Shown here one piece after another: positions 1 to 64,000 of a DNA stretch of 64,000 nucleotides; position 1 is the stretch's first letter, and each line of letters starts with the position of its first letter. The translations under genes were made by a program, and so were the position numbers. The notes beneath the pieces were generated by a model. The model was not told the origin of the DNA, did no database searches, and saw nothing but the letters and a program-made list of their open reading frames with translations. This DNA comes from Flavobacteriales bacterium (lineage in GTDB: Bacteria; Bacteroidota; Bacteroidia; Flavobacteriales_D; Sanyastnellaceae), in assembly GCA_018402085.1 (NCBI GenBank), contig JAGYJM010000002.1:558001-622000 (forward strand), read 5' to 3'.

Positions 1-3000
1 CCGGATTGACTCTTGAGGAGTACGTCAACGAGATTCTTTTAGGTTCAGGTGTTGAGGCCTTTAATATCACGTACACCGGAACCGACATACAGTTGGGTTA
101 CCTTCAGAATGCTGATGACACCGATTTTCCGATTGCTAATGGGTTGGTGCTTTCAACTGCTGCTGCGACCAATTTTGCATCTGAAGGATGTGCAGGTTTT
201 GATGATGTTCCTTTCGGTGAGTCTGCTACAGGTGATGCCGACCTTCTCGCCATCGCGAATTCAGTTCCGGGGCAGATCGGTCAGAACTTCAATGTGAGTT
301 CAGTGAATGATATGTGTATTCTCGAATTCGATTTCGTAGCCACAGGAGATACCGTCAAATTTAACTATGCCTTCGGATCAGATGAATACCTTGAATGGGT
401 CAACTCTTCGTTTAACGACGTGTTTGCCTTTTTCCTGAGTGGCCCGGGTATAAATGGTCCTTATGACAGTCCTGCAGGTTTCCCTGACGGCGCTGTGAAC
501 ATCGCGGGCGTGCCCAACACTGATCCGCCGTTGCCCATTACAGTTTCGTCTGTAAATGATGTGTTGAACAGCGACCTGTATATTGACAACGTCAATAATG
601 AGGGCGTCTGTCAAGACGGCTACACCGTTACCCTTGAAGCGGCCTATGAGGTAGAGTGCGGCGAGACCTATCACATCAAACTGGCCATCGCTGACGGCAC
701 AGATACTGCACTTGAATCGATCGTTGTACTCGAAGCAGGGTCTTTCAGCAGTAACTCAGTGGTTCAGGTTGACCTTTCAATTGACGTGGGCGGTCCTGAT
801 AACGACACGATGTATGAAGATTGCGGAGAGGCCATCCTTACCTTTACGCGTCCGATTGAAACCGTGCTTGAGATCGAAGAAATGGTCGTAATTGAATACC
901 TCGGTGAGGGAGAGAATGGAGTTGACTATTCTTTCCTTCCAGATACCGTGGTTTTTCCGCCCGGGGTGGAGAGCGTGAGTTTTGCCATTGACGCTTTCGA
1001 AGATGGCATCGATGAAGGCATAGAACTGGTGCAGTTTGAAATATTGAACCTTGCGGCTTGCAATGGTGCATCGTTAACCAGTTACTTCGAGTTTTTCATC
1101 GCGGATGAACCCGAGCCCCTCGTCGTTGATGGCTATACTACTGATGTATGTGTAGGCGCTGAAGAGGTACTTGAACCTATCATTACCGGAGGTTATGGTA
1201 ACTTCACCTATGACTGGTCAACAGGCGAGACCACCTCAACAATAACCGTGACCCCAATTGAAAGTGAAATCTACAGTGTGATTGTGGGTGACACGTGTGG
1301 CATGTTGCCGGATGATGCCGATATCAGCATTAATATTCTGGATTTTCCTCCGCTCGAGGCAAGCATCAACAATGGCGACCTGACACTGGGCTGTAACGAG
1401 TTCATTAACATTACTGCTACGGCTTCAGGTGGTGATGGCATGTATTCTTTCAGTTGGACAGATCAAGATGGCAACGGACTCGGCGGCTTTGGCAATAGCC
1501 TGTTTTACAGCTCCGGACAAGGTGCAGAGCAGATTATAGTGACCGTTGAAGACGGATGCAATTTCGTGGCCACAGATACAATTGATGTTGAACTGACCAT
1601 TCCTGAGCTTTCGGTAAGCCTGGAACCTGAAACCACCGTTCTGTGTGGTGAAAACTTTACCATCATCCCTGAGACGGAGGGCGGACAGGCACCACTTTTT
1701 TACACATGGTTGGTAGATGGTGCCTGGAATGGTTTTGATCAAAACTTTACATACAGTACTGAGTCTGACGTTACCATCACAGTAGAGGTCAGTGATAACT
1801 GCGGACAGATGGCGGAAGCTGTGACCGAAGTGGTGGTTGAAAGTCCGCCGGTGGAACTCACTACGCCTGACTTTGTAGAAGGACCATGTACTGAAGTTTT
1901 TGACCTCGAAGCCACCCTTGATGGAGGCAGTGGTGGATTTCAATACACATGGTTATTGAACGGTGAATTCTACGACGACTCTCAATCGATTGATTTTCAA
2001 TCAGGTGCAGATGCAACTTTCTCTTTAAGCGTTGTTGATCAGTGTGGAGCCAGCGATGAAACCACCATCGATGTGATCATAACCAATCCACCCGTTGAAA
2101 TTGAGTTAGGTGAAGATATCAATGCCTCATGTATTGACAACACCGAAATAACCGTTGAGGTGCTGAACGGAAGCGGTGGATACGAATACGAGTGGTTTGT
2201 AGCAGATACGAGCTATGCCATCACTGAAGATATTATAGTTCAATCGTTTAATACCGTTCCTGTGATGGTGAATGTGACCGACGCATGCGGTGGGATTGCC
2301 ACAGATGAACTTTTATATATCATTCCGGATATTCCCTTAGACATTTCGGTCAGTGCAGACACCTCGATTTGTGCCGGAGACGGAATAAGTCTTTCGGCAC
2401 TTGCAACGGGCGGTGAAGAAGGGTTCTCTTACTTCTGGCCTCAACTCGGACAGTTTGGTCCTGATCAGTACATCACACCGTACAACACGAACACCTACGA
2501 GGTGATTGCAACAGATATTTGTGGTGCTGAAATCAGCACAGCCGTCAATGTTGAGGTGCAATACCTGTTTTCAAATTTCGTCGTATCGAGTTTAGGTGAT
2601 AACCTATACGCATTCACAGCAATGCCTGAACCAGAATGTGAAGCGTGCGTGTACAGCTGGGACCTCGGTGATGGAACCTTCAGTGATGAAGAGGAACTCG
2701 AGCATGAATATGATGGTCTGGATAATTACATCGCTTCACTGACCGTAACGAACGCGATTGGTTGCACAGACTCTACCAGCACCCTCATTCTGGGCCCGGT
2801 TATCTTATATGTTCCGAATGCATTCACGCCGAATAACGACGGAATTAACGACGCCTTCCGTGTTTATGGCAATGGTATTACCCAGTTTGAGATTAGCATT
2901 TTCAACCGCTGGGGCGAGATTGTTTATCAGAGCAATGACATTGACCAGTTCTGGAACGGCAGCCATCAACTGGGTGGTCACTATGTGCCCGACGGTATTT

Positions 3001-3077
3001 ACAGTTATGTTATCAAATTGAAAGGCCAGAATACGGATGCCTTTGAGCGAAGAGGTCATATTAACCTGATGCGCTAA
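1..3077 (+). CDS. Secreted choice-of-anchor L protein with T9SS type B sorting domain (5' partial)
   Basis: The gene is cut by the window edge. The frame is open from base 3 and ends in TAA at 3075-3077, and no signal peptide is visible, so the true start lies upstream. Visible residues 1-245 resemble a choice-of-anchor L domain (FGSDEYLEWV, ITVSSVND, CGETYHIKLAIADG). A Calx-beta-like stretch follows at about 255-350, then a series of Cys-containing 85-residue Ig/SprB-like repeats, each with a GGxGxFxYxW-type core. A PKD-like domain (YSWDLGDGTFSDEEE) sits near 880. The last 90 residues begin VPNAFTPNNDGINDAF and match the type B gliding-motility-associated C-terminal domain. Inference: a large cell-surface protein exported by T9SS, with an unknown ligand. 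An alternative TTG start at 6 is unlikely because it would remove the signal peptide. Confidence 0.9.
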   Translation, partial: GLTLEEYVNEILLGSGVEAFNITYTGTDIQLGYLQNADDTDFPIANGLVLSTAAATNFASEGCAGFDDVPFGESATGDADLLAIANSVPGQIGQNFNVSSVNDMCILEFDFVATGDTVKFNYAFGSDEYLEWVNSSFNDVFAFFLSGPGINGPYDSPAGFPDGAVNIAGVPNTDPPLPITVSSVNDVLNSDLYIDNVNNEGVCQDGYTVTLEAAYEVECGETYHIKLAIADGTDTALESIVVLEAGSFSSNSVVQVDLSIDVGGPDNDTMYEDCGEAILTFTRPIETVLEIEEMVVIEYLGEGENGVDYSFLPDTVVFPPGVESVSFAIDAFEDGIDEGIELVQFEILNLAACNGASLTSYFEFFIADEPEPLVVDGYTTDVCVGAEEVLEPIITGGYGNFTYDWSTGETTSTITVTPIESEIYSVIVGDTCGMLPDDADISINILDFPPLEASINNGDLTLGCNEFINITATASGGDGMYSFSWTDQDGNGLGGFGNSLFYSSGQGAEQIIVTVEDGCNFVATDTIDVELTIPELSVSLEPETTVLCGENFTIIPETEGGQAPLFYTWLVDGAWNGFDQNFTYSTESDVTITVEVSDNCGQMAEAVTEVVVESPPVELTTPDFVEGPCTEVFDLEATLDGGSGGFQYTWLLNGEFYDDSQSIDFQSGADATFSLSVVDQCGASDETTIDVIITNPPVEIELGEDINASCIDNTEITVEVLNGSGGYEYEWFVADTSYAITEDIIVQSFNTVPVMVNVTDACGGIATDELLYIIPDIPLDISVSADTSICAGDGISLSALATGGEEGFSYFWPQLGQFGPDQYITPYNTNTYEVIATDICGAEISTAVNVEVQYLFSNFVVSSLGDNLYAFTAMPEPECEACVYSWDLGDGTFSDEEELEHEYDGLDNYIASLTVTNAIGCTDSTSTLILGPVILYVPNAFTPNNDGINDAFRVYGNGITQFEISIFNRWGEIVYQSNDIDQFWNGSHQLGGHYVPDGIYSYVIKLKGQNTDAFERRGHINLMR

Positions 3078-3099
3078 TCCCGAAACATTGACAATTGAA

Positions 3100-3129
3100 A
3101 GCCGACTCTCGACAGAGCCGGCTTTTTTT
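3100..3129 (+). terminator. Rho-independent terminator after the type B surface protein
   Basis: A 10-bp stem (AGCCGACTCT / AGAGCCGGCT, one A-C mismatch) with a CGAC loop is followed by seven T residues. It lies 23 bases after the stop codon and before the sugar permease on the same strand, so the two genes are probably separate transcripts. Confidence 0.85.
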
Positions 3130-3156
3130 GTTATTTACGGCTTCTAAAACAATGCT

Positions 3157-4494
3157 ATGACTGGTCAGCAACGCCGCTATACCATGCCTTTCGCAGTGGT
3201 GACATCTTTGTTTTTCATGTGGGGTTTCACCACCGTTCTCGTGGACGCGCTGGTTCCGCGGTTGCGCGATGTATTTGAACTTACCTATGCGCAGGCGTCG
3301 TTGGTGCAGGTGTATTGGTTCATTGCTTATGCTGTTTTCAGTATTCCCGCCGGGCTGTTGTTAAGCAGGGTGGGATATAAGCGGGGAGTGCTGTCAGGGC
3401 TTTTACTGGTGAGTGTGGGCTGCTTACTTTTTTATCCTGCTGCGGAGCTGAGAATGTTTGGATTTTTCCTGACAGCGCTTTTTGTGCTGGCTTCTGGAAT
3501 AACTGTTTTGCAAGTGGCGGCCAATCCGTATATCTCCGTTCTTGGTATGCCGGAGCGTGCGGCCAGTCGGCTGAACCTCGCACAAGCTTTTAATAGTCTA
3601 GGTACCACACTGGCTCCTATGGTAGCAGCTGCTTATCTGCTCAGTGACCGTATTCTTTCAGAGCAAGAAGTCAGTGCCATGACGGAGTCTGCGCGCAGCG
3701 CGTATTATGCAGCCGAAGCGAGTGCTGTTCAGGGACCATTTATGGCATTGGGAGTGGTGTTTTTTCTGCTTGCCGGCTTGTTTTCGGTCACGCGATTGCC
3801 ATCCATACTTGAAGACCGGGTGTTGGAATGGTCTTCATTTGCTAAAGTCATACGCAATCGGAGGTTGATGTTCGGGGCGCTCGCCATCTTTTTATATGTG
3901 GGAGCTGAAGTAGCGATCGGAAGTTATCTGACCAACTACTTTATGCAGCTTGGCCTTGAACCGCTTATTCTTGAATCAGAAGTACTTAGGGGGATAGTGG
4001 AGACGGTTTCAAGGCTCACCAGCTCCAAAACACTTGCAGACCTCGATCCGAAGGGAGTGGTTGGAACCTTCGTGGTATTTTACTGGGGGATGGCGATGAT
4101 CGGAAGGTTTGTAGGTTCATGGCTCACCGGGGTGATAAAGCCGGGAGTGGTCTTGAGCCTTTTCGGGATAGGTGCCATTTTACTGATACTTACCTCCGCA
4201 ATGACTAGCGGACTCATTGCGATGTTCAGTATTCTCGCTGTGGGCTTCTTTAATTCAGTGATGTTCCCCACGATTTTCACCCTTGCCCTTGACGAACTTG
4301 GAGAGCTCAAGCCTGAAGGATCAGGAATTCTTTGCACAGCGATTGTGGGAGGCGCTGTCATTCCAAATATTGTGGGTCGTATTGCCGACGCTACAGGAAG
4401 CTTCCAACTCGCCTTTCCCGCGCTGGTTGCTTGTTATGCAGGCATAATACTGTATGCCTTTCGGTATGTACGCCGTACCGCTCTGGCCACGTAA
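3157..4494 (+). CDS. Sugar MFS transporter, FucP/GluP family
   Basis: This is a 445-residue, very hydrophobic protein with about 12 predicted membrane segments, so it is an inner-membrane proton/sugar symporter of the major facilitator superfamily. The N-terminal FFMWGF and the LQVAANPYISVLG segment are recognisable signatures of the FucP (fucose/glucose/galactose permease) branch, and the length fits that family. A loop of about 50 residues after the sixth helix (RLPSILEDRVLEW) is normal for it. No sugar-catabolic genes are nearby, so the substrate cannot be read from context. It starts at ATG 3157, preceded by a terminator, and appears monocistronic. Fucose, glucose, galactose or N-acetylglucosamine are all possible substrates. 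Confidence 0.88.
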   Translation: MTGQQRRYTMPFAVVTSLFFMWGFTTVLVDALVPRLRDVFELTYAQASLVQVYWFIAYAVFSIPAGLLLSRVGYKRGVLSGLLLVSVGCLLFYPAAELRMFGFFLTALFVLASGITVLQVAANPYISVLGMPERAASRLNLAQAFNSLGTTLAPMVAAAYLLSDRILSEQEVSAMTESARSAYYAAEASAVQGPFMALGVVFFLLAGLFSVTRLPSILEDRVLEWSSFAKVIRNRRLMFGALAIFLYVGAEVAIGSYLTNYFMQLGLEPLILESEVLRGIVETVSRLTSSKTLADLDPKGVVGTFVVFYWGMAMIGRFVGSWLTGVIKPGVVLSLFGIGAILLILTSAMTSGLIAMFSILAVGFFNSVMFPTIFTLALDELGELKPEGSGILCTAIVGGAVIPNIVGRIADATGSFQLAFPALVACYAGIILYAFRYVRRTALAT

Positions 4495-4600
4495 CTCACC
4501 TGTATTCAGAAGCTTCTGTGAACCTTACAAAGTGTTAAATGTTCTTTAAAATGTACGGGATACCGAAATTTTCCGTTCATTGAAGCAGAAAATCGTGAGT

Positions 4601-4753
4601 ATGGCAGCGAAGAGAAGAAAGAAAAATGAAGTGAAAGTGCCGCAACCCAATATCAGGGTAAGGCTCGACTATAAAACGGTCATTACGTTGAAAGACGCCA
4701 GTAAGTTAGACTTTTGGCGTGAGAAGTACCCGAAGCTGGAGGTGCTGGATTAG
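4601..4753 (+). CDS. Small basic protein of 50 residues, unknown function
   Basis: ATG at 4601 opens a 50-codon frame ending TAG at 4751-4753. The product begins MAAKRRKKNEVKVPQPNIRV and ends EKYPKLEVLD. It has a lysine/arginine-rich N-terminus, a short predicted beta-strand core and an aromatic C-terminal part (LDFWREKYP). I do not recognise a family. Support for it being real: the composition is protein-like rather than random, the stop codon abuts the stop of the converging gene with no gap, and the 106 bases upstream hold no other gene. The basic N-terminus would suit nucleic-acid or ribosome binding, but that is only a guess. Confidence 0.6.
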   Translation: MAAKRRKKNEVKVPQPNIRVRLDYKTVITLKDASKLDFWREKYPKLEVLD

Positions 4754-5293
4754 TCACAGCCGGGCGTCGAGAACGGCCTCGATCTCGTCCATTTTATTTT
4801 CAGTGTACAGGCCTTTAGTGCTGTAAATGATTTTTCCTGTTTCGTCAAAGATGAAGAGGTACGGGATCGTTTTGTCATCTAAATTCAACGGATCAACATA
4901 GGGGTCTATACTTCCTTTGTAGAAAAGCAGGTGGGGAAATAAATCTTTGCGGTTGCTTTCTCGCATTTTTTTCAGGGAAGCATCGTAGGCCATTTTCTTG
5001 GCACCGGTATACATCGGAATCATCATAAAGTGCACATCGTACATGTGGTCGAACATACCCCGTTTGAGCACGAACTTATCGTACATCGGTGTGTACCAGG
5101 ATTTGAGTACATCTTCTGACTTTTTTGAATACGCCATGCCCACAATAGTGAGTTTATCATTGGTGTCTCCCGGCAGTGTCACTTTTTCACCTTCAAGTGT
5201 TTCACCAGAGAGCTCAGGAAACGTGGTGCCCTCCTGGGCGACAGAAGTGAGGGTGAATAAAAGGAGCAAAGGGAGGAGGCGGCTTGCCAGCAT
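4754..5293 (-). CDS. Exported thioredoxin-fold (redoxin/ATP10-like) protein without cysteines
   Basis: The 179-residue product has a cleavable signal peptide (MLASRLLPLLLLFTLTSVAQ) and then a redoxin-like layout. FPELSGETLEGEKVTLPG resembles the N-terminal strand of peroxiredoxin/TlpA proteins, and IPYLFIFDETGKIIYSTKG matches the typical cis-Pro and C-terminal strand. There is no cysteine anywhere in the protein, so it cannot be a classical thiol oxidoreductase; a chaperone or binding role is inferred. The layout recalls ATP10-like proteins, but I am not certain of that family. Its stop codon directly abuts that of the small convergent gene. It lies 38 bases downstream of the metallopeptidase and may be cotranscribed with it. 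Confidence 0.65.
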   Translation of the reverse strand: MLASRLLPLLLLFTLTSVAQEGTTFPELSGETLEGEKVTLPGDTNDKLTIVGMAYSKKSEDVLKSWYTPMYDKFVLKRGMFDHMYDVHFMMIPMYTGAKKMAYDASLKKMRESNRKDLFPHLLFYKGSIDPYVDPLNLDDKTIPYLFIFDETGKIIYSTKGLYTENKMDEIEAVLDARL

Positions 5294-5331
5294 AGTTGCA
5301 GTTTTTAAAGGTTAACGTGAATGGGGACAAC

Positions 5332-6999
5332 TTAGTTGTTCAGACCGAGCACTTCGGTACCTTGTTCAAAAACAATATCAACCGGAATGCCGGCAGCATC
5401 GATGCGATCGAGATCTTCCTGGAGTGGTTCATCAATCATGCCTTTTTCTTCCATAAGTGAGACAACACCTGGGTAATCACCTTCACCTTGCAGGCGCAAG
5501 ATGAGTGAGCTGAGGTCTGTCATGGCGACATTCATGGCATCGAAATTGACGGAGTATGCACCACTTTCTTCGTCGCGGGTGAAAGCACCTTTTTCTTTGA
5601 AATAGTTGAAGCGCATCATATTGGCTTTTCCGTGTGCGCTGGAAGCGCCAAAACGCACAGATCGAAAAATGCCAGCAAGGAAGGTGACATAGTTGTCCAT
5701 AACAACTCCTTCATCCAGTTCTCCCCATTCATATAGTTTGGTTACCATCCATAAGCCGAGAATATCAGCTTTGCCTTCTTCGAGCGGACTGGCTTGTTCT
5801 TTGAGTGCTTCGCGAACGGTTCCCTTTCCGTTTATGGTATTTTTGACGCCAAGTCCGTGAGCCACTTCATGAAACATCGTATTGCCGAAAAATGCATCAA
5901 AGGTGATGTGCTTGCGCTGATCTTCGCGAATAAGCACTTCGCTGATCGGCAATAAGATTTTATCAAACTTTGCGCGCATGGCATTTTTAAGCTGCGAACG
6001 ACGGGTGCCATGCATTTGCTGCAGTTCTTCGTCATTCGGAAGGTTCACGGCGATGGTTTTGCTTCCTGAATTGCAGTCACCGGCATAGTAGATAACATCG
6101 TACGCGCTGAGCTGCGCATTGCCACCGATAGCATCTTGTTTGTATTTCGGATCACAAGGCAATTCTTGCTGCAGACGTGGCAGCAACTTCTTGTAATGCG
6201 ACAGGCGTTCACTCCATTCGAGGTCTTTGACCAGGACGTATGCTTCGTGGGCTGCCTTGTACCCGAAGAGTTGATCTTCGTAGGTTTCGATCGGGCCGAT
6301 GATAATATCGAGTTGGTTGTCTTCGAGGTTCAGCCATGCAATGTCTGATGCATTGTAGCGATCAGTTTCAAGTGCTTTTGCTCTGCTTCTGAGGTAAAAA
6401 GCAAGTGATTCGTTGTCAGTGACGTTAGCGGCCTGTCTCAGGTAGTCAGCTGCCCGCGCTGTGGCTTTTTTGTAAGCGTTATGGAAATAGATATGAGTCA
6501 GTAAGCCTGAACTATCGCGTCGAACAAGCGTGTAAAGGCTCATCTTATGCGGGTTATCCCATGCTTCGAACTCTTCTTTGGTCATGTCAGCAGGGTAAAA
6601 ATTTGCACCTGCCGGCTTTTCTCCTATACCCTCGAGAAAGGGTTTGTTGCCGTTGAGTCGATCCCACGGGCCGTAATTTACTTCTGCGTATGTTCGGGCA
6701 AACGGATCTTCAATGCGAGCAAATAACGGCTCACGGTCGCCCCATGACTGTTGCCAGAAGATGCCGTTCATTTCTTGGGCAGCAACAATCAGCAAGGGGA
6801 TGACTTCCTTCTGGTTATCGCTAAGCTGGCTAAGGTCAGTCGTTAACCGGAAGGTTGTATAGGTGAGCGTGTCTTCAGAATGAAGCAAAGACTTGTAAGG
6901 TGCTTCAGCCGTTTTGGAGCCGGATTCTTCAGGAACGGCAGCAGATTGACAGGCCGAAAACAGAACAAGCACATAAAGGGCAAGGGAGGCTGATCGCAT
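5332..6999 (-). CDS. M49-like (dipeptidyl-peptidase III-like) metallopeptidase lipoprotein
   Basis: The 555-residue product starts with a lipoprotein signal (LVLFSAC lipobox, Cys 17), so it is probably anchored in the periplasm or outer membrane. HEVAH at residues 377-381 with EEGKAD at 407-412 has the spacing of the zinc site of dipeptidyl-peptidase III-like enzymes: two His in the first motif and a Glu in the second. Classical DPP III carries HEXXXH with an extra residue, whereas this protein has the shorter HEXXH. The length also fits the family. Inference: it trims peptides from the N-terminus or is a related zinc peptidase, and the substrate is unknown. The start codon ATG at 6999 gives a sensible signal peptide. 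Confidence 0.78.
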   Translation of the reverse strand: MRSASLALYVLVLFSACQSAAVPEESGSKTAEAPYKSLLHSEDTLTYTTFRLTTDLSQLSDNQKEVIPLLIVAAQEMNGIFWQQSWGDREPLFARIEDPFARTYAEVNYGPWDRLNGNKPFLEGIGEKPAGANFYPADMTKEEFEAWDNPHKMSLYTLVRRDSSGLLTHIYFHNAYKKATARAADYLRQAANVTDNESLAFYLRSRAKALETDRYNASDIAWLNLEDNQLDIIIGPIETYEDQLFGYKAAHEAYVLVKDLEWSERLSHYKKLLPRLQQELPCDPKYKQDAIGGNAQLSAYDVIYYAGDCNSGSKTIAVNLPNDEELQQMHGTRRSQLKNAMRAKFDKILLPISEVLIREDQRKHITFDAFFGNTMFHEVAHGLGVKNTINGKGTVREALKEQASPLEEGKADILGLWMVTKLYEWGELDEGVVMDNYVTFLAGIFRSVRFGASSAHGKANMMRFNYFKEKGAFTRDEESGAYSVNFDAMNVAMTDLSSLILRLQGEGDYPGVVSLMEEKGMIDEPLQEDLDRIDAAGIPVDIVFEQGTEVLGLNN

Positions 7000-7050
7000 A
7001 TCTTCAATTTGCCCCCAAAATACTAAATGTCTGCTACGACATGTGAAAAG

Positions 7051-7323
7051 TCACGAAGCCATGCTCACAATTTCTAACGGGGCAAATGAGAGCACCTCAC
7101 GACCTTTGCGAGTGACCATGTAGCCGTCTTTATTCTGGATCAAATCTTTTATATACAGTTTCGCCACTCGCTCGCCAATTCTTGCTTTCCCAACACTCAA
7201 TGAAGGGTCATTCTGAATCCGTTGCCAGAATCTTTTTTCAATTTCACTCAGGCGAATGTATGTGCCATAGCGCTCCTTATAATTCCGGATGACATCCAGA
7301 ATCAGATAGTCGTACTTGTCCAT
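7051..7323 (-). CDS. Small winged-helix-like protein of unknown role
   Basis: A 90-residue, charged, soluble protein. The order of elements (LILDVIRNYKERYG, LSEIEKRF, RIGERVAKLYIKDLI, DGYMVTRKGREVLS) fits a winged helix: helices, a recognition-like helix and a beta wing. This suggests DNA binding or a protein-interaction module. There is no ligand domain and no recognisable family motif. It stands alone, 51 bases upstream of the peptidase gene start on the same strand, and could lead a short operon with it. Transcriptional regulation of the peptidase is possible but nothing here shows it. Confidence 0.55.
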   Translation of the reverse strand: MDKYDYLILDVIRNYKERYGTYIRLSEIEKRFWQRIQNDPSLSVGKARIGERVAKLYIKDLIQNKDGYMVTRKGREVLSFAPLEIVSMAS

Positions 7324-7720
7324 AACAAAAGATTTTCAGCCGCCGAGGCAGCAAGTCAGGTGCCCTTCCGATCGGAAAAACAATGAACCGAAAGTACGGT
7401 CTTCGATCTATCAACAAGCACGTGTTGCTAACTTTTTATTGACAAAAGATTAACATTCCGGTTTTGTGTCTGATGGTCAGGCTGAAGAGCGCTTTTGCTT
7501 CATTCTTGACTTGATCCAGCGCTTGTAAGGGACTGTTAAAGACCGTGGTCATGGAGATGTAATCCGTGTTGATGCCGTTACGCAATCAGCTCGAACGAGC
7601 GGAGGTGCCTTTTCGGTGTTGAATATAGAAGCGACGGGCGTACAAGTCGTGTTAGCATCCCGTGTTTTTACACGGTGTAAAGATACTGACAGAGACTGAA
7701 CGTTCTTAACTCACGGCCAC
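7324..7720. other. Gene-free stretch of 397 bases
   Basis: I see no coding frame with protein-like composition on either strand and no tRNA-like fold. The only structured element is a member of the dispersed GATG hairpin family at 7655-7675. The stretch separates two minus-strand genes, so it may hold the promoter of the winged-helix gene and the 3' end of the PlsC/aat transcript. Confidence 0.5.
7655..7675 (-). repeat. GATG mini-hairpin, copy 1 (intergenic)
   Basis: On the minus strand: stem CCGTGT, loop AAAA, stem ACACGG, then GATGC. It is the same layout as the other copies with a different stem sequence. Confidence 0.75.
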
Positions 7721-8251
7721 TCACTGGTTGCAGTAGCTGTAGAAATTATGAAAGTAGCTCCGGATGTAACTCATATCACGTTCTTTATGTCCTGAGAGCC
7801 GAAAAGCATTATGGAACTTAACCACTTTACGGCGGTGGTCGAAAGCGACGAGCACGAGTTCTGCATCACTAGCCTGAACCACCCGGTAGAAAAAATCAGA
7901 TCCTTCAGGAGACAACTGACCTTTGAGGTTGAAAGTCAGTGCGATTGTTGAACGTTTGCGGGCTTTCAGCCTGCTGATGAGGTTATCCTGTGCCCGGCGA
8001 TCGTCGTCTGCCGGCACTTTCAATCCTCCAGTTGATCGGAGAAACCAGGCGTTCCACCATTTCCACATTTTTGCGCTCACGCCAATGCGCACCTGATAAT
8101 GGGTGAGCTCTCGAATGGCCACTGCGAAGACGAAATCGCGAAAAGAAGTATGCGGCCCCGCCAGTAAGACTACTTTTGGTCTCTTTTTCGGAAGTGAACC
8201 CACAAAGCGCCAACCTGACCGCTTAAACCACCATATCGCCAGATTTTTCAT
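7721..8251 (-). CDS. PlsC-like lysophospholipid acyltransferase homologue with altered active site
   Basis: The 176-residue protein resembles the 1-acylglycerol-3-phosphate acyltransferase fold: GWRFVG at the N-terminus, PHTSFRD at 33-39 giving the HX4D catalytic pair (His34, Asp39), and a WFLRSTGGLKVP segment where the family has its second block. The usual substrate-binding EGTR motif is replaced by NLKGQ at 108-112, so the phosphate-contacting Glu and Arg are missing. It is either an acyltransferase with unusual specificity or an inactive relative. Its ATG overlaps the TGA stop of aat by four bases, indicating translational coupling. Confidence 0.65.
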   Translation of the reverse strand: MKNLAIWWFKRSGWRFVGSLPKKRPKVVLLAGPHTSFRDFVFAVAIRELTHYQVRIGVSAKMWKWWNAWFLRSTGGLKVPADDDRRAQDNLISRLKARKRSTIALTFNLKGQLSPEGSDFFYRVVQASDAELVLVAFDHRRKVVKFHNAFRLSGHKERDMSYIRSYFHNFYSYCNQ

Positions 8252-8943
8252 CGCTTTGTGTTAAAATGGTGCCAGTGTCCTTTGAGCGTTGAACGGTTCA
8301 TACCTGCCTGAAGACGCGATAAAAAGGCCGCACGCGGAATATGCGTCGCGCCCATACGGCCCAGGTGGTCATTGTAAATCTGGCAATCTATGATCTCAAA
8401 GCCCTCTTTCTGCAGTGTGCGGCAGAGGTGAATCAGCGCCATTTTCGACGCGTTACTGCTGCGCGTGAACATGGATTCACCGAAAAACATATCGCCCAGT
8501 GAAACACCATAAAGACCTCCCACCAGCACCTTGCCCTCCCATACTTCTACCGAGTGGGCATAACCCATTTTGTGAAGCCTGAAGTAAGATTCGATGACCT
8601 CGGAGGTGATCCAGGTACCGTGTTGTCCCGGACGCTGCACGCTGCGGCAGCCATCCATGACTTCGAGAAAGGCCGTATCAAAGGTGACGGAGAATTTCTG
8701 CTGGTTGATCACATTGCGCATACTCTTGCTGATCGTCACTTCATCGGTGAAGAGCACACAACGAGGGTCAGGCGACCACCAGAGAACGGGATCTGGCGGG
8801 CTAAACCACGGAAAGATACCCATACTATACGCGAGCAACAGCCGATCTGGGCGAAGGTCGCCTCCTACGGCGAGGAGCCCTTCGTCAGTTGCTTGTTCCG
8901 GATCAGGAAAAGCCAGGCGCTCATTGATCATAAAGAGAGGCAT
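8248..8943 (-). CDS. aat: Leucyl/phenylalanyl-tRNA--protein transferase
   Basis: A full-length 231-residue Aat. This cytosolic enzyme moves Leu or Phe from aminoacyl-tRNA to N-terminal Lys/Arg of proteins, marking them for ClpS/ClpAP under the N-end rule. Family signatures: FPDPEQATDEGLLAVGGDL at the N-terminus, YSMGIFPWFSPPDPVLWWSPDPR, GYAHSVEVWEGKVLVGGLYG and FGESMFTR. It starts at ATG 8943 and is divergent from the Nudix gene across only 44 bases. A TAACTTCG sequence just upstream is close to a Bacteroidota -7 box. It is the first gene of a pair with the downstream PlsC-like gene. Confidence 0.96.
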   Translation of the reverse strand: MPLFMINERLAFPDPEQATDEGLLAVGGDLRPDRLLLAYSMGIFPWFSPPDPVLWWSPDPRCVLFTDEVTISKSMRNVINQQKFSVTFDTAFLEVMDGCRSVQRPGQHGTWITSEVIESYFRLHKMGYAHSVEVWEGKVLVGGLYGVSLGDMFFGESMFTRSSNASKMALIHLCRTLQKEGFEIIDCQIYNDHLGRMGATHIPRAAFLSRLQAGMNRSTLKGHWHHFNTKR

Positions 8944-8974
8944 ACTGCGAAGTTAGTGAACCGATATGGCTTCG

Positions 8975-8982
8975 TAATTTTG
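8975..8982 (+). promoter_or_regulatory. Candidate -7 box TAATTTTG for the Nudix gene
   Basis: It matches the Bacteroidota TAnnTTTG -7 consensus and ends 5 bases before the ATG, so the transcript would be nearly leaderless. I see no clear TTTG -33 element at the usual spacing. Confidence 0.4.
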
Positions 8983-8987
8983 AAAAG

Positions 8988-9614
8988 ATGGATGAACGTA
9001 TTGAACGAACCCGAAGATTGTTGCAAGGGCCTTTGCCCGGCACGGCGGCTCACAAGATTGTCATGTCTTACTTGCGCGAAGACGCGATGACTGTGAGAAG
9101 CTCCGGCCGAATTTACAAAGAAGGCGCAGTGCTTGTGCTGCTTTATCCGCATCAAGGGACCTTGCAGACGGTGCTGATTCTGCGACCGGAGTATGAAGGT
9201 GTGCACAGCGGTCAAGTCGCTTTTCCGGGAGGGAAACGAGAGCCGGAGGATGCTGATCTTTCGGTTACGGCACTGCGCGAAGCGCAGGAAGAGGTTGGAC
9301 TTGACCCTGGGCGGGTAGAAGTCATCGGATCCCTTAGCGAGGTTTACATTCCGCCGAGTAATTACATTGTTCGACCGTATGTAGCCTTCACACCAGAACG
9401 TCCTGACTTTGTGCCAGACCCCAGAGAGGTTGCCCGTGTTCTGGAGTATAACGTGGAACACTTTCTTCATGCACATGCGATTCGCGATGAGAGCGTTCCG
9501 CTGGCAGGTGGGGCACAACTTAAGGTGGGAGCCTTCAATCACGACGGACATGTTATCTGGGGAGCTACGGCGATGATGCTCTCAGAGTTCAGAATGCTGC
9601 TGAATACTGAATGA
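8988..9614 (+). CDS. Nudix hydrolase, CoA pyrophosphatase family (NudL-like)
   Basis: The 208-residue product hydrolyses coenzyme A or its esters to 3',5'-ADP and phosphopantetheine in the cytosol, judged by family. LILRPEYEGVHSGQVAFPGG is the CoA-pyrophosphatase signature that precedes the Nudix box. The box itself (GGKREPEDADLSVTALREAQ, then EEVGL) has the REUXEEXGU metal-binding core. Length and order match YeaB/NudL proteins. It is divergent from aat and convergent with the SulP transporter, with only three bases between the two stop codons. Confidence 0.9.
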   Translation: MDERIERTRRLLQGPLPGTAAHKIVMSYLREDAMTVRSSGRIYKEGAVLVLLYPHQGTLQTVLILRPEYEGVHSGQVAFPGGKREPEDADLSVTALREAQEEVGLDPGRVEVIGSLSEVYIPPSNYIVRPYVAFTPERPDFVPDPREVARVLEYNVEHFLHAHAIRDESVPLAGGAQLKVGAFNHDGHVIWGATAMMLSEFRMLLNTE

Positions 9615-9617
9615 TGA

Positions 9618-11234
9618 TCACACCTCCTGATCTAACTGATCGGTTACCACGTAGTAGCGCGGGTCATCAACCGAGGTTTCAATGATCTCGGCGAAGCGTG
9701 GGTTCGCTTTGAGCAAAAGGCCCTGGCAATCCGGACTCAGGTGGGTGAGCTGCACTTTTTTACCTTGATCGAGGTACTTGTTGACGATGTTCTGTAGGGC
9801 CTCGATGCCTGAATGGTCGCTCACACGTGATTCGATGAAGTCAATCTCTACGCGTTTCGGGTCGTTGCGCGGGTCAAACTTGGCGTTAAAAGCCTGCACT
9901 GAGCCAAAGAACAAGGGCCCCCAGATTTCGTACACTTTAGTGCCGTCTTCTTTTGTGCGCTTACGCGCACGGATCATTGTGGCGTTCTTCCAGGCGAAAA
10001 CGAGTGCCGAGATAATCACCCCTGCGATGACTGCTATGGCCAGGTCTTGCCATACGGTGATGGCTGAAACAGCGATGAGCACCACGGCGTCTGAGAACGG
10101 AATTTTATTCAGGATCCTGAAGCTAGACCAGGCGAAAGTGCCGATAACAACCATAAACATTACACCGACGAGCGCCGCAATGGGAACTTGTTCAATAGCC
10201 GGGCCTGCAAAGAGGATGAAGCTCAAAAGAGCCAATGCCGCCACCATTCCGGATAGCCGACCACGTCCGCCTGAATTGATGTTGATAATTGACTGACCAA
10301 TCATGGCGCAGCCACCCATTCCGCCAAAGAGTCCGTTCAGAATGTTCGCACCACCTTGAGCAATGCACTCTCGATTTCCGCTGCCGCGGGTTTCGGTCAT
10401 TTCATCAATGAGGTTCAGCGTCATCAGCGACTCGATCAATCCAATAGCGGCCAGAATGACGGCGGTAGAAAGAATCAGCTCCCAATGTCCCTCAAGGGTC
10501 GCGTACAATTCAAAAATCTGCGCCTGAAACGTTGGAAGACTGCCTTCAAGTCCGACTCCCCCACCTTCGCGAATAAAAGAGCCTACTGTGCTGACATTCA
10601 TGCCGCTGAAAATGGTGACTCCGGTAACGACCAGAATGGCTGTTAGTGCAGCAGGAATCTTCTTGGTGATTTTCGGGAGGATCACCATGATGCCCATGGT
10701 CAATGCCACAAGTGCCAACATAATGAACAGTGCACTCCCATCCAGCCATTTCTGGCTGCCATCAGGAGTGGTCGTCTTGAACATACCCAACTGCGAAAGA
10801 AAAATGACGATCGCCAGACCGTTCACAAAGCCCATCATCACGGGATGCGGGATTAATCGCACGAATTTGCCGAGGCGCAATACACCAGCCAGCGCCTGAA
10901 ACATGCCGGTGAACAGCAGGGTAATAAACAGCCACTGTAAACCGAGGTTCTCAATAGGGTCTTGAAGTGTGAGGCCCACCTCGTTGCCCTTGTGAATAAG
11001 GTGAACCATGACCACCGCCATCGCACCTGTCGCGCCAGAAATCATGCCGGGACGACCACCGAACATACTCGTGATCAGGCCCATCATGAATGCGCCGTAG
11101 AGGCCCACCATCGGGTCAATGCCGGCGACAAACGCAAAGGCGACAGCTTCAGGCACGAGCGCAAGTGCCACTGTGATTCCCGATAAAATATCGTCTTTCG
11201 GGTTGAACGTGAAGTTTCTGAAGATGCGTTCCAT
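9618..11234 (-). CDS. SulP family anion transporter with C-terminal STAS domain
   Basis: A 538-residue inner-membrane protein. The N-terminal 410 residues hold the multi-helix SulP transport core, opening with GITVALALVPEAVAFAFVAG, the typical first helix. About 100 C-terminal residues form a STAS domain (RVEIDFIESRVSDHSGIEAL). Family members carry sulfate, bicarbonate or other anions, often with Na+. The close LVPEAVAFAF sequence and short loops recall BicA-like bicarbonate transporters, but specificity cannot be read. No sulfate-assimilation or carbonic-anhydrase genes adjoin it. A TAGTTTTG -7 box lies upstream, and it converges on the Nudix gene. Confidence 0.92.
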   Translation of the reverse strand: MERIFRNFTFNPKDDILSGITVALALVPEAVAFAFVAGIDPMVGLYGAFMMGLITSMFGGRPGMISGATGAMAVVMVHLIHKGNEVGLTLQDPIENLGLQWLFITLLFTGMFQALAGVLRLGKFVRLIPHPVMMGFVNGLAIVIFLSQLGMFKTTTPDGSQKWLDGSALFIMLALVALTMGIMVILPKITKKIPAALTAILVVTGVTIFSGMNVSTVGSFIREGGGVGLEGSLPTFQAQIFELYATLEGHWELILSTAVILAAIGLIESLMTLNLIDEMTETRGSGNRECIAQGGANILNGLFGGMGGCAMIGQSIININSGGRGRLSGMVAALALLSFILFAGPAIEQVPIAALVGVMFMVVIGTFAWSSFRILNKIPFSDAVVLIAVSAITVWQDLAIAVIAGVIISALVFAWKNATMIRARKRTKEDGTKVYEIWGPLFFGSVQAFNAKFDPRNDPKRVEIDFIESRVSDHSGIEALQNIVNKYLDQGKKVQLTHLSPDCQGLLLKANPRFAEIIETSVDDPRYYVVTDQLDQEV

Positions 11235-11262
11235 GGCAGTGCGCTTGTGTTGAAAAAGGATG

Positions 11263-11270
11263 CAAAACTA
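11263..11270 (-). promoter_or_regulatory. Candidate -7 box TAGTTTTG for the SulP gene
   Basis: It matches TAnnTTTG on the minus strand, 28 bases upstream of the ATG at 11234. There is no convincing TTTG at -33. Confidence 0.4.
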
Positions 11271-11480
11271 TGCTTATTCTTGAGGATATCCGCGGAGCTG
11301 ATTGAAGGCCAGGGGGTGCATGAGGTTTAAGAATGGGGCATTTGCCGTATGGTGTTCGGCGCTGAACCTGTACCGATTTATCTGGAAGCGCCGGGTGTTT
11401 GCAATGTGACGTAAAAGAAGCTGAGGCGGCAGAAGAGCCGCTTGCGGATCACATCAACGATGAACAGCAAACTAAAAACG

Positions 11481-11507
11481 AAAAAGGGCGCTTGGAGGCG
11501 CCCTTTT
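11481..11507 (-). terminator. Terminator of the secreted deiminase gene
   Basis: A 10-bp perfect stem (AAAAGGGCGC / GCGCCCTTTT) with a 6-base loop runs into five T residues on the minus strand, 19 bases beyond the stop codon at 11526. Confidence 0.88.
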
Positions 11508-11525
11508 CTACTGCGTTTGATGACG

Positions 11526-14213
11526 TTATGGACAGCTTTCGCCAAAGACGCTGAGCATCATCAGAAGGTCGCCACTGGTCACCGGGCCATCGCCGTCAAG
11601 GTCTGCCAGGCAGTTTTCCAGGCAACCGAAGTCAGTCAGAAAGATCAGCATATCGCCTACGGTGATCATTCCGTCGTTGTCAAAGTCAGCCGGACATGTT
11701 GCAGGCATTTCTTCTGCGGCATCAATGATGCCATTGCAGTTGTTGTCAATGCCCTCTGCAGTGCCCTGAGCATTTGGATAAATGGCCGAGTTCGTATCGT
11801 CACAGTCGATGTCATTCAATGACCAGCCTGCTGGAGGGGTATCGCACCAGCCTTGACCGCTGCCTGCACCGTAGGTGTCACCGTCATTGTCTGGGTAGTA
11901 GATCGTTGGGTAGACGCACGATCCGTCGTCAACGGTGGCAGCAGCAAGGTAGTTGCAGGCCGTCTGGTCGGTGCATCCGAGGCATGACAGGTACTCACAT
12001 GATCCATCATCGCACAGTGCGCCTGAATCGTAGTTACAAGCACCTGAGTCGGTGCAGCCGTCTTGAAGCTGGCAACTGCCATCGTCAATGGTTGCTGAGG
12101 GGTCGAAGTTGCAGGCGCTCGCATCCGTGCAACCGGCACAGGATACTGATTCGCATGAGCCGTCGTCAACGGTAGCTGAAGGGTCAAAGTTGCAGGCATT
12201 TGCATCGGTACAACCTGGGTTGTCTGTTGCTTCTACACAGAAGTTGAAGGTTTCAACCGAGCCGTAGTCGGCTGCGCCCATCTCGAAGAGGATGGTGCCG
12301 TCAGACGTCACGAGGCTGAAGTCGCCGTCTACACTGCAGCCATTGGAGGCTGAACCATTCAGTCCGTCACCGAATGAATCGAAGATGGTAAATGTGTAGC
12401 ATCCTGCCGCAAGGCAAAACTCTTCAGTGAAGGTACTTTCGTCTGCATAGCTACCCGGGGGATCCTGGTACAGTAGGTTTCCGTTGTCATCGGTGACATT
12501 CCAGGTGACTTCTTCGCCCCAACAATCGGTTGATAGCGTAAAGGTGGCTAGTTCAGTAGTGCATGAGCCGTCGTCACAAACCGCATTCGGATTGAAGTTG
12601 CAGGCGTTCTGGTCGGTGCAGCCTGCCAATTCACATGAACCGTCGTCGTCTGTGGCCGCAGGGTCGTAATTACATGCGTTAGGATCGGTACAACCCAGCT
12701 GGATGTCGAGTACCTCGAATTCGTCGTAGCCTGCGGGAGCCGGCATCGGACGTGTCTGCACTTTGCCGCTGACTGCTGTGGCTTCAACATAGTATTGTAC
12801 GGTGGTGTTAAAGCCCTGCGCCGGGATGTTGGCCGACCAGGTGTTGCCTCCGATATCGGTCATCGCCAAGGGTGTATAGGCACCGCCATCATTTGTGCGG
12901 TACCATAGGGTTGCCGAATCGACGCCGCTGCGGTGGTTGATGTAGGCCTCAAGCGTGTAGTCGTTTTGGGTGTCGTTCGTATTTGGTAGCAATGGATAGC
13001 TGATCAGCAAGGGATCCTCCACACCTACGCTTTGCGTGATGCAGTGAATCGCACCGCTGGCTGAAATAATCGCTTGTCCGCTGTTGTCACAGTCAATCGG
13101 TACAATGTTGTAGCCCGGCAGCGCCTCTTCGTAGATGCGCAGGGCGGTAGTATCGTATTGCTCGTAGTAGGTCGGAACGAGAACGGTATTGTTCACGAAT
13201 ACCGAGTTGGTGTAGGTGCAATACCAGCCACCCTGGTCGGGGTAGAGTCCGTTCGACTGTTGTGGCGGTGCCGGGATGCGAATTACTTTATAGGGCGTAC
13301 CCCACTTAGTAGTGAAATTGTCGAGGATATATTGCAGGTTCGCTTCGATCTGCGGTCCATCAGCCACACCCTCGGGATACTCTGAAACAAGAAGCGTCTC
13401 CTCGTCGAGGAGTTTCATATGCATGTCAATGTGGTGGATGCCATCGAAAGGCAGCATTGGCATTTTGACGTAAGTATCAATGCCCATGAAGCTGTTCATG
13501 ATGTTGTCAATATCGTTTTCAGACTGGTTAGGGTATTGCGTGCCCCAGCCGGTATTTCCGCCCTGGTTTTCTTCAATCACGAGTTCAGAGCAGAATCCCT
13601 GACCGAAACCGTCTGACATAAAGTTACCGCCGGTGTTCATGAGGTCATTTGGTGGCGCAGTGGTACCGTAGAGGTCGAGCCCGAGGTAGTTGGCAACAGT
13701 TTCCGGACTTACGTCATCGTCAGGTCGCGGGCGGTTGTATATCCAGTCAGTAAGGAAGAGATCATCAACTTCATTGCCGTAAACAGTGTTTGCACCGAAG
13801 TCACGGATCCAGATGCTGTTGAGGGGTGTGTTGAGGATAGTGACATTGGTGAGGTCAACAGGACCGCCCCAGTCGTTGTTGAGTAGAAAGCTCTCGGTTG
13901 AGCCCGGGTTTTCAGACAGAATGATCACCTCACATTCATTTATGGCTGCGGCAACGATCTGTTTGAGAATGCCGTTGTATCCCTGCCATGAAATGGTCAG
14001 TGCCTGAATTTCTTCCCACTCGGCCATGGTGCGCAGGTTTGGGAAGTCAGGGGGCGTCTCAATGCCACGCCCCATGGGCACCTGGTACCCGTCGCTGAGG
14101 GCCCGGCTGATTTCATCCTGGGTGACTCCTTTGGGGAGGCCTTGAATTTCTTCTTGCGCAAAAGTGAGGTTGCCCCATATGGTCAGGAGGGCGAGTAGAA
14201 ACAGACGCTTCAT
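11526..14213 (-). CDS. Secreted PPAD-type arginine/agmatine deiminase with Cys-rich, MopE-like and dockerin-like modules
   Basis: The 895-residue chimera starts with a signal peptide (cleavage near FAQ, residue 20). Residues 50-415 are a Porphyromonas-type peptidyl-arginine deiminase domain with the guanidino-group set: WIRDFG (Asp138), HHIDMH (His261, Asp263) and GAIHC (Cys391). The reaction would turn agmatine, arginine or C-terminal peptidyl-arginine into the citrulline form. Then follow six copies of a GCTDxxACNYDxxAxxDDGSC module, interrupted after the second by a domain of about 100 residues. A MopE-type metal-binding motif (DIDCDDTNSAIYPNA) comes next, and finally two EF-hand/dockerin-like repeats (DFDNDGMITVGD, DLDGDGPVTSGD). 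No T9SS tail is recognised. It is monocistronic with its own terminator. The deiminase call is strong; substrate choice is open. Confidence 0.9.
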   Translation of the reverse strand: MKRLFLLALLTIWGNLTFAQEEIQGLPKGVTQDEISRALSDGYQVPMGRGIETPPDFPNLRTMAEWEEIQALTISWQGYNGILKQIVAAAINECEVIILSENPGSTESFLLNNDWGGPVDLTNVTILNTPLNSIWIRDFGANTVYGNEVDDLFLTDWIYNRPRPDDDVSPETVANYLGLDLYGTTAPPNDLMNTGGNFMSDGFGQGFCSELVIEENQGGNTGWGTQYPNQSENDIDNIMNSFMGIDTYVKMPMLPFDGIHHIDMHMKLLDEETLLVSEYPEGVADGPQIEANLQYILDNFTTKWGTPYKVIRIPAPPQQSNGLYPDQGGWYCTYTNSVFVNNTVLVPTYYEQYDTTALRIYEEALPGYNIVPIDCDNSGQAIISASGAIHCITQSVGVEDPLLISYPLLPNTNDTQNDYTLEAYINHRSGVDSATLWYRTNDGGAYTPLAMTDIGGNTWSANIPAQGFNTTVQYYVEATAVSGKVQTRPMPAPAGYDEFEVLDIQLGCTDPNACNYDPAATDDDGSCELAGCTDQNACNFNPNAVCDDGSCTTELATFTLSTDCWGEEVTWNVTDDNGNLLYQDPPGSYADESTFTEEFCLAAGCYTFTIFDSFGDGLNGSASNGCSVDGDFSLVTSDGTILFEMGAADYGSVETFNFCVEATDNPGCTDANACNFDPSATVDDGSCESVSCAGCTDASACNFDPSATIDDGSCQLQDGCTDSGACNYDSGALCDDGSCEYLSCLGCTDQTACNYLAAATVDDGSCVYPTIYYPDNDGDTYGAGSGQGWCDTPPAGWSLNDIDCDDTNSAIYPNAQGTAEGIDNNCNGIIDAAEEMPATCPADFDNDGMITVGDMLIFLTDFGCLENCLADLDGDGPVTSGDLLMMLSVFGESCP

Positions 14214-14351
14214 TACCGGTGATTTGGATTAAGGTCGCTTAAAGATACGAAAACTGACGTTGGGTTTGCCTTCAGACTCGATCAGTGGTTTGGTCAAAGC
14301 GACTGTGCAGCTTTTTCAGGCCGTCATCTGCTGAAGCTGTGAAACGGAAGT

Positions 14352-14954
14352 TTATCGCAAGCCCACCGCACGGATGACTTCTGCTTCACCCTGGTGGTAA
14401 GGACCTTCACTCAGCACAATACGTTCGCGTTGAAGATCGAGCGTGCGCAATCCTGCGAGTTGCTGACTCAACTCGTCTATCGAGAATAGCATGGCCTCGT
14501 TTTTCGGACCACCGGAGTTTAGCGGTAGCTGCTCTTTGGCAAATCCTTCAAGGATAAAGTGTCCGCCAGGGCGCAAGGCCTCTATACATCTTTCATGAAT
14601 GATCGGAAGCAGGTCGGCAGGGAAGTGCGCATAAATAAGCGCTACCACATCGTATGCACCGGGCTCAATCTGAAAGTGTATTGCATCATCGATGCGGTAG
14701 TCAATGGTGACACCGTGACGTGCTGCCAGCTGCAGGGCCTTTTCGCGACCTTTTTCAGATTGGTCGAAGGCGACTACGTCGTACCCTTTGATTGCGGCAT
14801 AGACTGCATTTCGACCTTCACCTTCGGCAGGCAGAAGAATGCGCTGCGCCTGACCGGGAGGTACATCCGGGAGTTCTTCGGCGAGCCACTCATTGGGTGC
14901 TTCGCCATAGGCGAATTCAGATGCGCCGTAGCGATCGTTCCAGAAATCTTTCAT
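14352..14954 (-). CDS. Class I SAM-dependent methyltransferase (TehB/thiopurine-methyltransferase-like)
   Basis: The 200-residue cytosolic protein begins FWNDRYGASEFAYGEAPNEW, the N-terminus seen in TehB-like and small-molecule methyltransferases. Motif I is degenerate (ILLPAEGEGRNAVYAA, with LPAEGEGR in place of the usual D-G-G-R form), followed by VVAFDQSEKG (acidic ribose contact) and a YDVVALIYAHFP motif IV. The substrate is unknown; tellurite, thiols or other nucleophiles are typical of the family. It overlaps the upstream thioredoxin-like gene by four bases, so the two are translationally coupled, and a redox or detoxification link is plausible. Confidence 0.82.
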   Translation of the reverse strand: MKDFWNDRYGASEFAYGEAPNEWLAEELPDVPPGQAQRILLPAEGEGRNAVYAAIKGYDVVAFDQSEKGREKALQLAARHGVTIDYRIDDAIHFQIEPGAYDVVALIYAHFPADLLPIIHERCIEALRPGGHFILEGFAKEQLPLNSGGPKNEAMLFSIDELSQQLAGLRTLDLQRERIVLSEGPYHQGEAEVIRAVGLR

Positions 14955-15235
14955 GCTTCGTTCATCAATTGATAAAGACGTTCAACGCGGCTGACCACTT
15001 CATCGATGGAGAATACGCGCACAAAGCGATCGTATTCTTTTCCTTCTGCGACGATGGTGACTACCGGCACAGTAAAGACGTTGGCAGCCGCCGCTTTCTC
15101 CTGTTCTTCACGGGCATTGATTTCGGTCCAGATCACCCCGGGGAAACGAGTGGTCACCGCGTCACGCAATCGCGGTTTGAGATCGACGCACACACTGCAT
15201 CCTGGTTGGGTGAAGAAGTTGACTTCGAGATTCAT
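14951..15235 (-). CDS. Small thioredoxin/glutaredoxin-like protein with CSVC motif
   Basis: The 94-residue protein has the glutaredoxin-like core: FFTQPGCSVC places a CxxC at Cys13/Cys16, VFTVPVVTI carries the cis-proline, and EYDRFVRVFSIDEV forms the end of the fold. It lacks a signal peptide, so it acts in the cytosol, presumably as a small dithiol reductant. The stop overlaps the methyltransferase start by four bases. It lies 70 bases beyond slyD but is separated from it by a terminator. Confidence 0.82.
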   Translation of the reverse strand: MNLEVNFFTQPGCSVCVDLKPRLRDAVTTRFPGVIWTEINAREEQEKAAAANVFTVPVVTIVAEGKEYDRFVRVFSIDEVVSRVERLYQLMNEA

Positions 15236-15240
15236 CGTTG

Positions 15241-15276
15241 AGATAAAAGAAAGCCACTCCGCATGGAATGGCTTTC
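15241..15276 (-). terminator. slyD terminator
   Basis: Minus-strand hairpin GAAAGCCATTCC / GGAGTGGCTTTC (one mismatch) with a 4-base loop, followed by TTTTATCT. It sits 30 bases past the slyD stop and just before the thioredoxin-like gene. Confidence 0.82.
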
Positions 15277-15305
15277 ATTGGATAACATTATTTCACGGGG
15301 AGTCT

Positions 15306-15731
15306 TTAAACGATCTCCACCAGTTTGATTTCAAATTTCAGGTCTTCACCGGCGAGAGGGTGATTGGCATCAATGGTGATGCTTTGGTCTGCCACTTCGG
15401 TCACTTTGACCGGGATCTGCTCACCGTTAGGAAGGGTAGAAGAGAGCATCATACCTACTTCAGGTTTGAGGTCTTCAGGAAGCTGGTCACGGCCCACTTG
15501 TTGGATCAAACGCTCATCGCGTCCGCCGTAGGCTTCGTCTGAAGGAATATCGAAAGACTTCTCCTCACCTACTTCCATATCCATCACCGCGTTGTCAAAG
15601 CCGGGGATAACCTGTCCTGAACCAACCGTGAATTCAAGGGGTTCACGTCCTTCTGATGAATCGAAGAGTTGACCGTCTGTAAGTGTTCCTTTGTAGTGCA
15701 CCTTAATGGTGTCGTCTTTTTTAACTTTCAT
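15306..15731 (-). CDS. slyD: FKBP-type peptidyl-prolyl isomerase, SlyD-like
   Basis: The 141-residue cytosolic protein catalyses cis-trans isomerisation of X-Pro bonds and acts as a folding helper. It begins with the FKBP start (DTIKVHYKGTLTDGQLFDSS), continues EFTVGSGQVIPGFDNAVMDM, carries an inserted IF-like chaperone flap (about 70-120) and ends ANHPLAGEDLKFEIKLVEI, the SlyD C-terminal signature. Unlike the Escherichia coli protein it has no His/Cys-rich metal-binding tail. A TACCTTTG -7 box lies upstream and a strong terminator downstream, so it is monocistronic. Confidence 0.93.
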   Translation of the reverse strand: MKVKKDDTIKVHYKGTLTDGQLFDSSEGREPLEFTVGSGQVIPGFDNAVMDMEVGEEKSFDIPSDEAYGGRDERLIQQVGRDQLPEDLKPEVGMMLSSTLPNGEQIPVKVTEVADQSITIDANHPLAGEDLKFEIKLVEIV

Positions 15732-15784
15732 AAAAACAAATGCGTCAGTGGCGATCGTTCAATTTCTAATCGCCTGATTCAGTG

Positions 15785-15792
15785 CAAAGGTA
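15785..15792 (-). promoter_or_regulatory. slyD -7 box TACCTTTG
   Basis: A perfect TAnnTTTG match on the minus strand, 54 bases upstream of the slyD ATG. T-rich sequence lies at about the -33 position. Confidence 0.55.
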
Positions 15793-16302
15793 TGGTTTCC
15801 GAAGGAGAACTCTTAAAAGCGCTTCACAGTGAAAGCATCCCTAAATTCAGGATTATCCCTGAGGGTTTTTGCAAGTCATGCCATGTTCCATCTGAACGCT
15901 CCTTGAATATATCCTGCTTTTGTATTCGATGGCGTTGATCCAAACGAAGTTGCTTTGACCAAAAAGCACTTCGGTGGTGGTCCGGGATGCTTACAGTTCA
16001 AGTTAAAAAGGTAGAATCTATTTGTTGATTAACGATCTTCGTACTGATGCTTGTCACCATCTGATGTAAAGTACGCGCTGTGAAAGGAGGTCTATTCATA
16101 ATGTTTTGCGAGCACTACATTTCTCCCTAATTTCCTTTGGTAGTATGGTCTCCAGGCTTCCGGGGCTGTGTAACGCCATTTTCCGTCTTGATGCCTTTAG
16201 GAAAAAAAATACGACGAAACCTTGTTTGGATATGATTAAGGTTGTATCTTTATCGACGAAAGAAGAAAAGCCTTACTACCTTAACCAAAGTCGGAATTGA
16301 AT

Positions 16303-16323
16303 GCGCGCCCATGGCGCGCTTTT
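16303..16323 (+). terminator. GC-rich hairpin with short T run
   Basis: A perfect 7-bp stem GCGCGCC / GGCGCGC with a 3-base loop, then four T residues on the plus strand. No plus-strand gene precedes it. On the minus strand it lies just past the GDPD stop codon and may serve as that gene's end despite lacking a T run. Confidence 0.45.
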
Positions 16324-16327
16324 CCGT

Positions 16328-17254
16328 TTACAGGGTTTTCTCCTCCTTCATCACCACTTCCCAAAGGCTGTCGGGGTAGTCTGAGATGATCCCGTCTACC
16401 CCCCAGCGGATCAATTCGCTCATCCTTTCCTTTTCGTTGACGGTCCAGGGGATCACCCTTAGACCTTTCTCATGCGCCTCGGCGATGCGCTCTGTGCTGA
16501 GAATTTGGTGATACGGTGAGTAGATGTCGGGTGTGAATGACAGTTTTTTGAGTTGTTCGCCGAGTGGCGCATCATCTTCAACGAGCCATGCGGTAGAAAT
16601 GTCAGGGTCAAGGGCATTGACTGCATCCAGCGCTTTTGCGCTGAAAGACTGAATGGTAGCGCGCTCTTTAATGTCGAGGGCATTCAATTCATCCACAACG
16701 AGGCGGGCGAAGGTTTCGGCATCCGGGTGATAGGTATTCACGCCCTCATCGCGAAACTTGATTTCAATGTTATACGAAGGCTTGATAGAATCGCGCCTTG
16801 TGCGCATGTGGTCTGTGACCTGAACAACCTCCCAGAGGGCCGGACGATTGACGGGCATCTGTTTTTGAGTCTGAAAGGAGGGATGCGCACGTGAGCCACA
16901 GTCACAAGCCCGGATTTGCTCCATTGGCATCCGGTAGAGGTTCCACTCGCCTTCTTCGCGAACGGGCTCACCGGCCGGAGTTTTACAGATTTCAGGGTTC
17001 AGCCAGGGTTCGTGATTGACAACCAATTGAGAGTCAGCTGACACCACAAGGTCGAGTTCAAGGGTAGTGGCACCCTGCTCCAGCGCCAGGATGAAGCCGG
17101 GGATGCTGTTCTCGGGCAGATGTCCACGTGAACCGCGATGGCCCTGAATATCGAAGGCTTCAGGTGAGACGGTCAACATTTCTTTGGGTTCCTGCTCGGT
17201 GCAGGCCAACAGCAGCAGCGAAGCAGCGAAGGCAATTCTCATAGGTTGGTGCAT
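16328..17254 (-). CDS. Glycerophosphodiester phosphodiesterase lipoprotein
   Basis: The enzyme splits glycerophosphodiesters into an alcohol and glycerol-3-phosphate. QGHRGSRGHLPENSIPGF holds the catalytic HRG and PEN motifs, ELDLVVSADSQLVVNHEP gives the ExD metal ligands and second His, and IPWTVNEKERM followed by WGVDGIISDYPD closes the TIM barrel. A lipobox (LLLAC) in the N-terminus places it in the envelope. The frame is open to a TTG at 17272, but ATG 17254 or 17242 gives the better lipoprotein signal; I use 17254. It follows the nitrilase gene by about 20 bases in a mscS-nitrilase-GDPD operon. A GATG mini-hairpin is embedded at 16623-16643, encoding SAKALDA. Confidence 0.9.
   Translation of the reverse strand: MHQPMRIAFAASLLLLACTEQEPKEMLTVSPEAFDIQGHRGSRGHLPENSIPGFILALEQGATTLELDLVVSADSQLVVNHEPWLNPEICKTPAGEPVREEGEWNLYRMPMEQIRACDCGSRAHPSFQTQKQMPVNRPALWEVVQVTDHMRTRRDSIKPSYNIEIKFRDEGVNTYHPDAETFARLVVDELNALDIKERATIQSFSAKALDAVNALDPDISTAWLVEDDAPLGEQLKKLSFTPDIYSPYHQILSTERIAEAHEKGLRVIPWTVNEKERMSELIRWGVDGIISDYPDSLWEVVMKEEKTL
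16623..16643 (-). repeat. GATG mini-hairpin, copy 2 (in GDPD gene, sense)
   Basis: Minus strand: CTTT, stem CAGCGC, loop AAAA, stem GCGCTG, GATGC. It is read in the same frame (F-x-AKA-x-D-A) as the copies at 33136 and 55310. Confidence 0.7.
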
Positions 17255-17277
17255 AGGCCTGTGAAGGTACAATTTTC

Positions 17278-18801
17278 TTACGCCTTATCGTTGGGCTTGT
17301 AGCGCAATTCAAAGAGGTCTTTGCGGCGATCGCGGAGGTTGCGCACGCTGCCGAAACGGTGCAATTGCTTGAGGCGCATGAGGTCGACATCGGCAATAAG
17401 GATCATCTCGGTGTTGGGTGTGGCCTCGGCTTTGACCCCGTTGGTCGGGAAGGCAAAGTCGCACGGCGTGAAGACCATCGACTGGGCGAACTGGATATCC
17501 ATATTGTGCACCTTCGGCAGGTTGCCCACCGAGCCGGCAATAGCGACATAACATTCATTCTCTACCGCGCGGGCAGCGGCACAGTTGCGCACCCGCATGT
17601 AGCCGTTCTGGGTATCGGTGAGGAAGGGTACAAAGAGAATCTTCATCCCCTCGTCAGCGAGCAGGCGGGGAAGCTCAGGGAACTCTACATCATAGCAAAT
17701 CAACACGCCGATTTTTCCGCAGTCGGTGTCGAAGGTGCGCAGGAAATCACCCCCTTGCATACCCCATGAGCTGGCTTCATCAGGGGTGACGTGCAGCTTG
17801 ACATAGCGCTCACTTGAACCATCGCGGCGGCATAAGTATCCCACATTTAGCAACTTGTCGCCTTTGAGTTCAGGCATACTGCCCGTGATGATATTGATAT
17901 TGTACGAAACAGCAAGCTCTTGAAAGTAATCACGGATGCGTGCTGTGAAATCGGCCAGCTCACGCACAGCAATGTGCGAAGGTTGGTCGTTGAAGGGAGC
18001 CATCAGCGGTGCGTTGAAGAATTCGGGGAAGAGCACGAAATCGCATTTATAACCGGCAACGGCGTCAACGAAGTACTCGATCTGGTTGAAAAGTTCGCCG
18101 GTAGAGCGGTAGGGGCGCATCTGCCATTGTACGAGTCCGAGGCGAACCTCACCGGTCACACGTTTAGCAGGTGGCGTGTAGTAGATGTTGTCCCACTGTA
18201 ACAATACCGCGTATTCACCGCTCTCGGCATCATCCGGCATGTAGCCTTTCATGATGCGCTTCACGTGAAAGTCATTTGCGGTCTGAAAGGTCAGCACCGG
18301 GTCGAATATCTCACGAAGCCTGACCTTTTCAATGTAGGCGCGGGGTGTAAGTTCGTCTTGATGTTCGTGGTAGTTAGGAATACGTCCGCCAAACACGATG
18401 GCGCGCAGATCAAGTCGTTCGCAGAGCTCTTTGCGTGCATCGTACAGGCGTCGCGCAAGGCGCATACCTCTGAATTCAGGGTGAATGAAGACCTCTATGC
18501 CATAGAGCACATCGCCATCCGGGTCGTGGGTATCGAAGGTGAAGTGCCCGGTGATCTGTTCGTAGGTGTGTTGTTGACCGTAGCTTCCCAGCTCTACGAT
18601 GATGCTGAGGGCACTGCCAACTACTTTGCCGTCAACCAGGATGCCGAGCTGGCCCTCCGGAAAGATTTCAAGCAGTCGTTTCAGGTGTTTCTCTTGCCAG
18701 TGTGCTCCTTGCCAGTTCTCATAAGCTTCGATCATGCTCTGGCGAAGCTGCTGGTAATCGTCAATATGTAATTGACGCAGTTCAATGCGGGGTGTAGCCA
18801 T
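17278..18801 (-). CDS. GNAT acetyltransferase fused to carbon-nitrogen hydrolase
   Basis: A 507-residue two-domain protein. Residues 1-210 form a GNAT domain (DVLYGIEVFIHPEFRGMRLA is the acetyl-CoA-binding motif A region). Residues 225-500 form a nitrilase-superfamily amidase with its Glu-Lys-Cys triad visible in FPEFFN, VKLHVTPDE and ICYDVEFPE. This fusion is widespread in Bacteroidota and other phyla and is usually annotated as a bifunctional N-acetyltransferase/C-N hydrolase of unknown substrate. It is the middle gene of a minus-strand operon: mscS ends 24 bases upstream and the GDPD gene follows. The presence of both active sites suggests it acts on acylated amines or amides, which is inference only. 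Confidence 0.92.
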   Translation of the reverse strand: MATPRIELRQLHIDDYQQLRQSMIEAYENWQGAHWQEKHLKRLLEIFPEGQLGILVDGKVVGSALSIIVELGSYGQQHTYEQITGHFTFDTHDPDGDVLYGIEVFIHPEFRGMRLARRLYDARKELCERLDLRAIVFGGRIPNYHEHQDELTPRAYIEKVRLREIFDPVLTFQTANDFHVKRIMKGYMPDDAESGEYAVLLQWDNIYYTPPAKRVTGEVRLGLVQWQMRPYRSTGELFNQIEYFVDAVAGYKCDFVLFPEFFNAPLMAPFNDQPSHIAVRELADFTARIRDYFQELAVSYNINIITGSMPELKGDKLLNVGYLCRRDGSSERYVKLHVTPDEASSWGMQGGDFLRTFDTDCGKIGVLICYDVEFPELPRLLADEGMKILFVPFLTDTQNGYMRVRNCAAARAVENECYVAIAGSVGNLPKVHNMDIQFAQSMVFTPCDFAFPTNGVKAEATPNTEMILIADVDLMRLKQLHRFGSVRNLRDRRKDLFELRYKPNDKA

Positions 18802-18825
18802 GGGGGGAAGTTACTGAAGTGCGCC

Positions 18826-19695
18826 TCAGTCTGAAAGGGGAGAGGCAGGACCGGGTCCTTTGAATACAAGTGTGCGGTGCGGGTAGGGGATTTCGATGCC
18901 TTCTTTTTCGAAGCGCTTGCGTACGAGGTAGTTGACATCGGTATGGAGATCCCAGGCGTCACCTGCATTCTCGGCCCAGGCAAAAGCGCGCAAAAGAATA
19001 GCGTACTCGCCTAACTCTGAAACACGGATGGTCACTTTTGGGTCACCGGCTTCTATTTCTTCGGGGGTGCGTTTATCAATGCACTTGGGGTGTACTTCAC
19101 AGATTTCGCGCAGTGCCGCAATTGCTTTGTCGATATCTGCATCGTAGGCAATGCCGACATCAATCCACCGGCAAATAGACGGGTCGTCAATGCTGTCATT
19201 GATAACCGTTTGTGAACTGATGATAGAATTTGGCATGATGATGCGGCGATTGCGGAAATCGCGCAGCACCGTGTGACGGAGAGTGATGTCGGTGACGCGT
19301 CCGCGGTACTCTACGCCCACATTAATGATGTCACCCACGCGAAAGGGTTTGAAAATCACGATGAACACGCCCGAAATGATATTTCCAAGTGCGGCTTGCG
19401 CAGCAAAACCGATGACCACGGCGAGAATACCGGCACCTGCAAAGAGGGTTACCGCTACTGATTTCAGCTGAGGTATCGTCAGCACAATGGCGATGAGTGC
19501 GCCCGTCCAGATTAAAAATCGAATGGTATTGCGCAGAAACTTCAGTGCAGTGACACTTGCATCTTCGTCACCTTTTTGTCCGATTCGCTTATTGACTGAC
19601 CAGACCACAACCCTGGTGACAAAAAGAGCCATAAGCACGATCGCAGTCACTACGATGAGGTATTCAGGGATGTAATCGGGGATGTTTAATTTCAT
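18826..19695 (-). CDS. Small-conductance mechanosensitive channel (MscS family)
   Basis: A 289-residue inner-membrane channel that opens when the membrane is stretched, releasing solutes after osmotic downshock. Three N-terminal membrane segments precede the pore-lining helix (LFAGAGILAVVIGFAAQAAL, continuing GNIISGVF) and the beta domain (PFRVGDIINVGVEYRGRVTDI, RIIMPNSIISSQTVIN). The C-terminal cytoplasmic vestibule is complete. The frame runs to a TTG at 19701, but ATG 19695 is the more likely start. It is first in an operon with the nitrilase fusion and GDPD genes and is divergent from the metal-efflux operon. Confidence 0.93.
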   Translation of the reverse strand: MKLNIPDYIPEYLIVVTAIVLMALFVTRVVVWSVNKRIGQKGDEDASVTALKFLRNTIRFLIWTGALIAIVLTIPQLKSVAVTLFAGAGILAVVIGFAAQAALGNIISGVFIVIFKPFRVGDIINVGVEYRGRVTDITLRHTVLRDFRNRRIIMPNSIISSQTVINDSIDDPSICRWIDVGIAYDADIDKAIAALREICEVHPKCIDKRTPEEIEAGDPKVTIRVSELGEYAILLRAFAWAENAGDAWDLHTDVNYLVRKRFEKEGIEIPYPHRTLVFKGPGPASPLSD

Positions 19696-19793
19696 TGTCA
19701 AGACGAAGGTATGCGCTTTTAGTCATGTATGCTGCGTGCATCGAATTAAAGGTTTTTGTGACGATTGTCATAGGCTGTTCATGAACGCTCAAC

Positions 19794-19801
19794 TACATTT
19801 G
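19794..19801 (+). promoter_or_regulatory. Candidate -7 box TACATTTG of the metal-efflux operon
   Basis: A perfect TAnnTTTG match ending 5 bases before the ATG at 19807. Transcription would begin at or next to the start codon, giving a leaderless message, unless translation starts at the second ATG (19831). Confidence 0.5.
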
Positions 19802-19806
19802 TTACG

Positions 19807-20196
19807 ATGCGAGTACTTGCTTTCATATGGATGTTTTGGTTTGGAGCGGGCAGTATCGCCCCCGGTAATGATTTGACACAGGTGCTCATGCTCTTCAATT
19901 TGGCAGAGCATTATGCCGAGCACTGCGAAGAAGCCCGGGAGTGCGGTGATGATGAGTTTGGAGTGCTTGAGTTTATTTCGATGCATTATTCTGACCACGA
20001 GCATCGCCGCTCAGCGCATGACAGCGATGACCATCTTCCTTTTCACGGGATGCTCTCCGTCATGACCCTGGCACCTCCCAATCCTGTATGTCTTTCATTG
20101 CCAGAACCTATGCCATGGGCTGAGCACGTTTTTGTCTATCTTGAAGTTCAGGGAGCAGACCACCTTAGCAAGATATTTCGTCCTCCACATGCTTGA
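19807..20196 (+). CDS. His/Cys-containing exported small protein leading the heavy-metal efflux operon
   Basis: The 129-residue protein has a short hydrophobic N-terminus (VLAFIWMFWFGAGSIAPG) that could be a signal peptide, then a metal-ligand-rich middle with HYAEHCEEARECGDDE and HYSDHEHRRSAHDSDDH. I do not recognise a named family. Small His-rich exported proteins are often found just upstream of CzcA/CusA pumps in Bacteroidota. Inference: a periplasmic metal-binding or sensing protein feeding the pump. It precedes the pump gene by 60 bases, with a mini-hairpin between them. Confidence 0.6.
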   Translation: MRVLAFIWMFWFGAGSIAPGNDLTQVLMLFNLAEHYAEHCEEARECGDDEFGVLEFISMHYSDHEHRRSAHDSDDHLPFHGMLSVMTLAPPNPVCLSLPEPMPWAEHVFVYLEVQGADHLSKIFRPPHA

Positions 20197-20203
20197 TCGT
20201 TTG

Positions 20204-20227
20204 CAGGCGCGAAAGCGCCTGGATGCC
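20204..20227 (+). repeat. GATG mini-hairpin, copy 3 (intergenic, in the efflux operon)
   Basis: Stem CAGGCGC, loop GAAA, stem GCGCCTG, then GATGCC. It lies between the His-rich gene and the pump gene and would form in their shared message. Confidence 0.75.
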
Positions 20228-20256
20228 TTTGTCTATTGACGATCAAGATTTTTTCT

Positions 20257-23200
20257 ATGCAAAACATAATAGCATTCAGCCTGCGGTATAAATCTACCGT
20301 GCTGATTTTTGCAGCCTTCATAGCTGCATCGGGATTCTACTCACTGAGTAAGCTACCCATCGGGGCGGTTCCGGATATTACCAATAACCAGGTGCAGGTG
20401 ATTACCACTTCGCGCAATCTTTCTACCGAAGACGTGGAGAAGTTTCTGACCTATCCGATTGAGCTCGAAATGGCCAACCTGCCCGGAGTCAAGGAGATTC
20501 GGTCAGTCAGCAAATTCGGACTATCGGTGGTCACAGTCATCTTCGAAGAAGACATGGGGACCTATTTGCCCCGTCAGCTTATTTCGGAGAAAATCGCTTC
20601 GGCCAAACAGAACATTCCCGAGTCGTTTGGCACGCCCTTTATGGGACCCATCACTACCGGACTGGGAGAGATCTACCAGTATACACTCGACCTAAAGCCG
20701 GGGTATGAAGACCATTACACCGCGATGGAACTGCGTACCATTCATGACTGGGTGGTAAAGCGTCAGCTCGCCGGTATTGACGGCGTGGTGGAGGTGAATA
20801 CTTGGGGAGGGTTTCTGAAGCAGTATGAAGTGGAGGTAGATCCGCTTGCGCTGCAAAGCACGGGTGTTTCTCTGCAAGAAGTATACGATGCCTTACAGGC
20901 TAACAATCTTGTGTCAGGAGGGGCCTATATTGAAAAGAATGGCGTGAGCTATTTTATTCGTGGCGAGGGACTCATGGGGAATGCCGGGGCCATTCAATCG
21001 ACACTGGTTCGCCGTGTGAATGGAGTATCGGTGACGGTGAATGACGTGGCGAAGGTGCAGTACGGACATGCTCCGCGGTTTGGTGCGATCACTGCGAATG
21101 GCGAAGGAGAGACTGTGCTCGGACAAGTCATGATGCTCAAAGGCGCCAACTCGAACGATGTCATCAACCGGGTGAAAGAGCGGGTTGAGCAAGTCTCGAA
21201 AAGTCTTCCTGAAGGCGTCTTCATCAATCCCTTTCTCGACCGCTCAGAGCTAATTGGACGAACTACGGCGACCGTTCAGACGAATCTGCTGGAGGGCTGT
21301 CTAATTGTGATTTTCGTGGTTGTCTTGCTGCTGGGTAATTTCAGAAGCGGACTGGTTGTCGCATCGGTGATTCCGCTCTCACTGCTTTTCGCCTTGACGA
21401 TGATGTACATCTTCGGTGTAGATGCAAACTTGATGAGTCTGGGCGCCATCGACTTCGGGATCATCATCGATGGTGCGGTGATTATTGTGGAGTTCGTTGC
21501 TGCAAAGATGGCGGTCATGTCAGGTGAGCTGCAAAATGCGAAGCCGTCTCAGCGTCGGTCGCTCAAAGACAGCATTACCCTGGATAGCGCTTCTAAAATG
21601 ATGCGCTCGGCCATCTTTGGTCAGCTGATTATTCTTATTGTTTTCATTCCGATTCTTTCGATGACGGGAGTTGAGGGAAAGATGTTCAGGCCGATGGCGC
21701 TGACCTTCAGCTTCGCTTTGATCGGAGCCATGATTCTCTGCCTGACCTATGTGCCGGTCATCTCGTCTTTGGTCTTGAGCGATAAAGGTGCTGACGGTAA
21801 CACAGTATCACGCGGCATCATTCATTTTCTGGACAGAGTTTATCGTCCGGTGTTGAGTGGAGCGATGCGTGCGGGCAACCTGGTTTTGCTCATCGCTGTG
21901 GGATTGCTGGTGGTGACCTACTTCGTTTTTGACCGGTTGGGAGGCGAGTTTGTTCCCACGCTTGACGAAGGTGATTTCGTGGTACAGCCCGTTTTACCGG
22001 CGGGTACGAGCCTTTCTGAGACGATATACCTGACCACTCAAATGGAGCAGATCCTATTCGAGCATTTTCCGGAGGTGGATCAGATTGTGACCCGCATTGG
22101 TGCTGCAGAGGTGCCCACAGACCCGATGTCAATGGAAGAGAGTGATGTGATTGTTCGCTTGCATCCTCCTGATCAGTGGACCACAGCCTTGACGAAGGCA
22201 GAATTGGCCGAGAAAATGAAAGCGCAGCTTGCCGCACACCTCGGCATCGAGATGGAAATCACACAGCCTATCGAAATGCGTTTCAACGAGCTCATCACCG
22301 GCACACGCGCTGATCTTGCCATCAAGGTATTTGGTGAAGATCTGGAGACCTTGTTTGAGTTAGGGTCGTCGGTTAAGAAGATGATTGCAGAAGTAGACGG
22401 TGCCGCCGACGTCACCATGGAGAAGATCGACGGTATACCGATGCTCAGTGCTACGTTTGATCGCGACGCACTTGCAGCTTACGGACTCCATATTGATCAA
22501 GTCAGCCGATACATCAGCGCAATGATTGCCGGTGTTGAAACCGGTCAACTCTTCGAAGGCGAGCGACGTTTCGATGTGGTACTGCGCTTGAAAGAAAACG
22601 AAGGCAGCGCACTTGAGGCCTACCGCTCGCTGATGATTGACCTTCCTGAGGGTGGTCAAATTCCGCTCAGTGCCGTAGCGAAGGTGGAAATGAAAGAAAG
22701 TCCTGCCAAAATTTCGCGCGATGACACGCACCGTCGAGTGGTGGTGGGTGTAAACGTACGCGGACGTGACCTTGAATCAGTCGTAGATGACATCCAGGGC
22801 ATCTTGGGTGCTGAGCTTGAATTACCCACGGGGTATTCGATTGATTACGGCGGTCAATTTGAAAACCTGCGTCGGGCGCGACAGCGTTTGGCGATAGCGG
22901 TTCCGGTCGCACTTTTGCTGATCTTCTTTATGTTGTACACAGCCTTCAAATCTCTGAAAGAGGCCTTGATCATTTTCACAGCAATACCGCTAGCAGCTGT
23001 AGGTGGGGTGTTTTTACTTGCCATTCGTGATTTACCCTTCAGTATTTCAGCCGGAGTGGGGTTCATCGCACTGTTTGGGATAGCTGTGCTAAATGGTATT
23101 GTGCTGATTGAGCACTTGAAAACCCTCGTGCCGAATGACGGCGAGTCAGCACGCGATGCGATCGAGCGAGGCGCTCGCGAGCGGCTTCGTCCGGTGATTT

Positions 23201-24603
23201 TGACCGCTTCGGCCGCAGCGCTCGGATTCTTGCCAATGGCAACCTCCCTTACCGCCGGAGCAGAGGTGCAGCGTCCGCTGGCTACCGTAGTGATCGGTGG
23301 GCTGGTGACCTCGACCTTGCTTACCCTGGTTGTGTTACCGGTGCTGTACCATCGTTTCATTGCAGGAGACCATGGTTGGTCTCATGTGAAGAAAGCTGCT
23401 TTGATGCTGCTGGTACTCATCCTGTCTGCAGGAGTCACTTCAGAGGTTTCAGCACAAGAGACGCCACAGATGGCCAAGGCGGGTTGGACGCTTGACGCAG
23501 CCCTTGATCAGGGATTGACGCAACATCCTGCCGTTTCGGCAGCAAAAAAAGAACTGGAAGCCCTGAAAGAAGCAGAACCCGTGCGGATTGAAATGCCTGC
23601 GCCTGAAGTCTATCATTCATTCGATGAAAACAACATTGCTGAAAACGGAGAGCCGATTTCAGTCTTTGGTGTCTCTCAAACAGTACCGCTGCCGGGAAGC
23701 AACAACGGTGCGCGCAGAATGCACCGTGCAGAGGTTAGCGCGTTGGAGCAGAACCTGCGTCTTACCGAGCGAAAAGTGAAGCGTGAAATTGCGACGACCT
23801 TTATGCAACAGGTGGTTCAGGCTGAGCGACTGAGAAGACTGACGACACTTGACAGCCTGCATCAGGTAAACCTGGCAGGCGTGAGATTACAAGCAGAACA
23901 GGGTGCGTTGTCAGGGGTTGACGTGCTCAGAGCAGAACAGCAGGCCTTGAGTATCCGCAAGCAGCAGATGGAGGCCGAAATGCAGTTGCGCACCCTCGAA
24001 TACCGACTTGGGAAACTCATCGGGCACGCTTCACCGGTGCAAGTGTTGCACGACAGACTCGTTCTCATGCTTGAAACACCTGAGTTGAGCAACTTGCCTG
24101 CTTTGCAGCATAAAGAGGCGCTACTGCGGAGGGCGGAGGCCGAAATCAGTGAACAGCGCAGTGCGCGCATTCCACAGCTTTCGCTCGAAGGATTTGAGGG
24201 TGCAAATAACGCACCGGGTGCTAAACGCTATGCTGGCTTTCGGGTAGGATTGACGCTTCCGATCTGGCCAACTACTACCAAGCGCAGGGTCGCGCAGGCA
24301 CGTTTGAATGCAGACGCTGCAAAGTCTTCGGTAGAGCAAGTTCGTCTTGAATCTGAACTTGACCTCAATGCACGTTTTGAGCAAGCTGAATACCTGCAAC
24401 GTGTGAATTTACTCTATGAGCGGCAGTCGGTTCCGAATGCAGAACTACTGTTGGAAGCCACTTTAAAAGCCCGCAAAGAAGGTGCGACCTCTCTGCAATC
24501 TGCACTGCTCGATATAGAGCGCGCTGCACGCACCCAGCTTGAATTTCTCGATCAGTGTGAAGCACTGAATGATCTTATCATTTCTATCAAATACCACGAA
24601 TAA
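20257..24603 (+). CDS. CusA/CzcA heavy-metal efflux RND pump fused to a TolC-like outer-membrane domain
   Basis: A 1448-residue fusion. Residues 1-1045 are a complete RND pump of the heavy-metal branch: SKLPIGAVPDITNNQVQVIT at the N-terminus, DFGIIIDGAVIIVE with the proton-relay Asp/Glu in helix 4, and GEFVPTLDEGDFVVQPVLPA in the periplasmic loop. From about 1070 to the end the sequence is an outer-membrane efflux protein (GWTLDAALDQGLTQHPAVSA, FGVSQTVPLPGSNN). Such fusions are common in Bacteroidota and presumably drive Cu, Ag, Zn, Co or Cd export out of the cell. The frame is open to TTG 20236; ATG 20257 is the better start. It overlaps the adaptor gene by one base (TAATG). Confidence 0.95.
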   Translation: MQNIIAFSLRYKSTVLIFAAFIAASGFYSLSKLPIGAVPDITNNQVQVITTSRNLSTEDVEKFLTYPIELEMANLPGVKEIRSVSKFGLSVVTVIFEEDMGTYLPRQLISEKIASAKQNIPESFGTPFMGPITTGLGEIYQYTLDLKPGYEDHYTAMELRTIHDWVVKRQLAGIDGVVEVNTWGGFLKQYEVEVDPLALQSTGVSLQEVYDALQANNLVSGGAYIEKNGVSYFIRGEGLMGNAGAIQSTLVRRVNGVSVTVNDVAKVQYGHAPRFGAITANGEGETVLGQVMMLKGANSNDVINRVKERVEQVSKSLPEGVFINPFLDRSELIGRTTATVQTNLLEGCLIVIFVVVLLLGNFRSGLVVASVIPLSLLFALTMMYIFGVDANLMSLGAIDFGIIIDGAVIIVEFVAAKMAVMSGELQNAKPSQRRSLKDSITLDSASKMMRSAIFGQLIILIVFIPILSMTGVEGKMFRPMALTFSFALIGAMILCLTYVPVISSLVLSDKGADGNTVSRGIIHFLDRVYRPVLSGAMRAGNLVLLIAVGLLVVTYFVFDRLGGEFVPTLDEGDFVVQPVLPAGTSLSETIYLTTQMEQILFEHFPEVDQIVTRIGAAEVPTDPMSMEESDVIVRLHPPDQWTTALTKAELAEKMKAQLAAHLGIEMEITQPIEMRFNELITGTRADLAIKVFGEDLETLFELGSSVKKMIAEVDGAADVTMEKIDGIPMLSATFDRDALAAYGLHIDQVSRYISAMIAGVETGQLFEGERRFDVVLRLKENEGSALEAYRSLMIDLPEGGQIPLSAVAKVEMKESPAKISRDDTHRRVVVGVNVRGRDLESVVDDIQGILGAELELPTGYSIDYGGQFENLRRARQRLAIAVPVALLLIFFMLYTAFKSLKEALIIFTAIPLAAVGGVFLLAIRDLPFSISAGVGFIALFGIAVLNGIVLIEHLKTLVPNDGESARDAIERGARERLRPVILTASAAALGFLPMATSLTAGAEVQRPLATVVIGGLVTSTLLTLVVLPVLYHRFIAGDHGWSHVKKAALMLLVLILSAGVTSEVSAQETPQMAKAGWTLDAALDQGLTQHPAVSAAKKELEALKEAEPVRIEMPAPEVYHSFDENNIAENGEPISVFGVSQTVPLPGSNNGARRMHRAEVSALEQNLRLTERKVKREIATTFMQQVVQAERLRRLTTLDSLHQVNLAGVRLQAEQGALSGVDVLRAEQQALSIRKQQMEAEMQLRTLEYRLGKLIGHASPVQVLHDRLVLMLETPELSNLPALQHKEALLRRAEAEISEQRSARIPQLSLEGFEGANNAPGAKRYAGFRVGLTLPIWPTTTKRRVAQARLNADAAKSSVEQVRLESELDLNARFEQAEYLQRVNLLYERQSVPNAELLLEATLKARKEGATSLQSALLDIERAARTQLEFLDQCEALNDLIISIKYHE

Positions 24604-25742
24604 TGACAACCCGAAATAGTTTATTCATTCTTGTCTTCGGCGCTCTTATCGTCTCATGCGGAGAAGCAGAACAAGCACCTGCTCCTATTGCCACGCCGGC
24701 ACAAACCGGATTCTTTGTGTCGCATAGCCAGTTTAATACCCTCCGCATGCGAAACGTCACCCTCATCGATACCGTACTCACGGAGCAAATTGAAATGAGA
24801 GGCCGTGTCACCGTTTCGCCAGAGAGTGAATTTGATTTGAGTCTGCCTTTTAACGGACAAGTCATTGAGATCGCCGTGAGCATCGGAGATGAGGTCAAAA
24901 AAGGGCAAGCGCTACTCGCGGTGCGGAGTGCAGAGTATGCCATCTTGCAAGAGCGCCACTTAAAAGCTCGCGCACAGGTTGACTACCTTTTAAAGGAGTC
25001 AGAACGAACTCAGGTGCTGAACGATGCGGAAGTGACCGCGAACTCAGACAGGGAGCGCATTGAAAGTGAACTGCAAGGTGCTGAAGCAGCGTTGCAATCG
25101 CTCCGGGCGCAACTGGAGGTTGTCGGTACATCTAACAATGAAAGGCTTACGAACCGCTTGGTGATTCGCGCGCCTCACTCCGGTATCGTGACAGCAATTG
25201 CGGTGAATCAGGGGCATTTCTTAGAAGCCTATCAACCGGCAATTACCTTGCTCGATCCTTCGGGCATGCGCCTTGAGTTAGCTGCATTCGACCATCAGGT
25301 AGATGCATTGCAGCCGGGATCAATGGTAGAGTTTCAAACCATCGGTAATGCTAAGCGCCAGACGGGGGTCATGGCTCAGATTGTGCCGAAAAGCAGCCTG
25401 CGGCAGCAAGCCTTTCGTGTGATCGTAGAGCGCGGTAAGGCAGATTGGTCGGCACTTCAGCCCGGTTTGGCAGTGAAAGCGGTGGCAAAAGGTCAGCAGC
25501 AGAAAGTGCTGGCTTTTCCGTCAAGTGCCTTGGCGGGTGATCCGGGGCAGCCCTCCTTTTTCGCCGTGACATCGCTCACCGGAGAGTCGGAAACAGCACA
25601 TGATACAACGGGCTACCGCTACCGAAAGATAAGGCCCGAGTATATCTTCGTCAGCGGAGAGTGGGCGGGTGTGCTGCCCGCAAGTATGGATGTCAATACC
25701 CGGGTATTGGCCAGAGGAGTGCAACATATTTCGCTTGAATAG
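24603..25742 (+). CDS. RND efflux periplasmic adaptor (CusB/CzcB family) lipoprotein
   Basis: The 379-residue adaptor links the RND pump to its outer-membrane channel. A lipobox (LIVSC, Cys 19) indicates a lipid-anchored protein facing the periplasm. The biotinyl-lipoyl half-motifs (NGQVIEIAVSIGDEVKKGQALLA and RAPHSGIVTAIAVNQGHFLE) flank an alpha-helical hairpin at about 110-175, followed by the beta-barrel and the membrane-proximal domain. It is the last gene of the efflux operon, with a one-base stop-start overlap, and is followed by 71 bases before the adhesin gene. No C-terminal metal-binding extension is present. Confidence 0.92.
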   Translation: MTTRNSLFILVFGALIVSCGEAEQAPAPIATPAQTGFFVSHSQFNTLRMRNVTLIDTVLTEQIEMRGRVTVSPESEFDLSLPFNGQVIEIAVSIGDEVKKGQALLAVRSAEYAILQERHLKARAQVDYLLKESERTQVLNDAEVTANSDRERIESELQGAEAALQSLRAQLEVVGTSNNERLTNRLVIRAPHSGIVTAIAVNQGHFLEAYQPAITLLDPSGMRLELAAFDHQVDALQPGSMVEFQTIGNAKRQTGVMAQIVPKSSLRQQAFRVIVERGKADWSALQPGLAVKAVAKGQQQKVLAFPSSALAGDPGQPSFFAVTSLTGESETAHDTTGYRYRKIRPEYIFVSGEWAGVLPASMDVNTRVLARGVQHISLE

Positions 25743-25813
25743 CAAAATGTAACCCCTGCTCTGCATCGTGCGTAAGATATCGTGACTACTACTCGCTGAT
25801 ACCTTATTGCCAC

Positions 25814-28800
25814 ATGACCGCCCTACACCGGTTTTTTATCTTTATGTCGATGCATCTCTGCCTGGTTTCAACCGGGCAAGATATTGACTGGGTATTCTCG
25901 ACCTCAGGTACGGGAAACGCCACCACCAAATCGGTCTTTCCCGATAAAGACAACGATGGTGTCTACGGTGCCGGATTTTTTGAAGGGGTTACGAATAACG
26001 CCATCTTCGGACAATCAGGCGCTCTCAATTCCATTGAAATCACGCTCACTGCCAATGGTCCGCGCGACGGAATGCTCTTTAAACTGAACAATGAAGGAGA
26101 GCCGGCCTGGCTGGTAACACTCACCGGCAATAGTGAGAACGCATTATTATCCATCACTCAGCTGTCTGACGGTACTGTGCTTGCAGGCGGGTATCTTGAA
26201 GGCAGCGCCAGCATATACCGCGGTAGTTTGCTTCAGGCCTCGATCGCTGTTCCGGCAGCCACTGATCGGGTCGGGATCATCTGTGCCTTCGATACCAATG
26301 GAAACTACCTTTGGCATCAATTTTCGGGAAATGCGCTTGAATCGTCGATGGTGGTCGATATCCAGCCGGGTTCCGGGTTCTTTTATGCACTGACCCTCGC
26401 TGAGGGATCCGCTGCGCTTCCCAATGTCTTAGCAAGTTACTCCAATAGCCAGTACCACCTCGGGTGCTATAACACAGATGGAGATCTGCAGTGGGAAAAC
26501 CACTTCGGAGATCCCGCTAATGATCTTTTCTTCGATGACTGGATCAGCATGCACCCGCGCGTAGACCATTTCAGGGGATTCACTGCGGTGATAGGCTACT
26601 TTAACAGTGCTGACTTCACAGTTTACCATACCGCAGGAAATGATGCATTCACTTGGAGCTCAGATTCGGGAGACGACCTCTTTGTGCTCCTCTTTGATGA
26701 AAACGGGAGCCTCGTCTGGGCTGAACCAATTGTGCAGTCGCTCGACCTGACTTACGGATATGATGTAGCCGTAAATTGTGAAGGAGTCTACGTCACAGGA
26801 AGTATTCATGCCACGCCCTCTTTTCCTGCATGGTTGCCCGGAGGATACATGCTCAATGGAGGAACACACGATGATATTTTCGTGGCCAGGTTAAATATGG
26901 ATGACGGACAAACTGCCTGGGCGACACTATTCAATGCGGATGGTGATCCACACCTCGAGCATGCCTATGCTATTGATACAGATGAATTTGGAAATGTATT
27001 TCTGGCTGGGCAGTTTCATACTGCTTTCGGACCTGGATTTACGGGTGCATACACCCTTGACAACTCTCACAGCGAGAGTTTTGTCATTGCTATGAACAAC
27101 CAGGGCGAGCCCTTTTGGGCGGATACCTTTTCGGGAAGCGGTGATGATGTTATTTATGACCTCTATTGCCATGGGAACGGGGTTGTTTACGTGGGCGGAC
27201 GAGGCAGCGAATCACTCGACGAAATTGACGCCGACTTGCTCACCGGTGAAACCAACGCGATTCTCATGGCGCTTCAGACCCCTACTCCCGGAAGTCAACT
27301 TTGTTGTTATCCGGTTGAGCCGGGAACACTCTCTGTGGAAAATGCTGCTTTGTGTCCGGGTGAACCGATACACTTCGATTACTCAGGTTATGGTGAAGGA
27401 ATACACACTCTGCGCTATTCTTCTGACGGCCTCGATTGGGTAGAGGTTGACATAATCAATGAAGAAGGAGTAACCTTAGAAAACCCCCAAAGTGGCACCT
27501 ATCAGGTATTGGTGGAGTCACTTGATTGCTTACCTGATTTTTCAAATAGTGTAGATGTTTCAGCAGAAGATGTTACTCCACCGCAGCTTACTTGTGCATT
27601 GCCCCTCGAAGGGCATATCGCAGTGGCATGTGGTGCGCCATTGCCTGATCTTACTTCTTTCTGTTCGGCCGTGGATGCCTGCAGCGATGTGACTGCTGTA
27701 CAAGATGTCGCTATTGGTACTTTTCTGGCGCCGGGCAGCCATACGGTATGGGTAAGTATCAGTGATGAAGCAGGAAATGAAGCTACACAGCCCTTTCCTG
27801 TGGTGGTGGAAGACACCGCCCCGCCGCTCTTTGATTGCCCGGAAGACATAACGGTTAGCGCCTCTGATGCCTGCACCTACATCCTTGATGACTTCTCGAA
27901 TGTCTTGAATGCTGTTGATAACTGTTCAGCCATTTCCATTACACAAACGCCGGTGCAAGGAACAGAACTCACTACGGGTAACCACGAAATCACTATTGAA
28001 GTCACAGATGACGCCGGTAACGCAGCTTCATGCACCTTTAACCTGGTTGTTGAAGACCACCAGGCACCCGCGCTCATTTGCAATGGAACGCAAGTGGTCA
28101 GTGTGGGAGTTGGCTGCACATACACCATCGCACAAGCCGAAGCTTACGGTGCAATTTCTGAAAATTGCGACAGCGTGAGTCTGGCTGTAGAACCGGCGCC
28201 GGGTACAATGCTAACTCCCGGGCAGTATATGCTCACATTGAGTGCAAGTGACGCCCATGGCAATGCAGATAGTTGTACGTTCGAGCTCATCGTTGAAGAT
28301 GATGACCAGCCGTTATTCAGCTGTAGTCTGCCCAACAGCATCCAAACGGGAGACGACTGCACTGCTTTACTGCCTGATTTTTTTGAGGTTTGCTCTGTAA
28401 CGGATGCCTGTGGGATTGTCAATACCGTCCAAAATCCCGTTGCGGGCACACCGCTGCCACCCGGAGATCATTTGATTCAGCTCCAGGCTGAAGATGTCGG
28501 TGGAAATGTAGCCGAGATTTATCACGAAATTACCGTAATTGACAATGATGCTCCACTTCTGGAGTGCCCGTCAAATCAGAACCGCGACCTCGAGTCGAGC
28601 TGCGGTTATTTACTCGAAGATTTTACAGAAAGTACGGTGATCGCAGATGCCTGCGGCATAAGCAGTGCGGTTCAAACCCCACCTCCGGGTGATTTGCTCT
28701 CAGCAGGTGAACACATCATTACCATTGAGGTGACCGATGACGCGGGTAATAGCGCAGCTTGCTCGTTTTCCCTGACAGTATCAGATATATCGGCACCACA

Positions 28801-31800
28801 GATTTATTGTCTTCAAGATCCTGTTCAAATTGAAACCACTGACGCCTGCAACGTGCTGCTGCCTGATTTTACAGACAGCCTGCTCGTTAATGATAACTGT
28901 GGTGTGGTTTCATTCACGCAAACTCCCGCACCTGATACGCCCCTTTCCCCGGGAGAACACACCATCACAATGCTGGCTGAAGACGACGCCGGAAATAGCA
29001 CTTTATGCAGCTTCCTGGTGCTTGTGTCGGATCTGCAGCCACCCAGCCTCTCTTGTACAACGTCCTATACGTTCATAGCCGAAGGTTGTGGATATACGCT
29101 TCCTGATTTAACTGACGATTGCTCGTTTGCGGATGCGTGCGAACCGCTGACGATCACGCAAAATGTCGCATCCGGCAGTTTTCTGCCGCCCGGAATTCAC
29201 GAAGTAATCATCACTGCCGAAGATGCCTTCGGCAACCTGACCTCGGAATCAATCTCGGTGACCATCAATGATGAAGACGCACCCGTATTGAACTGCCCAG
29301 ACGATCAGCAGCGAACGGTAGGCAGCGCCTGCACCTATCTGCTTGAAGATTTCAGCGCGCTTCTATCAGCTGAAGACAACTGCGAAGTGGCTGTGCTTAC
29401 TCAAGCACCTGCTCCGGGAACCTCGCTCACTGAAGGCCTGCACGAAATTACCTTCACAGTGTCAGATAACAGCGGAAACGAAAGTACGTGCAGCTTTTCA
29501 TTGATGGTTACAGACGAACAGGATCCTGTGATCGAATGTCCCGAAAATCAACTCAAAGAAGCCGGACCGGGTTGCGTATACGTACTTGCAGATTATGTGG
29601 CTTTGAACCCGGCTTCCGACAATTGCGACCAGTTGACCAGTGTGCAGGTTCCCGCGCCGGGTACGCCGCTGGGCATAGGTTTGCATACGATCGAAATTCA
29701 AGCGACTGACGATGCAGGCAATAGTACCTCATGCAGTTTTGAGGTCGAAGTGGTAGATGTCATGGCTCCCGAGCTTGCATGCAATGCTTCCTACACCTTC
29801 AACGTAGCAGCTTGTGATTTTGCACTTCCGGATTTGACCGCTGACTGCCTCTACAGCGACCATTGCGAGCCGCTGGCGGTCACGCAAGATGTCGCATCCG
29901 GCAGTTTTCTGCCGCCCGGAATACACCAAATCACCGTAAGCGCTGAGGATGGGGCAGGAAACATCTCTCAAGCCGTCATTGATGTATTCATTGAAGATAC
30001 TACGGCGCCCGAGATCGAGTGTATTGAAGATCAGTCGGTTGAGATAGATGGAGACTGCCTTTACACCTTGAGCGATTTTACCGGACTCATATCCGTCGCC
30101 AATGCCTGTGACGATCTGGTGATTGCTCAAACACCGTCACCGGGTCAACTGATGGAGCCCGGCACGTATACCCTTTCGTTTAGCGCTACCGATGCCTCAG
30201 GGAATACAGGTTCATGTGTGATGCAGCTTGAAGTGAACGACGCAGAAGCGCCGGATGTAATCTGCTCCGGGCTTCCGCCGGTGATCAATGGAGGGTGTCA
30301 GTCGGTTATGCCTGACCTGACCGGATTGATTGAGGCCGCGGATTGCCAGGAATTCACAATTGAACAGAATCCGCTGCCAGATACCGAGCTGGTGGAGGGC
30401 CCACTTACCATTACGTTTACGGTTACTGATGCCTCCGGAAATGTCTCTTCATGCGTGCACGACGTGGAAGTAAGCCTGGCTGATGGACCTGGTATCAATT
30501 GTTTGCCACTCGATGAGCTCACCGTAGATGACTGCAGCTATGTTCTACCCGATCTTACGGGAGAATTACTGATCAATGGCGCTTGCGGTCCGGTAACGAT
30601 TGCGCAGGAACCCGAGGCAGGTACCATCGTAACGGATGAAATCGTTGAGATTACCTTCACGGTGACCGATGATGAAGGCAGCAATTCTTGTTCTTCTTCT
30701 CTGGTGATTGCTTATGCCCCTGAAATTGCGGTCACTTGTCCGAGTGACCTCTTCATCGATCAAACTGCAAATATCTGCGGCGCAGAAGTGAGCTATCCGG
30801 ATCCTGAGGTTACTACGTGTGCATCTTACGAGTTGGCCGTGACGTCTGGTCCGTCATCCGGTGAAGTTTTTGAGAGCGGTCTCACAGAAGTGACCTATGT
30901 CGCCACATTGTCAACCGGAGCAATCGCAACTTGCAGTTTCAATGTGACGGTGAATGACCTCGCTCCTCCGGAGGTAGAATGCACTGAGGTCGTATCGGGC
31001 TGCATGGCGGTTCCTGAATTTACGGCTCCTGAATCTTTTGACGCCTGCTCTCCGGTTACCACTGAGCAAGTCGCGGGTCCGTCGCCTGGATCGTCCTTTG
31101 ATATAGGGCAAACCCTCGTCGTGTGGCACCTTTCAGATGATTCCGGCAACTTGGCAGCCTGCTCGACAATGGTAGAGGTGCTGCCACTTCCCGAGGGAAG
31201 TTGGTCTGCAGATAACTTTGAGTTTTGTCAGGGTGATGCACCGGCCCAGCTTTCAGCAGAGTTGACCACGTCTGAGGAGGTGAGCGAATGGAGCGGCCTT
31301 TCAGATGACGGTTATTTTGACCCTTCGGAGGTGTCTCCTGGTAGTTATGAGGTTTCGGCTCTTTTGAGCAATGGTTCTTGTTTCGCCGCAGAAGCGGCGG
31401 AAGTTACGGTACATCCTAATCCGCAAGTTGATGCAGGAGAAGAAATGGCCGTTTGCGGCATGCAGGTGAACCTCACAGGCTCAACCGATGCTGCTGAATT
31501 TGAGTGGCTGCTTCCGGAAGGAGTGCTTTTACTGGATGGTGGTAACAGCCTGAACCCGCTGCTGGAGGCAGAAGATTACACCAGCTATGATATCGAACTG
31601 TTGGCGAGCTCTGCTCAGGGCTGTGAGGGTAGCGATGTGGTGACCATCTCTTTTGTGGAAGATGCAGTGAATTTCGATCTGGGTGAAGACCTGCGGGTGA
31701 ATGCTCCGGCAGAGATTGCGGTGATCGTACCGTCTGCCGACCTTATAGAATTCGGCTGGCTGAGCGAACCCGGAGGGCTGATTGAAGAAGGTGCCGGAAC

Positions 31801-32167
31801 ATTGAACCTACTGATGAACGATCCCGGTATGTATGAGCTTTTGGTAACGGCATCCAATGAACCTTGTCCGACCCGCTCCGATACCCTCCGCATCGAAGTA
31901 CTCGATCTTCTGATTCCGAATGGCTTCTCACCAAACGGAGACGGCGACAACGATACCTTTAGTATCCGCGGGCTTGATCGGTTCAGTGAGCGCAGTGTCA
32001 GGATGTTTGATCGAAACGGAAGGCTTGTTTTTGAAAGCGAAAACTACAACAACGAATGGAACGGCACTGACCTCCGCGGGAGGTTGCTGCCTGAAGGCAC
32101 CTACTACGCTGCCATTCGCCTTGACGAATTGGAGCATAGCGGCTTTGTGATTCTTGAACGCGAATGA
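25814..32167 (+). CDS. Giant HYR-repeat adhesin-like protein with T9SS type B sorting domain
   Basis: A 2117-residue surface protein. The signal peptide ends near residue 22. Residues 22-490 hold SBBP/propeller-like repeats (GNVFLAGQFHTAFG, GVYVTGSIHATP). An Ig-like domain follows, and then, from about 590 to 1790, I count 15 HYR-type repeats of roughly 80 residues, most with the TDDAGNxxxCxF core and one Cys pair each. The C-terminus (LIPNGFSPNGDGDNDTFSI, WNGTDLRGRLLPEGTYY) is a type B gliding-motility-associated tail. Members like this are exported by T9SS and need a cognate PorP/SprF protein, which is encoded immediately downstream with a four-base overlap. Inference: an adhesin or gliding motility filament. 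Confidence 0.93.
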   Translation: MTALHRFFIFMSMHLCLVSTGQDIDWVFSTSGTGNATTKSVFPDKDNDGVYGAGFFEGVTNNAIFGQSGALNSIEITLTANGPRDGMLFKLNNEGEPAWLVTLTGNSENALLSITQLSDGTVLAGGYLEGSASIYRGSLLQASIAVPAATDRVGIICAFDTNGNYLWHQFSGNALESSMVVDIQPGSGFFYALTLAEGSAALPNVLASYSNSQYHLGCYNTDGDLQWENHFGDPANDLFFDDWISMHPRVDHFRGFTAVIGYFNSADFTVYHTAGNDAFTWSSDSGDDLFVLLFDENGSLVWAEPIVQSLDLTYGYDVAVNCEGVYVTGSIHATPSFPAWLPGGYMLNGGTHDDIFVARLNMDDGQTAWATLFNADGDPHLEHAYAIDTDEFGNVFLAGQFHTAFGPGFTGAYTLDNSHSESFVIAMNNQGEPFWADTFSGSGDDVIYDLYCHGNGVVYVGGRGSESLDEIDADLLTGETNAILMALQTPTPGSQLCCYPVEPGTLSVENAALCPGEPIHFDYSGYGEGIHTLRYSSDGLDWVEVDIINEEGVTLENPQSGTYQVLVESLDCLPDFSNSVDVSAEDVTPPQLTCALPLEGHIAVACGAPLPDLTSFCSAVDACSDVTAVQDVAIGTFLAPGSHTVWVSISDEAGNEATQPFPVVVEDTAPPLFDCPEDITVSASDACTYILDDFSNVLNAVDNCSAISITQTPVQGTELTTGNHEITIEVTDDAGNAASCTFNLVVEDHQAPALICNGTQVVSVGVGCTYTIAQAEAYGAISENCDSVSLAVEPAPGTMLTPGQYMLTLSASDAHGNADSCTFELIVEDDDQPLFSCSLPNSIQTGDDCTALLPDFFEVCSVTDACGIVNTVQNPVAGTPLPPGDHLIQLQAEDVGGNVAEIYHEITVIDNDAPLLECPSNQNRDLESSCGYLLEDFTESTVIADACGISSAVQTPPPGDLLSAGEHIITIEVTDDAGNSAACSFSLTVSDISAPQIYCLQDPVQIETTDACNVLLPDFTDSLLVNDNCGVVSFTQTPAPDTPLSPGEHTITMLAEDDAGNSTLCSFLVLVSDLQPPSLSCTTSYTFIAEGCGYTLPDLTDDCSFADACEPLTITQNVASGSFLPPGIHEVIITAEDAFGNLTSESISVTINDEDAPVLNCPDDQQRTVGSACTYLLEDFSALLSAEDNCEVAVLTQAPAPGTSLTEGLHEITFTVSDNSGNESTCSFSLMVTDEQDPVIECPENQLKEAGPGCVYVLADYVALNPASDNCDQLTSVQVPAPGTPLGIGLHTIEIQATDDAGNSTSCSFEVEVVDVMAPELACNASYTFNVAACDFALPDLTADCLYSDHCEPLAVTQDVASGSFLPPGIHQITVSAEDGAGNISQAVIDVFIEDTTAPEIECIEDQSVEIDGDCLYTLSDFTGLISVANACDDLVIAQTPSPGQLMEPGTYTLSFSATDASGNTGSCVMQLEVNDAEAPDVICSGLPPVINGGCQSVMPDLTGLIEAADCQEFTIEQNPLPDTELVEGPLTITFTVTDASGNVSSCVHDVEVSLADGPGINCLPLDELTVDDCSYVLPDLTGELLINGACGPVTIAQEPEAGTIVTDEIVEITFTVTDDEGSNSCSSSLVIAYAPEIAVTCPSDLFIDQTANICGAEVSYPDPEVTTCASYELAVTSGPSSGEVFESGLTEVTYVATLSTGAIATCSFNVTVNDLAPPEVECTEVVSGCMAVPEFTAPESFDACSPVTTEQVAGPSPGSSFDIGQTLVVWHLSDDSGNLAACSTMVEVLPLPEGSWSADNFEFCQGDAPAQLSAELTTSEEVSEWSGLSDDGYFDPSEVSPGSYEVSALLSNGSCFAAEAAEVTVHPNPQVDAGEEMAVCGMQVNLTGSTDAAEFEWLLPEGVLLLDGGNSLNPLLEAEDYTSYDIELLASSAQGCEGSDVVTISFVEDAVNFDLGEDLRVNAPAEIAVIVPSADLIEFGWLSEPGGLIEEGAGTLNLLMNDPGMYELLVTASNEPCPTRSDTLRIEVLDLLIPNGFSPNGDGDNDTFSIRGLDRFSERSVRMFDRNGRLVFESENYNNEWNGTDLRGRLLPEGTYYAAIRLDELEHSGFVILERE
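29168..29188 (-). repeat. GATG mini-hairpin, copy 4 (in HYR repeat 7, antisense)
   Basis: Minus strand: stem CGGCAG, loop AAAA, stem CTGCCG, GATGC. The coding strand reads ASGSFLPP. Confidence 0.65.
29894..29914 (-). repeat. GATG mini-hairpin, copy 5 (in HYR repeat 10, antisense)
   Basis: The same hairpin as copy 4, 726 bases downstream at the equivalent point of another HYR repeat. The two copies sit in about 35 identical bases, so the second probably arose by repeat duplication or gene conversion. Confidence 0.65.
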
Positions 32168-33078
32168 AAAAGCTGCTTTACATATCGGTTTTGTGGTTGC
32201 TGCAGCTTTCCGCCAACGCACAGTACAGTCCGGTGGTTTCACAGTATATGCACCATGCCCTGCCGCTGAATCCTGCCTTTGCGGGTTCGCGTGAGGCGCT
32301 GAGCGTAGCGGTCTCGCACCGAAACCAGTGGGTGGGTATGCCCGGAGCACCCGTAACGCATCTGTTGAGTGCGCATACACCGCTCAAAAATGAGCGGCTG
32401 GCTTTAGGATTTACCGCATGGAATGAACAATTCGGCATTACCCGTCAGAATACGGTTCGTGGCATAGCAGCATATCGGTTAAAGCTGAAAACAGGACATT
32501 TGGCCTTCGCGCTCTCCGGAGGTGTTTCTGTTGGCAATCAACAATGGTCAGAAGTCATTACCTCAGATGCCGATGACGCCCTTTTTGATCGTCCGGATGA
32601 CCGGTTTGTAGTGCCCGATGCCGGTACAGGCATTTACTTCCACACCGAACGGTTTTACATAAGTCTATCGGCTCCTCAACTGCTCAGCGCAGACTACGCC
32701 GGAGGTGGTGGTTATCGGGCCGTATTCGATCTGAACCGCACACCGCTCTACTTCAATACCGGGGTTGAATTGAAGCTGGGCGGACGCGCAAGTGTGCGTC
32801 CTTCAGTGATGCTCACCCGTCAGCCCGGTGGCGTGCTACAGGCTGATCTCAACATGATCTTTCGGTTTGCCGAATGCGTTGAGTTTGGTGGTAGTTATCG
32901 AACTGACAAGGCTGTAATCGGACTCATGCGCGTGCGCATCAATGAGCAGTTCAGTATGGCTTATGCCTATGACCATTGGTTCTCTCCGTTGTCGAGTTTT
33001 CAGAATGGCACACACGAGCTCACACTCGCTTTTGACCTCTTATACCGGCACAGCGTTATAAATCCGCGATTCTTCTGA
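32164..33078 (+). CDS. PorP/SprF family outer-membrane protein
   Basis: The 304-residue product has a signal peptide (LLQLSANAQ) followed by YSPVVSQYMHHALPLNPAFA, the hallmark PorP/SprF opening. The remainder alternates short strands ending in aromatic residues, fitting a 14-strand beta-barrel (YAYDHWFSPLSSFQNGTHEL near the end is also typical). In Flavobacterium johnsoniae SprF is required for secretion and surface display of SprB, whose tail is type B. The four-base overlap with the HYR protein gene makes it the dedicated partner of that cargo. Confidence 0.95.
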   Translation: MKKLLYISVLWLLQLSANAQYSPVVSQYMHHALPLNPAFAGSREALSVAVSHRNQWVGMPGAPVTHLLSAHTPLKNERLALGFTAWNEQFGITRQNTVRGIAAYRLKLKTGHLAFALSGGVSVGNQQWSEVITSDADDALFDRPDDRFVVPDAGTGIYFHTERFYISLSAPQLLSADYAGGGGYRAVFDLNRTPLYFNTGVELKLGGRASVRPSVMLTRQPGGVLQADLNMIFRFAECVEFGGSYRTDKAVIGLMRVRINEQFSMAYAYDHWFSPLSSFQNGTHELTLAFDLLYRHSVINPRFF

Positions 33079-33079
33079 G

Positions 33080-35224
33080 GTGAATACCTTCTGCAGACAT
33101 ATTGCGTCCCTCTTTACCCTGATCGTCTTTGCTTTCTGCGCAAAAGCGCAGGATGCTACGGTGGAGCCCATGAACCTGAGTTCCGGTTTCAATGCTTTTG
33201 CTCCGACGATCCTCAACGGCAGTCTGGTGTATTGCTCCGATGCACGTTTGCAGGGATTGCGCAAGGACGAAGACCTCCAGGGAGCCTCGCAGGTTCATTG
33301 GTATTTCGCAAGTGAAGGTGATAGACGTACGTTATCTGCTTCTTTCGCGAACGAATTTCACCATTTGGGTCCGGGGGTGCAGAACCCCGCAACAGGTAGG
33401 TGGATATTCACAGCAGCGCGTAAATCTGCAGCCAAAAGAGACACCTCAACCCTCAGCCTGTACACCGCAATGGCAGATGCCAATGGCGTACTCATGGATA
33501 TCCAACCACTTGTATTCAGTGACGCCGTTTGGTTGAATGACGCGAATGTTGCACATCCTGCGGTATCACCAGATGGTGAGTGGCTCTGTTTTTCGTCGAA
33601 TTACAGGGCTGCCGGTTCGGCTGATCTCTTTATCAGCAAAAAAGAAGTCGATCACTGGGGAACACCAAAGCGAATGAGCGCAAAAGTGAACTCAGAGAGT
33701 GGGGAGTACTTTCCGACCTTCGCGCCGAACGGATGGTTGTATTTTGCCTCTGACCGCAAGGGCGGCAAAGGAGGATATGATCTGTACTTCAGTTACCTGC
33801 TGGGTGGTGAATGGTCATCGGCTCAACGTCTTGAGAACGATCTGAACTCGCCTTCTGATGATTACGGCATGGCCTTTCTGAGCGATGGCATGTCAGGCTA
33901 TTTCTCTTCTGACCGAGAGGGTGGAATGGGAGACATCTTTGCCTTTGAACTGGCCTATCCTGATTTTGACCGCTGCAAGCCCGCGCTGCCTGAACCGGTG
34001 TGTTACCTGATCGAAGAAACAGCCATTCAGCATTCAGATACCCTTCCCGTGTATTATGAGTGGGATTTCGGAGATGGGGCTACTGCACGCGGATTGTCTA
34101 ATGAGCATTGTTTCCCGGGTATTGGAGAGTATGATGTGGCATTGAATATTTACGATACGCTCACAGGCGCCCACTTTGCGAGGGTTTCGGAACTTCAGAT
34201 TTCTATTCTGCCGGCCGGCGTTCCCTTTATTCAGGCGCCTGATACCGTCAGGATCAATGAGGCCGTTTATTTTGCCGCCGATACTGCAGAGTTGAATGGT
34301 TTTCTGACAGAAGGCTTCTATTGGAAAAGCGGTGACGGTAGAAAATTCAAAGGTGTTGAGGCCGCATGGGGTTATCCTGCGCCTGGTGTATACGAAGTGG
34401 CCCTGGCTGCCATGGCTCCGCCGGTTCGTGGGTTCAGAGACCACCGGTGCGGTGTGCAACAGATTGTTGTGATCGATCCTGATGAACCGGGTATCGCACT
34501 GGGCGAGCCGGAGGCCCAAAAAATACAATTACCGAGGGTATTGTCTGAAGTGGAAGAGCACGTTCGCATAGATGGTGATGACCGTGTGTATTTCATTGAA
34601 TTTCACCAGTCGCAATGGCAATTGGCATTGAGTGACCCTTATTTTAAAGACGTACCCTTCGAAATCGTTGAGCGATTCCAGAACCACGACAGTCTTTACC
34701 ACTACAGTGTTGGAGAGGCCCGGCGCATAACCGAGTTGTATTCAGTGCAGCGTGAAATGACGGCAGCCGGTTACCCCGAAGCCATTGTGATGGAAGAAGC
34801 GATTGAACAGTTTAAAGAAGATACCCGCAAGCGAGGCTCGTACTATACTGACGAAGAAAAGCTGCAGATGAACCGGTACATCGGACAGTTGTCTGACATT
34901 CGCTTCGATGTCAACAGCAAAGCAATCCGAAAAGAGTCAACCCGGAATCTGGAGAAGATTCTGCAAATCTTACAGATGGACGAAAGTTTAATGCTCCAGA
35001 TTTCAGCGCATACCGATGACAGGGGAACCGACGAATACAATCTTGAGCTGTCTGAAAACCGCGCCAATGCGGTGGTGCAGTACTTCGTTGAATCCGGAAT
35101 TGAAAGTGGTCGATTGCAGGCTCGTGGCTTCGGCAACCGCCTTCCTATTGCGGATAACCAATCAGAAAAAGGAAGGGCACGCAACCGGCGTGTTGAATTC
35201 AGGCTGATTTTCATTGAGAAATAG
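33080..35224 (+). CDS. OmpA-family protein with PD40-like repeats and a PKD-like domain
   Basis: The 714-residue product starts at GTG 33080, one base after the PorP stop. The signal peptide ends FAFCAKAQD. Residues 45-300 carry PD40/WD40-like beta-propeller repeats (HPAVSPDGEWLCFSSN, FPTFAPNGWLYFASDRKGGK, GMSGYFSSDREGGMGDI). A PKD-like domain is near 325-380 (YYEWDFGDGATARG). The C-terminal 120 residues are an OmpA peptidoglycan-binding domain (SAHTDDRGTDEYNLELSENR, LQARGFGNRLPI). The architecture resembles PorE and other T9SS-linked OmpA proteins. Inference: it anchors the adhesin-PorP assembly to the cell wall. A GATG mini-hairpin forms part of the signal-peptide coding region. Confidence 0.92.
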   Translation: MNTFCRHIASLFTLIVFAFCAKAQDATVEPMNLSSGFNAFAPTILNGSLVYCSDARLQGLRKDEDLQGASQVHWYFASEGDRRTLSASFANEFHHLGPGVQNPATGRWIFTAARKSAAKRDTSTLSLYTAMADANGVLMDIQPLVFSDAVWLNDANVAHPAVSPDGEWLCFSSNYRAAGSADLFISKKEVDHWGTPKRMSAKVNSESGEYFPTFAPNGWLYFASDRKGGKGGYDLYFSYLLGGEWSSAQRLENDLNSPSDDYGMAFLSDGMSGYFSSDREGGMGDIFAFELAYPDFDRCKPALPEPVCYLIEETAIQHSDTLPVYYEWDFGDGATARGLSNEHCFPGIGEYDVALNIYDTLTGAHFARVSELQISILPAGVPFIQAPDTVRINEAVYFAADTAELNGFLTEGFYWKSGDGRKFKGVEAAWGYPAPGVYEVALAAMAPPVRGFRDHRCGVQQIVVIDPDEPGIALGEPEAQKIQLPRVLSEVEEHVRIDGDDRVYFIEFHQSQWQLALSDPYFKDVPFEIVERFQNHDSLYHYSVGEARRITELYSVQREMTAAGYPEAIVMEEAIEQFKEDTRKRGSYYTDEEKLQMNRYIGQLSDIRFDVNSKAIRKESTRNLEKILQILQMDESLMLQISAHTDDRGTDEYNLELSENRANAVVQYFVESGIESGRLQARGFGNRLPIADNQSEKGRARNRRVEFRLIFIEK
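33136..33156 (+). repeat. GATG mini-hairpin, copy 6 (in signal peptide, sense)
   Basis: GCTTT, stem CTGCGC, loop AAAA, stem GCGCAG, GATGCT. It encodes FCAKAQDA. About 27 bases are identical to the signal-peptide region of the unrelated redoxin gene at 55310. Confidence 0.75.
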
Positions 35225-35275
35225 TGTAACATCACACAGAATCAGGCGTATAGTCAATTAGATAACCAGCGACTG

Positions 35276-36244
35276 ATGCAGACTTACTTCACCCTACTAC
35301 TCTTGCTTGGAGCGGTTGCCGCCTCTTTTGGGCAGCCGGTGCCTGCCGAAGAAGAAAATATTCCTTACCTCGTGACTTTCGGCAAGGATGCCGACACCAG
35401 TTGGGGAGATGACGATTTTTGTCAAGTCTTTTTCTTTTCAATTCCGGCAGATCATCGAACCCCCTTTTTCATCCGAGTATTCGACCCCGACTGCGGTGGT
35501 GAGGCTGATGAGCAAAAAGGGGCCTTCAACACGATGACACGCTTTTCGGTTTATGGTGGCGAGGGCTGCATCTCTGAAGATGATGCGCGCTCAGTAGATC
35601 CTGTAGGAAACTTCAATAGCGGAAACCTGCTCGCAAGTAAAACCTTTGGAAGCCAGCAGAAATACGACGGCCAATGGTACACTTTTGGTCCGTTCAACCC
35701 CCTTGAAGGTGAGCTTTCTCCGAAATACGGGGGATATATTTTTAAAATGATCACCGAAGGCGTGCGTGGTGATGACGGTAACCTCTACCGCTTCTACATG
35801 TCAACCGCACAAGATGAAAATATACCCGTTGAAGGTGGCAACGCGTTTACGTTCGAATATACCTTTCGTCTGCACAGCGATCCGTGGCAAACTTCACATG
35901 TTTACCCTTACATCGACAATGAGGTGATTTACCTGGCGCAATCCAATTTCGATTGGGACAACGATGGATTTATTCGCGTTTACAGTGTGGTGTCATTTGC
36001 GGAGGAACTGACAACAAGCCAGGATAATAACTGGTCTTCAAGTAAGTATACGGTTAAAGATCAGGAGCGCGGTAAGTCGCTTGATATTCAATTCACGAAA
36101 GATGAAAACAAGAATGTCAACAACAACAACGTGGTCTTTTATGTGACGAACCAATACGGCGACCTGCTGCCGTTCTATACGGTTCCGATTGGTGGTATAC
36201 CAAGATATCAGGGGAAAGCCGTAGCCCGCCCGATACGTAAGTAA
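35276..36244 (+). CDS. Secreted protein of unknown function in the adhesin/T9SS locus
   Basis: The 322-residue protein has a clear signal peptide (cleavage near FGQ, residue 20). The mature part opens IPYLVTFGKDADTSWGDDDF and continues with acidic beta-rich sequence. FFFSIPADHRTPFFIRVFDP and TFEYTFRLHSDPWQ look like beta-sandwich strands. An FDWDNDGFIRVYSV segment is reminiscent of a Ca2+-binding loop. I do not recognise a family, and it has no T9SS tail or lipobox. It sits 51 bases after the OmpA gene and overlaps the downstream sensor by one base (TAATG), which implies a role tied to that sensor or to the surface structure. Confidence 0.7.
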   Translation: MQTYFTLLLLLGAVAASFGQPVPAEEENIPYLVTFGKDADTSWGDDDFCQVFFFSIPADHRTPFFIRVFDPDCGGEADEQKGAFNTMTRFSVYGGEGCISEDDARSVDPVGNFNSGNLLASKTFGSQQKYDGQWYTFGPFNPLEGELSPKYGGYIFKMITEGVRGDDGNLYRFYMSTAQDENIPVEGGNAFTFEYTFRLHSDPWQTSHVYPYIDNEVIYLAQSNFDWDNDGFIRVYSVVSFAEELTTSQDNNWSSSKYTVKDQERGKSLDIQFTKDENKNVNNNNVVFYVTNQYGDLLPFYTVPIGGIPRYQGKAVARPIRK

Positions 36245-39200
36245 TGGTATTCAATACATTGTATTTGAGAAGCCTGATCGGATCCCTGCTCATTGTGGCA
36301 TCACTTATAGCGGAGGCCCAATCTTTCAGGATCAGCCGACTTGATGAATCAGATGGTCTTTTTGAGCGCTTCATTTACTCTACAGACCAGGATCATCAAG
36401 GGTATATCATTCTCGGAACATCTAACGGAATGTACCGCTACGACGGGTTTGTCTTTGAGCACTTTGGCGTCAAAGACGGGCTTTCCCATCCATTTATTAC
36501 AACCAGCGCCGCAAGTGAAGATGATCTCTATTTCGGTCATGGAGATGGCTCAGTTTCAGTTTACCGAAATGCTCGTGTTCAAACCCTTTACCGTGACTCC
36601 CTTTTCAGCCAACGCGTGATCTCAATGTCTGCAACCACTGAAGGGCTTTGGTCGCTGCAGCAGGGCAATAAGTTGCTCTTATGGAAAGACAATGAACTGC
36701 AGTTGCATCAATTGCAGATGGAAGGAGCTATGGCGCGTAGCATCCATTGCACGGCGGAAGGTAAGGTGATCGTAGCCTGTGATATGGGCGTCTATCTCTA
36801 CGATGCAGATAAGAACAATGCAAAGCTTCTTGATAGCACTGCCGGATTAAGTGTCACGGCCTTCTGCCACGCTGAAGGCAGTGATCGCGAATTCTTTATG
36901 GCCGCAGAAGACCTCGGAATTGTAAAGCTGAACCTTGAAAAGGAGACCATTCGTTTTTTAAACGGTCCCGGACAACCGGATTCCTGGCTCATTAACGACA
37001 TGCGCAGCTTGCCAGGAAATAAACTGTGCCTGGCGACAAACAGCCATGGAATGCTGATGCTTGAAGGGTTGAGGGGAGAGCGCTGGCAACAGGTTACGAC
37101 GCCTGCCGGATTGAACAGAGATGTATCCAGCATCCGCACGATCCAGATAGATCGCGAGCAAAATCTCTGGCTTGGAACCAATGGCGAAGGCCTGATTATG
37201 CTGTCGAGCCAGGCCTTTACCATCCATCGCTTTCGCGATGAAGAAGACTGCAAAGTGACGGCACTTAATAGAATTCACGACCGGCTATGGATCGGAACGA
37301 GCTGCGGCTTACTCAAAGCAGCCGGTAATCTTGATACCCTCGCACATTGGGACTGGGGTGAAGGTATTCCGACGTCAAAAATCACAGATATTGAGCGGGA
37401 TGAGCAGGGCAGAATATGGCTCAGTACTGCGCGAAAAGGTTTGTATTTCCTTGAGCCCGAGGCTAAAAACTTTATAAAATTTGAGTTGCCGGGCGATTTG
37501 TTAAATGAACGAATCAATGATCTGCTCTACAGCGAAGGGCTGCTCTATGTGGCTACTGACTATGGTCTTTATCAGGTGCGGGAAAAACAGGTGTTGTCGC
37601 ACCTTACCATGCTGTCAGGACTTCCGCATAATGTGGTCAATACCCTTTTTAAAGACTCGTTTGACAGGGTGTGGATTGGAACGTACAACAGCGGGCTCAC
37701 CTATATTGAAGAAGGGGTGATCCTGAACACGCGGTTGCCCATGGATAAACTTCTGGATACCTATGCCTTCACCCAAGACAAAAGCGGATCTGTTTGGGCA
37801 GGTACCGACGGCGCCGGAGTTGTTTGTGTGTCTGAGCGGGATACTGCGATATACAACCGAATGAGCGGATTGTATTCAGACTATTGCTATGGCATTCAGC
37901 AAGATCGCGCAGGCCGTATTTGGATTGCTCACCGGAACGGATTGAGCCAGATTGATCCTGTGACCGGCGATGTTGAAGTGTATGACGAGTCTGAGCTCAC
38001 CCAAAGTACCCTTTCTCCAAATGCTTTTGTGCAAGGCCCCTTTGGGAACCTCATGGTTGGTATCGATAAGGGCTTACTTCTGTACAATGCTGACCTCGCT
38101 AAGCCAATGGAGGTGGAGCCAAGCGTGAACCTCAAGCACGTGGTCATATCTGACAGCCTCTTTGCTACTGACAAAACTATAGACCTGCCGTACGGGATGT
38201 ACCGGATTGAGTTCGGGTTTGTGGGGCTCAGTTTCAGAAACCCTGAGCAGGTGACTTATCGCTATTTTCTCGAAGGCTATGATCTGGAGTGGTCTGATCG
38301 GGTGAGTGATAACACCGTGAGGTATTCGAGACTTGATCCGGGGAGTTACACTTTTAAGGTGAAAGCCTATAACAAGCAGGGTGTAGGCGGATCAGAAGAA
38401 GCGGAAGTTCGAATCAATATCCTCAGGCCATATTGGGAACAGTGGTGGTTTTATGCTGTGATCATCCTCGTAATCTTTCTTGTAGTGCGCTTCATTATTC
38501 GACGAAGAGAGTACGTGATGCGCATGAACCAGGAGCGACTGCAGCAAGAACTCGACCTTCGTACCCGGGAGGTGGTGGCTCAAAAAGAGCTTATTGAGCG
38601 TCGGAATAAAGACATCACCGATAGCATCCGCTACGCGAAAAATATCCAGAAAGCGATGCTGCCCGCGCCTGATATTCTGAATAGACACTTTGCCGAAGCC
38701 TTTGTCTACTTTAAGCCCAGAGATATTGTAAGTGGCGACTTTTACTGGACCGAGAAGTTCGGATCTAAAATTCTGGTGGCTTGCGCAGATTGCACCGGAC
38801 ACGGAGTTCCGGGAGCTTTCATGTCACTCATAGGAACGGTACTCTTGAAAGATACCAGCCGAAACCGACAGGTTGAATCGCCGAGTGAGTTGTTGTACGC
38901 ACTCGAGCATGAGCTGAATGCCATGTTGCATCAGGGTGACGGCCCGTTTTCTGTGCAAGATGGAATGGATATCTCTGTTGTGGAGTATGACTTCGAAACA
39001 AGCGTCTTACGATGCAGCAGCGCGAGGCGACCGGTGGTTGTATATCAATCGGGACGGCGCATCGAAATCAAGGGTGACCGCAACAGCATTGGAGGGCAGA
39101 TGCTCGGTGAGTCTAAGCAGTTTACACTGAACGAGATACAGCTGAGACCGGGAGATAGTTTCTATCAGTTCAGTGATGGTATATCCGATCAGTTTGGTGG

Positions 39201-39366
39201 CAATGATGGCAAGAAACTGAAAAAGAAGGGTTTGCTAAGTATACTCGATCAAGCAAAAACCTTGCCGATGAATGAGCAGTACACCCATATTCGCCGTTCA
39301 CTGAAAGAGTGGAAAGGCGATGAACCTCAGGTAGATGATATTATTTTGTTAGGCATTCGAGTTTAA
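36244..39366 (+). CDS. Two-component-type propeller sensor fused to SpoIIE/PP2C phosphatase
   Basis: A 1040-residue membrane sensor. The signal peptide is at 1-26. A periplasmic double seven-bladed propeller follows, with reg_prop blades (WLGTNGEGLI near 310, RIWLSTARKGLY 389, RVWIGTYNSGL 475, VWAGTDGAGV 517, RIWIAHRNGL 557). A Y_Y_Y domain is at about 647-720 (YRYFLEGYDLEWSD), one transmembrane helix at 733-755, a short coiled coil, and then a SpoIIE-type PP2C serine phosphatase from about 800 (PRDIVSGDFYWTEK, ADCTGHGVPGAFMS, GDSFYQFSDGISDQFGG). It would dephosphorylate a cytosolic anti-sigma-antagonist-like partner in response to an outside ligand. No such partner is in the window. The gene end overlaps the converging acyltransferase gene by four bases. 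Confidence 0.93.
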   Translation: MVFNTLYLRSLIGSLLIVASLIAEAQSFRISRLDESDGLFERFIYSTDQDHQGYIILGTSNGMYRYDGFVFEHFGVKDGLSHPFITTSAASEDDLYFGHGDGSVSVYRNARVQTLYRDSLFSQRVISMSATTEGLWSLQQGNKLLLWKDNELQLHQLQMEGAMARSIHCTAEGKVIVACDMGVYLYDADKNNAKLLDSTAGLSVTAFCHAEGSDREFFMAAEDLGIVKLNLEKETIRFLNGPGQPDSWLINDMRSLPGNKLCLATNSHGMLMLEGLRGERWQQVTTPAGLNRDVSSIRTIQIDREQNLWLGTNGEGLIMLSSQAFTIHRFRDEEDCKVTALNRIHDRLWIGTSCGLLKAAGNLDTLAHWDWGEGIPTSKITDIERDEQGRIWLSTARKGLYFLEPEAKNFIKFELPGDLLNERINDLLYSEGLLYVATDYGLYQVREKQVLSHLTMLSGLPHNVVNTLFKDSFDRVWIGTYNSGLTYIEEGVILNTRLPMDKLLDTYAFTQDKSGSVWAGTDGAGVVCVSERDTAIYNRMSGLYSDYCYGIQQDRAGRIWIAHRNGLSQIDPVTGDVEVYDESELTQSTLSPNAFVQGPFGNLMVGIDKGLLLYNADLAKPMEVEPSVNLKHVVISDSLFATDKTIDLPYGMYRIEFGFVGLSFRNPEQVTYRYFLEGYDLEWSDRVSDNTVRYSRLDPGSYTFKVKAYNKQGVGGSEEAEVRINILRPYWEQWWFYAVIILVIFLVVRFIIRRREYVMRMNQERLQQELDLRTREVVAQKELIERRNKDITDSIRYAKNIQKAMLPAPDILNRHFAEAFVYFKPRDIVSGDFYWTEKFGSKILVACADCTGHGVPGAFMSLIGTVLLKDTSRNRQVESPSELLYALEHELNAMLHQGDGPFSVQDGMDISVVEYDFETSVLRCSSARRPVVVYQSGRRIEIKGDRNSIGGQMLGESKQFTLNEIQLRPGDSFYQFSDGISDQFGGNDGKKLKKKGLLSILDQAKTLPMNEQYTHIRRSLKEWKGDEPQVDDIILLGIRV

Positions 39367-41117
39367 GCATCTCCGAACTCTCGTTGCAGGTTTTCAACGG
39401 TCTCTTCGGGAAGGTTGTGCAGGTCAAGAAGCATCAGCCCATCAAGCGCATTATTGAACAGGGGGTCGAGGTTGAACCCGAGAATACGGGCGTTTTGATG
39501 CAGGTACTTTTTCAAGAGAACAGGCACGGTAAACGACAAGGGTTCAATGTCTGCGATGATGCGATCCATTTTCTTCAGGTCATTCTCAGTGGCGTCGAGT
39601 AGCGCATCCTGATCCACATTTGTCTCAGAAACCACATACGGTGTTCGGGGCCACACATGCGGCGCCAGTTCTTCGTCATAATAATGGCGCTTGATAAACT
39701 CAATAATCAGCCCTTTCGACAGTTCAGTGTACTTGCCGCTGATCGTAACCGGACCAATGATGTAACGGTAGTCAGGTATGCGAATCAGCACAAGCAGGAT
39801 ACCCTTCCATAGCAAGAACAAAGGCATACGCTGTTTCTGATACTCCGGGGCAACAAATGAACGCCCGAGCTCGAGTGACTGCTCAAGGATATCTTCCATC
39901 GGACCTGACATCTTGAACAGGGTGGAGGTGTAGAAGCCCCTCACTCCATAACGCCGCATAACCTGTGGCCCCCTTCCGATGCGGTAGGCGCCGGCAATGC
40001 ACTGCGCTTCTTTATCCCACAGGAACAGGTGGTCGTAGTACAGGTCGAAACCATCAAGGTCAAGCGGCTTATTGGTGCCTTCGCCCACCTCACGAAAGGT
40101 GAGCTCACGTAAACGGCCGATTTCTTTGAGGATGTTCGGAATTCTTCGCGCACTGGCAATGTAACAAGCGAACTGCTGATGTTCAAACAATCGGTTGCTT
40201 TCGAGAGCGCTTACCTCTTCGCTCAGCAGCTCTTTTGGTATGGCATCGATGACCCGCTCCGGTTTCCGGGTGCTCTTCAATCGGGAGAAGTACTCTTTGC
40301 GCACCTCCAGACCCGAGCTCAAGGCATACGTTTTAGCTCGCAAGAAACGCGAGAGTTCTTTCGCTGATTCAAAACAACTGATATCCCTGGCGCGTATGGG
40401 CTTACCGATTCGCACCCGGAGCGTTTTTCCGCGTTTATTCATCAATTCTGCGGGCAAACGCAGGGTGCGCAGCGAAGGGTGAATGGCTCCGAGCAAGTGA
40501 AAGAGGCGGCTGTTCTTGCCGTCAAAGTAAACAGGTACCACCGGCATTCCTGCCTTGTGGATCAAACGAATACTTTCGTCGCTCCAGGGGCCATCACTGA
40601 TGGTCTGTATGTCTTTTCGGTAGGTGCTTACTTCTCCGGCCGGGAAAATACCCAGGGGTAAGCCCTCTTCAATATGCGCCATCGCCGCCTGAAGACCTAC
40701 AGGAATGTTGCCCTGCTGCCGTTCGTCTTCGCTTGGTTTTACCGCAATCAAGCGGTCAGAAATCTGCTCAATATGTTGCAGAAGAAAGTTCGCAAGCACT
40801 TTGAAATCAGGGCGCTGTTCACAGATCAGGTGAAGCAGAACAAGTCCGTCTATCGCGCCGTAAGGATGATTTGATACCGTGATGAAACCGCCGCTCTCCG
40901 GAATACGTTTAAGCTCTTCAGGGTCTACCTCAATGCGAAGGTCGAGAAGCTCCAGTGTTTCGCGAATAAAGGCGGTGTCTTTCTTGTCATGGATCCGCTC
41001 GTAGAAACGGTTCACGCGCTCCATACCGCTCAGCCTGTATAGCACACCTACAAGCGGATTGCGGGTTCGCAAGCGTGCAGCCTGCGCCAACTGCTCTTTT
41101 GAGACGAGTTTATCCAA
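39363..41117 (-). CDS. OlsF-like bifunctional acyltransferase for amino-acid lipid synthesis
   Basis: A 584-residue two-domain protein. The N-terminal part is a PlsC-like O-acyltransferase with HPYGAID (His84, Asp90) and FPAGEVS (158-164) in the positions of the HX4D and EGTR motifs. The C-terminal part is an OlsB/GNAT-like N-acyltransferase (REVGEGTNKPLDLDGFDLYY, FLWDKEAQCIAGAYRIGRG). This domain order is that of OlsF, which builds ornithine or glycine lipids in several Bacteroidota and enterobacteria. Inference: it makes phosphorus-free membrane lipids. The start codon is TTG at 41117, with an in-frame stop 18 bases upstream; the first ATG is at codon 32, which would trim the conserved N-terminus. 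Confidence 0.85.
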   Translation of the reverse strand: MDKLVSKEQLAQAARLRTRNPLVGVLYRLSGMERVNRFYERIHDKKDTAFIRETLELLDLRIEVDPEELKRIPESGGFITVSNHPYGAIDGLVLLHLICEQRPDFKVLANFLLQHIEQISDRLIAVKPSEDERQQGNIPVGLQAAMAHIEEGLPLGIFPAGEVSTYRKDIQTISDGPWSDESIRLIHKAGMPVVPVYFDGKNSRLFHLLGAIHPSLRTLRLPAELMNKRGKTLRVRIGKPIRARDISCFESAKELSRFLRAKTYALSSGLEVRKEYFSRLKSTRKPERVIDAIPKELLSEEVSALESNRLFEHQQFACYIASARRIPNILKEIGRLRELTFREVGEGTNKPLDLDGFDLYYDHLFLWDKEAQCIAGAYRIGRGPQVMRRYGVRGFYTSTLFKMSGPMEDILEQSLELGRSFVAPEYQKQRMPLFLLWKGILLVLIRIPDYRYIIGPVTISGKYTELSKGLIIEFIKRHYYDEELAPHVWPRTPYVVSETNVDQDALLDATENDLKKMDRIIADIEPLSFTVPVLLKKYLHQNARILGFNLDPLFNNALDGLMLLDLHNLPEETVENLQREFGDA

Positions 41118-41200
41118 AGGTTCTCGGAATGATTATTCTAAGTTAACTAGATCGCGCTTTGGTTAAACATGCGGCAGGTGAATTTTGGGTTAAGGCTTTT

Positions 41201-41221
41201 CCGCGCAAAAGCGCGGGATGC
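41201..41221 (+). repeat. GATG mini-hairpin, copy 7 (intergenic)
   Basis: GGCTTTT, stem CCGCGC, loop AAAA, stem GCGCGG, GATGCT. It sits in the 276-base gap between two minus-strand genes. Confidence 0.8.
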
Positions 41222-41343
41222 TGTGAGGAGTGCAGAATCGAAAGAGGTAGATGAACACGACTTGTGGATGCCAGAAGGCATGGAGCATTTTCTGTGACTA
41301 ATCTCGGTGAAGATATAGAGCAGCACCGAGTACAGCAAGAAAC

Positions 41344-41371
41344 AAAAAGCCCCGCCAAAGCGGGGCTTTTT
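41344..41371 (-). terminator. Terminator of the TonB-dependent receptor gene (bidirectional shape)
   Basis: A perfect stem AAAAAGCCCCGC / GCGGGGCTTTTT with a 4-base loop, giving T5 on either strand. It lies 22 bases past the receptor stop. Confidence 0.9.
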
Positions 41372-41392
41372 GCATCCGGCGTTTTTACGCCG
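41372..41392 (-). repeat. GATG mini-hairpin, copy 8 (intergenic, next to terminator)
   Basis: Minus strand: stem CGGCGT, loop AAAA, stem ACGCCG, GATGC. It is packed between the receptor stop codon and the terminator stem, two bases from the stop. Confidence 0.8.
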
Positions 41393-41393
41393 C

Positions 41394-44300
41394 TTAAATG
41401 TTGTAGCTGAAGCCAAGACTGAAGGTGCGACCCCACTGCATCGACTGGAAGTTATACTCAACACCTTTGAACTCGTACGTCTGACGGATCACCGGGTTCA
41501 GGAGGTTGCGCGCTTTGAAGCCCAGCGTGAATTTATCGCTGATACGCTTTGAAAGCGTGAAGTCGAGGTTGCCTACCGGCTGGTCGTATACGTCAGGTGT
41601 ACCGCCCTGGGTAACGAGTACAAGTTTCGGACCCTGTATGTTGAAGGTCACTGCCATGTTCAGTCCAAGTGAGTCGTTATCGTAGGTCGCGATCGCGTTG
41701 ATAATGTATGGCGATTGTCCGAACATTGGGCGAGTATCAAGGTGGTCAGGGTCTGTCGCGCGGATTTGTTCGAGCTCACGCTCTTCGATGTCAGTGGCCG
41801 ACTGCACAAGCGTCAGGTTGAAGCCGACGCCGAAGGGAGCCATAGCTTCTCCCATAAATGCAAGCGATTTGCGAACTTCAAACTCTGCACCGAGCAGCGT
41901 AGCGCTAGGTACATTTCTCCATGTGATTTCTGTATTCTGAGAGGTGGCAACAATCACTTGCTCAATTGGGTTCGTAAACTGCTTGACGAAGCCACTGACT
42001 GAGTAGATTTCACCCGGACGTGGGAAGTGTTCAAGGCGGAGGTCAAAGTTATTGATCAGGGTGCGGTCAAGGTTGATGTTTCCGGTTTGCTGTTCCTGAA
42101 TCTCGAAATCGAAGATCGAGAATGGCGCTTTTTCACGGAACATCGGACGGGCTACGGAGCGGCTTGCAGACACTCGCAGGTTGGTGGTGGCGAGATCGTA
42201 TTGGCGCAGGAGGTACGTAAGATTGAGCGACGGAAGTACGTCAACCAAATCGAGCGAACCACGGAATTCATTTTGCAGTTCTTCTGTGAGTTCGCCTTCA
42301 TCGAGAATAGCCGACTCAAGTAGCATATCGGTTGTTTCAACGCGAAGACCGGTGTTTATGCGCAGCTTGCTGGTGATGTTCCAGTCAACCAGGCCGTATG
42401 CGCCAAGCACGTCCATGGTGGCGTCATAGGTGTTTTGAATGTCTGTGTCATCGCGCAAATAGAGATAACCGTCAGGACCTCCGGGAATGACGACCATGTT
42501 GTCTTCTGAGAAATATTCATTGGGGTTGCCGTTATAACCAAGCCCCGCACTGATAAACGAGTAGCGTGCTTCACTGTAGTCACGGGTGCGGCGAACAAAA
42601 GAACCGCCGAAACGCACTTTGTTGGTAAGTCCGGAGCTGTTTTCGAAAGGAAATTCGATGTGAGCCTTTAAGTCGGTGGTACCATCAATCATTTCACGGA
42701 AGTAGCGGGTAGGAGAGGGGTAGAGGTTATCTTGAATATCGTAGGTGCGTATAGGACCTTCAACTGTTTCGGTGGTGAATCCCGGGAAGTATTCTTCAAG
42801 GATTTCGCCGTCAGCGAGCAGTGCTTCGGCGTCTTCGGTGACATCGTTGCCTTCAGCGTCGAAGTAGAAGGTTCCCCCAGCGCTTTCTTCGTAGCTGTTA
42901 ATGAAGACACGGAGGTCAGGAGTGTTTTGCACCCCACGGGTGTAGGAGCCCATCCATTCTATCTTTGCGCGGCCGAAGTCAGGGAGGAAATGCTCACCGC
43001 GCAGTTGGTAGACGGTCATGTTGCGTTCGAGGTATTGCACGCTTCGTTGTTCCTGACCGAGGCCGACGTCATCGCTTGGGTTGATGCCATCCTGGTAACG
43101 AGAGCTGTTGACACCACTGACGTTAGGCATGAAGGTCAAGCCCAGTTTGTGGTTGTTTGAGAGTTTGTAGCTAAAGTTGAGCAGGGCAGAAACATAGGTT
43201 GATTGTACACCCATTGCGTCATCGAGACGCCGTTCGGTATTAAGCACATTGGTGGTATTTTCGTTACCGGTCAATTTAAAACGGCCGGTGGCACCATTGT
43301 CATAGAAGCGGTTTTGGCGCTTGTACTGAATGCCAACCACATAACCGAGCGGCTTGCCAAAGAGCTTGCCCTGGTTACCAAAGCTGATCGATTGAGAGAT
43401 ATCGATGTTTTGCAGTTCTTGTATGGGATCCCAGGTGTTGTCGAAAGACTGGCCCATAGCGGTCAATTCGCGGTTGTTGAACTCTCTTACAGCAGGCAGA
43501 AACTCATTCTGTACCTGCGAAACTGATTCAACGCCTTCGATCTGGTTGACAACGTCTGAGATAGAAGTTTGTCCTTCATTTGTACCGATATCATCCGGGC
43601 CTACACCAATGGCGTCAAGGTCATCCTCGAATCCGGCAAATACAAGCGCTTCATAGAAACTGGCATTGTCACGAGACGGAATGGCTGAGGCATCACTTAC
43701 AATATCAGGGATATCTCTGAAGCCATTGTCAAAGCCCCATATATCAGTGGTGCTTCTTTCGCTGGTGAGAAACTGGTCATTGAAAGTGGCATTGGTGTTA
43801 TAGCCGAACGAACCTGAATAATTGAAAGAAAATTCTTCCGGAAAGTCTTTGGTGATGACATTGATGAAGGCTCCCGAATAGTCAGCGGGTAAATCTGCCT
43901 GAAGGGTTTTGACCACTACAAGATTGTCTACGAGGTTGGTAGGGAAGATGTCCATCTGCACTGAGTTCCGCTTGGGGTCAAGGCTAGGGATTTCGGCCCC
44001 GTTGAGGGTTGTTTTGATGTAGCGGTCTGAAAGTCCGCGCACAAAGACATAATTACCCACGGTAGATACACCGGTCACCCGTTTGAGAGCACCGGCAGCG
44101 TCGCTGTCACCTGTGCGTTTGATTTGCTGCGAAGAGATGTAGTCCATCATGGAAGCATCTTTCTTTTTGATGTTCTCCATGTAGGTTGAGCGGCTGCGAT
44201 CGGCCTTTGTCACCACCTCAGCTGCCTGCTCAATGATGAAGGTTGCCGGCATGAGGTTGAAATTGACAATGGTTACTTCTCCGTCTTTTACGATCACTTC

Positions 44301-44549
44301 GGTCTCGGTGATTTTCTCGTAAGAGATGAAGCTGGCAGCAATGGTATAACTGCCCGGTTCGAGGTTTTCGAGGCTATAGTTGCCGTCGAGGTCTGCCATG
44401 GCGCCTTTGGTGCTGCCGTCAATAATAACGTTGGCACCGATCAATGATTCACCGGTGACGCCATCTGTTACCTTACCGCGAATGATACCCTGGGCGGCAG
44501 CTGCGCCGGTGAGCATCAAAGCAGTGATAAAGAAGAGAAGCTTTTTCAT
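41394..44549 (-). CDS. TonB-dependent outer-membrane receptor with N-terminal carboxypeptidase-like domain
   Basis: The 1051-residue receptor has a signal peptide (ending GAAAAQG), then a CarboxypepD_reg-like domain (IIRGKVTDGVTGESLIGANV, continuing to about 90). A plug domain follows (GALKRVTGVSTVGNYVFVRG, LSDRYIKTTLNGAEIPSLDP), then a 22-strand-type barrel ending SLGFSYNI with a terminal aromatic/Asn pattern. It imports an unknown ligand using TonB/ExbBD energy. It lacks a SusD partner, so it is not a classical glycan system. The upstream cargo gene is separated from it by a strong terminator. The frame is open to TTG 44579, and ATG 44549 is the better start. Confidence 0.93.
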   Translation of the reverse strand: MKKLLFFITALMLTGAAAAQGIIRGKVTDGVTGESLIGANVIIDGSTKGAMADLDGNYSLENLEPGSYTIAASFISYEKITETEVIVKDGEVTIVNFNLMPATFIIEQAAEVVTKADRSRSTYMENIKKKDASMMDYISSQQIKRTGDSDAAGALKRVTGVSTVGNYVFVRGLSDRYIKTTLNGAEIPSLDPKRNSVQMDIFPTNLVDNLVVVKTLQADLPADYSGAFINVITKDFPEEFSFNYSGSFGYNTNATFNDQFLTSERSTTDIWGFDNGFRDIPDIVSDASAIPSRDNASFYEALVFAGFEDDLDAIGVGPDDIGTNEGQTSISDVVNQIEGVESVSQVQNEFLPAVREFNNRELTAMGQSFDNTWDPIQELQNIDISQSISFGNQGKLFGKPLGYVVGIQYKRQNRFYDNGATGRFKLTGNENTTNVLNTERRLDDAMGVQSTYVSALLNFSYKLSNNHKLGLTFMPNVSGVNSSRYQDGINPSDDVGLGQEQRSVQYLERNMTVYQLRGEHFLPDFGRAKIEWMGSYTRGVQNTPDLRVFINSYEESAGGTFYFDAEGNDVTEDAEALLADGEILEEYFPGFTTETVEGPIRTYDIQDNLYPSPTRYFREMIDGTTDLKAHIEFPFENSSGLTNKVRFGGSFVRRTRDYSEARYSFISAGLGYNGNPNEYFSEDNMVVIPGGPDGYLYLRDDTDIQNTYDATMDVLGAYGLVDWNITSKLRINTGLRVETTDMLLESAILDEGELTEELQNEFRGSLDLVDVLPSLNLTYLLRQYDLATTNLRVSASRSVARPMFREKAPFSIFDFEIQEQQTGNINLDRTLINNFDLRLEHFPRPGEIYSVSGFVKQFTNPIEQVIVATSQNTEITWRNVPSATLLGAEFEVRKSLAFMGEAMAPFGVGFNLTLVQSATDIEERELEQIRATDPDHLDTRPMFGQSPYIINAIATYDNDSLGLNMAVTFNIQGPKLVLVTQGGTPDVYDQPVGNLDFTLSKRISDKFTLGFKARNLLNPVIRQTYEFKGVEYNFQSMQWGRTFSLGFSYNI

Positions 44550-44620
44550 AGTACTGAATGATCGCAATGATGACCGCAAAGGTCGATTTGCGGTGTTACG
44601 GAATTGTTAAGGGGGCGTAA

Positions 44621-44662
44621 TCAAAAAAAAGAAACAGGGTACCCGAGAGGATACCCTGTTTC
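44621..44662 (-). terminator. Terminator between the triplicated T9SS cargo and the TonB receptor
   Basis: A perfect 11-bp stem GAAACAGGGTA / TACCCTGTTTC with a 10-base loop, followed on the minus strand by eight T residues. It isolates the cargo transcript from the receptor gene. Confidence 0.92.
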
Positions 44663-44683
44663 ATGGAAGTCAATAAGATAGGA

Positions 44684-47600
44684 TTAGCGTACGATCACGC
44701 GAGCGGTCTTCACTGAAGTACCGTTCTGAAGTTGTACGAGGTAGATTCCTTTGTCAAATCCTGAGAGGTCAACGTTCACCTGGCTGCCTGCAGGCAGGTT
44801 GTTGAGCGGAGTGTTCGCTACGATGCGACCAGTGAGGTCAACAACGTCGAGGTTTGCGATGCCTGTCGCCTGACCGAGTTCAACAGTGAAGATACCGTTG
44901 TTCGGGTTCGGGTAAACAGTGAGGGCATCACCTGAGATAGCGCGATCATCTTCAACACCGGTGAAGCATCCAATGAACATACGCTCATCAAGGAATGACC
45001 ATCCGTGCAGCCAAGTGCAGTTTTCTGATGGGTCAAATGCGCCTTTGTAAGATGCAGCCGTGTACCATGGGTCAGAAGGAGGCGTTGCAGAAACATCAGA
45101 TGCGAGTGGCTTCGGATTGAGCTGCTCAGAACCTTCAGTAACCTCGTAGTTGAGGATTGGGTCTTCAACGGCGTTGCCGTTTGCTTCAAAGCTTGCTACC
45201 CATGTGTCAGTCGAAGAAGCCAGAGCAGCGAGTGAATCAGCTTCAGACTCCCAGCCTTCGCCCATCGAGATCGTGAAGATATCCGCCGCTTCTGCGGCGC
45301 CTTCTTCAGTAACATTCCAGAAGCAGTTACCACCGAGTTCGAGGTCACCTGCCTCGAAACGAGCGAAGCTGTCTTCACCGTCAGCGAGGTTTTCAATGTC
45401 TACACCACGACCCCAGTTGTAGAAGATCGAGTTCATGTACTTACCACCCGCGTTGTCACGGAAGGTCAGGGCACGACGACCGGCGTCGATTCCACGGCCT
45501 ATGTAAGTAGCATTGTAGATTTCAGGAGTAGTGAACGGCGTACCATCTTCAGGATCGGTACCACCATCGTGCTCACCACCGCGATCACCTGTTCCGTCGC
45601 CACTGTCATCCTGAACAGTGAACCAGAACTGGCCTTTACCGCGCCATCCTTCGTCGTAGTCGAATGAGTCATCGCCACAGAATGCAACACAGGCATATTT
45701 TACGTCAACAGTACCACCGAAGAACTCAATACCGTCATCGAAGTTAGAAATGACCTCAACGTGCTCAACAGTTGTGCCATTACCAACACCACCTAGTGTA
45801 ATACCATTGATTTCATTTCCGGCACCAATGTCTGAACCACCGTGACGTACAGAAACGTAGCGGATTACACCAGAGTTGTCTTCGTCGTCATTGCCACCGT
45901 AGAGACCACGTGGCTCAGTTTCAGGGATACCCTCGATTTGTGTTTCGCCGGGGGTTGAGTTGAGGCTTGCATTACCAAGAACGATAAGACCACCCCACTC
46001 ACCATTTGTATCGTACGGTGTAGAACCGTCAAGTGGATCAGCTTCGAAGGTGAAGATGATCGGGTTTTCCTCGGTTCCTTCAGCGAAGATCTTACCGCCA
46101 CGTGCTACAACGAGCGCAGAAGCGTCAGCACCGGTTCCAGGGAGACCTTTGATCACGGTACCTGCTTCAATTGTAAGGCACTGACCTTCGTTCACGAATA
46201 CAAATCCATCAAGGAGGTAAGTGTTACATGCTTGCCATGTCGTGGTACCTGTACCGGCGCCGGTGTCAGTTACTGTGATGACCTGATCACAATCATCAGA
46301 CTCAGGCTCACCGATGAAACCGTAAGCATCGAGAAGGGTCCAGCCGAACAGCCAGTTGTCTTCATCTGGGTTGAATGCACCTTTGAAGGTTACTGCATCG
46401 AACCAGTCGTCAGTAGCAGGGGTGCCGCCGCCAAAGTTGGTCACAGGAACCGGATCAAGACCACCTGAACCTTCGAGGATTACGTAGTCAAGACCAAGGT
46501 CAGCTACGCTGTTACCGTTAGCATCGAAGCTGGCGACGAATGCAGCCGTAGAGGCTTCGAGTGCAGCAATTGAGTCAGCTTCTGATGCCCAGCCACTGCC
46601 CATAGAGATTTTGAAGATGTCTTCAGCAGTTGCCGGCTGGCCTGTACAGAGGTCACCGTCAGCGGTTACATCCTGGAATACGTTACCTGCAAGAGCGAGG
46701 TCACCGGCCAGGAAGCGCTCGTAGCTGTCTTCGCCGTCAGCGAGGTTCTCGATATCGATACCGCGACCCCAGTTGGCGAATACAGAGTTGTGGTACTCAC
46801 CACCGGCGTTGTCACGGAAAGTGACAGCGCGACGACCCGCATCGATACCACGGCCGATGTAAGTTGCGTTAAAGACTTTAGGAGTGGTGTAAGGCGTGCC
46901 ATCTTCAGGATCGGTACCACCGTCGTGCTCACCACCGCGGTCACCTTCAGCTCCCGGCTCGTCTTGAACAGTAAACCAGTACTGTCCGAAACCACGCCAT
47001 CCTTCGTCGTAGTCGAATGAATCGTCACCACAGAAGGCTACAGTAGCGTACTTCACGCGAACCGTTCCGCCGAAGAACTCAATACCGTCGTCAGCATTCG
47101 AGATCACCTCAATGTGCTCGATGGTCGTACCTGAACCAACACCGCCGAGTGAGAGACCGTTGATCTCGTTACCTGCACCGATGTCAGTACCACCGTGGCG
47201 GATAGAGATGTACTTCAGTACACCTGAGTTGTCTTCGTCATCGTTACCTCCGTAGAGACCGCGTGGCTCAGTTTCAGGAATACCTTCAATCTGGGTTTCA
47301 CCCGGAGTAGAGTTGAGTTGTGCGTTACCGAGAACGAGAAGACCACCCCACTCACCGCGTGTGTCGTAAGGAGTAGAACCATCGAGTGGATCCGCTTCAA
47401 AGGTGAAGATGATCGGAGCGTCAGCGGTACCTTCAGCGAAGATCTTACCGCCACGTGCTACGATGAGTGCAGAAGCGTCAGCACCTGTACCCGGAGCACC
47501 TTTGATTACAGTACCTGCTTCAATGGTGAGGCACTGGCCTTCGTTCACGAATACAAATCCGTCGAGGATGTACTCGTTACAAGCGAACCAGGTGGTAGTA

Positions 47601-49051
47601 CCTGTACCTGAACCGTCATCGGTGATGGTGATGGTCTGGCCACAGTCTGTGTCATTTTGGAGGAATCCGAATGAATCGAGTGCTGACCAGCCGAGGAGCC
47701 AGTTGTCAGCAGCAGGGTCAAATGCACCTTTGAAGCTTACCGCGTCAAAGAAGTCGTCTGTTGCAGGTGTACCACCGTCGAAGTTTGTGGTAGGAACAGG
47801 GTTCAATCCGCCATTCTCCTGGTCGAGTACGTACTCGATACCTGTTTCAGCAACGCTGTTGCCGTTACCGTCAAAGCTTGCAACAAACGCAGCGGTAGAA
47901 GCTTCGAGTGCAGCAATAGAATCAGCTTCAGAAGCCCAGCCGCTGCCCATAGAGATCGTGAAGATGTCTTCAGCAGTTGCAGGCTGACCTGTACAAAGGT
48001 CTCCGTCAGCCGTTACGTCCTGGAATACATTGCCCGCAAGCGCGAGGTCACCTCCCTGGAAACGTGCATAGCTATCTTCGCCGTCAGCGAGGTTCTCGAT
48101 ATCGATACCGCGACCCCAGTTTGCGAAGATAGAGTTGTGGTACTCACCACCGGCGTTGTCACGGAAAGTGAGTGCACGACGGTTAGCATCGATGCCACGG
48201 CCAATGTAGGTTGCGTTGTAGATCACAGGAGTTGTGAATGGCATACCGTCTTCAGGATCGGTACCACCATCGTGCTCACCCCCGCGGTCACCTTCACCGC
48301 CGATAGCGTCTTGAACCGTCAGCCAGAACTGACCTTTACCGCGCCATCCTTCATCATAATCATAAGAGTCGTCACCACAGAAGGCAACCGTTGCGTACTT
48401 CACGTCAACCGTACCACCGAAGAACTCGATGCCGTCGTCAACATTTGAGAATACTTCAACGTACTCGATAGTAGTGCCTGAACCAACACCACCGAGTGTA
48501 ATACCATTGATTTCATTTCCGGCACCAATGTCTGAACCTCCGTGACGTACAGAAACGTAGCGGATTACACCGGAGTTGTCTTCATCATTGTCGCCACCAT
48601 AGAGACCACGCGGCTCAGTTTCAGGGATACCCTCAATCTGAGTCTCACCCGGTGTAGAGTTGAGCTGTGCATCACCAAGAACGATCAGACCACCCCACTC
48701 ACCGCGAGTGTCAAAAGGCGTTGAGCCGTCAAGCGGGTCAGCTTCGAAGGTGAAAATGATGGGCTCCTCAGCGGTACCTTCAGCGAAGATTTGACCGCCA
48801 CGAGCAACGATGAGTGCAGATGCATCTGCTCCGGTGCCCGGCATACCTTTAATGACGGTACCTTCTTCAATAGTCAGTACTTGTCCTTCATTTACGAAAA
48901 CAAATCCATCAAGGATGTAAACGTTGTCGTTCGTCCAGGTAGTTGTTCCTGTACCTGAGCCGTCATCGGAAATGACTTCGACCTGCGCCGACGCTGTCAT
49001 AACCGTTCCTGCAAAAAATGCAGCGATTAATAATTGTAAGAGTGTTTTCAT
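44684..49051 (-). CDS. Secreted triplicated beta-helix-like protein with T9SS type A sorting domain
   Basis: The 1455-residue protein has a signal peptide (ending TASAQ) and then three tandem copies of a module of roughly 440-450 residues. Each copy contains FVFVNEGQxLTIExGTVIKG, GADASAL(I/V)VARGG, GEWGGL(I/L)VLG, TEPRGLYGG, DDGIEFFGGT and NWGRG(I/V)DIENLADGEDS. The rising short strands and repeated G-N-x-F pattern suggest a parallel beta-helix. The last 80 residues (YPNPNNGIFTVELG, LPAGSQVNVDLSGFDKGIYL) are a type A sorting domain. Proteins with this module often neighbour a TonB receptor, as here, so a surface binding role is inferred. The start is ATG 49051; the frame extends 12 codons further. 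Confidence 0.9.
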   Translation of the reverse strand: MKTLLQLLIAAFFAGTVMTASAQVEVISDDGSGTGTTTWTNDNVYILDGFVFVNEGQVLTIEEGTVIKGMPGTGADASALIVARGGQIFAEGTAEEPIIFTFEADPLDGSTPFDTRGEWGGLIVLGDAQLNSTPGETQIEGIPETEPRGLYGGDNDEDNSGVIRYVSVRHGGSDIGAGNEINGITLGGVGSGTTIEYVEVFSNVDDGIEFFGGTVDVKYATVAFCGDDSYDYDEGWRGKGQFWLTVQDAIGGEGDRGGEHDGGTDPEDGMPFTTPVIYNATYIGRGIDANRRALTFRDNAGGEYHNSIFANWGRGIDIENLADGEDSYARFQGGDLALAGNVFQDVTADGDLCTGQPATAEDIFTISMGSGWASEADSIAALEASTAAFVASFDGNGNSVAETGIEYVLDQENGGLNPVPTTNFDGGTPATDDFFDAVSFKGAFDPAADNWLLGWSALDSFGFLQNDTDCGQTITITDDGSGTGTTTWFACNEYILDGFVFVNEGQCLTIEAGTVIKGAPGTGADASALIVARGGKIFAEGTADAPIIFTFEADPLDGSTPYDTRGEWGGLLVLGNAQLNSTPGETQIEGIPETEPRGLYGGNDDEDNSGVLKYISIRHGGTDIGAGNEINGLSLGGVGSGTTIEHIEVISNADDGIEFFGGTVRVKYATVAFCGDDSFDYDEGWRGFGQYWFTVQDEPGAEGDRGGEHDGGTDPEDGTPYTTPKVFNATYIGRGIDAGRRAVTFRDNAGGEYHNSVFANWGRGIDIENLADGEDSYERFLAGDLALAGNVFQDVTADGDLCTGQPATAEDIFKISMGSGWASEADSIAALEASTAAFVASFDANGNSVADLGLDYVILEGSGGLDPVPVTNFGGGTPATDDWFDAVTFKGAFNPDEDNWLFGWTLLDAYGFIGEPESDDCDQVITVTDTGAGTGTTTWQACNTYLLDGFVFVNEGQCLTIEAGTVIKGLPGTGADASALVVARGGKIFAEGTEENPIIFTFEADPLDGSTPYDTNGEWGGLIVLGNASLNSTPGETQIEGIPETEPRGLYGGNDDEDNSGVIRYVSVRHGGSDIGAGNEINGITLGGVGNGTTVEHVEVISNFDDGIEFFGGTVDVKYACVAFCGDDSFDYDEGWRGKGQFWFTVQDDSGDGTGDRGGEHDGGTDPEDGTPFTTPEIYNATYIGRGIDAGRRALTFRDNAGGKYMNSIFYNWGRGVDIENLADGEDSFARFEAGDLELGGNCFWNVTEEGAAEAADIFTISMGEGWESEADSLAALASSTDTWVASFEANGNAVEDPILNYEVTEGSEQLNPKPLASDVSATPPSDPWYTAASYKGAFDPSENCTWLHGWSFLDERMFIGCFTGVEDDRAISGDALTVYPNPNNGIFTVELGQATGIANLDVVDLTGRIVANTPLNNLPAGSQVNVDLSGFDKGIYLVQLQNGTSVKTARVIVR
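45281..45299 (-). repeat. GATG-type mini-hairpin, copy 9 (third module, sense)
   Basis: Minus strand: stem CGCCGC, loop AGAA, stem GCGGCG, then GATATC. It encodes AAEAADI and is absent from modules one and two, which have TAEDI here. The coding palindrome could partly reflect alanine codons. Confidence 0.5.
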
Positions 49052-49367
49052 TGAGATGTGAATTTTAGGGTTCTGATCACGGTGCAAAAGTTGCCCACAT
49101 TACTCAGGGTTTCATTAGGAGAATGTTACCAGTATATTAAAAACGCACTCTTGTGAACTGTGACCAGTCTTTCACAGTGATTAACGTGCAAATGGATGAA
49201 TGCCAGCATATTAAATATGAACTTCATTGTTGAAAACGTGATATCCCGAAAAACTGCACACAGCCCAGTGCAAATGACGACTCTGCTGTTGTAAATGTTG
49301 TTGAATGGCTTATTTTCCAACACATGTGACATAGTGTTAACGCTGACCTAACACTGAGTCAAGGTGA
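49052..49367. other. Divergent intergenic region with two inverted repeats
   Basis: The 316 bases between divergent genes hold no protein. Dyad 1: ACTGTGA / TCACAGT, 8-base spacer, 49157-49178. Dyad 2: AGTGTTA / TAACACT, 9-base spacer, 49333-49355, only 13 bases before the rightward ATG. The second could be an operator for the pseudo-phosphatase gene; this is unproven. An AACTTTTG near 49085-49092 is a poor -7 box for the leftward cargo gene. Confidence 0.4.
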
Positions 49368-50183
49368 ATGCAATTCATTTGCGCTTTAATGAATCAGGCA
49401 TTTCTCAAGAAAGTCTGCCGCAAGGCAGTCATCACCGCCGGCAAGTATGTTGCGGATAAGTACCGTCGAGAGATGTATAATTCGGCAGGAATACCCGAAT
49501 TGGCAGCTCAGATCGCCAGAACGAGCGGAGAGCTGATGATGGGGGTGGTAGAAACCTACCTTCCGTTGGTTGACCGCGAACAAACAGACCATGTTTCAAA
49601 GCTTGATATCGGAAGCGGTGAGCTGATCATGGTGCATCTTGACGGACAAGAGAGTTTCGTTTATGGGCAGCCTAACTTTTCAATTGGTATCGCATACCTT
49701 GAGCGGGGAGCACCAAAATTATCAGGTGTTTTCAATCCGTTCTACAAAGAGCTGTTCTTTGCAGAGACGGAGAAAGGTCTTCGCAGAAACAACCAACAAG
49801 CGCAAGTCAATGACGTGAGTGCGCTTGAAGATAGCTTTCTGGGCTTTTCTTACCGCGGTGACTACACCACACAGGGGCAACAACGGCTTAATTTGCTATT
49901 TCGCATCATGAGACAACCCGTGCGTACCATGATTCCGGGAAGCGATTTGTACGGATTGAGTTTACTGGCCAATGGCAATCTAACCGGTATTGTGATCGGG
50001 GCGCCTTTTTATCGCTCGCTGATTCCGGGATTGTTCATCGTGGAGCAGGCAGGAGGAGTCATTTCAGATCAATTCGGCAAGCCGGTTACTGAGAAGAGTG
50101 AATTCATTATTGCTTCGAACGGTGCCATTCATAAAGAACTGCTTCGGCACTTTGAAGAGCATCGAAACCTTACCGAAGGGTAG
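49368..50183 (+). CDS. Inositol monophosphatase-family protein lacking catalytic residues
   Basis: The 271-residue protein follows the IMPase fold from end to end: the N-terminal helix AVITAGKYVADKYR, then FVYGQPNFSIGIAYLERGAP, GVFNPFYKELFFAETEKG, and VEQAGGVISDQFGKP near the C-terminus. The metal-binding DPIDGT motif, however, reads MVHLDGQE (Asp92 kept, first Asp and Thr lost), the upstream Glu-Glu pair is absent, and the WDxAAG motif is APFYRSLIPG (212-221). It is therefore predicted to be a pseudoenzyme or to have a changed activity. The start is ATG 49368, or possibly ATG 49389. It stands alone between a divergent and a convergent neighbour. Confidence 0.75.
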   Translation: MQFICALMNQAFLKKVCRKAVITAGKYVADKYRREMYNSAGIPELAAQIARTSGELMMGVVETYLPLVDREQTDHVSKLDIGSGELIMVHLDGQESFVYGQPNFSIGIAYLERGAPKLSGVFNPFYKELFFAETEKGLRRNNQQAQVNDVSALEDSFLGFSYRGDYTTQGQQRLNLLFRIMRQPVRTMIPGSDLYGLSLLANGNLTGIVIGAPFYRSLIPGLFIVEQAGGVISDQFGKPVTEKSEFIIASNGAIHKELLRHFEEHRNLTEG

Positions 50184-50249
50184 GGGGTGATCCTTTCGCA
50201 GCAGAATGTTCCGGCCTCAACCGCCAGATTGCGAAGTTTGAATCAGTGC

Positions 50250-51047
50250 TTATGCAGGAACACGTCGAAGCAGGGCTGACCAGCGGTCAATGATTTCTTG
50301 CTCTGCAAACTCTTCTGCATCATAGGTGTAAAGGTTCCATTCTCCCTGCTCAAATTCAAGCGCGCTGAGGTTTTCAATCCAATCACCGGAGTTCATGTAC
50401 TCTATGCTTTCGCTGCCTACTTTCACGGTGCGCTGCTGTGGCTGATGGATATGACCGCACACGACGTAGTCAAACCCTTTTTCAATTCCCACTTCAGCGG
50501 CCGTTTCTTCGAAGTCGCTGATGTATTTCACCGCCTTCTTAACGCTGTTCTTGATGCGCTTTGAAAATGACATTCTCGGCTGACCAAATGCCTGAAGCAC
50601 TGAGTTCACCACATTATTGGTAGCAATCAGCATGTCATAACTCCACCCTCCGAGTTTCGCAAGCCACTTGGCATACGACATCGATGCATCAAAAATATCA
50701 CCGTGGAAGAACCAGTAGCGCTTGCCGTCAATGCGCAGCTCAAGCTGGTTGACGAGGTGCAGGTTACCCATTGAGAACTCAGCATAACGGCGCAAGGCTT
50801 CATCGTGGTTGCCGGTAATGTAGTAAACAGGCACACGCTCTGAAAAACGAATGATCTGCTTGACTACACGCATGTGCGTCTCCGGAAAGTAGCGCTTTTT
50901 AAAGTTCCACATATCGAAGATATCGCCATTCAGAATCACCATACCAGGCTCTACAGATGCAAGGTATCGATTCAGTTCGCGCGCTTTACAGCCAAAAGTG
51001 CCAAGATGAAGGTCTGACAAAACCAGAATGTCCACGTTCCGCTTCAT
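50250..51047 (-). CDS. LpxH-like calcineurin-family metallophosphoesterase
   Basis: The 265-residue protein shows the five phosphoesterase blocks: VLSDLHLG, NGDIFDMW, GNHD, FHGD and CGHIHQP. Layout and length match UDP-2,3-diacylglucosamine diphosphatases, which hydrolyse UDP-2,3-diacylglucosamine to lipid X in lipid A synthesis. A broader phosphoesterase role cannot be excluded. The frame extends to a TTG at 51074, but ATG 51047 directly precedes the first strand. It is a peripheral inner-membrane enzyme by family. The UbiA gene is upstream on the same strand, separated by 156 bases with a mini-hairpin. Confidence 0.8.
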   Translation of the reverse strand: MKRNVDILVLSDLHLGTFGCKARELNRYLASVEPGMVILNGDIFDMWNFKKRYFPETHMRVVKQIIRFSERVPVYYITGNHDEALRRYAEFSMGNLHLVNQLELRIDGKRYWFFHGDIFDASMSYAKWLAKLGGWSYDMLIATNNVVNSVLQAFGQPRMSFSKRIKNSVKKAVKYISDFEETAAEVGIEKGFDYVVCGHIHQPQQRTVKVGSESIEYMNSGDWIENLSALEFEQGEWNLYTYDAEEFAEQEIIDRWSALLRRVPA

Positions 51048-51127
51048 TGTCTGAAGGTTTATTTCAAAATACAACCTTCATCATGTCTTATACCTTATGG
51101 CGACTTTACTCGTTTTTTAAGCAATGA

Positions 51128-51148
51128 CCGCGCAAAAGCGCGGGATAT
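51128..51148 (+). repeat. GATG-type mini-hairpin, copy 10 (intergenic)
   Basis: Stem CCGCGC, loop AAAA, stem GCGCGG, GATATT. The 16-base hairpin core and following GAT are identical to copy 7, 9.9 kb away. Confidence 0.8.
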
Positions 51149-51203
51149 TAACAGCTTATGAACGCATTATTAACGCCTTGCGAACAGGTTGTGCACCAGC
51201 GTA

Positions 51204-52193
51204 CTAAAACCACAAAGGCATCAGAGCTCCCAAAAGGATTCCGCCTGCCATGGTCAATTTCGACCACGAGCTTGCTGCACGGTAATCAGAGCGCTTTTTT
51301 GCGCGGGCGGTCAGACGCCAACTGACCACAGCAGGCATGACGATCAAAATCGCACTCATCAATGCAATGACGGTAAAGGAGGATGGTTCACGAAGTTCCG
51401 TTTTTACAGCCAACAGCGTAATAACAACGGCCGCGATGAGAATAACAAAGAGGGATTTCACATAGCGGGTGGTCGCTTTCTCACCCCAAACAATCGGCAG
51501 GGTCTTGAAATCACCCGTACGATCGCCTTCGATGTCTTCAAGGTCTTTCTGCGCTTCGCGGATCATGGTGGTCCAGAACGCAAAGCCGGCATATCCGAAG
51601 AGCCATTTCCAGGCGTTGTAGCTGAAATCCGGTGCAATACCACCAAGTATGCTGAAACGATCGGCTAAACCCGGAACCTCAATAATGCCTGACCAAATGG
51701 GCACCACTGACACCAGCAGGGCAACAACCAGGTTGCCAATCCATGCCTGTTTCTTGAAAACCAGTGAATAGAACCACAGCGCAGCAGCCATAGTGACCGG
51801 GAACAACACCAGAAACGGATTGCTTGTTTCCCACCCGAGCCATACCGCAAGCAAGGTCGCCAGAATATTGAAGCTGTGATGCGCCGCCATTACAACCCTC
51901 CGCTTCACTGTTCTGCCCACAATCACACGATCAGGCTTGTTCACCCGATCTACTTTAAGGTCAAAATAATCGTTGATCATGTTACCGGCTGCAGCCAGCA
52001 GCACCATCACCAAGACCGAAATGACGAACGTCCACTCGTCAAGTGTAAAGCGGATGTCTAAACCCGGGCGGTCATTGCTAATGTGATGAAGCAGACCGTA
52101 GAGCACTCCCCACCGCATCGCGTACATCGTGAATACAATGATCAGCAGGTTCAGCGGACGCATCAAGCGGAAAAAATCCGGTATTGATTTCAT
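51204..52193 (-). CDS. UbiA-family prenyltransferase (geranylgeranylglycerol-phosphate geranylgeranyltransferase-like)
   Basis: A 329-residue inner-membrane protein with about eight or nine hydrophobic helices. NMINDYFDLKVDRVNKPDR gives the first NDxxDxxxD prenyl-diphosphate/Mg2+ site, and REAQKDLEDIEGDRTGDFKT gives the second Asp-rich motif. It transfers an isoprenoid chain to an acceptor; Bacteroidota homologues are commonly annotated as geranylgeranylglycerol-phosphate geranylgeranyltransferase, but the acceptor cannot be read here, and quinone or heme-type acceptors are alternatives. It lies 36 bases downstream of the glycosylasparaginase gene and is probably cotranscribed with it. Confidence 0.85.
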   Translation of the reverse strand: MKSIPDFFRLMRPLNLLIIVFTMYAMRWGVLYGLLHHISNDRPGLDIRFTLDEWTFVISVLVMVLLAAAGNMINDYFDLKVDRVNKPDRVIVGRTVKRRVVMAAHHSFNILATLLAVWLGWETSNPFLVLFPVTMAAALWFYSLVFKKQAWIGNLVVALLVSVVPIWSGIIEVPGLADRFSILGGIAPDFSYNAWKWLFGYAGFAFWTTMIREAQKDLEDIEGDRTGDFKTLPIVWGEKATTRYVKSLFVILIAAVVITLLAVKTELREPSSFTVIALMSAILIVMPAVVSWRLTARAKKRSDYRAASSWSKLTMAGGILLGALMPLWF

Positions 52194-52229
52194 AGCAATG
52201 GGCGATGTTCAAGGCACTCACCGGAAGGT

Positions 52230-53210
52230 TCACCCGAAATGTGACCGTGCTTCAGCCATTCTGTTCTTACCATCGCGATGCAATGCGTAGGTAAATCCGG
52301 GGTGGATCGCATAGGCTCCGATATTGCCTTCTTTATCGACTGCAAGGTAGCCTACTTGCATGTCTTTTACATCTTTATTCTTGGCAACAATTCGCTCTAC
52401 AGCCTCTTTCACCGCTTGTTGCGGTTTCGCCCCCTGACGCATCAGTTCAACAATCAGAAATGAGCCCAGTGTGCGCATTACCAGCTCACCCATTCCGGTG
52501 GCCGTGGCTGCGCCTACTTCATTGTCAACGTAAAGTCCGGCGCCAATAATCGGGCTGTCTCCAACACGGCCGTGCATCTTGTACGCCAGTCCGCTCGTAG
52601 TGCAGGCTCCGGCCAGATTGGCCGACTGGTCAAGCGCGAGCAAACCAATAGTGTCATGGTTTTCAATGTTGATGATGGGCTCGTACTCTGCATTTTCGAG
52701 CCACGCTTCCCATGCTTTTTTTGAGTCAGGTGTGAGCAAGTCTGTAGCCTCAAAGCCGTTGGCTAATGCAAAACGCTTTGCTCCTTCACCCGCGAGCATG
52801 ACATGCGGCGTGTCATCCATAATTTTTCGCGCTACCGATACCGGATGCAGAATATCCTGCAAAAAGCACACCGCCCCGGCATTTCCTTCTGAATTCATGA
52901 TGCAGGCGTCGAGGGTGACGTTTCCGTCGCGATCCGGTAATCCGCCGATCCCTACACTTCGGCCCTCGGGGTCAGCCTCAGTGACACGTACTCCTTGCTC
53001 GGCTGCATCTACGGCACTTCCGCCACGGCTGATAACGTCCCAGGCTGCTTCATTGGCAGCCATTCCGTGGTTCCAGGTTGAAAGCACGAGACCGTCGCGC
53101 AGAGGGGCGATGGTTTTGGGTACATATTCAGTTGCTTTTGCAAATGGTGCAAGCGCTGACGCCGCAAAAGCGGCGGATGCCTTTTTGAGAAATGAACGTC
53201 TGCTTTTCAT
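52230..53210 (-). CDS. Tat-exported N4-(beta-N-acetylglucosaminyl)-L-asparaginase (glycosylasparaginase)
   Basis: The 326-residue enzyme cleaves the GlcNAc-Asn link of N-glycans, releasing aspartate. It opens with a twin-arginine signal (SRRSFLKK, then an alanine-rich stretch). VISRGGSAVDAAEQGV and GRSVGIGGLPDRDGNVTLDA are typical, and HDTIGLLALD holds the autocleavage and nucleophile Thr. GRVGDSPIIGAGLYVDNEVG and ATGMGEL form the substrate pocket. The product is probably periplasmic and matures by self-cleavage into two chains. A mini-hairpin overlaps the alanine-rich signal sequence. Downstream comes the UbiA gene; upstream is an esterase gene, 30 bases away. Confidence 0.93.
   Translation of the reverse strand: MKSRRSFLKKASAAFAASALAPFAKATEYVPKTIAPLRDGLVLSTWNHGMAANEAAWDVISRGGSAVDAAEQGVRVTEADPEGRSVGIGGLPDRDGNVTLDACIMNSEGNAGAVCFLQDILHPVSVARKIMDDTPHVMLAGEGAKRFALANGFEATDLLTPDSKKAWEAWLENAEYEPIINIENHDTIGLLALDQSANLAGACTTSGLAYKMHGRVGDSPIIGAGLYVDNEVGAATATGMGELVMRTLGSFLIVELMRQGAKPQQAVKEAVERIVAKNKDVKDMQVGYLAVDKEGNIGAYAIHPGFTYALHRDGKNRMAEARSHFG
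53160..53180 (+). repeat. GATG mini-hairpin, copy 11 (in Tat signal sequence, antisense)
   Basis: Plus strand: stem CGCCGC, loop AAAA, stem GCGGCG, GATGCC. The coding strand reads ASAAFAA. Confidence 0.7.
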
Positions 53211-53240
53211 GACTCGAAAGCTAATGAAAAGGGAAGTTAA

Positions 53241-54242
53241 TCAGTCGCAATGTGACCAATTTCCGTGTCGACAATTGTTCTTGCCGACATAGCGAACCTC
53301 GTGCTCAGTGAAGGTTTGACGGTTCATGCACAAGCGTAGAAAGCGCAGAATGTCTGGGATATCGTTTTCGATCGGACTTACAGCACTGCCGTGTTTTCCT
53401 CCGCACCGAGTTACCAGCCGAACCGGAGCATCTACCTCACGGAGTCGCCGGTAAAGTGCGTATGAGCCATAGAGGGGGAGGGCGCCGGGTGTGTTTTCCG
53501 GACAGTAGTGGTGGATGTCATAGTCGTAGGGTACCAGCGGATCGCAACTGCCATGATAGAGCAGGGTTGGCAGCGCATTTTCAGGGGTGATCAACTCATC
53601 ATCTTCCAGCGCACCGGCAAAAGCCATGATGCCCCGAAATCGAAAATCAGCGGGCAATACGGCCCCGGTTTCCTGGTGCTGTTCGCTCGTCCAGTAAGCA
53701 GCGTGAAGCGCGGCCTCCGCGCCCGCACTGCTGCCCGCCAGAAAAATGGCGTCAGCATCAATTCGAAGTGTGTCAGCGTGATCAAGTATCCAGAGTGTAG
53801 CAGAACGGATGTCATTGGCCGCGGTGGCAAAAGCCTGAATTTTACGCGCTATCGGCTGGTCGCAATGAAAAGACTCGCCCTTCAGAAACAGCCGGTAATC
53901 CATATTGATGGCCACGTATCCGCTGCGGGCCAGCGAATCGCAAAAATGAGCAATGTTGTCTTCCTTCCGAGTGCCTGCGTAGAAACCACCGCCATGAACG
54001 AAGATGACCGCCCCACGTAGCCGCTCTTCTGACCTCACCTTACGATAGATGTCCAACTCGAGTTCCTCGCCTTTGGTGGCATAGGTGTGGGTGGTGACAT
54101 GAATTGAGTCAGCTGACACTTCGAAGGAATCCGATTGTGAAGAAGTCGCGCTTGTTTGACATGCTGCCAACAATGAGGCGCATACGGCAAGCAGCGCCGG
54201 AAGCAACCGGATCAGTGGAGTAATGCTGAAGAAAAGAAACAT
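53241..54242 (-). CDS. Alpha/beta-hydrolase lipoprotein (esterase, BD-FAE-like)
   Basis: The 333-residue product has a lipoprotein signal (LLAAC). The mature part is an esterase fold: ELDIYRKVRSEERLRGAVIF, HGGGFYAG as oxyanion hole, a GYVAINMDYRL strand, and GSSAGAEAALHAAY with the nucleophile Ser. The Asp is probably in YHGSCDPLVPYD and the His in CGGKHGSA. Substrates of this group range from acyl esters to feruloyl esters; nothing in context narrows this. It is the first gene of a probable operon with the glycosylasparaginase and UbiA genes and is divergent from the response regulator. Confidence 0.85.
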   Translation of the reverse strand: MFLFFSITPLIRLLPALLAVCASLLAACQTSATSSQSDSFEVSADSIHVTTHTYATKGEELELDIYRKVRSEERLRGAVIFVHGGGFYAGTRKEDNIAHFCDSLARSGYVAINMDYRLFLKGESFHCDQPIARKIQAFATAANDIRSATLWILDHADTLRIDADAIFLAGSSAGAEAALHAAYWTSEQHQETGAVLPADFRFRGIMAFAGALEDDELITPENALPTLLYHGSCDPLVPYDYDIHHYCPENTPGALPLYGSYALYRRLREVDAPVRLVTRCGGKHGSAVSPIENDIPDILRFLRLCMNRQTFTEHEVRYVGKNNCRHGNWSHCD

Positions 54243-54332
54243 ATCAGATTCAGATTGGTTGTTGCTAAGCTAAGCATCATGGAACGTTCATCGAATAAAC
54301 GTGATTTATGCAAATTATATATTCGGGAGTCC

Positions 54333-54340
54333 TAAATTTG
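54333..54340 (+). promoter_or_regulatory. Candidate -7 box TAAATTTG for the response-regulator gene
   Basis: It matches TAnnTTTG and leaves about a 19-base distance to the ATG. TTTA lies about 24 bases upstream of it, a weak -33. Confidence 0.45.
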
Positions 54341-54359
54341 TACGGCTTACTAAGATCAG

Positions 54360-54746
54360 ATGCTGAATCATGCACTTATCGTCGAAGACGACGAAGTCAC
54401 GCTGTTTCTCACTCAAACGGTAATTGAAAAGAGCCGTTTTGTGAAAATGACAGACGTGGCGACAGACGGACTGGAGGCCTACCGGTTTTTGTGCGAGCAC
54501 AAGACCGATGTGGTGTTCCTTGATATATCACTACCTGTAATGACGGGCCTTGAGTTGCTCGAGAAGTGCCGCACACAGCCGGGTATTAACGTGCCTTTTA
54601 TTGTGCTCAGTAGCACCGACCGCGAGGCAGAGCTTGCTGAGAAGGGAGAGTACCCACAGGTCATTATGCATCTCAGGAAACCGCTTTCGACTGCTGATAT
54701 GGAACAGGTCAAAAACGCAGTTCTAACGCATAAACGCGTCAGCTAA
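54360..54746 (+). CDS. Stand-alone response regulator (receiver domain only)
   Basis: The 128-residue protein is a CheY-like receiver with no output domain. IVEDDEVT holds the acidic pocket, VVFLDISLP the phospho-acceptor Asp, VLSST the conserved Ser/Thr and LRKPL the Lys. It would be phosphorylated by an unlinked histidine kinase and act by protein contact, for example on motility machinery or a phosphorelay. No kinase is nearby; the SpoIIE sensor at 36 kb lacks a kinase domain. Its end overlaps the converging redoxin gene by four bases. Confidence 0.9.
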   Translation: MLNHALIVEDDEVTLFLTQTVIEKSRFVKMTDVATDGLEAYRFLCEHKTDVVFLDISLPVMTGLELLEKCRTQPGINVPFIVLSSTDREAELAEKGEYPQVIMHLRKPLSTADMEQVKNAVLTHKRVS

Positions 54747-55375
54747 AGTTCTGAAAGAGCGGTTAAAATAGACTGAATCGAAGGGCGTTGTTTATAATCA
54801 TAATTGAAGTAGCGCCAGGCGATTCGCCCTGATTGACTGATGATAAAAACTGCAGGCACAGGCAATACGGCGTTCTCTTGCTCATTTCGCTCTGTAATCT
54901 CTGCACGCAAGAAACGCTTAATTTTCTTTTCATACTTCCCGGTCACATTGAACGCGACCTCATAGTCGCGCATCACAGCGCCACCGATATCGTGAAGTAC
55001 CCTGAATTCTGCACCGTTTTCACCCACCATTTCAATAATGTGCTCATTGGCCTCAGGACTCAGTGCTACAACTTCTGCACCGGCTTCGCGGATGTAAGAG
55101 AGGCTGTCTTCGAGTGCGCTCATGTATCGGTTACAGTGCGGACACCATTCTCCGCGAAAGAAAACGAGAACAACGGGGCCTTTGCTAAGTGACGTTTGCA
55201 AGCTGTAGTCATTGCCAAGAGCATCTTTCGTATCAAAAACCGGCGCATAACTGCCTACGGGGAGACCTTCGGGAACAGTTTTGGTCGTGTCGACACCGTA
55301 CTTCGCTAAATCCTGCGCTTTTGCGCAGAAAGCAAAAAGGGTAAACAGCGAGAGAAGCAAAGCTTTATTCATCAT
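54743..55375 (-). CDS. Exported AhpC/TSA-family peroxiredoxin-like protein
   Basis: The 210-residue product has a signal peptide ending FAFCAKAQD. The mature domain is a redoxin: VGSYAPVFDTKDALGN, then FFRGEWCPHCNRYMSAL with a CxxC, VVALSPEANEH, and LPVPAVFIISQSGRIAWRYF with the cis-Pro. The EWCPHC motif is seen in a redoxin group rather than classical two-Cys peroxiredoxins. It likely acts as a periplasmic thiol oxidoreductase or peroxidase. It overlaps the upstream nuclease-like gene by four bases (ATGA), so the two are coupled. Its signal-peptide DNA contains mini-hairpin copy 12. Confidence 0.85.
   Translation of the reverse strand: MMNKALLLSLFTLFAFCAKAQDLAKYGVDTTKTVPEGLPVGSYAPVFDTKDALGNDYSLQTSLSKGPVVLVFFRGEWCPHCNRYMSALEDSLSYIREAGAEVVALSPEANEHIIEMVGENGAEFRVLHDIGGAVMRDYEVAFNVTGKYEKKIKRFLRAEITERNEQENAVLPVPAVFIISQSGRIAWRYFNYDYKQRPSIQSILTALSEL
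55310..55328 (-). repeat. GATG-type mini-hairpin, copy 12 (in signal peptide, sense)
   Basis: Minus strand: GCTTT, stem CTGCGC, loop AAAA, stem GCGCAG, GATTTA. It is identical to copy 6 through the GAT and in the same frame (FCAKAQD). Confidence 0.75.
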
Positions 55376-56616
55376 GGGGCGAGTATAATTTTCTGCCTGT
55401 CGGCAGGATGACCGTCAATGTACAAGATACAGATATAAATGCCTGTGCCGAGCTCGGGCAGTGCTATGGAGTTCATTCCTCCACATAATTCAGAAAGGCA
55501 AACCCTGCCTGAGAGATCAAGCACCTGAAGGTGAGCCTCACCCGGTGGAAGACGGTTTAAATGAACGCGGCCACCATCAAAGTGCAGGTATGGCTGACGC
55601 TCCGTAATTTCAGAAGCACTCAGCGTGATATTTGTCTGTAAATCCATGACCACCGGCAGGTGATCACTCATATGGTACAAGGCAGATAGGATGTTCAGGG
55701 GAACGGGATTATTTTCATTGCAATCGGTGATGCTGGCATCATAGCAGTCTCCTGTATTGCCGAGGGCGCTGTAGCTGTTTTGCACGTAATGCAAGGGTTC
55801 AGAGGCGTCTTTGAGGTTTTCGCTAACGAAGATGAAATCGAAGCGGTTATCCATACCACCGCCAGCACCGTCGTCAAAAATGGCACTCGCCCTTGTAGAC
55901 TGTGTATGAACCTGCTTAAAGGGGTAAGTGGCCGAAGCCCAGTTGCCCGGGGCGTCAATGGGGTCTTCCATTACAATAGAGGCAAAGGGTGTTATCAGAA
56001 GTTCATAACCGGGCTCATTGCTGTCATAGAAATTGAAGTCACCCCCAAAGAGTAAGTAGCTGTCTTCAGGGAGGTCATTTAACGCATCGTTAAACACCTC
56101 GATGCTTTCAAGTCGATCTTCTTCATTATCTGCACCGGTGCTCGCTTTCAGGTGGGTCACAAAGGCGTAAACAAAGGTGGTATCTGCTCCGTCAATTAGG
56201 GCCTCATCGCGGAGAAAGAGTTTGAAGATATTGATGTCACGCACCCCGGTCGTGCGCAGACGTTCTTCAGCCAGGCCAAAAATGCGCGTATTGTAAACGA
56301 TGGCCTGCTGCAGTGCGAAATCCGGTCCAGGAACCGACTGGTTTGTTACAAACGTGCTTGTGGCATAATTGTCAGGCAGCGAGGCGAATGCATTGTCACG
56401 GATGAGATTGAGTCCGGTGGCGGTGCGCAACTCCTGAACCATGAGCAAGTCGGGTTGCACATGATCAATAATGACCTTGAGAGTGTCTTCCCGATCTGGC
56501 ATAAAGCCTTGAGGAAAGTTGAGCAGGTTGTATGACATCACACGGATGTTGGTCTGAGCCTCGACCTGAAAGCCTGCGAAGACTATCATCATGAGTAAGG
56601 TGAGTAGTTGTTTCAT
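55372..56616 (-). CDS. Secreted endonuclease/exonuclease/phosphatase-family protein with T9SS type A sorting domain
   Basis: The 414-residue product has a signal peptide (GFQVEAQ). Residues 22-325 form an EEP domain: RVMSYNLLNF, LLMVQELRT (metal-binding Glu), FVTHLKAS, LLFGGDFNFYDSNEP (Asp/Asn) and HMSDHLPVVMDL (catalytic Asp-His). The C-terminal 75 residues (LQVLDLSGRVCL, ELGTGIYICILYIDG) are a type A sorting tail. It is therefore an exported, cell-surface or released nuclease or phosphodiesterase; DNA scavenging is a plausible role. It is coupled to the redoxin gene by a four-base overlap. A mini-hairpin falls near the tail end. Confidence 0.9.
   Translation of the reverse strand: MKQLLTLLMMIVFAGFQVEAQTNIRVMSYNLLNFPQGFMPDREDTLKVIIDHVQPDLLMVQELRTATGLNLIRDNAFASLPDNYATSTFVTNQSVPGPDFALQQAIVYNTRIFGLAEERLRTTGVRDINIFKLFLRDEALIDGADTTFVYAFVTHLKASTGADNEEDRLESIEVFNDALNDLPEDSYLLFGGDFNFYDSNEPGYELLITPFASIVMEDPIDAPGNWASATYPFKQVHTQSTRASAIFDDGAGGGMDNRFDFIFVSENLKDASEPLHYVQNSYSALGNTGDCYDASITDCNENNPVPLNILSALYHMSDHLPVVMDLQTNITLSASEITERQPYLHFDGGRVHLNRLPPGEAHLQVLDLSGRVCLSELCGGMNSIALPELGTGIYICILYIDGHPADRQKIILAP
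55393..55410 (+). repeat. GATG mini-hairpin variant, copy 13 (in sorting tail, antisense)
   Basis: Stem CTGCC, loop TGTC, stem GGCAG, GATGAC. The loop differs from the AAAA type, but the stem and flank match copy 16. Confidence 0.55.
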
Positions 56617-56628
56617 GCTGCAAATTTA

Positions 56629-57840
56629 TCAGCTCCCGAGCATACTTGTTTCAATTTCGATTTTGTTTTCGAGACTGCGGTGTACCGGACACCGATTGGC
56701 GATTTGGAGAAGACGCGAAACTTGCGATTCGTCGAGATCCCCCTCTACTCGAATTTCACGCGTAAACTGATCCACTTTATTGTGTTGCCCTGTGGTAGAG
56801 TCTTCATGGTGCACCCGTTCGTGCTTCACATGCACGGTTGCTTCACTGAGCGACCAATCTTTACGTTGGGCATACATTTTTAAGGTCATGGCCGTGCAGG
56901 CGGCCAGCGATGCTGCGAGAAGATCGTATGGGGTTGGTCCCAGGTCGTCTCCACCCGCATCTTTGGGTTCATCTGCCAGCAGTGGATGCCCGCCGGCTGT
57001 GACTTCAGTGATAAAGCCTTTTCGGTCGTCGATTCGCGCAGCAGACTGCAAATGGCTTTCGAGTTTCTGCTCGCCGGCCTCAGGCAGGTAACGGCTCACC
57101 CATGCGGCCAGGGTATTACCGATGTATTCGGCGTCTTTACGACCATTGACAAGGTGGTCAACGCCATCCAGCGAAATGAAACTTTTGGGGTGGTGAGCCG
57201 CATGATAGATTTTTGCGGCATTTTCAATCGAAACGATTTGGTCTTGTGGACTGTGAAAAATGGCCAGTGGTTTGCGCAAATCACGAATATGGTCGGTGCT
57301 TTCATACCGCTCAAGGTCATCCAGAAATGAACGCGTCATTTCAAATGAACGTCCGCCTATGTTCACCGTGGCATGTCCGTTCGATTTCAATTCGTCAATA
57401 CTTTCTTTGAAAAGATGGGTCACATGGCTTGCTTGCGCAGGCGCACCAATGGTAGCCACTGCTTTCACATGATCAAGTTCTCCGGCAGCTCCAAGCACTG
57501 CGGCTCCGCCAAGTGAATGTCCGATCAAAATGGCCGGTGCTTCGTAGTTATCACTGAGAAACCGGCTGGCAGCGAGCAAGTCTTTGACATTACTGGTAAA
57601 ACCTGAAGCTCCAAAGTCTCCTTCACTCTCACCAAGTCCGGTGAAATCAAAACGAAATACGGCAAATCCTTTTTGATTCATCGCTCGCGAAAGCGAGCGG
57701 ATGACGCGCAGGTCTTTGGAGCAAGTGAAACAATGCGCGAATAAGGCGTATGCCCGGGGTGTACCAGTGGCCGGAGTGTCAAGGTAGGCCGAAAGTTTAT
57801 GTCCGTCGTCAGATAAAAAGTCAATCTTCTCAGAAAGCAT
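56629..57840 (-). CDS. Alpha/beta hydrolase fused to OsmC-family redox domain
   Basis: A 403-residue fusion. The N-terminal 250 residues are an alpha/beta hydrolase: ALFAHCFTCSKDL as oxyanion region, LIGHSLGGAAVLG with the nucleophile Ser, the Asp in HSPQDQIVSIEN and the His in LDGVDHLV. The C-terminal 150 residues are an OsmC/Ohr domain (EVTAGGHPLLADEPKDAGGD, LAASLAACTAMTLKMYAQRK, CPVHRSLENKI) with the two redox cysteines. This fusion is seen in several phyla and is usually linked to organic peroxide handling. The frame is open to a GTG at 57891; ATG 57840 is preferred. A mini-hairpin lies near the start. Confidence 0.92.
   Translation of the reverse strand: MLSEKIDFLSDDGHKLSAYLDTPATGTPRAYALFAHCFTCSKDLRVIRSLSRAMNQKGFAVFRFDFTGLGESEGDFGASGFTSNVKDLLAASRFLSDNYEAPAILIGHSLGGAAVLGAAGELDHVKAVATIGAPAQASHVTHLFKESIDELKSNGHATVNIGGRSFEMTRSFLDDLERYESTDHIRDLRKPLAIFHSPQDQIVSIENAAKIYHAAHHPKSFISLDGVDHLVNGRKDAEYIGNTLAAWVSRYLPEAGEQKLESHLQSAARIDDRKGFITEVTAGGHPLLADEPKDAGGDDLGPTPYDLLAASLAACTAMTLKMYAQRKDWSLSEATVHVKHERVHHEDSTTGQHNKVDQFTREIRVEGDLDESQVSRLLQIANRCPVHRSLENKIEIETSMLGS
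57682..57703 (+). repeat. GATG mini-hairpin, copy 14 (in hydrolase gene, antisense)
   Basis: Stem CGCTCGC, loop GAAA, stem GCGAGCG, GATG. The coding strand reads VIRSLSRAM. Confidence 0.65.
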
Positions 57841-57923
57841 GCGAGCGATTTTACCCGAAAGTTCGTTGAAATGATTCAGGTAGAGAAACACGGCGTGGTT
57901 AAGATCATCAGACCATCGTTTTT

Positions 57924-58826
57924 CTACTTACCCCTCGGGTGATAGAGAAGCAGTTCATTGCGAATGAAAGACTTGTCGAGGTGCGTGTAGATCTCTGTAG
58001 TGGTGATGCTTTCATGTCCGAGCATCTCCTGCACTGCCCGCAGGTCAGCGCCGCCTTCCACCAGGTGACTGGCGAATGAGTGCCTGAAGGTATGCGGACT
58101 TACGCTTTTGCGGATACCTGCGGTCGATGTGTACTTCTTTACCATATTGAAAACGGACATTCGTGAGAGGTATCGCCCCCGCTGGTTGAGAAAGAGATAA
58201 TCTTCGCTGCCGTCTTGAACAGACTGGTGATTTCGGAGTGACTGCCGATAGTGTTCAATAGCATCAAGCGCAGATTTTCCTATTGGAATAAGACGTTCTT
58301 TGTTGCCCTTGCCTATTACACGTACGAAGCCTTCGAGGGGAAAGAGATATGAAATCCTGAGCGCAATAAGCTCACTCACACGGAGTCCGCAGCTGTAAAG
58401 CACTTCGAGTATGGCTTTGTCGCGGTGCCCTTCTGTTTTGCTCAGGTCAACAGCTTCTATGATGGATTCGATTTCGGGGTAGGAGAGGGTATCAGGGAGG
58501 CGCATACCGATTTTTGGGGCTTCGATCAATTCAAGTGGGTTAGACTTAACGATTTGTTCGAGCTCCAGAAAATCGAAAAAGGCGCGAAGCCCGGAGATAA
58601 CTCTCGATTGTGTTCGGGCGCTCATGCCGATTTCGTGCAACCATGCGAGAAAGGTCTCAACGTCTTCTCTGGTAACGGCTTCAGGTTTCATTGCTTCAGT
58701 TTGCAAAGCAGCATACTGGTGAAGTTTTTCTACGTCTCTGAGATAAGCTTCAACGCTGTTGTCGCTGAGTGATTTCTCGAGTTGCAGATACGTAGCAAAT
58801 CCTTTGATGTAGCTGGTCCATGACAT
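57924..58826 (-). CDS. xerD: Site-specific tyrosine recombinase XerD
   Basis: The 300-residue product has an N-terminal SAM-like DNA-binding domain (WTSYIKGFATYLQLEKSLSD) and a C-terminal catalytic domain with the full set: CGLRVSEL (Arg), KGNKER (Lys), HTFRHSFASH (His, Arg), LGHESITTT (His) and IYTH (Tyr). It resolves chromosome dimers at dif with XerC. The frame extends 17 codons further to an ATG at 58877, but that stretch overlaps a clear terminator for the upstream gene, so ATG 58826 is chosen; the resulting 300 residues match the family. Confidence 0.95.
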   Translation of the reverse strand: MSWTSYIKGFATYLQLEKSLSDNSVEAYLRDVEKLHQYAALQTEAMKPEAVTREDVETFLAWLHEIGMSARTQSRVISGLRAFFDFLELEQIVKSNPLELIEAPKIGMRLPDTLSYPEIESIIEAVDLSKTEGHRDKAILEVLYSCGLRVSELIALRISYLFPLEGFVRVIGKGNKERLIPIGKSALDAIEHYRQSLRNHQSVQDGSEDYLFLNQRGRYLSRMSVFNMVKKYTSTAGIRKSVSPHTFRHSFASHLVEGGADLRAVQEMLGHESITTTEIYTHLDKSFIRNELLLYHPRGK

Positions 58827-58837
58827 CTTTGCGAGCT

Positions 58838-58871
58838 TGAAAAGAAAACCTCCGCGACGTTTCCCGGAGGT
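58838..58871 (-). terminator. Terminator of the SPOR-domain gene, just ahead of xerD
   Basis: Stem ACCTCCG / CGGAGGT with a 10-base loop, followed on the minus strand by TTTTCTTTT. It lies about 110 bases past the SPOR gene stop. Confidence 0.8.
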
Positions 58872-58978
58872 CTTCATGCTAATTTACCTAAACAATTCTG
58901 CAGTAATTAACCAAGTACTACGAGATTGCAGTTACTGCATTCAGCAGCGCTTTTATCATGCCGTTGCCGGCAGAAAGA

Positions 58979-60310
58979 TCATTTATACCATTGTTGCTTG
59001 GTGATCATCAGGGCTTCTTGCACGGTGATGCGGTCACCTTCGTTGTAGGCGGTGACGAAAGGCCCTCTGAAGTCATAGCGGTTACGGATGCGTTCACGGT
59101 CATCGCGGGCAGCCTTGTAAATCGGGTAAGAGCCGGTAGTGTACTTCACCCATCCTTTATGATTTTCGATTCCGAAGCCTTCATCGAAACCATGTCGCTT
59201 TCGAAAGTATTCTTCACCCACCACACGGTGAGCAGCGGCAATCTGAACCTTATAGGTGACACCGGTTTCAGGATCCGGTACGCTTGTTCCGTTGCCTTCT
59301 GCAGTAGTGGTTTCTTCGGCAACCTCTTCGATCACTTCTGCAACCTCTTCTGCTTGCTCCTCCGATTCAGCAATGACCTCTGTTACCTCCTGAGCTTCTT
59401 CATTTTCCACTTCTTCGGGAGCTTCTTTATCCAGGTCTTCAGTAACCTCGGAGAGCTCATCCACTTCTTCTTTTACTTCAGCCAAGGCTGCCTGCTGAAT
59501 GGCACCACTGCCAAGTACAGGCATTTCTTGTGGGGCGTTGTTTTCAACGTACGAGAGGGAACCGGTGATACTGAGCGGATCACCGGAACCTTCCAGCAGA
59601 TAAGAGACATTGAATGAGGTGGTTGCCGGGGCATCAAACCAAACGAACTTGACCGAATTGCCGTCAATGGTGACAACTGATCCGTCGGCATTTTCTTCGC
59701 TTGCAGTGAAACCGCCGGGGAGGTTGTCTTTTATTTTGCAGAATCCTTCAAGCTCTGCGTTCACTACGTCGAGACGCACCAGGTACCGGTTGTCTCCCAT
59801 ATCAGTGATGGTTCGAACACAAGCCATACCATCAATATCCAGGCCGTCAAAAGAGGGTTGAGTCACGTCACTTACTTCATCAGCACTCACAATCTCAACC
59901 ATTTTACTCTGAAGTTCATAGTCAACACGCTGGTTGTTTTTGATGTACGAGAAAGTGCCGGTAATCACTTTTTTACCACTGGCTACCGCTTTGGCTTTGA
60001 GCGTGTAACTGACGGTGAATTCTTGTTCATCAGGCAAGGTCATCCAGATGAACTTGACTTTCTGACCACTGAAGGTAAATGAGGCACCCTTTGTGTCTCC
60101 TGCTACCGCTTCTAATCCGTCTGGTAGTTCAAGCTGCAGTTTTGCAAAGCCGCTTACATCTCCTTTGTTAACGGTAATCATCACCTCGCGACTGTCGCCC
60201 TGAGCCAATGTGCCGGGCGTATTATCTTCGATAATGACACCGTCATCCATTGTGACGCCTAGAGCGAAAAGCCCGAAAACATGCGCCAGCACAGCAAGGT
60301 ATTTAATCAT
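58979..60310 (-). CDS. Exported SPOR-domain protein with two beta-sandwich repeats and an acidic linker
   Basis: The 443-residue product has a short signal (MIKYLAVLAHVFGLFALGVT). Two related domains of about 110-130 residues follow, each with a xPGxFxAxEExxxGxxxTxxGxxVKFxW pattern (residues 30-130 and 160-270), resembling DUF11-type or Ig-like domains. A linker of about 75 residues is very rich in Glu and Val. The C-terminal 85 residues (VTYKVQIAAAHRVVGEEYFR, GWVKYTTGSYPIYKAA) are a SPOR domain, which binds denuded peptidoglycan at the septum. Inference: an envelope protein involved in division or cell-wall dynamics. The frame continues upstream to 60511, but ATG 60310 gives the signal peptide. 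Confidence 0.82.
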   Translation of the reverse strand: MIKYLAVLAHVFGLFALGVTMDDGVIIEDNTPGTLAQGDSREVMITVNKGDVSGFAKLQLELPDGLEAVAGDTKGASFTFSGQKVKFIWMTLPDEQEFTVSYTLKAKAVASGKKVITGTFSYIKNNQRVDYELQSKMVEIVSADEVSDVTQPSFDGLDIDGMACVRTITDMGDNRYLVRLDVVNAELEGFCKIKDNLPGGFTASEENADGSVVTIDGNSVKFVWFDAPATTSFNVSYLLEGSGDPLSITGSLSYVENNAPQEMPVLGSGAIQQAALAEVKEEVDELSEVTEDLDKEAPEEVENEEAQEVTEVIAESEEQAEEVAEVIEEVAEETTTAEGNGTSVPDPETGVTYKVQIAAAHRVVGEEYFRKRHGFDEGFGIENHKGWVKYTTGSYPIYKAARDDRERIRNRYDFRGPFVTAYNEGDRITVQEALMITKQQWYK

Positions 60311-60352
60311 AGTGTTTGAATTGTCTGGTAGTATCCAAACAAATCTACTTGT

Positions 60353-60382
60353 AAGCCCGCGCGACTTGTAGCGCGGGCTTTT
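60353..60382 (-). terminator. Long GC-rich hairpin between glycosyltransferase and SPOR genes
   Basis: A perfect 10-bp stem AAGCCCGCGC / GCGCGGGCTT with an 8-base loop lies between the two minus-strand genes. On the minus strand it lacks a T run; on the plus strand it has four T residues. It probably stabilises or ends the glycosyltransferase message. Confidence 0.5.
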
Positions 60383-60526
60383 GAATTGCAAACAGAAAAG
60401 TGTGGATAAGGCTGCGTTTGGCACTTTTCCGGCGATCTGTTTGTTGGTACCGCGACACCGGTCATAGTTGGCATTGTGCTTGACACATATGCACCTCTGA
60501 CATGGGCGCATAAAGAAACTTTAGGC

Positions 60527-61717
60527 TTAGTGCCCCGTTGATTTTATGAGAAGCTCATGGTAAAGTGAACGCATGTCATCGGCGAGTCGTTCTCGTGTAA
60601 ATCTATCTTGTACAAAGGCACTGCCTTGTCTGGCTAATTGATCAAGCAATCGGTGATCCTGAAGCAAGCGAATTACATTGGAGGCCATTGCTTCACTATC
60701 ACCGGCTGACACCAGTAGCGCTGCGGTTTCGGCTGGTACAATATCGCGCACACCTCCAACGTCTGTTGATAAAACCGCTACTTCTGCGGCTTGAGCCTCT
60801 ATCAAACTTACCGGTGTGCCTTCGTTATGTGAGGTCAGTAGCACCAGGTCAAGGCCAGGTAGCACGGTTGAGATGTCTTCAATCCATGAAGTGAAGATCA
60901 GATCAGGATGAGCATCTTGACCGGAACAACTCAGCCCTTTGTCGGATGCAAACTCCATGAGTTCCATCCTACGGGCTCCGTCGCCAATAAGAATGCCTCG
61001 CACTTTTCGGGAGGTTTTTGCCTTTAACCGGGCGAGGGTATCAATAAACATCCGGTGATTTTTCACCGCAGCGAAGCGTCCGATGATCCCAATAATGAAT
61101 TCGTCTTCACGAATGCCATATTTCCGCCTGAATTCCAACCTTCTTTCGGGCTTATTCTCAGTGAAACGTTTGAGCGCGAAGCCGAGGGGGATCATTCGTA
61201 TTTGATCTTGGGACACTACGCGGTGGGTTTCTGTTAATTCAACACGTTGCTGCTCGCTGATGGCGATAATGGCGTCACTTTTACCAGCCAGGTAATGCTC
61301 GATGCGCCTGAAAGCAGCCGTTTTGAGCGGGTGAAAGTAGCTGTGGAAGATATGGCCATGAAAGGTGTGTACGATCACAGGTACCTTTTCGTGCAAAGCA
61401 GCCAGTCTGCCAATGGCACCGGCTTTGGAGGCGTGTGTGTGCACGATGTCAGGACCGAATGACTGAATGAGCGAGCGCACCTTCCGGTAAGCCTTGTAGT
61501 CTGCCAGAGGAGAAACCGAACGGCGAAACTCTTCGATTATTTGCGGACGAATACCTTCAGACTCCGGAATATACAGAGCACTTTTTTCTTCGGCTTCAGC
61601 CGCACCGCCTATGAGCAGTGTTTCGAACGAAGGGGCGAGATCTGCACTGAGATAGGTTGCGTTGTAAACGGGCCCTCCCAGATTGAAGCGGTTTAAAATC
61701 CTCAGTATCTTTGGCAT
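60527..61717 (-). CDS. Family 4 glycosyltransferase
   Basis: A 396-residue, cytosolic, GT-B-fold enzyme that moves a sugar from a nucleotide donor to an envelope polysaccharide or lipid acceptor. RFNLGGPVYNATYLSADL is the Gly-rich N-terminal loop, VHTHASKAGAIGRLAAL holds the His-containing acceptor-side helix, and IGRFAAVKNHRMFIDTL is the donor-domain entry. LTSHNEGTPVSLIEAQAAEV gives the EX7E motif that contacts the donor. Donor and acceptor are unknown; the gene stands alone, not in an O-antigen cluster. A mini-hairpin overlaps the VKNHRM codons. Confidence 0.9.
   Translation of the reverse strand: MPKILRILNRFNLGGPVYNATYLSADLAPSFETLLIGGAAEAEEKSALYIPESEGIRPQIIEEFRRSVSPLADYKAYRKVRSLIQSFGPDIVHTHASKAGAIGRLAALHEKVPVIVHTFHGHIFHSYFHPLKTAAFRRIEHYLAGKSDAIIAISEQQRVELTETHRVVSQDQIRMIPLGFALKRFTENKPERRLEFRRKYGIREDEFIIGIIGRFAAVKNHRMFIDTLARLKAKTSRKVRGILIGDGARRMELMEFASDKGLSCSGQDAHPDLIFTSWIEDISTVLPGLDLVLLTSHNEGTPVSLIEAQAAEVAVLSTDVGGVRDIVPAETAALLVSAGDSEAMASNVIRLLQDHRLLDQLARQGSAFVQDRFTRERLADDMRSLYHELLIKSTGH
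61049..61068 (-). repeat. GATG mini-hairpin, copy 15 (in glycosyltransferase gene, sense)
   Basis: Minus strand: stem CGGTGA, loop AAAA, stem TCACCG, GATG. It encodes VKNHRM, a conserved site of the family, so chance cannot be excluded. Confidence 0.55.
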
Positions 61718-61793
61718 AGCCGCCAGCGCTTGGGTGTTCGGTTGAATTCAGCCTCAATCTTAGGCAATAATGGTGGAAAAACGAAAGCAAGCT

Positions 61794-61823
61794 TTGCACA
61801 AACAGGAAAGTTCCTTACATTTG
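61794..61823 (+). promoter_or_regulatory. rpmE2 promoter: TTTG - 19 bases - TACATTTG
   Basis: A TTTG (61793-61796) and a TACATTTG (61816-61823) separated by 19 bases match both Bacteroidota promoter elements at the standard spacing. The ATG follows 21 bases after the -7 box. Confidence 0.75.
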
Positions 61824-61844
61824 CAGCCCTGAAATTGAAAAGAA

Positions 61845-62117
61845 ATGAAGAAGGATATTCATCCAGAAGATTATCGTTTTGTCATCTTCAAAGACGTAAG
61901 TAACGATTACCGTTTCCTCGGCCGCTCCACAGCAGCATCGAGAGAAACAGAAGTGTGGGAAGACGGCAACGAGTATCCGGTGATCAAGCTGGAGATCAGC
62001 CATAAGTCACACCCGTTCTTCACAGGTAAGGTACAGTTCGTAGATACTGCCGGTCGTATTGACAAGTTCAATAACAAATACGGCAAGTGGAAGAAAGACA
62101 AAAAAGAAGAGAAATAA
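61845..62117 (+). CDS. rpmE2: 50S ribosomal protein L31, type B
   Basis: The 90-residue protein begins [20 protein letters not shown], the type B L31 signature. It lacks the zinc-binding CxxC of type A L31. [20 protein letters not shown] is the conserved C-terminal part. It belongs to the large ribosomal subunit, where it bridges to the small subunit. It has its own promoter and terminator. Confidence 0.97.
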
Positions 62118-62137
62118 GCCTCTGTGGCTTTATCGAT

Positions 62138-62164
62138 AAACCCCGCATCGCGGGGTTTTTTTTT
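62138..62164 (+). terminator. rpmE2 terminator
   Basis: A perfect stem AAACCCCGC / GCGGGGTTT with a 3-base loop and a run of nine T residues, 20 bases past the stop. Confidence 0.95.
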
Positions 62165-62203
62165 AACTTGATTTCTGAGCAGGTAAGCGACAGACTCTTT
62201 GTC

Positions 62204-63331
62204 TCAGCTGATCATGTCAAATGAAAGGGTGTCAACAATATTGAGGCCGAAGACCGTTACATTGCGTCTGCGCTTTGGAGAATTTGACAGTAACACCATG
62301 TTGTGTACGCTAAGATCACGCAAGATCTGCGCTCCGATACCGTAATCTTTTGGGTCCATAGCCTGGGCCGCATGGTTTGGTTCTTCCTGAAGGTCAGCGT
62401 AAGCTTCGATCTCGTCTATGAGTCCTCGACTTTTACGAAGCCGGTTGATGTACACAATCACGCCTTTGCCCTCCTTTTCAATGTGGGCCATTGCTTTGCG
62501 CAGTAGTTCCCCTTTGCCAAAATTCTGGGCGTTGAAAATGTCGCCGAGCATGCTGCTTGAGTGAACCCGCACCGGAATGGTCTCGTTTTCGGTCCACTCC
62601 CCCTTCACTAAAGCAAGGTGCTCACTGTCAGTGGTCACCTGTCGGTATGCAATCAAACGCCAGTCGCCGTGTATCGTTTTGAGGCCCACTTCACGCTGAC
62701 GTTCAATGAGCGAGTCATTCTCAAGCCGGTAAGCAATCAAATCAGCAATGCTCACGATCCTGAGGTCGAAACGTTCGGCAATTTCAAGCAGTTGTGGCAG
62801 GCGTGCCATAGAGCCATCGTCGTTCATAATCTCCACAATCAAACCTGCTGGTTCAAAGCCCGCAAGGCGCGCGAAGTCAATCGCCGCTTCGGTATGACCG
62901 GCCCTGCGAAGCACGCCGCCCGCTTTGGCACGCAAAGGAAAAATATGTCCGGGACGCCCAAGGTCTTCGGCCTTTGTCGCAGGATCAATCAATGCCTTGA
63001 CGGTCTTAGAACGGTCTGATGCCGATATACCCGTCGTTGTACCATGTCCGATCAGATCAACAGAAACCGTAAACGGTGTTTCAAATTGAGCGCTGTTCTG
63101 GTTTACCATGAGCTCCAGACCTAGCTGATTGCAACGCGATTCTATCAGAGGAGTGCAAATCAGACCCCGTCCGTGCGTCGCCATAAAGTTGATGATTTCG
63201 GGCGTTACGTTTCGCGCAGCGGTCAGGAAATCGCCTTCATTTTCACGATCTTCATCATCTACCACAATGATCACTTCACCGTTGCGAATCGCTGCGATCG
63301 CCGATTGGATGCTATCGAGTTCTTTTTTCAT
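62204..63331 (-). CDS. ribB: 3,4-dihydroxy-2-butanone 4-phosphate synthase with a degenerate GTP cyclohydrolase II-like domain
   Basis: A 375-residue two-domain riboflavin-pathway protein. Residues 1-205 form a complete Rib[14 protein letters not shown] (acidic metal/substrate loop), [43 protein letters not shown] and [14 protein letters not shown]. It converts ribulose-5-phosphate to dihydroxybutanone phosphate plus formate. The RibA-like C-terminal part aligns ([29 protein letters not shown]), but the three zinc cysteines of the CLTGDxFGSxRCDCG motif are replaced, so GTP cyclohydrolase activity is unlikely. The cell would need a separate RibA. It starts at ATG 63331 with a TACCTTTG box 5 bases upstream. 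Confidence 0.93.
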
Positions 63332-63336
63332 CGCTG

Positions 63337-63344
63337 CAAAGGTA
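63337..63344 (-). promoter_or_regulatory. ribB -7 box TACCTTTG
   Basis: A perfect TAnnTTTG match 5 bases upstream of the ATG at 63331, so the transcript would be nearly leaderless. There is no clear -33. No FMN riboswitch-like fold is seen in the 100-base gap. Confidence 0.5.
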
Positions 63345-63377
63345 GGGTTTGCGTCTCTATAGTTTGTTGTATGCTTT

Positions 63378-63396
63378 CTGCCTTACGGCAGGATGG
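63378..63396 (+). repeat. GATG mini-hairpin variant, copy 16 (intergenic)
   Basis: GCTTT, stem CTGCC, loop TTAC, stem GGCAG, GATGGATG. It sits between the divergent ribB and def genes, just ahead of the def -7 box. Confidence 0.6.
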
Positions 63397-63408
63397 ATGC
63401 GTCTTCTT

Positions 63409-63416
63409 TATCTTTG
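63409..63416 (+). promoter_or_regulatory. def -7 box TATCTTTG
   Basis: A perfect TAnnTTTG match 19 bases upstream of the def ATG. The -33 element is not clear. Confidence 0.5.
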
Positions 63417-63434
63417 CATTTCAATCAAGAACCA

Positions 63435-64000
63435 ATGATTCTACCTATTGTTGCGTACGGCGATCCCGTACTGAAGAAAGCCGCACAAGAGATCGATCAG
63501 AACTATCCTGATCTTGACAAGCTGATCGAAAACATGTTTGAAACCATGTACCAGGCACAGGGCGTAGGTCTCGCGGCGCCGCAGATTGGCGAATCGATTC
63601 GCCTTTTTATTGTTGATGCCTCGCCTTTTGCGGAAGGCGATGACGGTGACCCGGCCTGTGAAGATTTCAAGCGCGTCTTCATCAACCCGGTACTCTTCGA
63701 TGAAAACGGTGAAGAATGGGGATTCGAAGAAGGGTGTTTGTCTATTCCCACCATTCGGGAAGAAGTGCAGCGCAAAGAGCGCTTGAAAATTGAATACTAC
63801 GATGAAAACTGGGACCTATATGAAGAAGAGCTGGACGGTATGCCGGCACGCATCGTGCAGCACGAATATGACCACATTGAGGGGGTACTCTTCACCGATA
63901 GAATTTCGGCCCTTAAACGTACCTTGCTTAAAGGCAAACTCGTTGATATCTCCAAAGGAGACGTAGATGTGAATTACAAAATGCGGTTCCCTAAACTAAA
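63435..64000 (+). CDS. def: Peptide deformylase (3' end cut by window)
   Basis: 188 codons from ATG 63435 are visible before the window ends inside a codon; the last residues (MRFPKL) resemble the normal C-terminus, so little is missing. The iron or zinc enzyme removes the formyl group from nascent peptides. All three motifs are intact: GVGLAAPQIG, EGCLSIP (metal Cys) and QHEYDHIEG (two metal His, catalytic Glu). It is divergent from ribB, with a TATCTTTG -7 box upstream. Confidence 0.95.
   Translation, partial: MILPIVAYGDPVLKKAAQEIDQNYPDLDKLIENMFETMYQAQGVGLAAPQIGESIRLFIVDASPFAEGDDGDPACEDFKRVFINPVLFDENGEEWGFEEGCLSIPTIREEVQRKERLKIEYYDENWDLYEEELDGMPARIVQHEYDHIEGVLFTDRISALKRTLLKGKLVDISKGDVDVNYKMRFPKL

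Follow-up and report, generated by a model that had tools for sequence, protein, structure and literature searches.

To our knowledge, the signals dispersed through genomes (Chi, uptake sequences, KOPS) are defined as sequence words. Of dispersed hairpins, REPs are the known kind, and they are regarded as mobile DNA that has been inserted. The orientation of Chi is biased with replication and its probability of recognition is well below one. The uptake sequences DUS and USS have lineage dialects. PMC1939737 reports that their orientation is without effect on uptake. REPs, which bear GTAG or CGTC tags and are associated with RAYT/TnpA-REP transposases, are short hairpins whose stems have complementary base alternatives and which carry an unpaired tetranucleotide at one of the two feet; they occur in many copies and some families are species-specific (PMC3733652). 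attC sites act as a folded single strand that is read by structure more than by sequence (PMC5371416). Here we describe a dense family of DNA hairpins in which stem length, closing pair, loop and a GGATG tail are fixed while most of the stem bases may vary as long as they pair. REP elements, uptake sequences (as fixed words), Chi and attC each have defining features that were tested for and that this family lacks.

The initial annotation of the window (the whole stretch of DNA analysed, 64,000 nt) had noted about 27 identical bases in two unrelated genes and proposed a mobile or copied hairpin encoding the end of a signal peptide. The shared sequence CTGCGCAAAAGCGCAGGAT is real. It lies at 33136..33154 (+) in the OmpA/PD40 gene and at 55310..55328 (-) in the redoxin gene, in both cases as the sense hairpin CTGCGC-AAAA-GCGCAG-GAT at the signal-peptide end. 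The identity covers exactly 27 bases (tttgcttt, the 16-base hairpin and gat) and both genes read it in the same frame as FAFCAKAQD. One recurring hairpin does serve as coding sequence in unrelated proteins. The copy cited in the GDPD gene (CAGCGC-AAAA-GCGCTG-GAT, sense, 16625..16643, -) shares this frame (FSAKALDA) but is no signal-peptide end, since it lies in the gene interior about 210 codons into the ORF. Further FCAKAQD signal endings occur in L015, L036 and L039. Signal peptides accommodate the motif because the T-run comes from Phe/Leu codons and the remainder from AKAQD. Type IX secretion sorting domains encoded in the host genome point to Bacteroidota.

The sequence common to the two genes is two members of a large hairpin family, whose other copies in the window are found in sense, antisense and intergenic positions. 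Sense copies are CAGCCA-GAAA-TGGCTG-GATG (10740..10758, -), CGCCGC-AGAA-GCGGCG-GAT (45281..45299, -) and CGGTGA-AAAA-TCACCG-GATG (61050..61068, -), the last on a VKNH peptide common to both congeners. Antisense copies include CATCGC-GAAA-GCGATG-GATG (37222..37240, -), CGCCGC-AAAA-GCGGCG-GATGC near the asparaginase gene start (53160..53178, +) and, with a 3-nt loop, CTGCCG-AAA-CGGCAG-GATG in an RND gene (23525..23542, -). CGGCAG-AAAA-CTGCCG-GATGC occurs twice antisense in one ORF, in similar contexts (29170..29188 and 29896..29914, both -). Two hairpins are of a 5-bp kind: CTGCC-TGTC-GGCAG-GATG (55393..55409, +), antisense in the ORF neighbouring the redoxin gene and 64 bases from the redoxin copy on the opposite strand, and the intergenic CTGCC-TTAC-GGCAG-GATG (63378..63394, +). 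CCGTGT-AAAA-ACACGG-GATGC (7657..7675, -) and CCGCGC-AAAA-GCGCGG-GAT (51128..51146, +) are also intergenic. The latter hairpin recurs at 41201..41219 (+), convergent with CGGCGT-AAAA-ACGCCG-GAT (41374..41392, -), which adjoins a long terminator-like palindrome (41343-41372).

The consensus is C-N5-[AAAA/GAAA/AGAA]-N5'-G-GATG. Its 6-bp stem is largely free in sequence; the closing C-G pair, the loop and the tail are fixed. The sequence first noted recurs more often than chance allows: the window holds 5 matches to it at up to 3 mismatches against 0.03 expected. Pattern searches of the whole genome gave 188 forward and 167 reverse matches, and none on either strand for the reversed control pattern. 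Outside these searches, counts refer to sampled stretches and longest-ORF gene calls: 213 copies in 864 kb of this genome (G000), about 1 element per 4 kb, from which a total of about 900 is estimated. When pairing was not demanded by the search, 191 of 211 motif matches were perfectly paired and 6 had one mismatch. Set against the 191 perfect copies, single deviations number 6 in the stem, 0 at the closing pair and 5 in the loop; in the tail they rise from 0 at base one to 1, 6 and 21 at bases two, three and four. Among 8 one-mismatch stems with a GGAT tail, G.T is found in 1 and A.C (G.T on the other strand) in 2. Stem positions 2, 3, 4 and 6 take all four pair types and position 5 takes three, counts that are circular as to pairing because the rows were picked as perfect hairpins; the unbiased measure is the 191/211 above, together with 38/40 and 10/11 in the variants described below. 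Folding with DNA parameters gives a slight preference to the written strand in G000 (212/212). The CNNCGCRAAAGCGNNGGATGC pattern is present in at least 83 stretches across genome contigs; among the 80 listed, every match stands alone in a record of its own, a chance-like distribution. No description of such a hairpin element was found in the literature searched, a body of text outside which most subscription papers lie.

Copies in G000 are placed 113 sense, 60 antisense and 40 intergenic, that is 173/213 inside ORFs, with an intergenic share above the roughly 7% of non-ORF DNA. Sense copies are distributed along the gene length, and the signal-peptide role first proposed is thus incidental. 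At the redoxin site, FAFCAKAQD corresponds to LTLSVHSQD and LTLGVHSQD in the congeners, where the genes align without gap, and the equal length indicates replacement rather than insertion; this orthologue check of a signal-peptide end concerns the redoxin copy, the OmpA/PD40 gene having no alignment over the site in the fetched DNA. The GDPD site is likewise gapless, with SFSAEVLEA in the congeners. Fourteen sites in 13 genes were alignable to two congeners (identity at least 44%, E 1e-20, site covered): 12 of the sites align with either no gap or a gap of one codon and 2 are ambiguous, a count that leaves out more distant congener alignments, some gapped near the site. Amino-acid changes are present at the hairpin sites, and the family is absent from both congeners. 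The near-absence of gaps shows that the hairpins at the alignable sites arose in place, apparently having been written into existing sequence with no insertion.

The copies show a strand-specific spacing. In G000, a pattern noticed after the fact, only 13 of 79 pairs closer than 2 kb are on the same strand (39.4 +/- 4.5 expected by permutation; 0/20,000 as low), compared with 46/92 at 2-4 kb. In G016 the same-strand pairs are 2/21 below 2 kb (10.3 expected by permutation; 0/20,000 as low) and 10/19 at 2-4 kb. The total number of close pairs is near random and it is their orientations that are non-random. Thirteen copies in repeated genes were collapsed before these counts; when they are restored, no deficit is left below 1 kb (38 same-strand vs 25.5 expected). 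These repeated genes keep near-identical copies on one strand at a distance of 133 bases, and close same-strand copies are therefore not lethal. The collapsed set is balanced between strands (101 + and 99 -) and a rough GC-skew split gives no replichore bias (102 leading, 98 lagging); the best of all replichore splits reaches 107/200, under the shuffled mean of 116.

Hairpin dialects differ between sister genera. The G016 variant has 5-bp stems and T..C loops and is paired in 38/40 matches with pairing not demanded. With the loop left free, G016 has 35 four-base loops, of which T..C accounts for at least 29; this reads GNNA on the other strand. The c(GNNA)g loop is a specially stable DNA tetraloop. 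Folding slightly favours that other strand in G016 (40/40). Its copies are placed 24 sense, 21 antisense and 9/54 intergenic. Their density is similar to that of G000, although the G016 stretches were picked at R1 matches, which may raise density but not affect orientations. A third genus (G007) has 4-bp stems, paired in 10/11, a dialect found after several loop classes were tried and based on small numbers (18 copies in 130 kb). Same-strand avoidance is not seen in these G007 copies, both pairs closer than 2 kb being same-strand. One homologous site bears both dialects.

We tentatively read the family as a structure-read signal on single-stranded DNA, most likely resembling an uptake or recombination signal and recognised by a putative reader, a reading that we hold at somewhat less than even confidence. 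A putative protein would bind the folded single strand through the hairpin and its tag, which is GATG or, on the other strand, CATC at the 5' foot. The signal would be selected after strand separation, in transformation or in strand exchange; one copy would be required on every strand, and a single copy might serve a tract of about 2 kb. Biased transfer or selection could keep sites perfect, and sites may spread by replacing homologous sequence. Close pairs are more often convergent than divergent (39 vs 27), a point against this reading, which does not explain it.

The best surviving alternative, although unlikely, is a REP-like element, with a Y1/HUH (RAYT-type) transposase recognising the hairpin and foot tetranucleotide on single-stranded DNA. 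Two copies in one single-stranded stretch would then be excised, hence the 2-kb same-strand avoidance, which fits paired-site excision needing both sites in one single-stranded stretch (PMC5371416). The other strand reads as a CATC tag followed by a hairpin, the tagged-REP layout of PMC3733652 and PMC6006769. G000 also has a Y1_Tnp gene above cut-off and more REP-transposase matches, all under the family cut-off. Against this stand the near-gapless sites and the predominance of in-ORF copies in both G000 and G016. The two elements nearest the G000 Y1 gene (L049) lie at distances of about 0.6 and 1.5 kb, as close as a density of 1 per 4 kb would lead one to expect, and the nearest to a REP-transposase-like gene in L242 lies about 1.1 kb off without flanking it. 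The tag is neither GTAG nor CGTC, and GTAG-tailed controls gave 0 fully paired matches in the loop classes tried. Transposase presence does not track hairpin presence: at E 1e-5, G016 lacks a match to the G000 Y1 gene despite a similar element density, and no elements occur in G001 and G002, where Y1 or REP-transposase matches do. The Y1 transposase was rejected as a shown partner, since it has no E 1e-5 match in G001, G002 or G016, and was kept as a rival. A scan of genome contigs for its relatives gave 27 pattern matches, 0 confirmed. Of five Y1 proteins compared, that of G016 is closest to those of G008 and G001, in which no hairpin elements were shown.

A Chi-like signal, by which an AddAB/RecBCD-type enzyme on the unwound strand switches from degradation to recombination, is a rather improbable explanation. 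It would account for the density, the in-gene and in-place position and the lineage and strand specificity, all like those of Chi. Chi would also be expected to show the replichore bias that is absent here, and same-strand avoidance is unexpected for a signal recognised with a probability well below one.

We infer that the hairpins act as DNA rather than RNA. A regulatory or processing hairpin in mRNA would agree with the sense excess of G000 (113 vs 60), but this excess goes with a single codon phase (94/113 sense copies) and sense and antisense are nearly equal in G016 (24 vs 21). Intergenic copies take all four orientations to their neighbours (11, 11, 9, 8), G.U pairs are almost absent and an Rfam search of the window gave 0 matches at gathering score, which makes an RNA-level element very improbable. 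The mobile hairpin copied into signal-peptide ends, despite the 27 identical bases and the further FCAKAQD endings, can practically be discarded given stems that vary from copy to copy yet co-vary and pair, gapless or near-gapless alignments and copies distributed along genes.

The signal reading has a broader and slightly more doubtful form. The family would then represent a novel type of signal in genomes: a word defined by its fold, not its sequence, read on each single strand and driven to about 900 sites via biased strand exchange, in drifting dialects, with one working copy per strand per 2 kb. The putative protein would tolerate nearly any stem, and stem length and loop would drift between sister genera. 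A dense hairpin signal formed in place, with a largely free stem and a strand-specific distance rule, would belong neither to the sequence words nor to the REP group. If true, folded single strands would constitute a genome-wide mark in bacteria. The dialects in three genera and the absence from congeners offer a comparative system for tracing the reader protein.

The family is like Chi in density, in-gene position, lineage specificity and single-strand reading, and unlike it in being a hairpin without replichore bias. Like DUS/USS it has lineage dialects, and like uptake sequences it uses both strands with no replichore bias. Unlike the DUS/USS of Neisseriaceae and Pasteurellaceae, which are fixed non-palindromic words, it has a mostly free stem and a fixed fold; its same-strand copies avoid each other, unlike DUS/USS, for which orientation is without effect on uptake (PMC1939737). 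The hairpin and the strand rule are unpredicted by known uptake sequences because those are fixed, non-palindromic and orientation-neutral. With REPs, as described in PMC3733652, it shares a short hairpin, complementary stem alternatives, a foot tetranucleotide and many copies. It differs from them in lying mostly in ORFs, in being made in place, in its GATG/CATC tag, in almost strictly Watson-Crick pairing with one main stem length per genome, and in that no transposase gene is directly flanked by hairpins. Like cyanobacterial HIP1 (PMC4390886), it is short and highly over-represented, but HIP1 is the fixed palindrome GCGATCGC and here the stem is variable, with a loop and tail in addition. 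The proposed reading as a folded single strand, structure over sequence, recalls attC (PMC5371416); attC, a long folded site beside an integron integrase, flanks gene cassettes and has extrahelical bases and spacers, whereas these are perfect hairpins of 12-16 bases found genome-wide.

Both hairpins that the initial annotation had placed in the OmpA/PD40 and redoxin genes (33136-33156 and 55310-55328) were confirmed, with 27 bases in common. The window contains 5 matches to the hairpin pattern against 0.03 expected, and the whole 3.78-Mb genome (G000) contains 355, the reversed pattern giving none (up to 3 mismatches in each case). Near matches in the window differ by complementary pairs (CTGCGC..GCGCAG, CCGCGC..GCGCGG, CAGCGC..GCGCTG), so that the stem co-varies. 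The counts that follow come from 864 kb of G000 (the window plus 40 stretches of 20 kb), drawn from contig C2 only, copies being present on contig C1 too. The motif C-N5-[AAAA, GAAA or AGAA]-N5-GGATG, sought without requiring pairing, occurs 211 times, with five inner pairs in 191 cases and four in 6. Perfect copies with a GGAT tail number 213, every one closed by C-G, which extrapolates to about 930 copies in the genome. In this sample no hairpin departs from the motif in its closing base or its first tail base; deviations occur at the second, third and fourth tail positions (1, 6 and 21 hairpins) and in the loop (5 hairpins). Among GGATG-tailed hairpins with a 4-base loop, the stem measures 6 bp in 194, and 4, 5 and 7 bp in 7, 13 and 5, respectively. 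A C at -1, a possible seventh pair with the tail, is present in 8 of 212 copies. Upstream flanks are T-rich and downstream flanks show a weak GCGAACACG-like trend. The stems are free in sequence yet perfectly paired: the fold is what counts.

When genes are called simply as the longest ORFs, which cover about 93% of the sampled DNA, the 213 copies divide into 113 sense, 60 antisense and 40 intergenic. Occurrence in both orientations within genes, together with the scarcity of wobble pairs, points to a DNA-level signal. One codon phase is common to 94 of the 113 sense copies and translates as x-x-(K/E)-x-x-D, a peptide that may be tolerable in many proteins. Signal-peptide ends such as FCAKAQD, on which the initial annotation had centred, are one case of this phase; the GDPD copy, listed there as using the same frame, sits deep within its gene. 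Elsewhere in the window, a CusA/CzcA-type RND pump shares a single 1455-aa ORF (20236-24603) with a C-terminal part that matches the TolC family weakly (37 bits against a cut-off of 225).

Alignments suggest that the elements were not inserted. In 13 genes, 14 elements could be aligned across their sites, with protein identity of at least 44%, to G001 or G002, congeners without the hairpin family. Nine are free of gaps to a distance of three codons from the site (one of them lies in a repeated domain and may be aligned to a paralogue), three show a gap of one codon, and two, with larger gaps, are ambiguous. The GDPD site, for example, reads SFSAKALDA in G000 and SFSAEVLEA in the congeners.

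Relatives were compared with one genome per species. Search model R1, run on 100 of them, gave at least 73 matches in G000 and at least 11 weak ones in G016, of another genus; among the matches listed, 11 other genomes including G002 have one each and G001 none. Across 219 genomes of the order, model R2, whose matches include 5-bp stems, gave 33 matches in G016, 26 in G000, 2 in G007 (a third genus) and one in each of four others. Thus G000 also holds some 5-bp copies; two lie inside the window. Across 395 genomes of the phylum, G016 being absent from the genomes listed, R1 gave 18 matches in G000 and one in each of two others, and R2 matched 13 times in G000 and once in G007. The G016 dialect comprises a T-run, a 5-bp stem closed by C-G, a TNNC or TNNNC loop and GGATG. 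Its consensus, pairing not required, occurs 40 times in 202 kb, a density that may be biased upward as stretches were picked at R1 matches; 38 of the 40 pair completely, and single mismatches do not occur. If the loop may be any 4-5 bases and the tail is GGAT, 54 G016 hairpins divide into 24 sense, 21 antisense and 9 intergenic. In G007 the stem is 4 bp long and the loop T..C, with pairing in 10 of 11 cases. Twenty-two other relatives including G001 and G002 (6.6-280 kb each) show no clear excess of GATG-tailed hairpins, the highest counts being 4 of 598 and 3 of 154 GATG words in hairpins.

In a membrane-protein gene, the same codons carry TTTTTTCTTTTTTCGCGCAGAAATGCGCGGATG in G000 and TTTTTTCTTTTTTCGCGCGCTAACGCGCGGATG in G016, so that one homologous site bears two dialects; inspection by eye showed no hairpin at this place in G001, G002, G003 or G007. 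The two dialects at one site suggest a loop that changes along with its reader. It is the only shared site among 23 homologous G000/G016 gene pairs in the samples; in one further gene the elements of the two genomes lie seven alignment columns apart.

The copies also obey a spacing rule, noticed by inspection and independently repeated once. After near-identical neighbours were collapsed (213 to 200 copies), G000 elements are evenly distributed between strands (101 + and 99 -) and, by a rough GC-skew split, between leading and lagging strands (102 and 98), and consecutive copies alternate (108 opposite, 51 same). Under 2 kb there are 13 same-strand pairs against 44 expected from random placement, 40 convergent against 22 and 24 divergent against 22. 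With positions fixed, orientations shuffled and minor loop types added (215 copies), same-strand pairs make up 13 of 79 under 2 kb (39.4 expected); at 2-4 kb they make up 46 of 92 (45.7 expected). The same deficit is found in G016: 2 of 21 under 2 kb (10.3 expected) and 10 of 19 at 2-4 kb (9.3 expected). It is not seen among the 18 copies of G007, where the only two pairs closer than 2 kb are both same-strand. In G000 the deficit is present both within genes (3 same-strand and 22 opposite close pairs) and between genes (10 and 45, one overlapping pair included). Raw G000 copies including tandem duplicates show no same-strand deficit under 1 kb; it persists at 1-2 kb (13 against 24). In three repeated sequences (L040:2899-5509, units of the CTDEAACNFVAEATDDD protein repeat; L027:15355-15859; L044:14381-15389), successive units carry a same-strand hairpin, mostly 133-484 bases apart, so close same-strand copies are tolerated. 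Two further trends, each unconvincing alone, are an excess of convergent pairs (GATG tails inward) over divergent ones under 1 kb in the 864-kb sample (25 and 14) and a 10 to 3 split of the 13 same-strand pairs between leading-type and lagging-type strands (rough skew split).

Another palindromic repeat of G000, GGACGCC..GGCGTCC, has 78 sites in 864 kb (L022, L029, L009), 65 of them within two stretches; some in L009 form tandem arrays of about 213 bases (e.g. L009:2295, 2508, 2722, 2935). None was found in the sampled DNA of G001, G002 and G016.

Y1 and REP-transposase genes are less likely candidates for the reader, their presence not tracking the hairpins. Besides a Y1 gene near C2:1309048, G000 has several REP-associated tyrosine transposase matches under the family cut-off (C2:3455622, C2:1643187, C1:84971, C2:2496526, C2:2518950, C2:2965269). 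A REP-transposase-like gene of G007 (L237) contains a long array of LSGDSLLGEPLSG repeats in the reading frame, plus a GTAGGGGC motif; this brings to mind the in-frame REP insertions that PMC6006769 describes for TnpA-REP subclass 2.4.

The same-strand distance rule points to recognition of each single strand on its own, across a span of about 2 kb. Our best guess is that the hairpins act as an uptake or recombination signal that a protein reads once the strands have separated. Uptake sequences and REPs each have defining features that were looked for and are lacking here, and the family is therefore filed as neither. It resembles uptake sequences in its in-place origin, few decayed copies, presence on both strands and dialects, and REPs in its tag-plus-hairpin anatomy.
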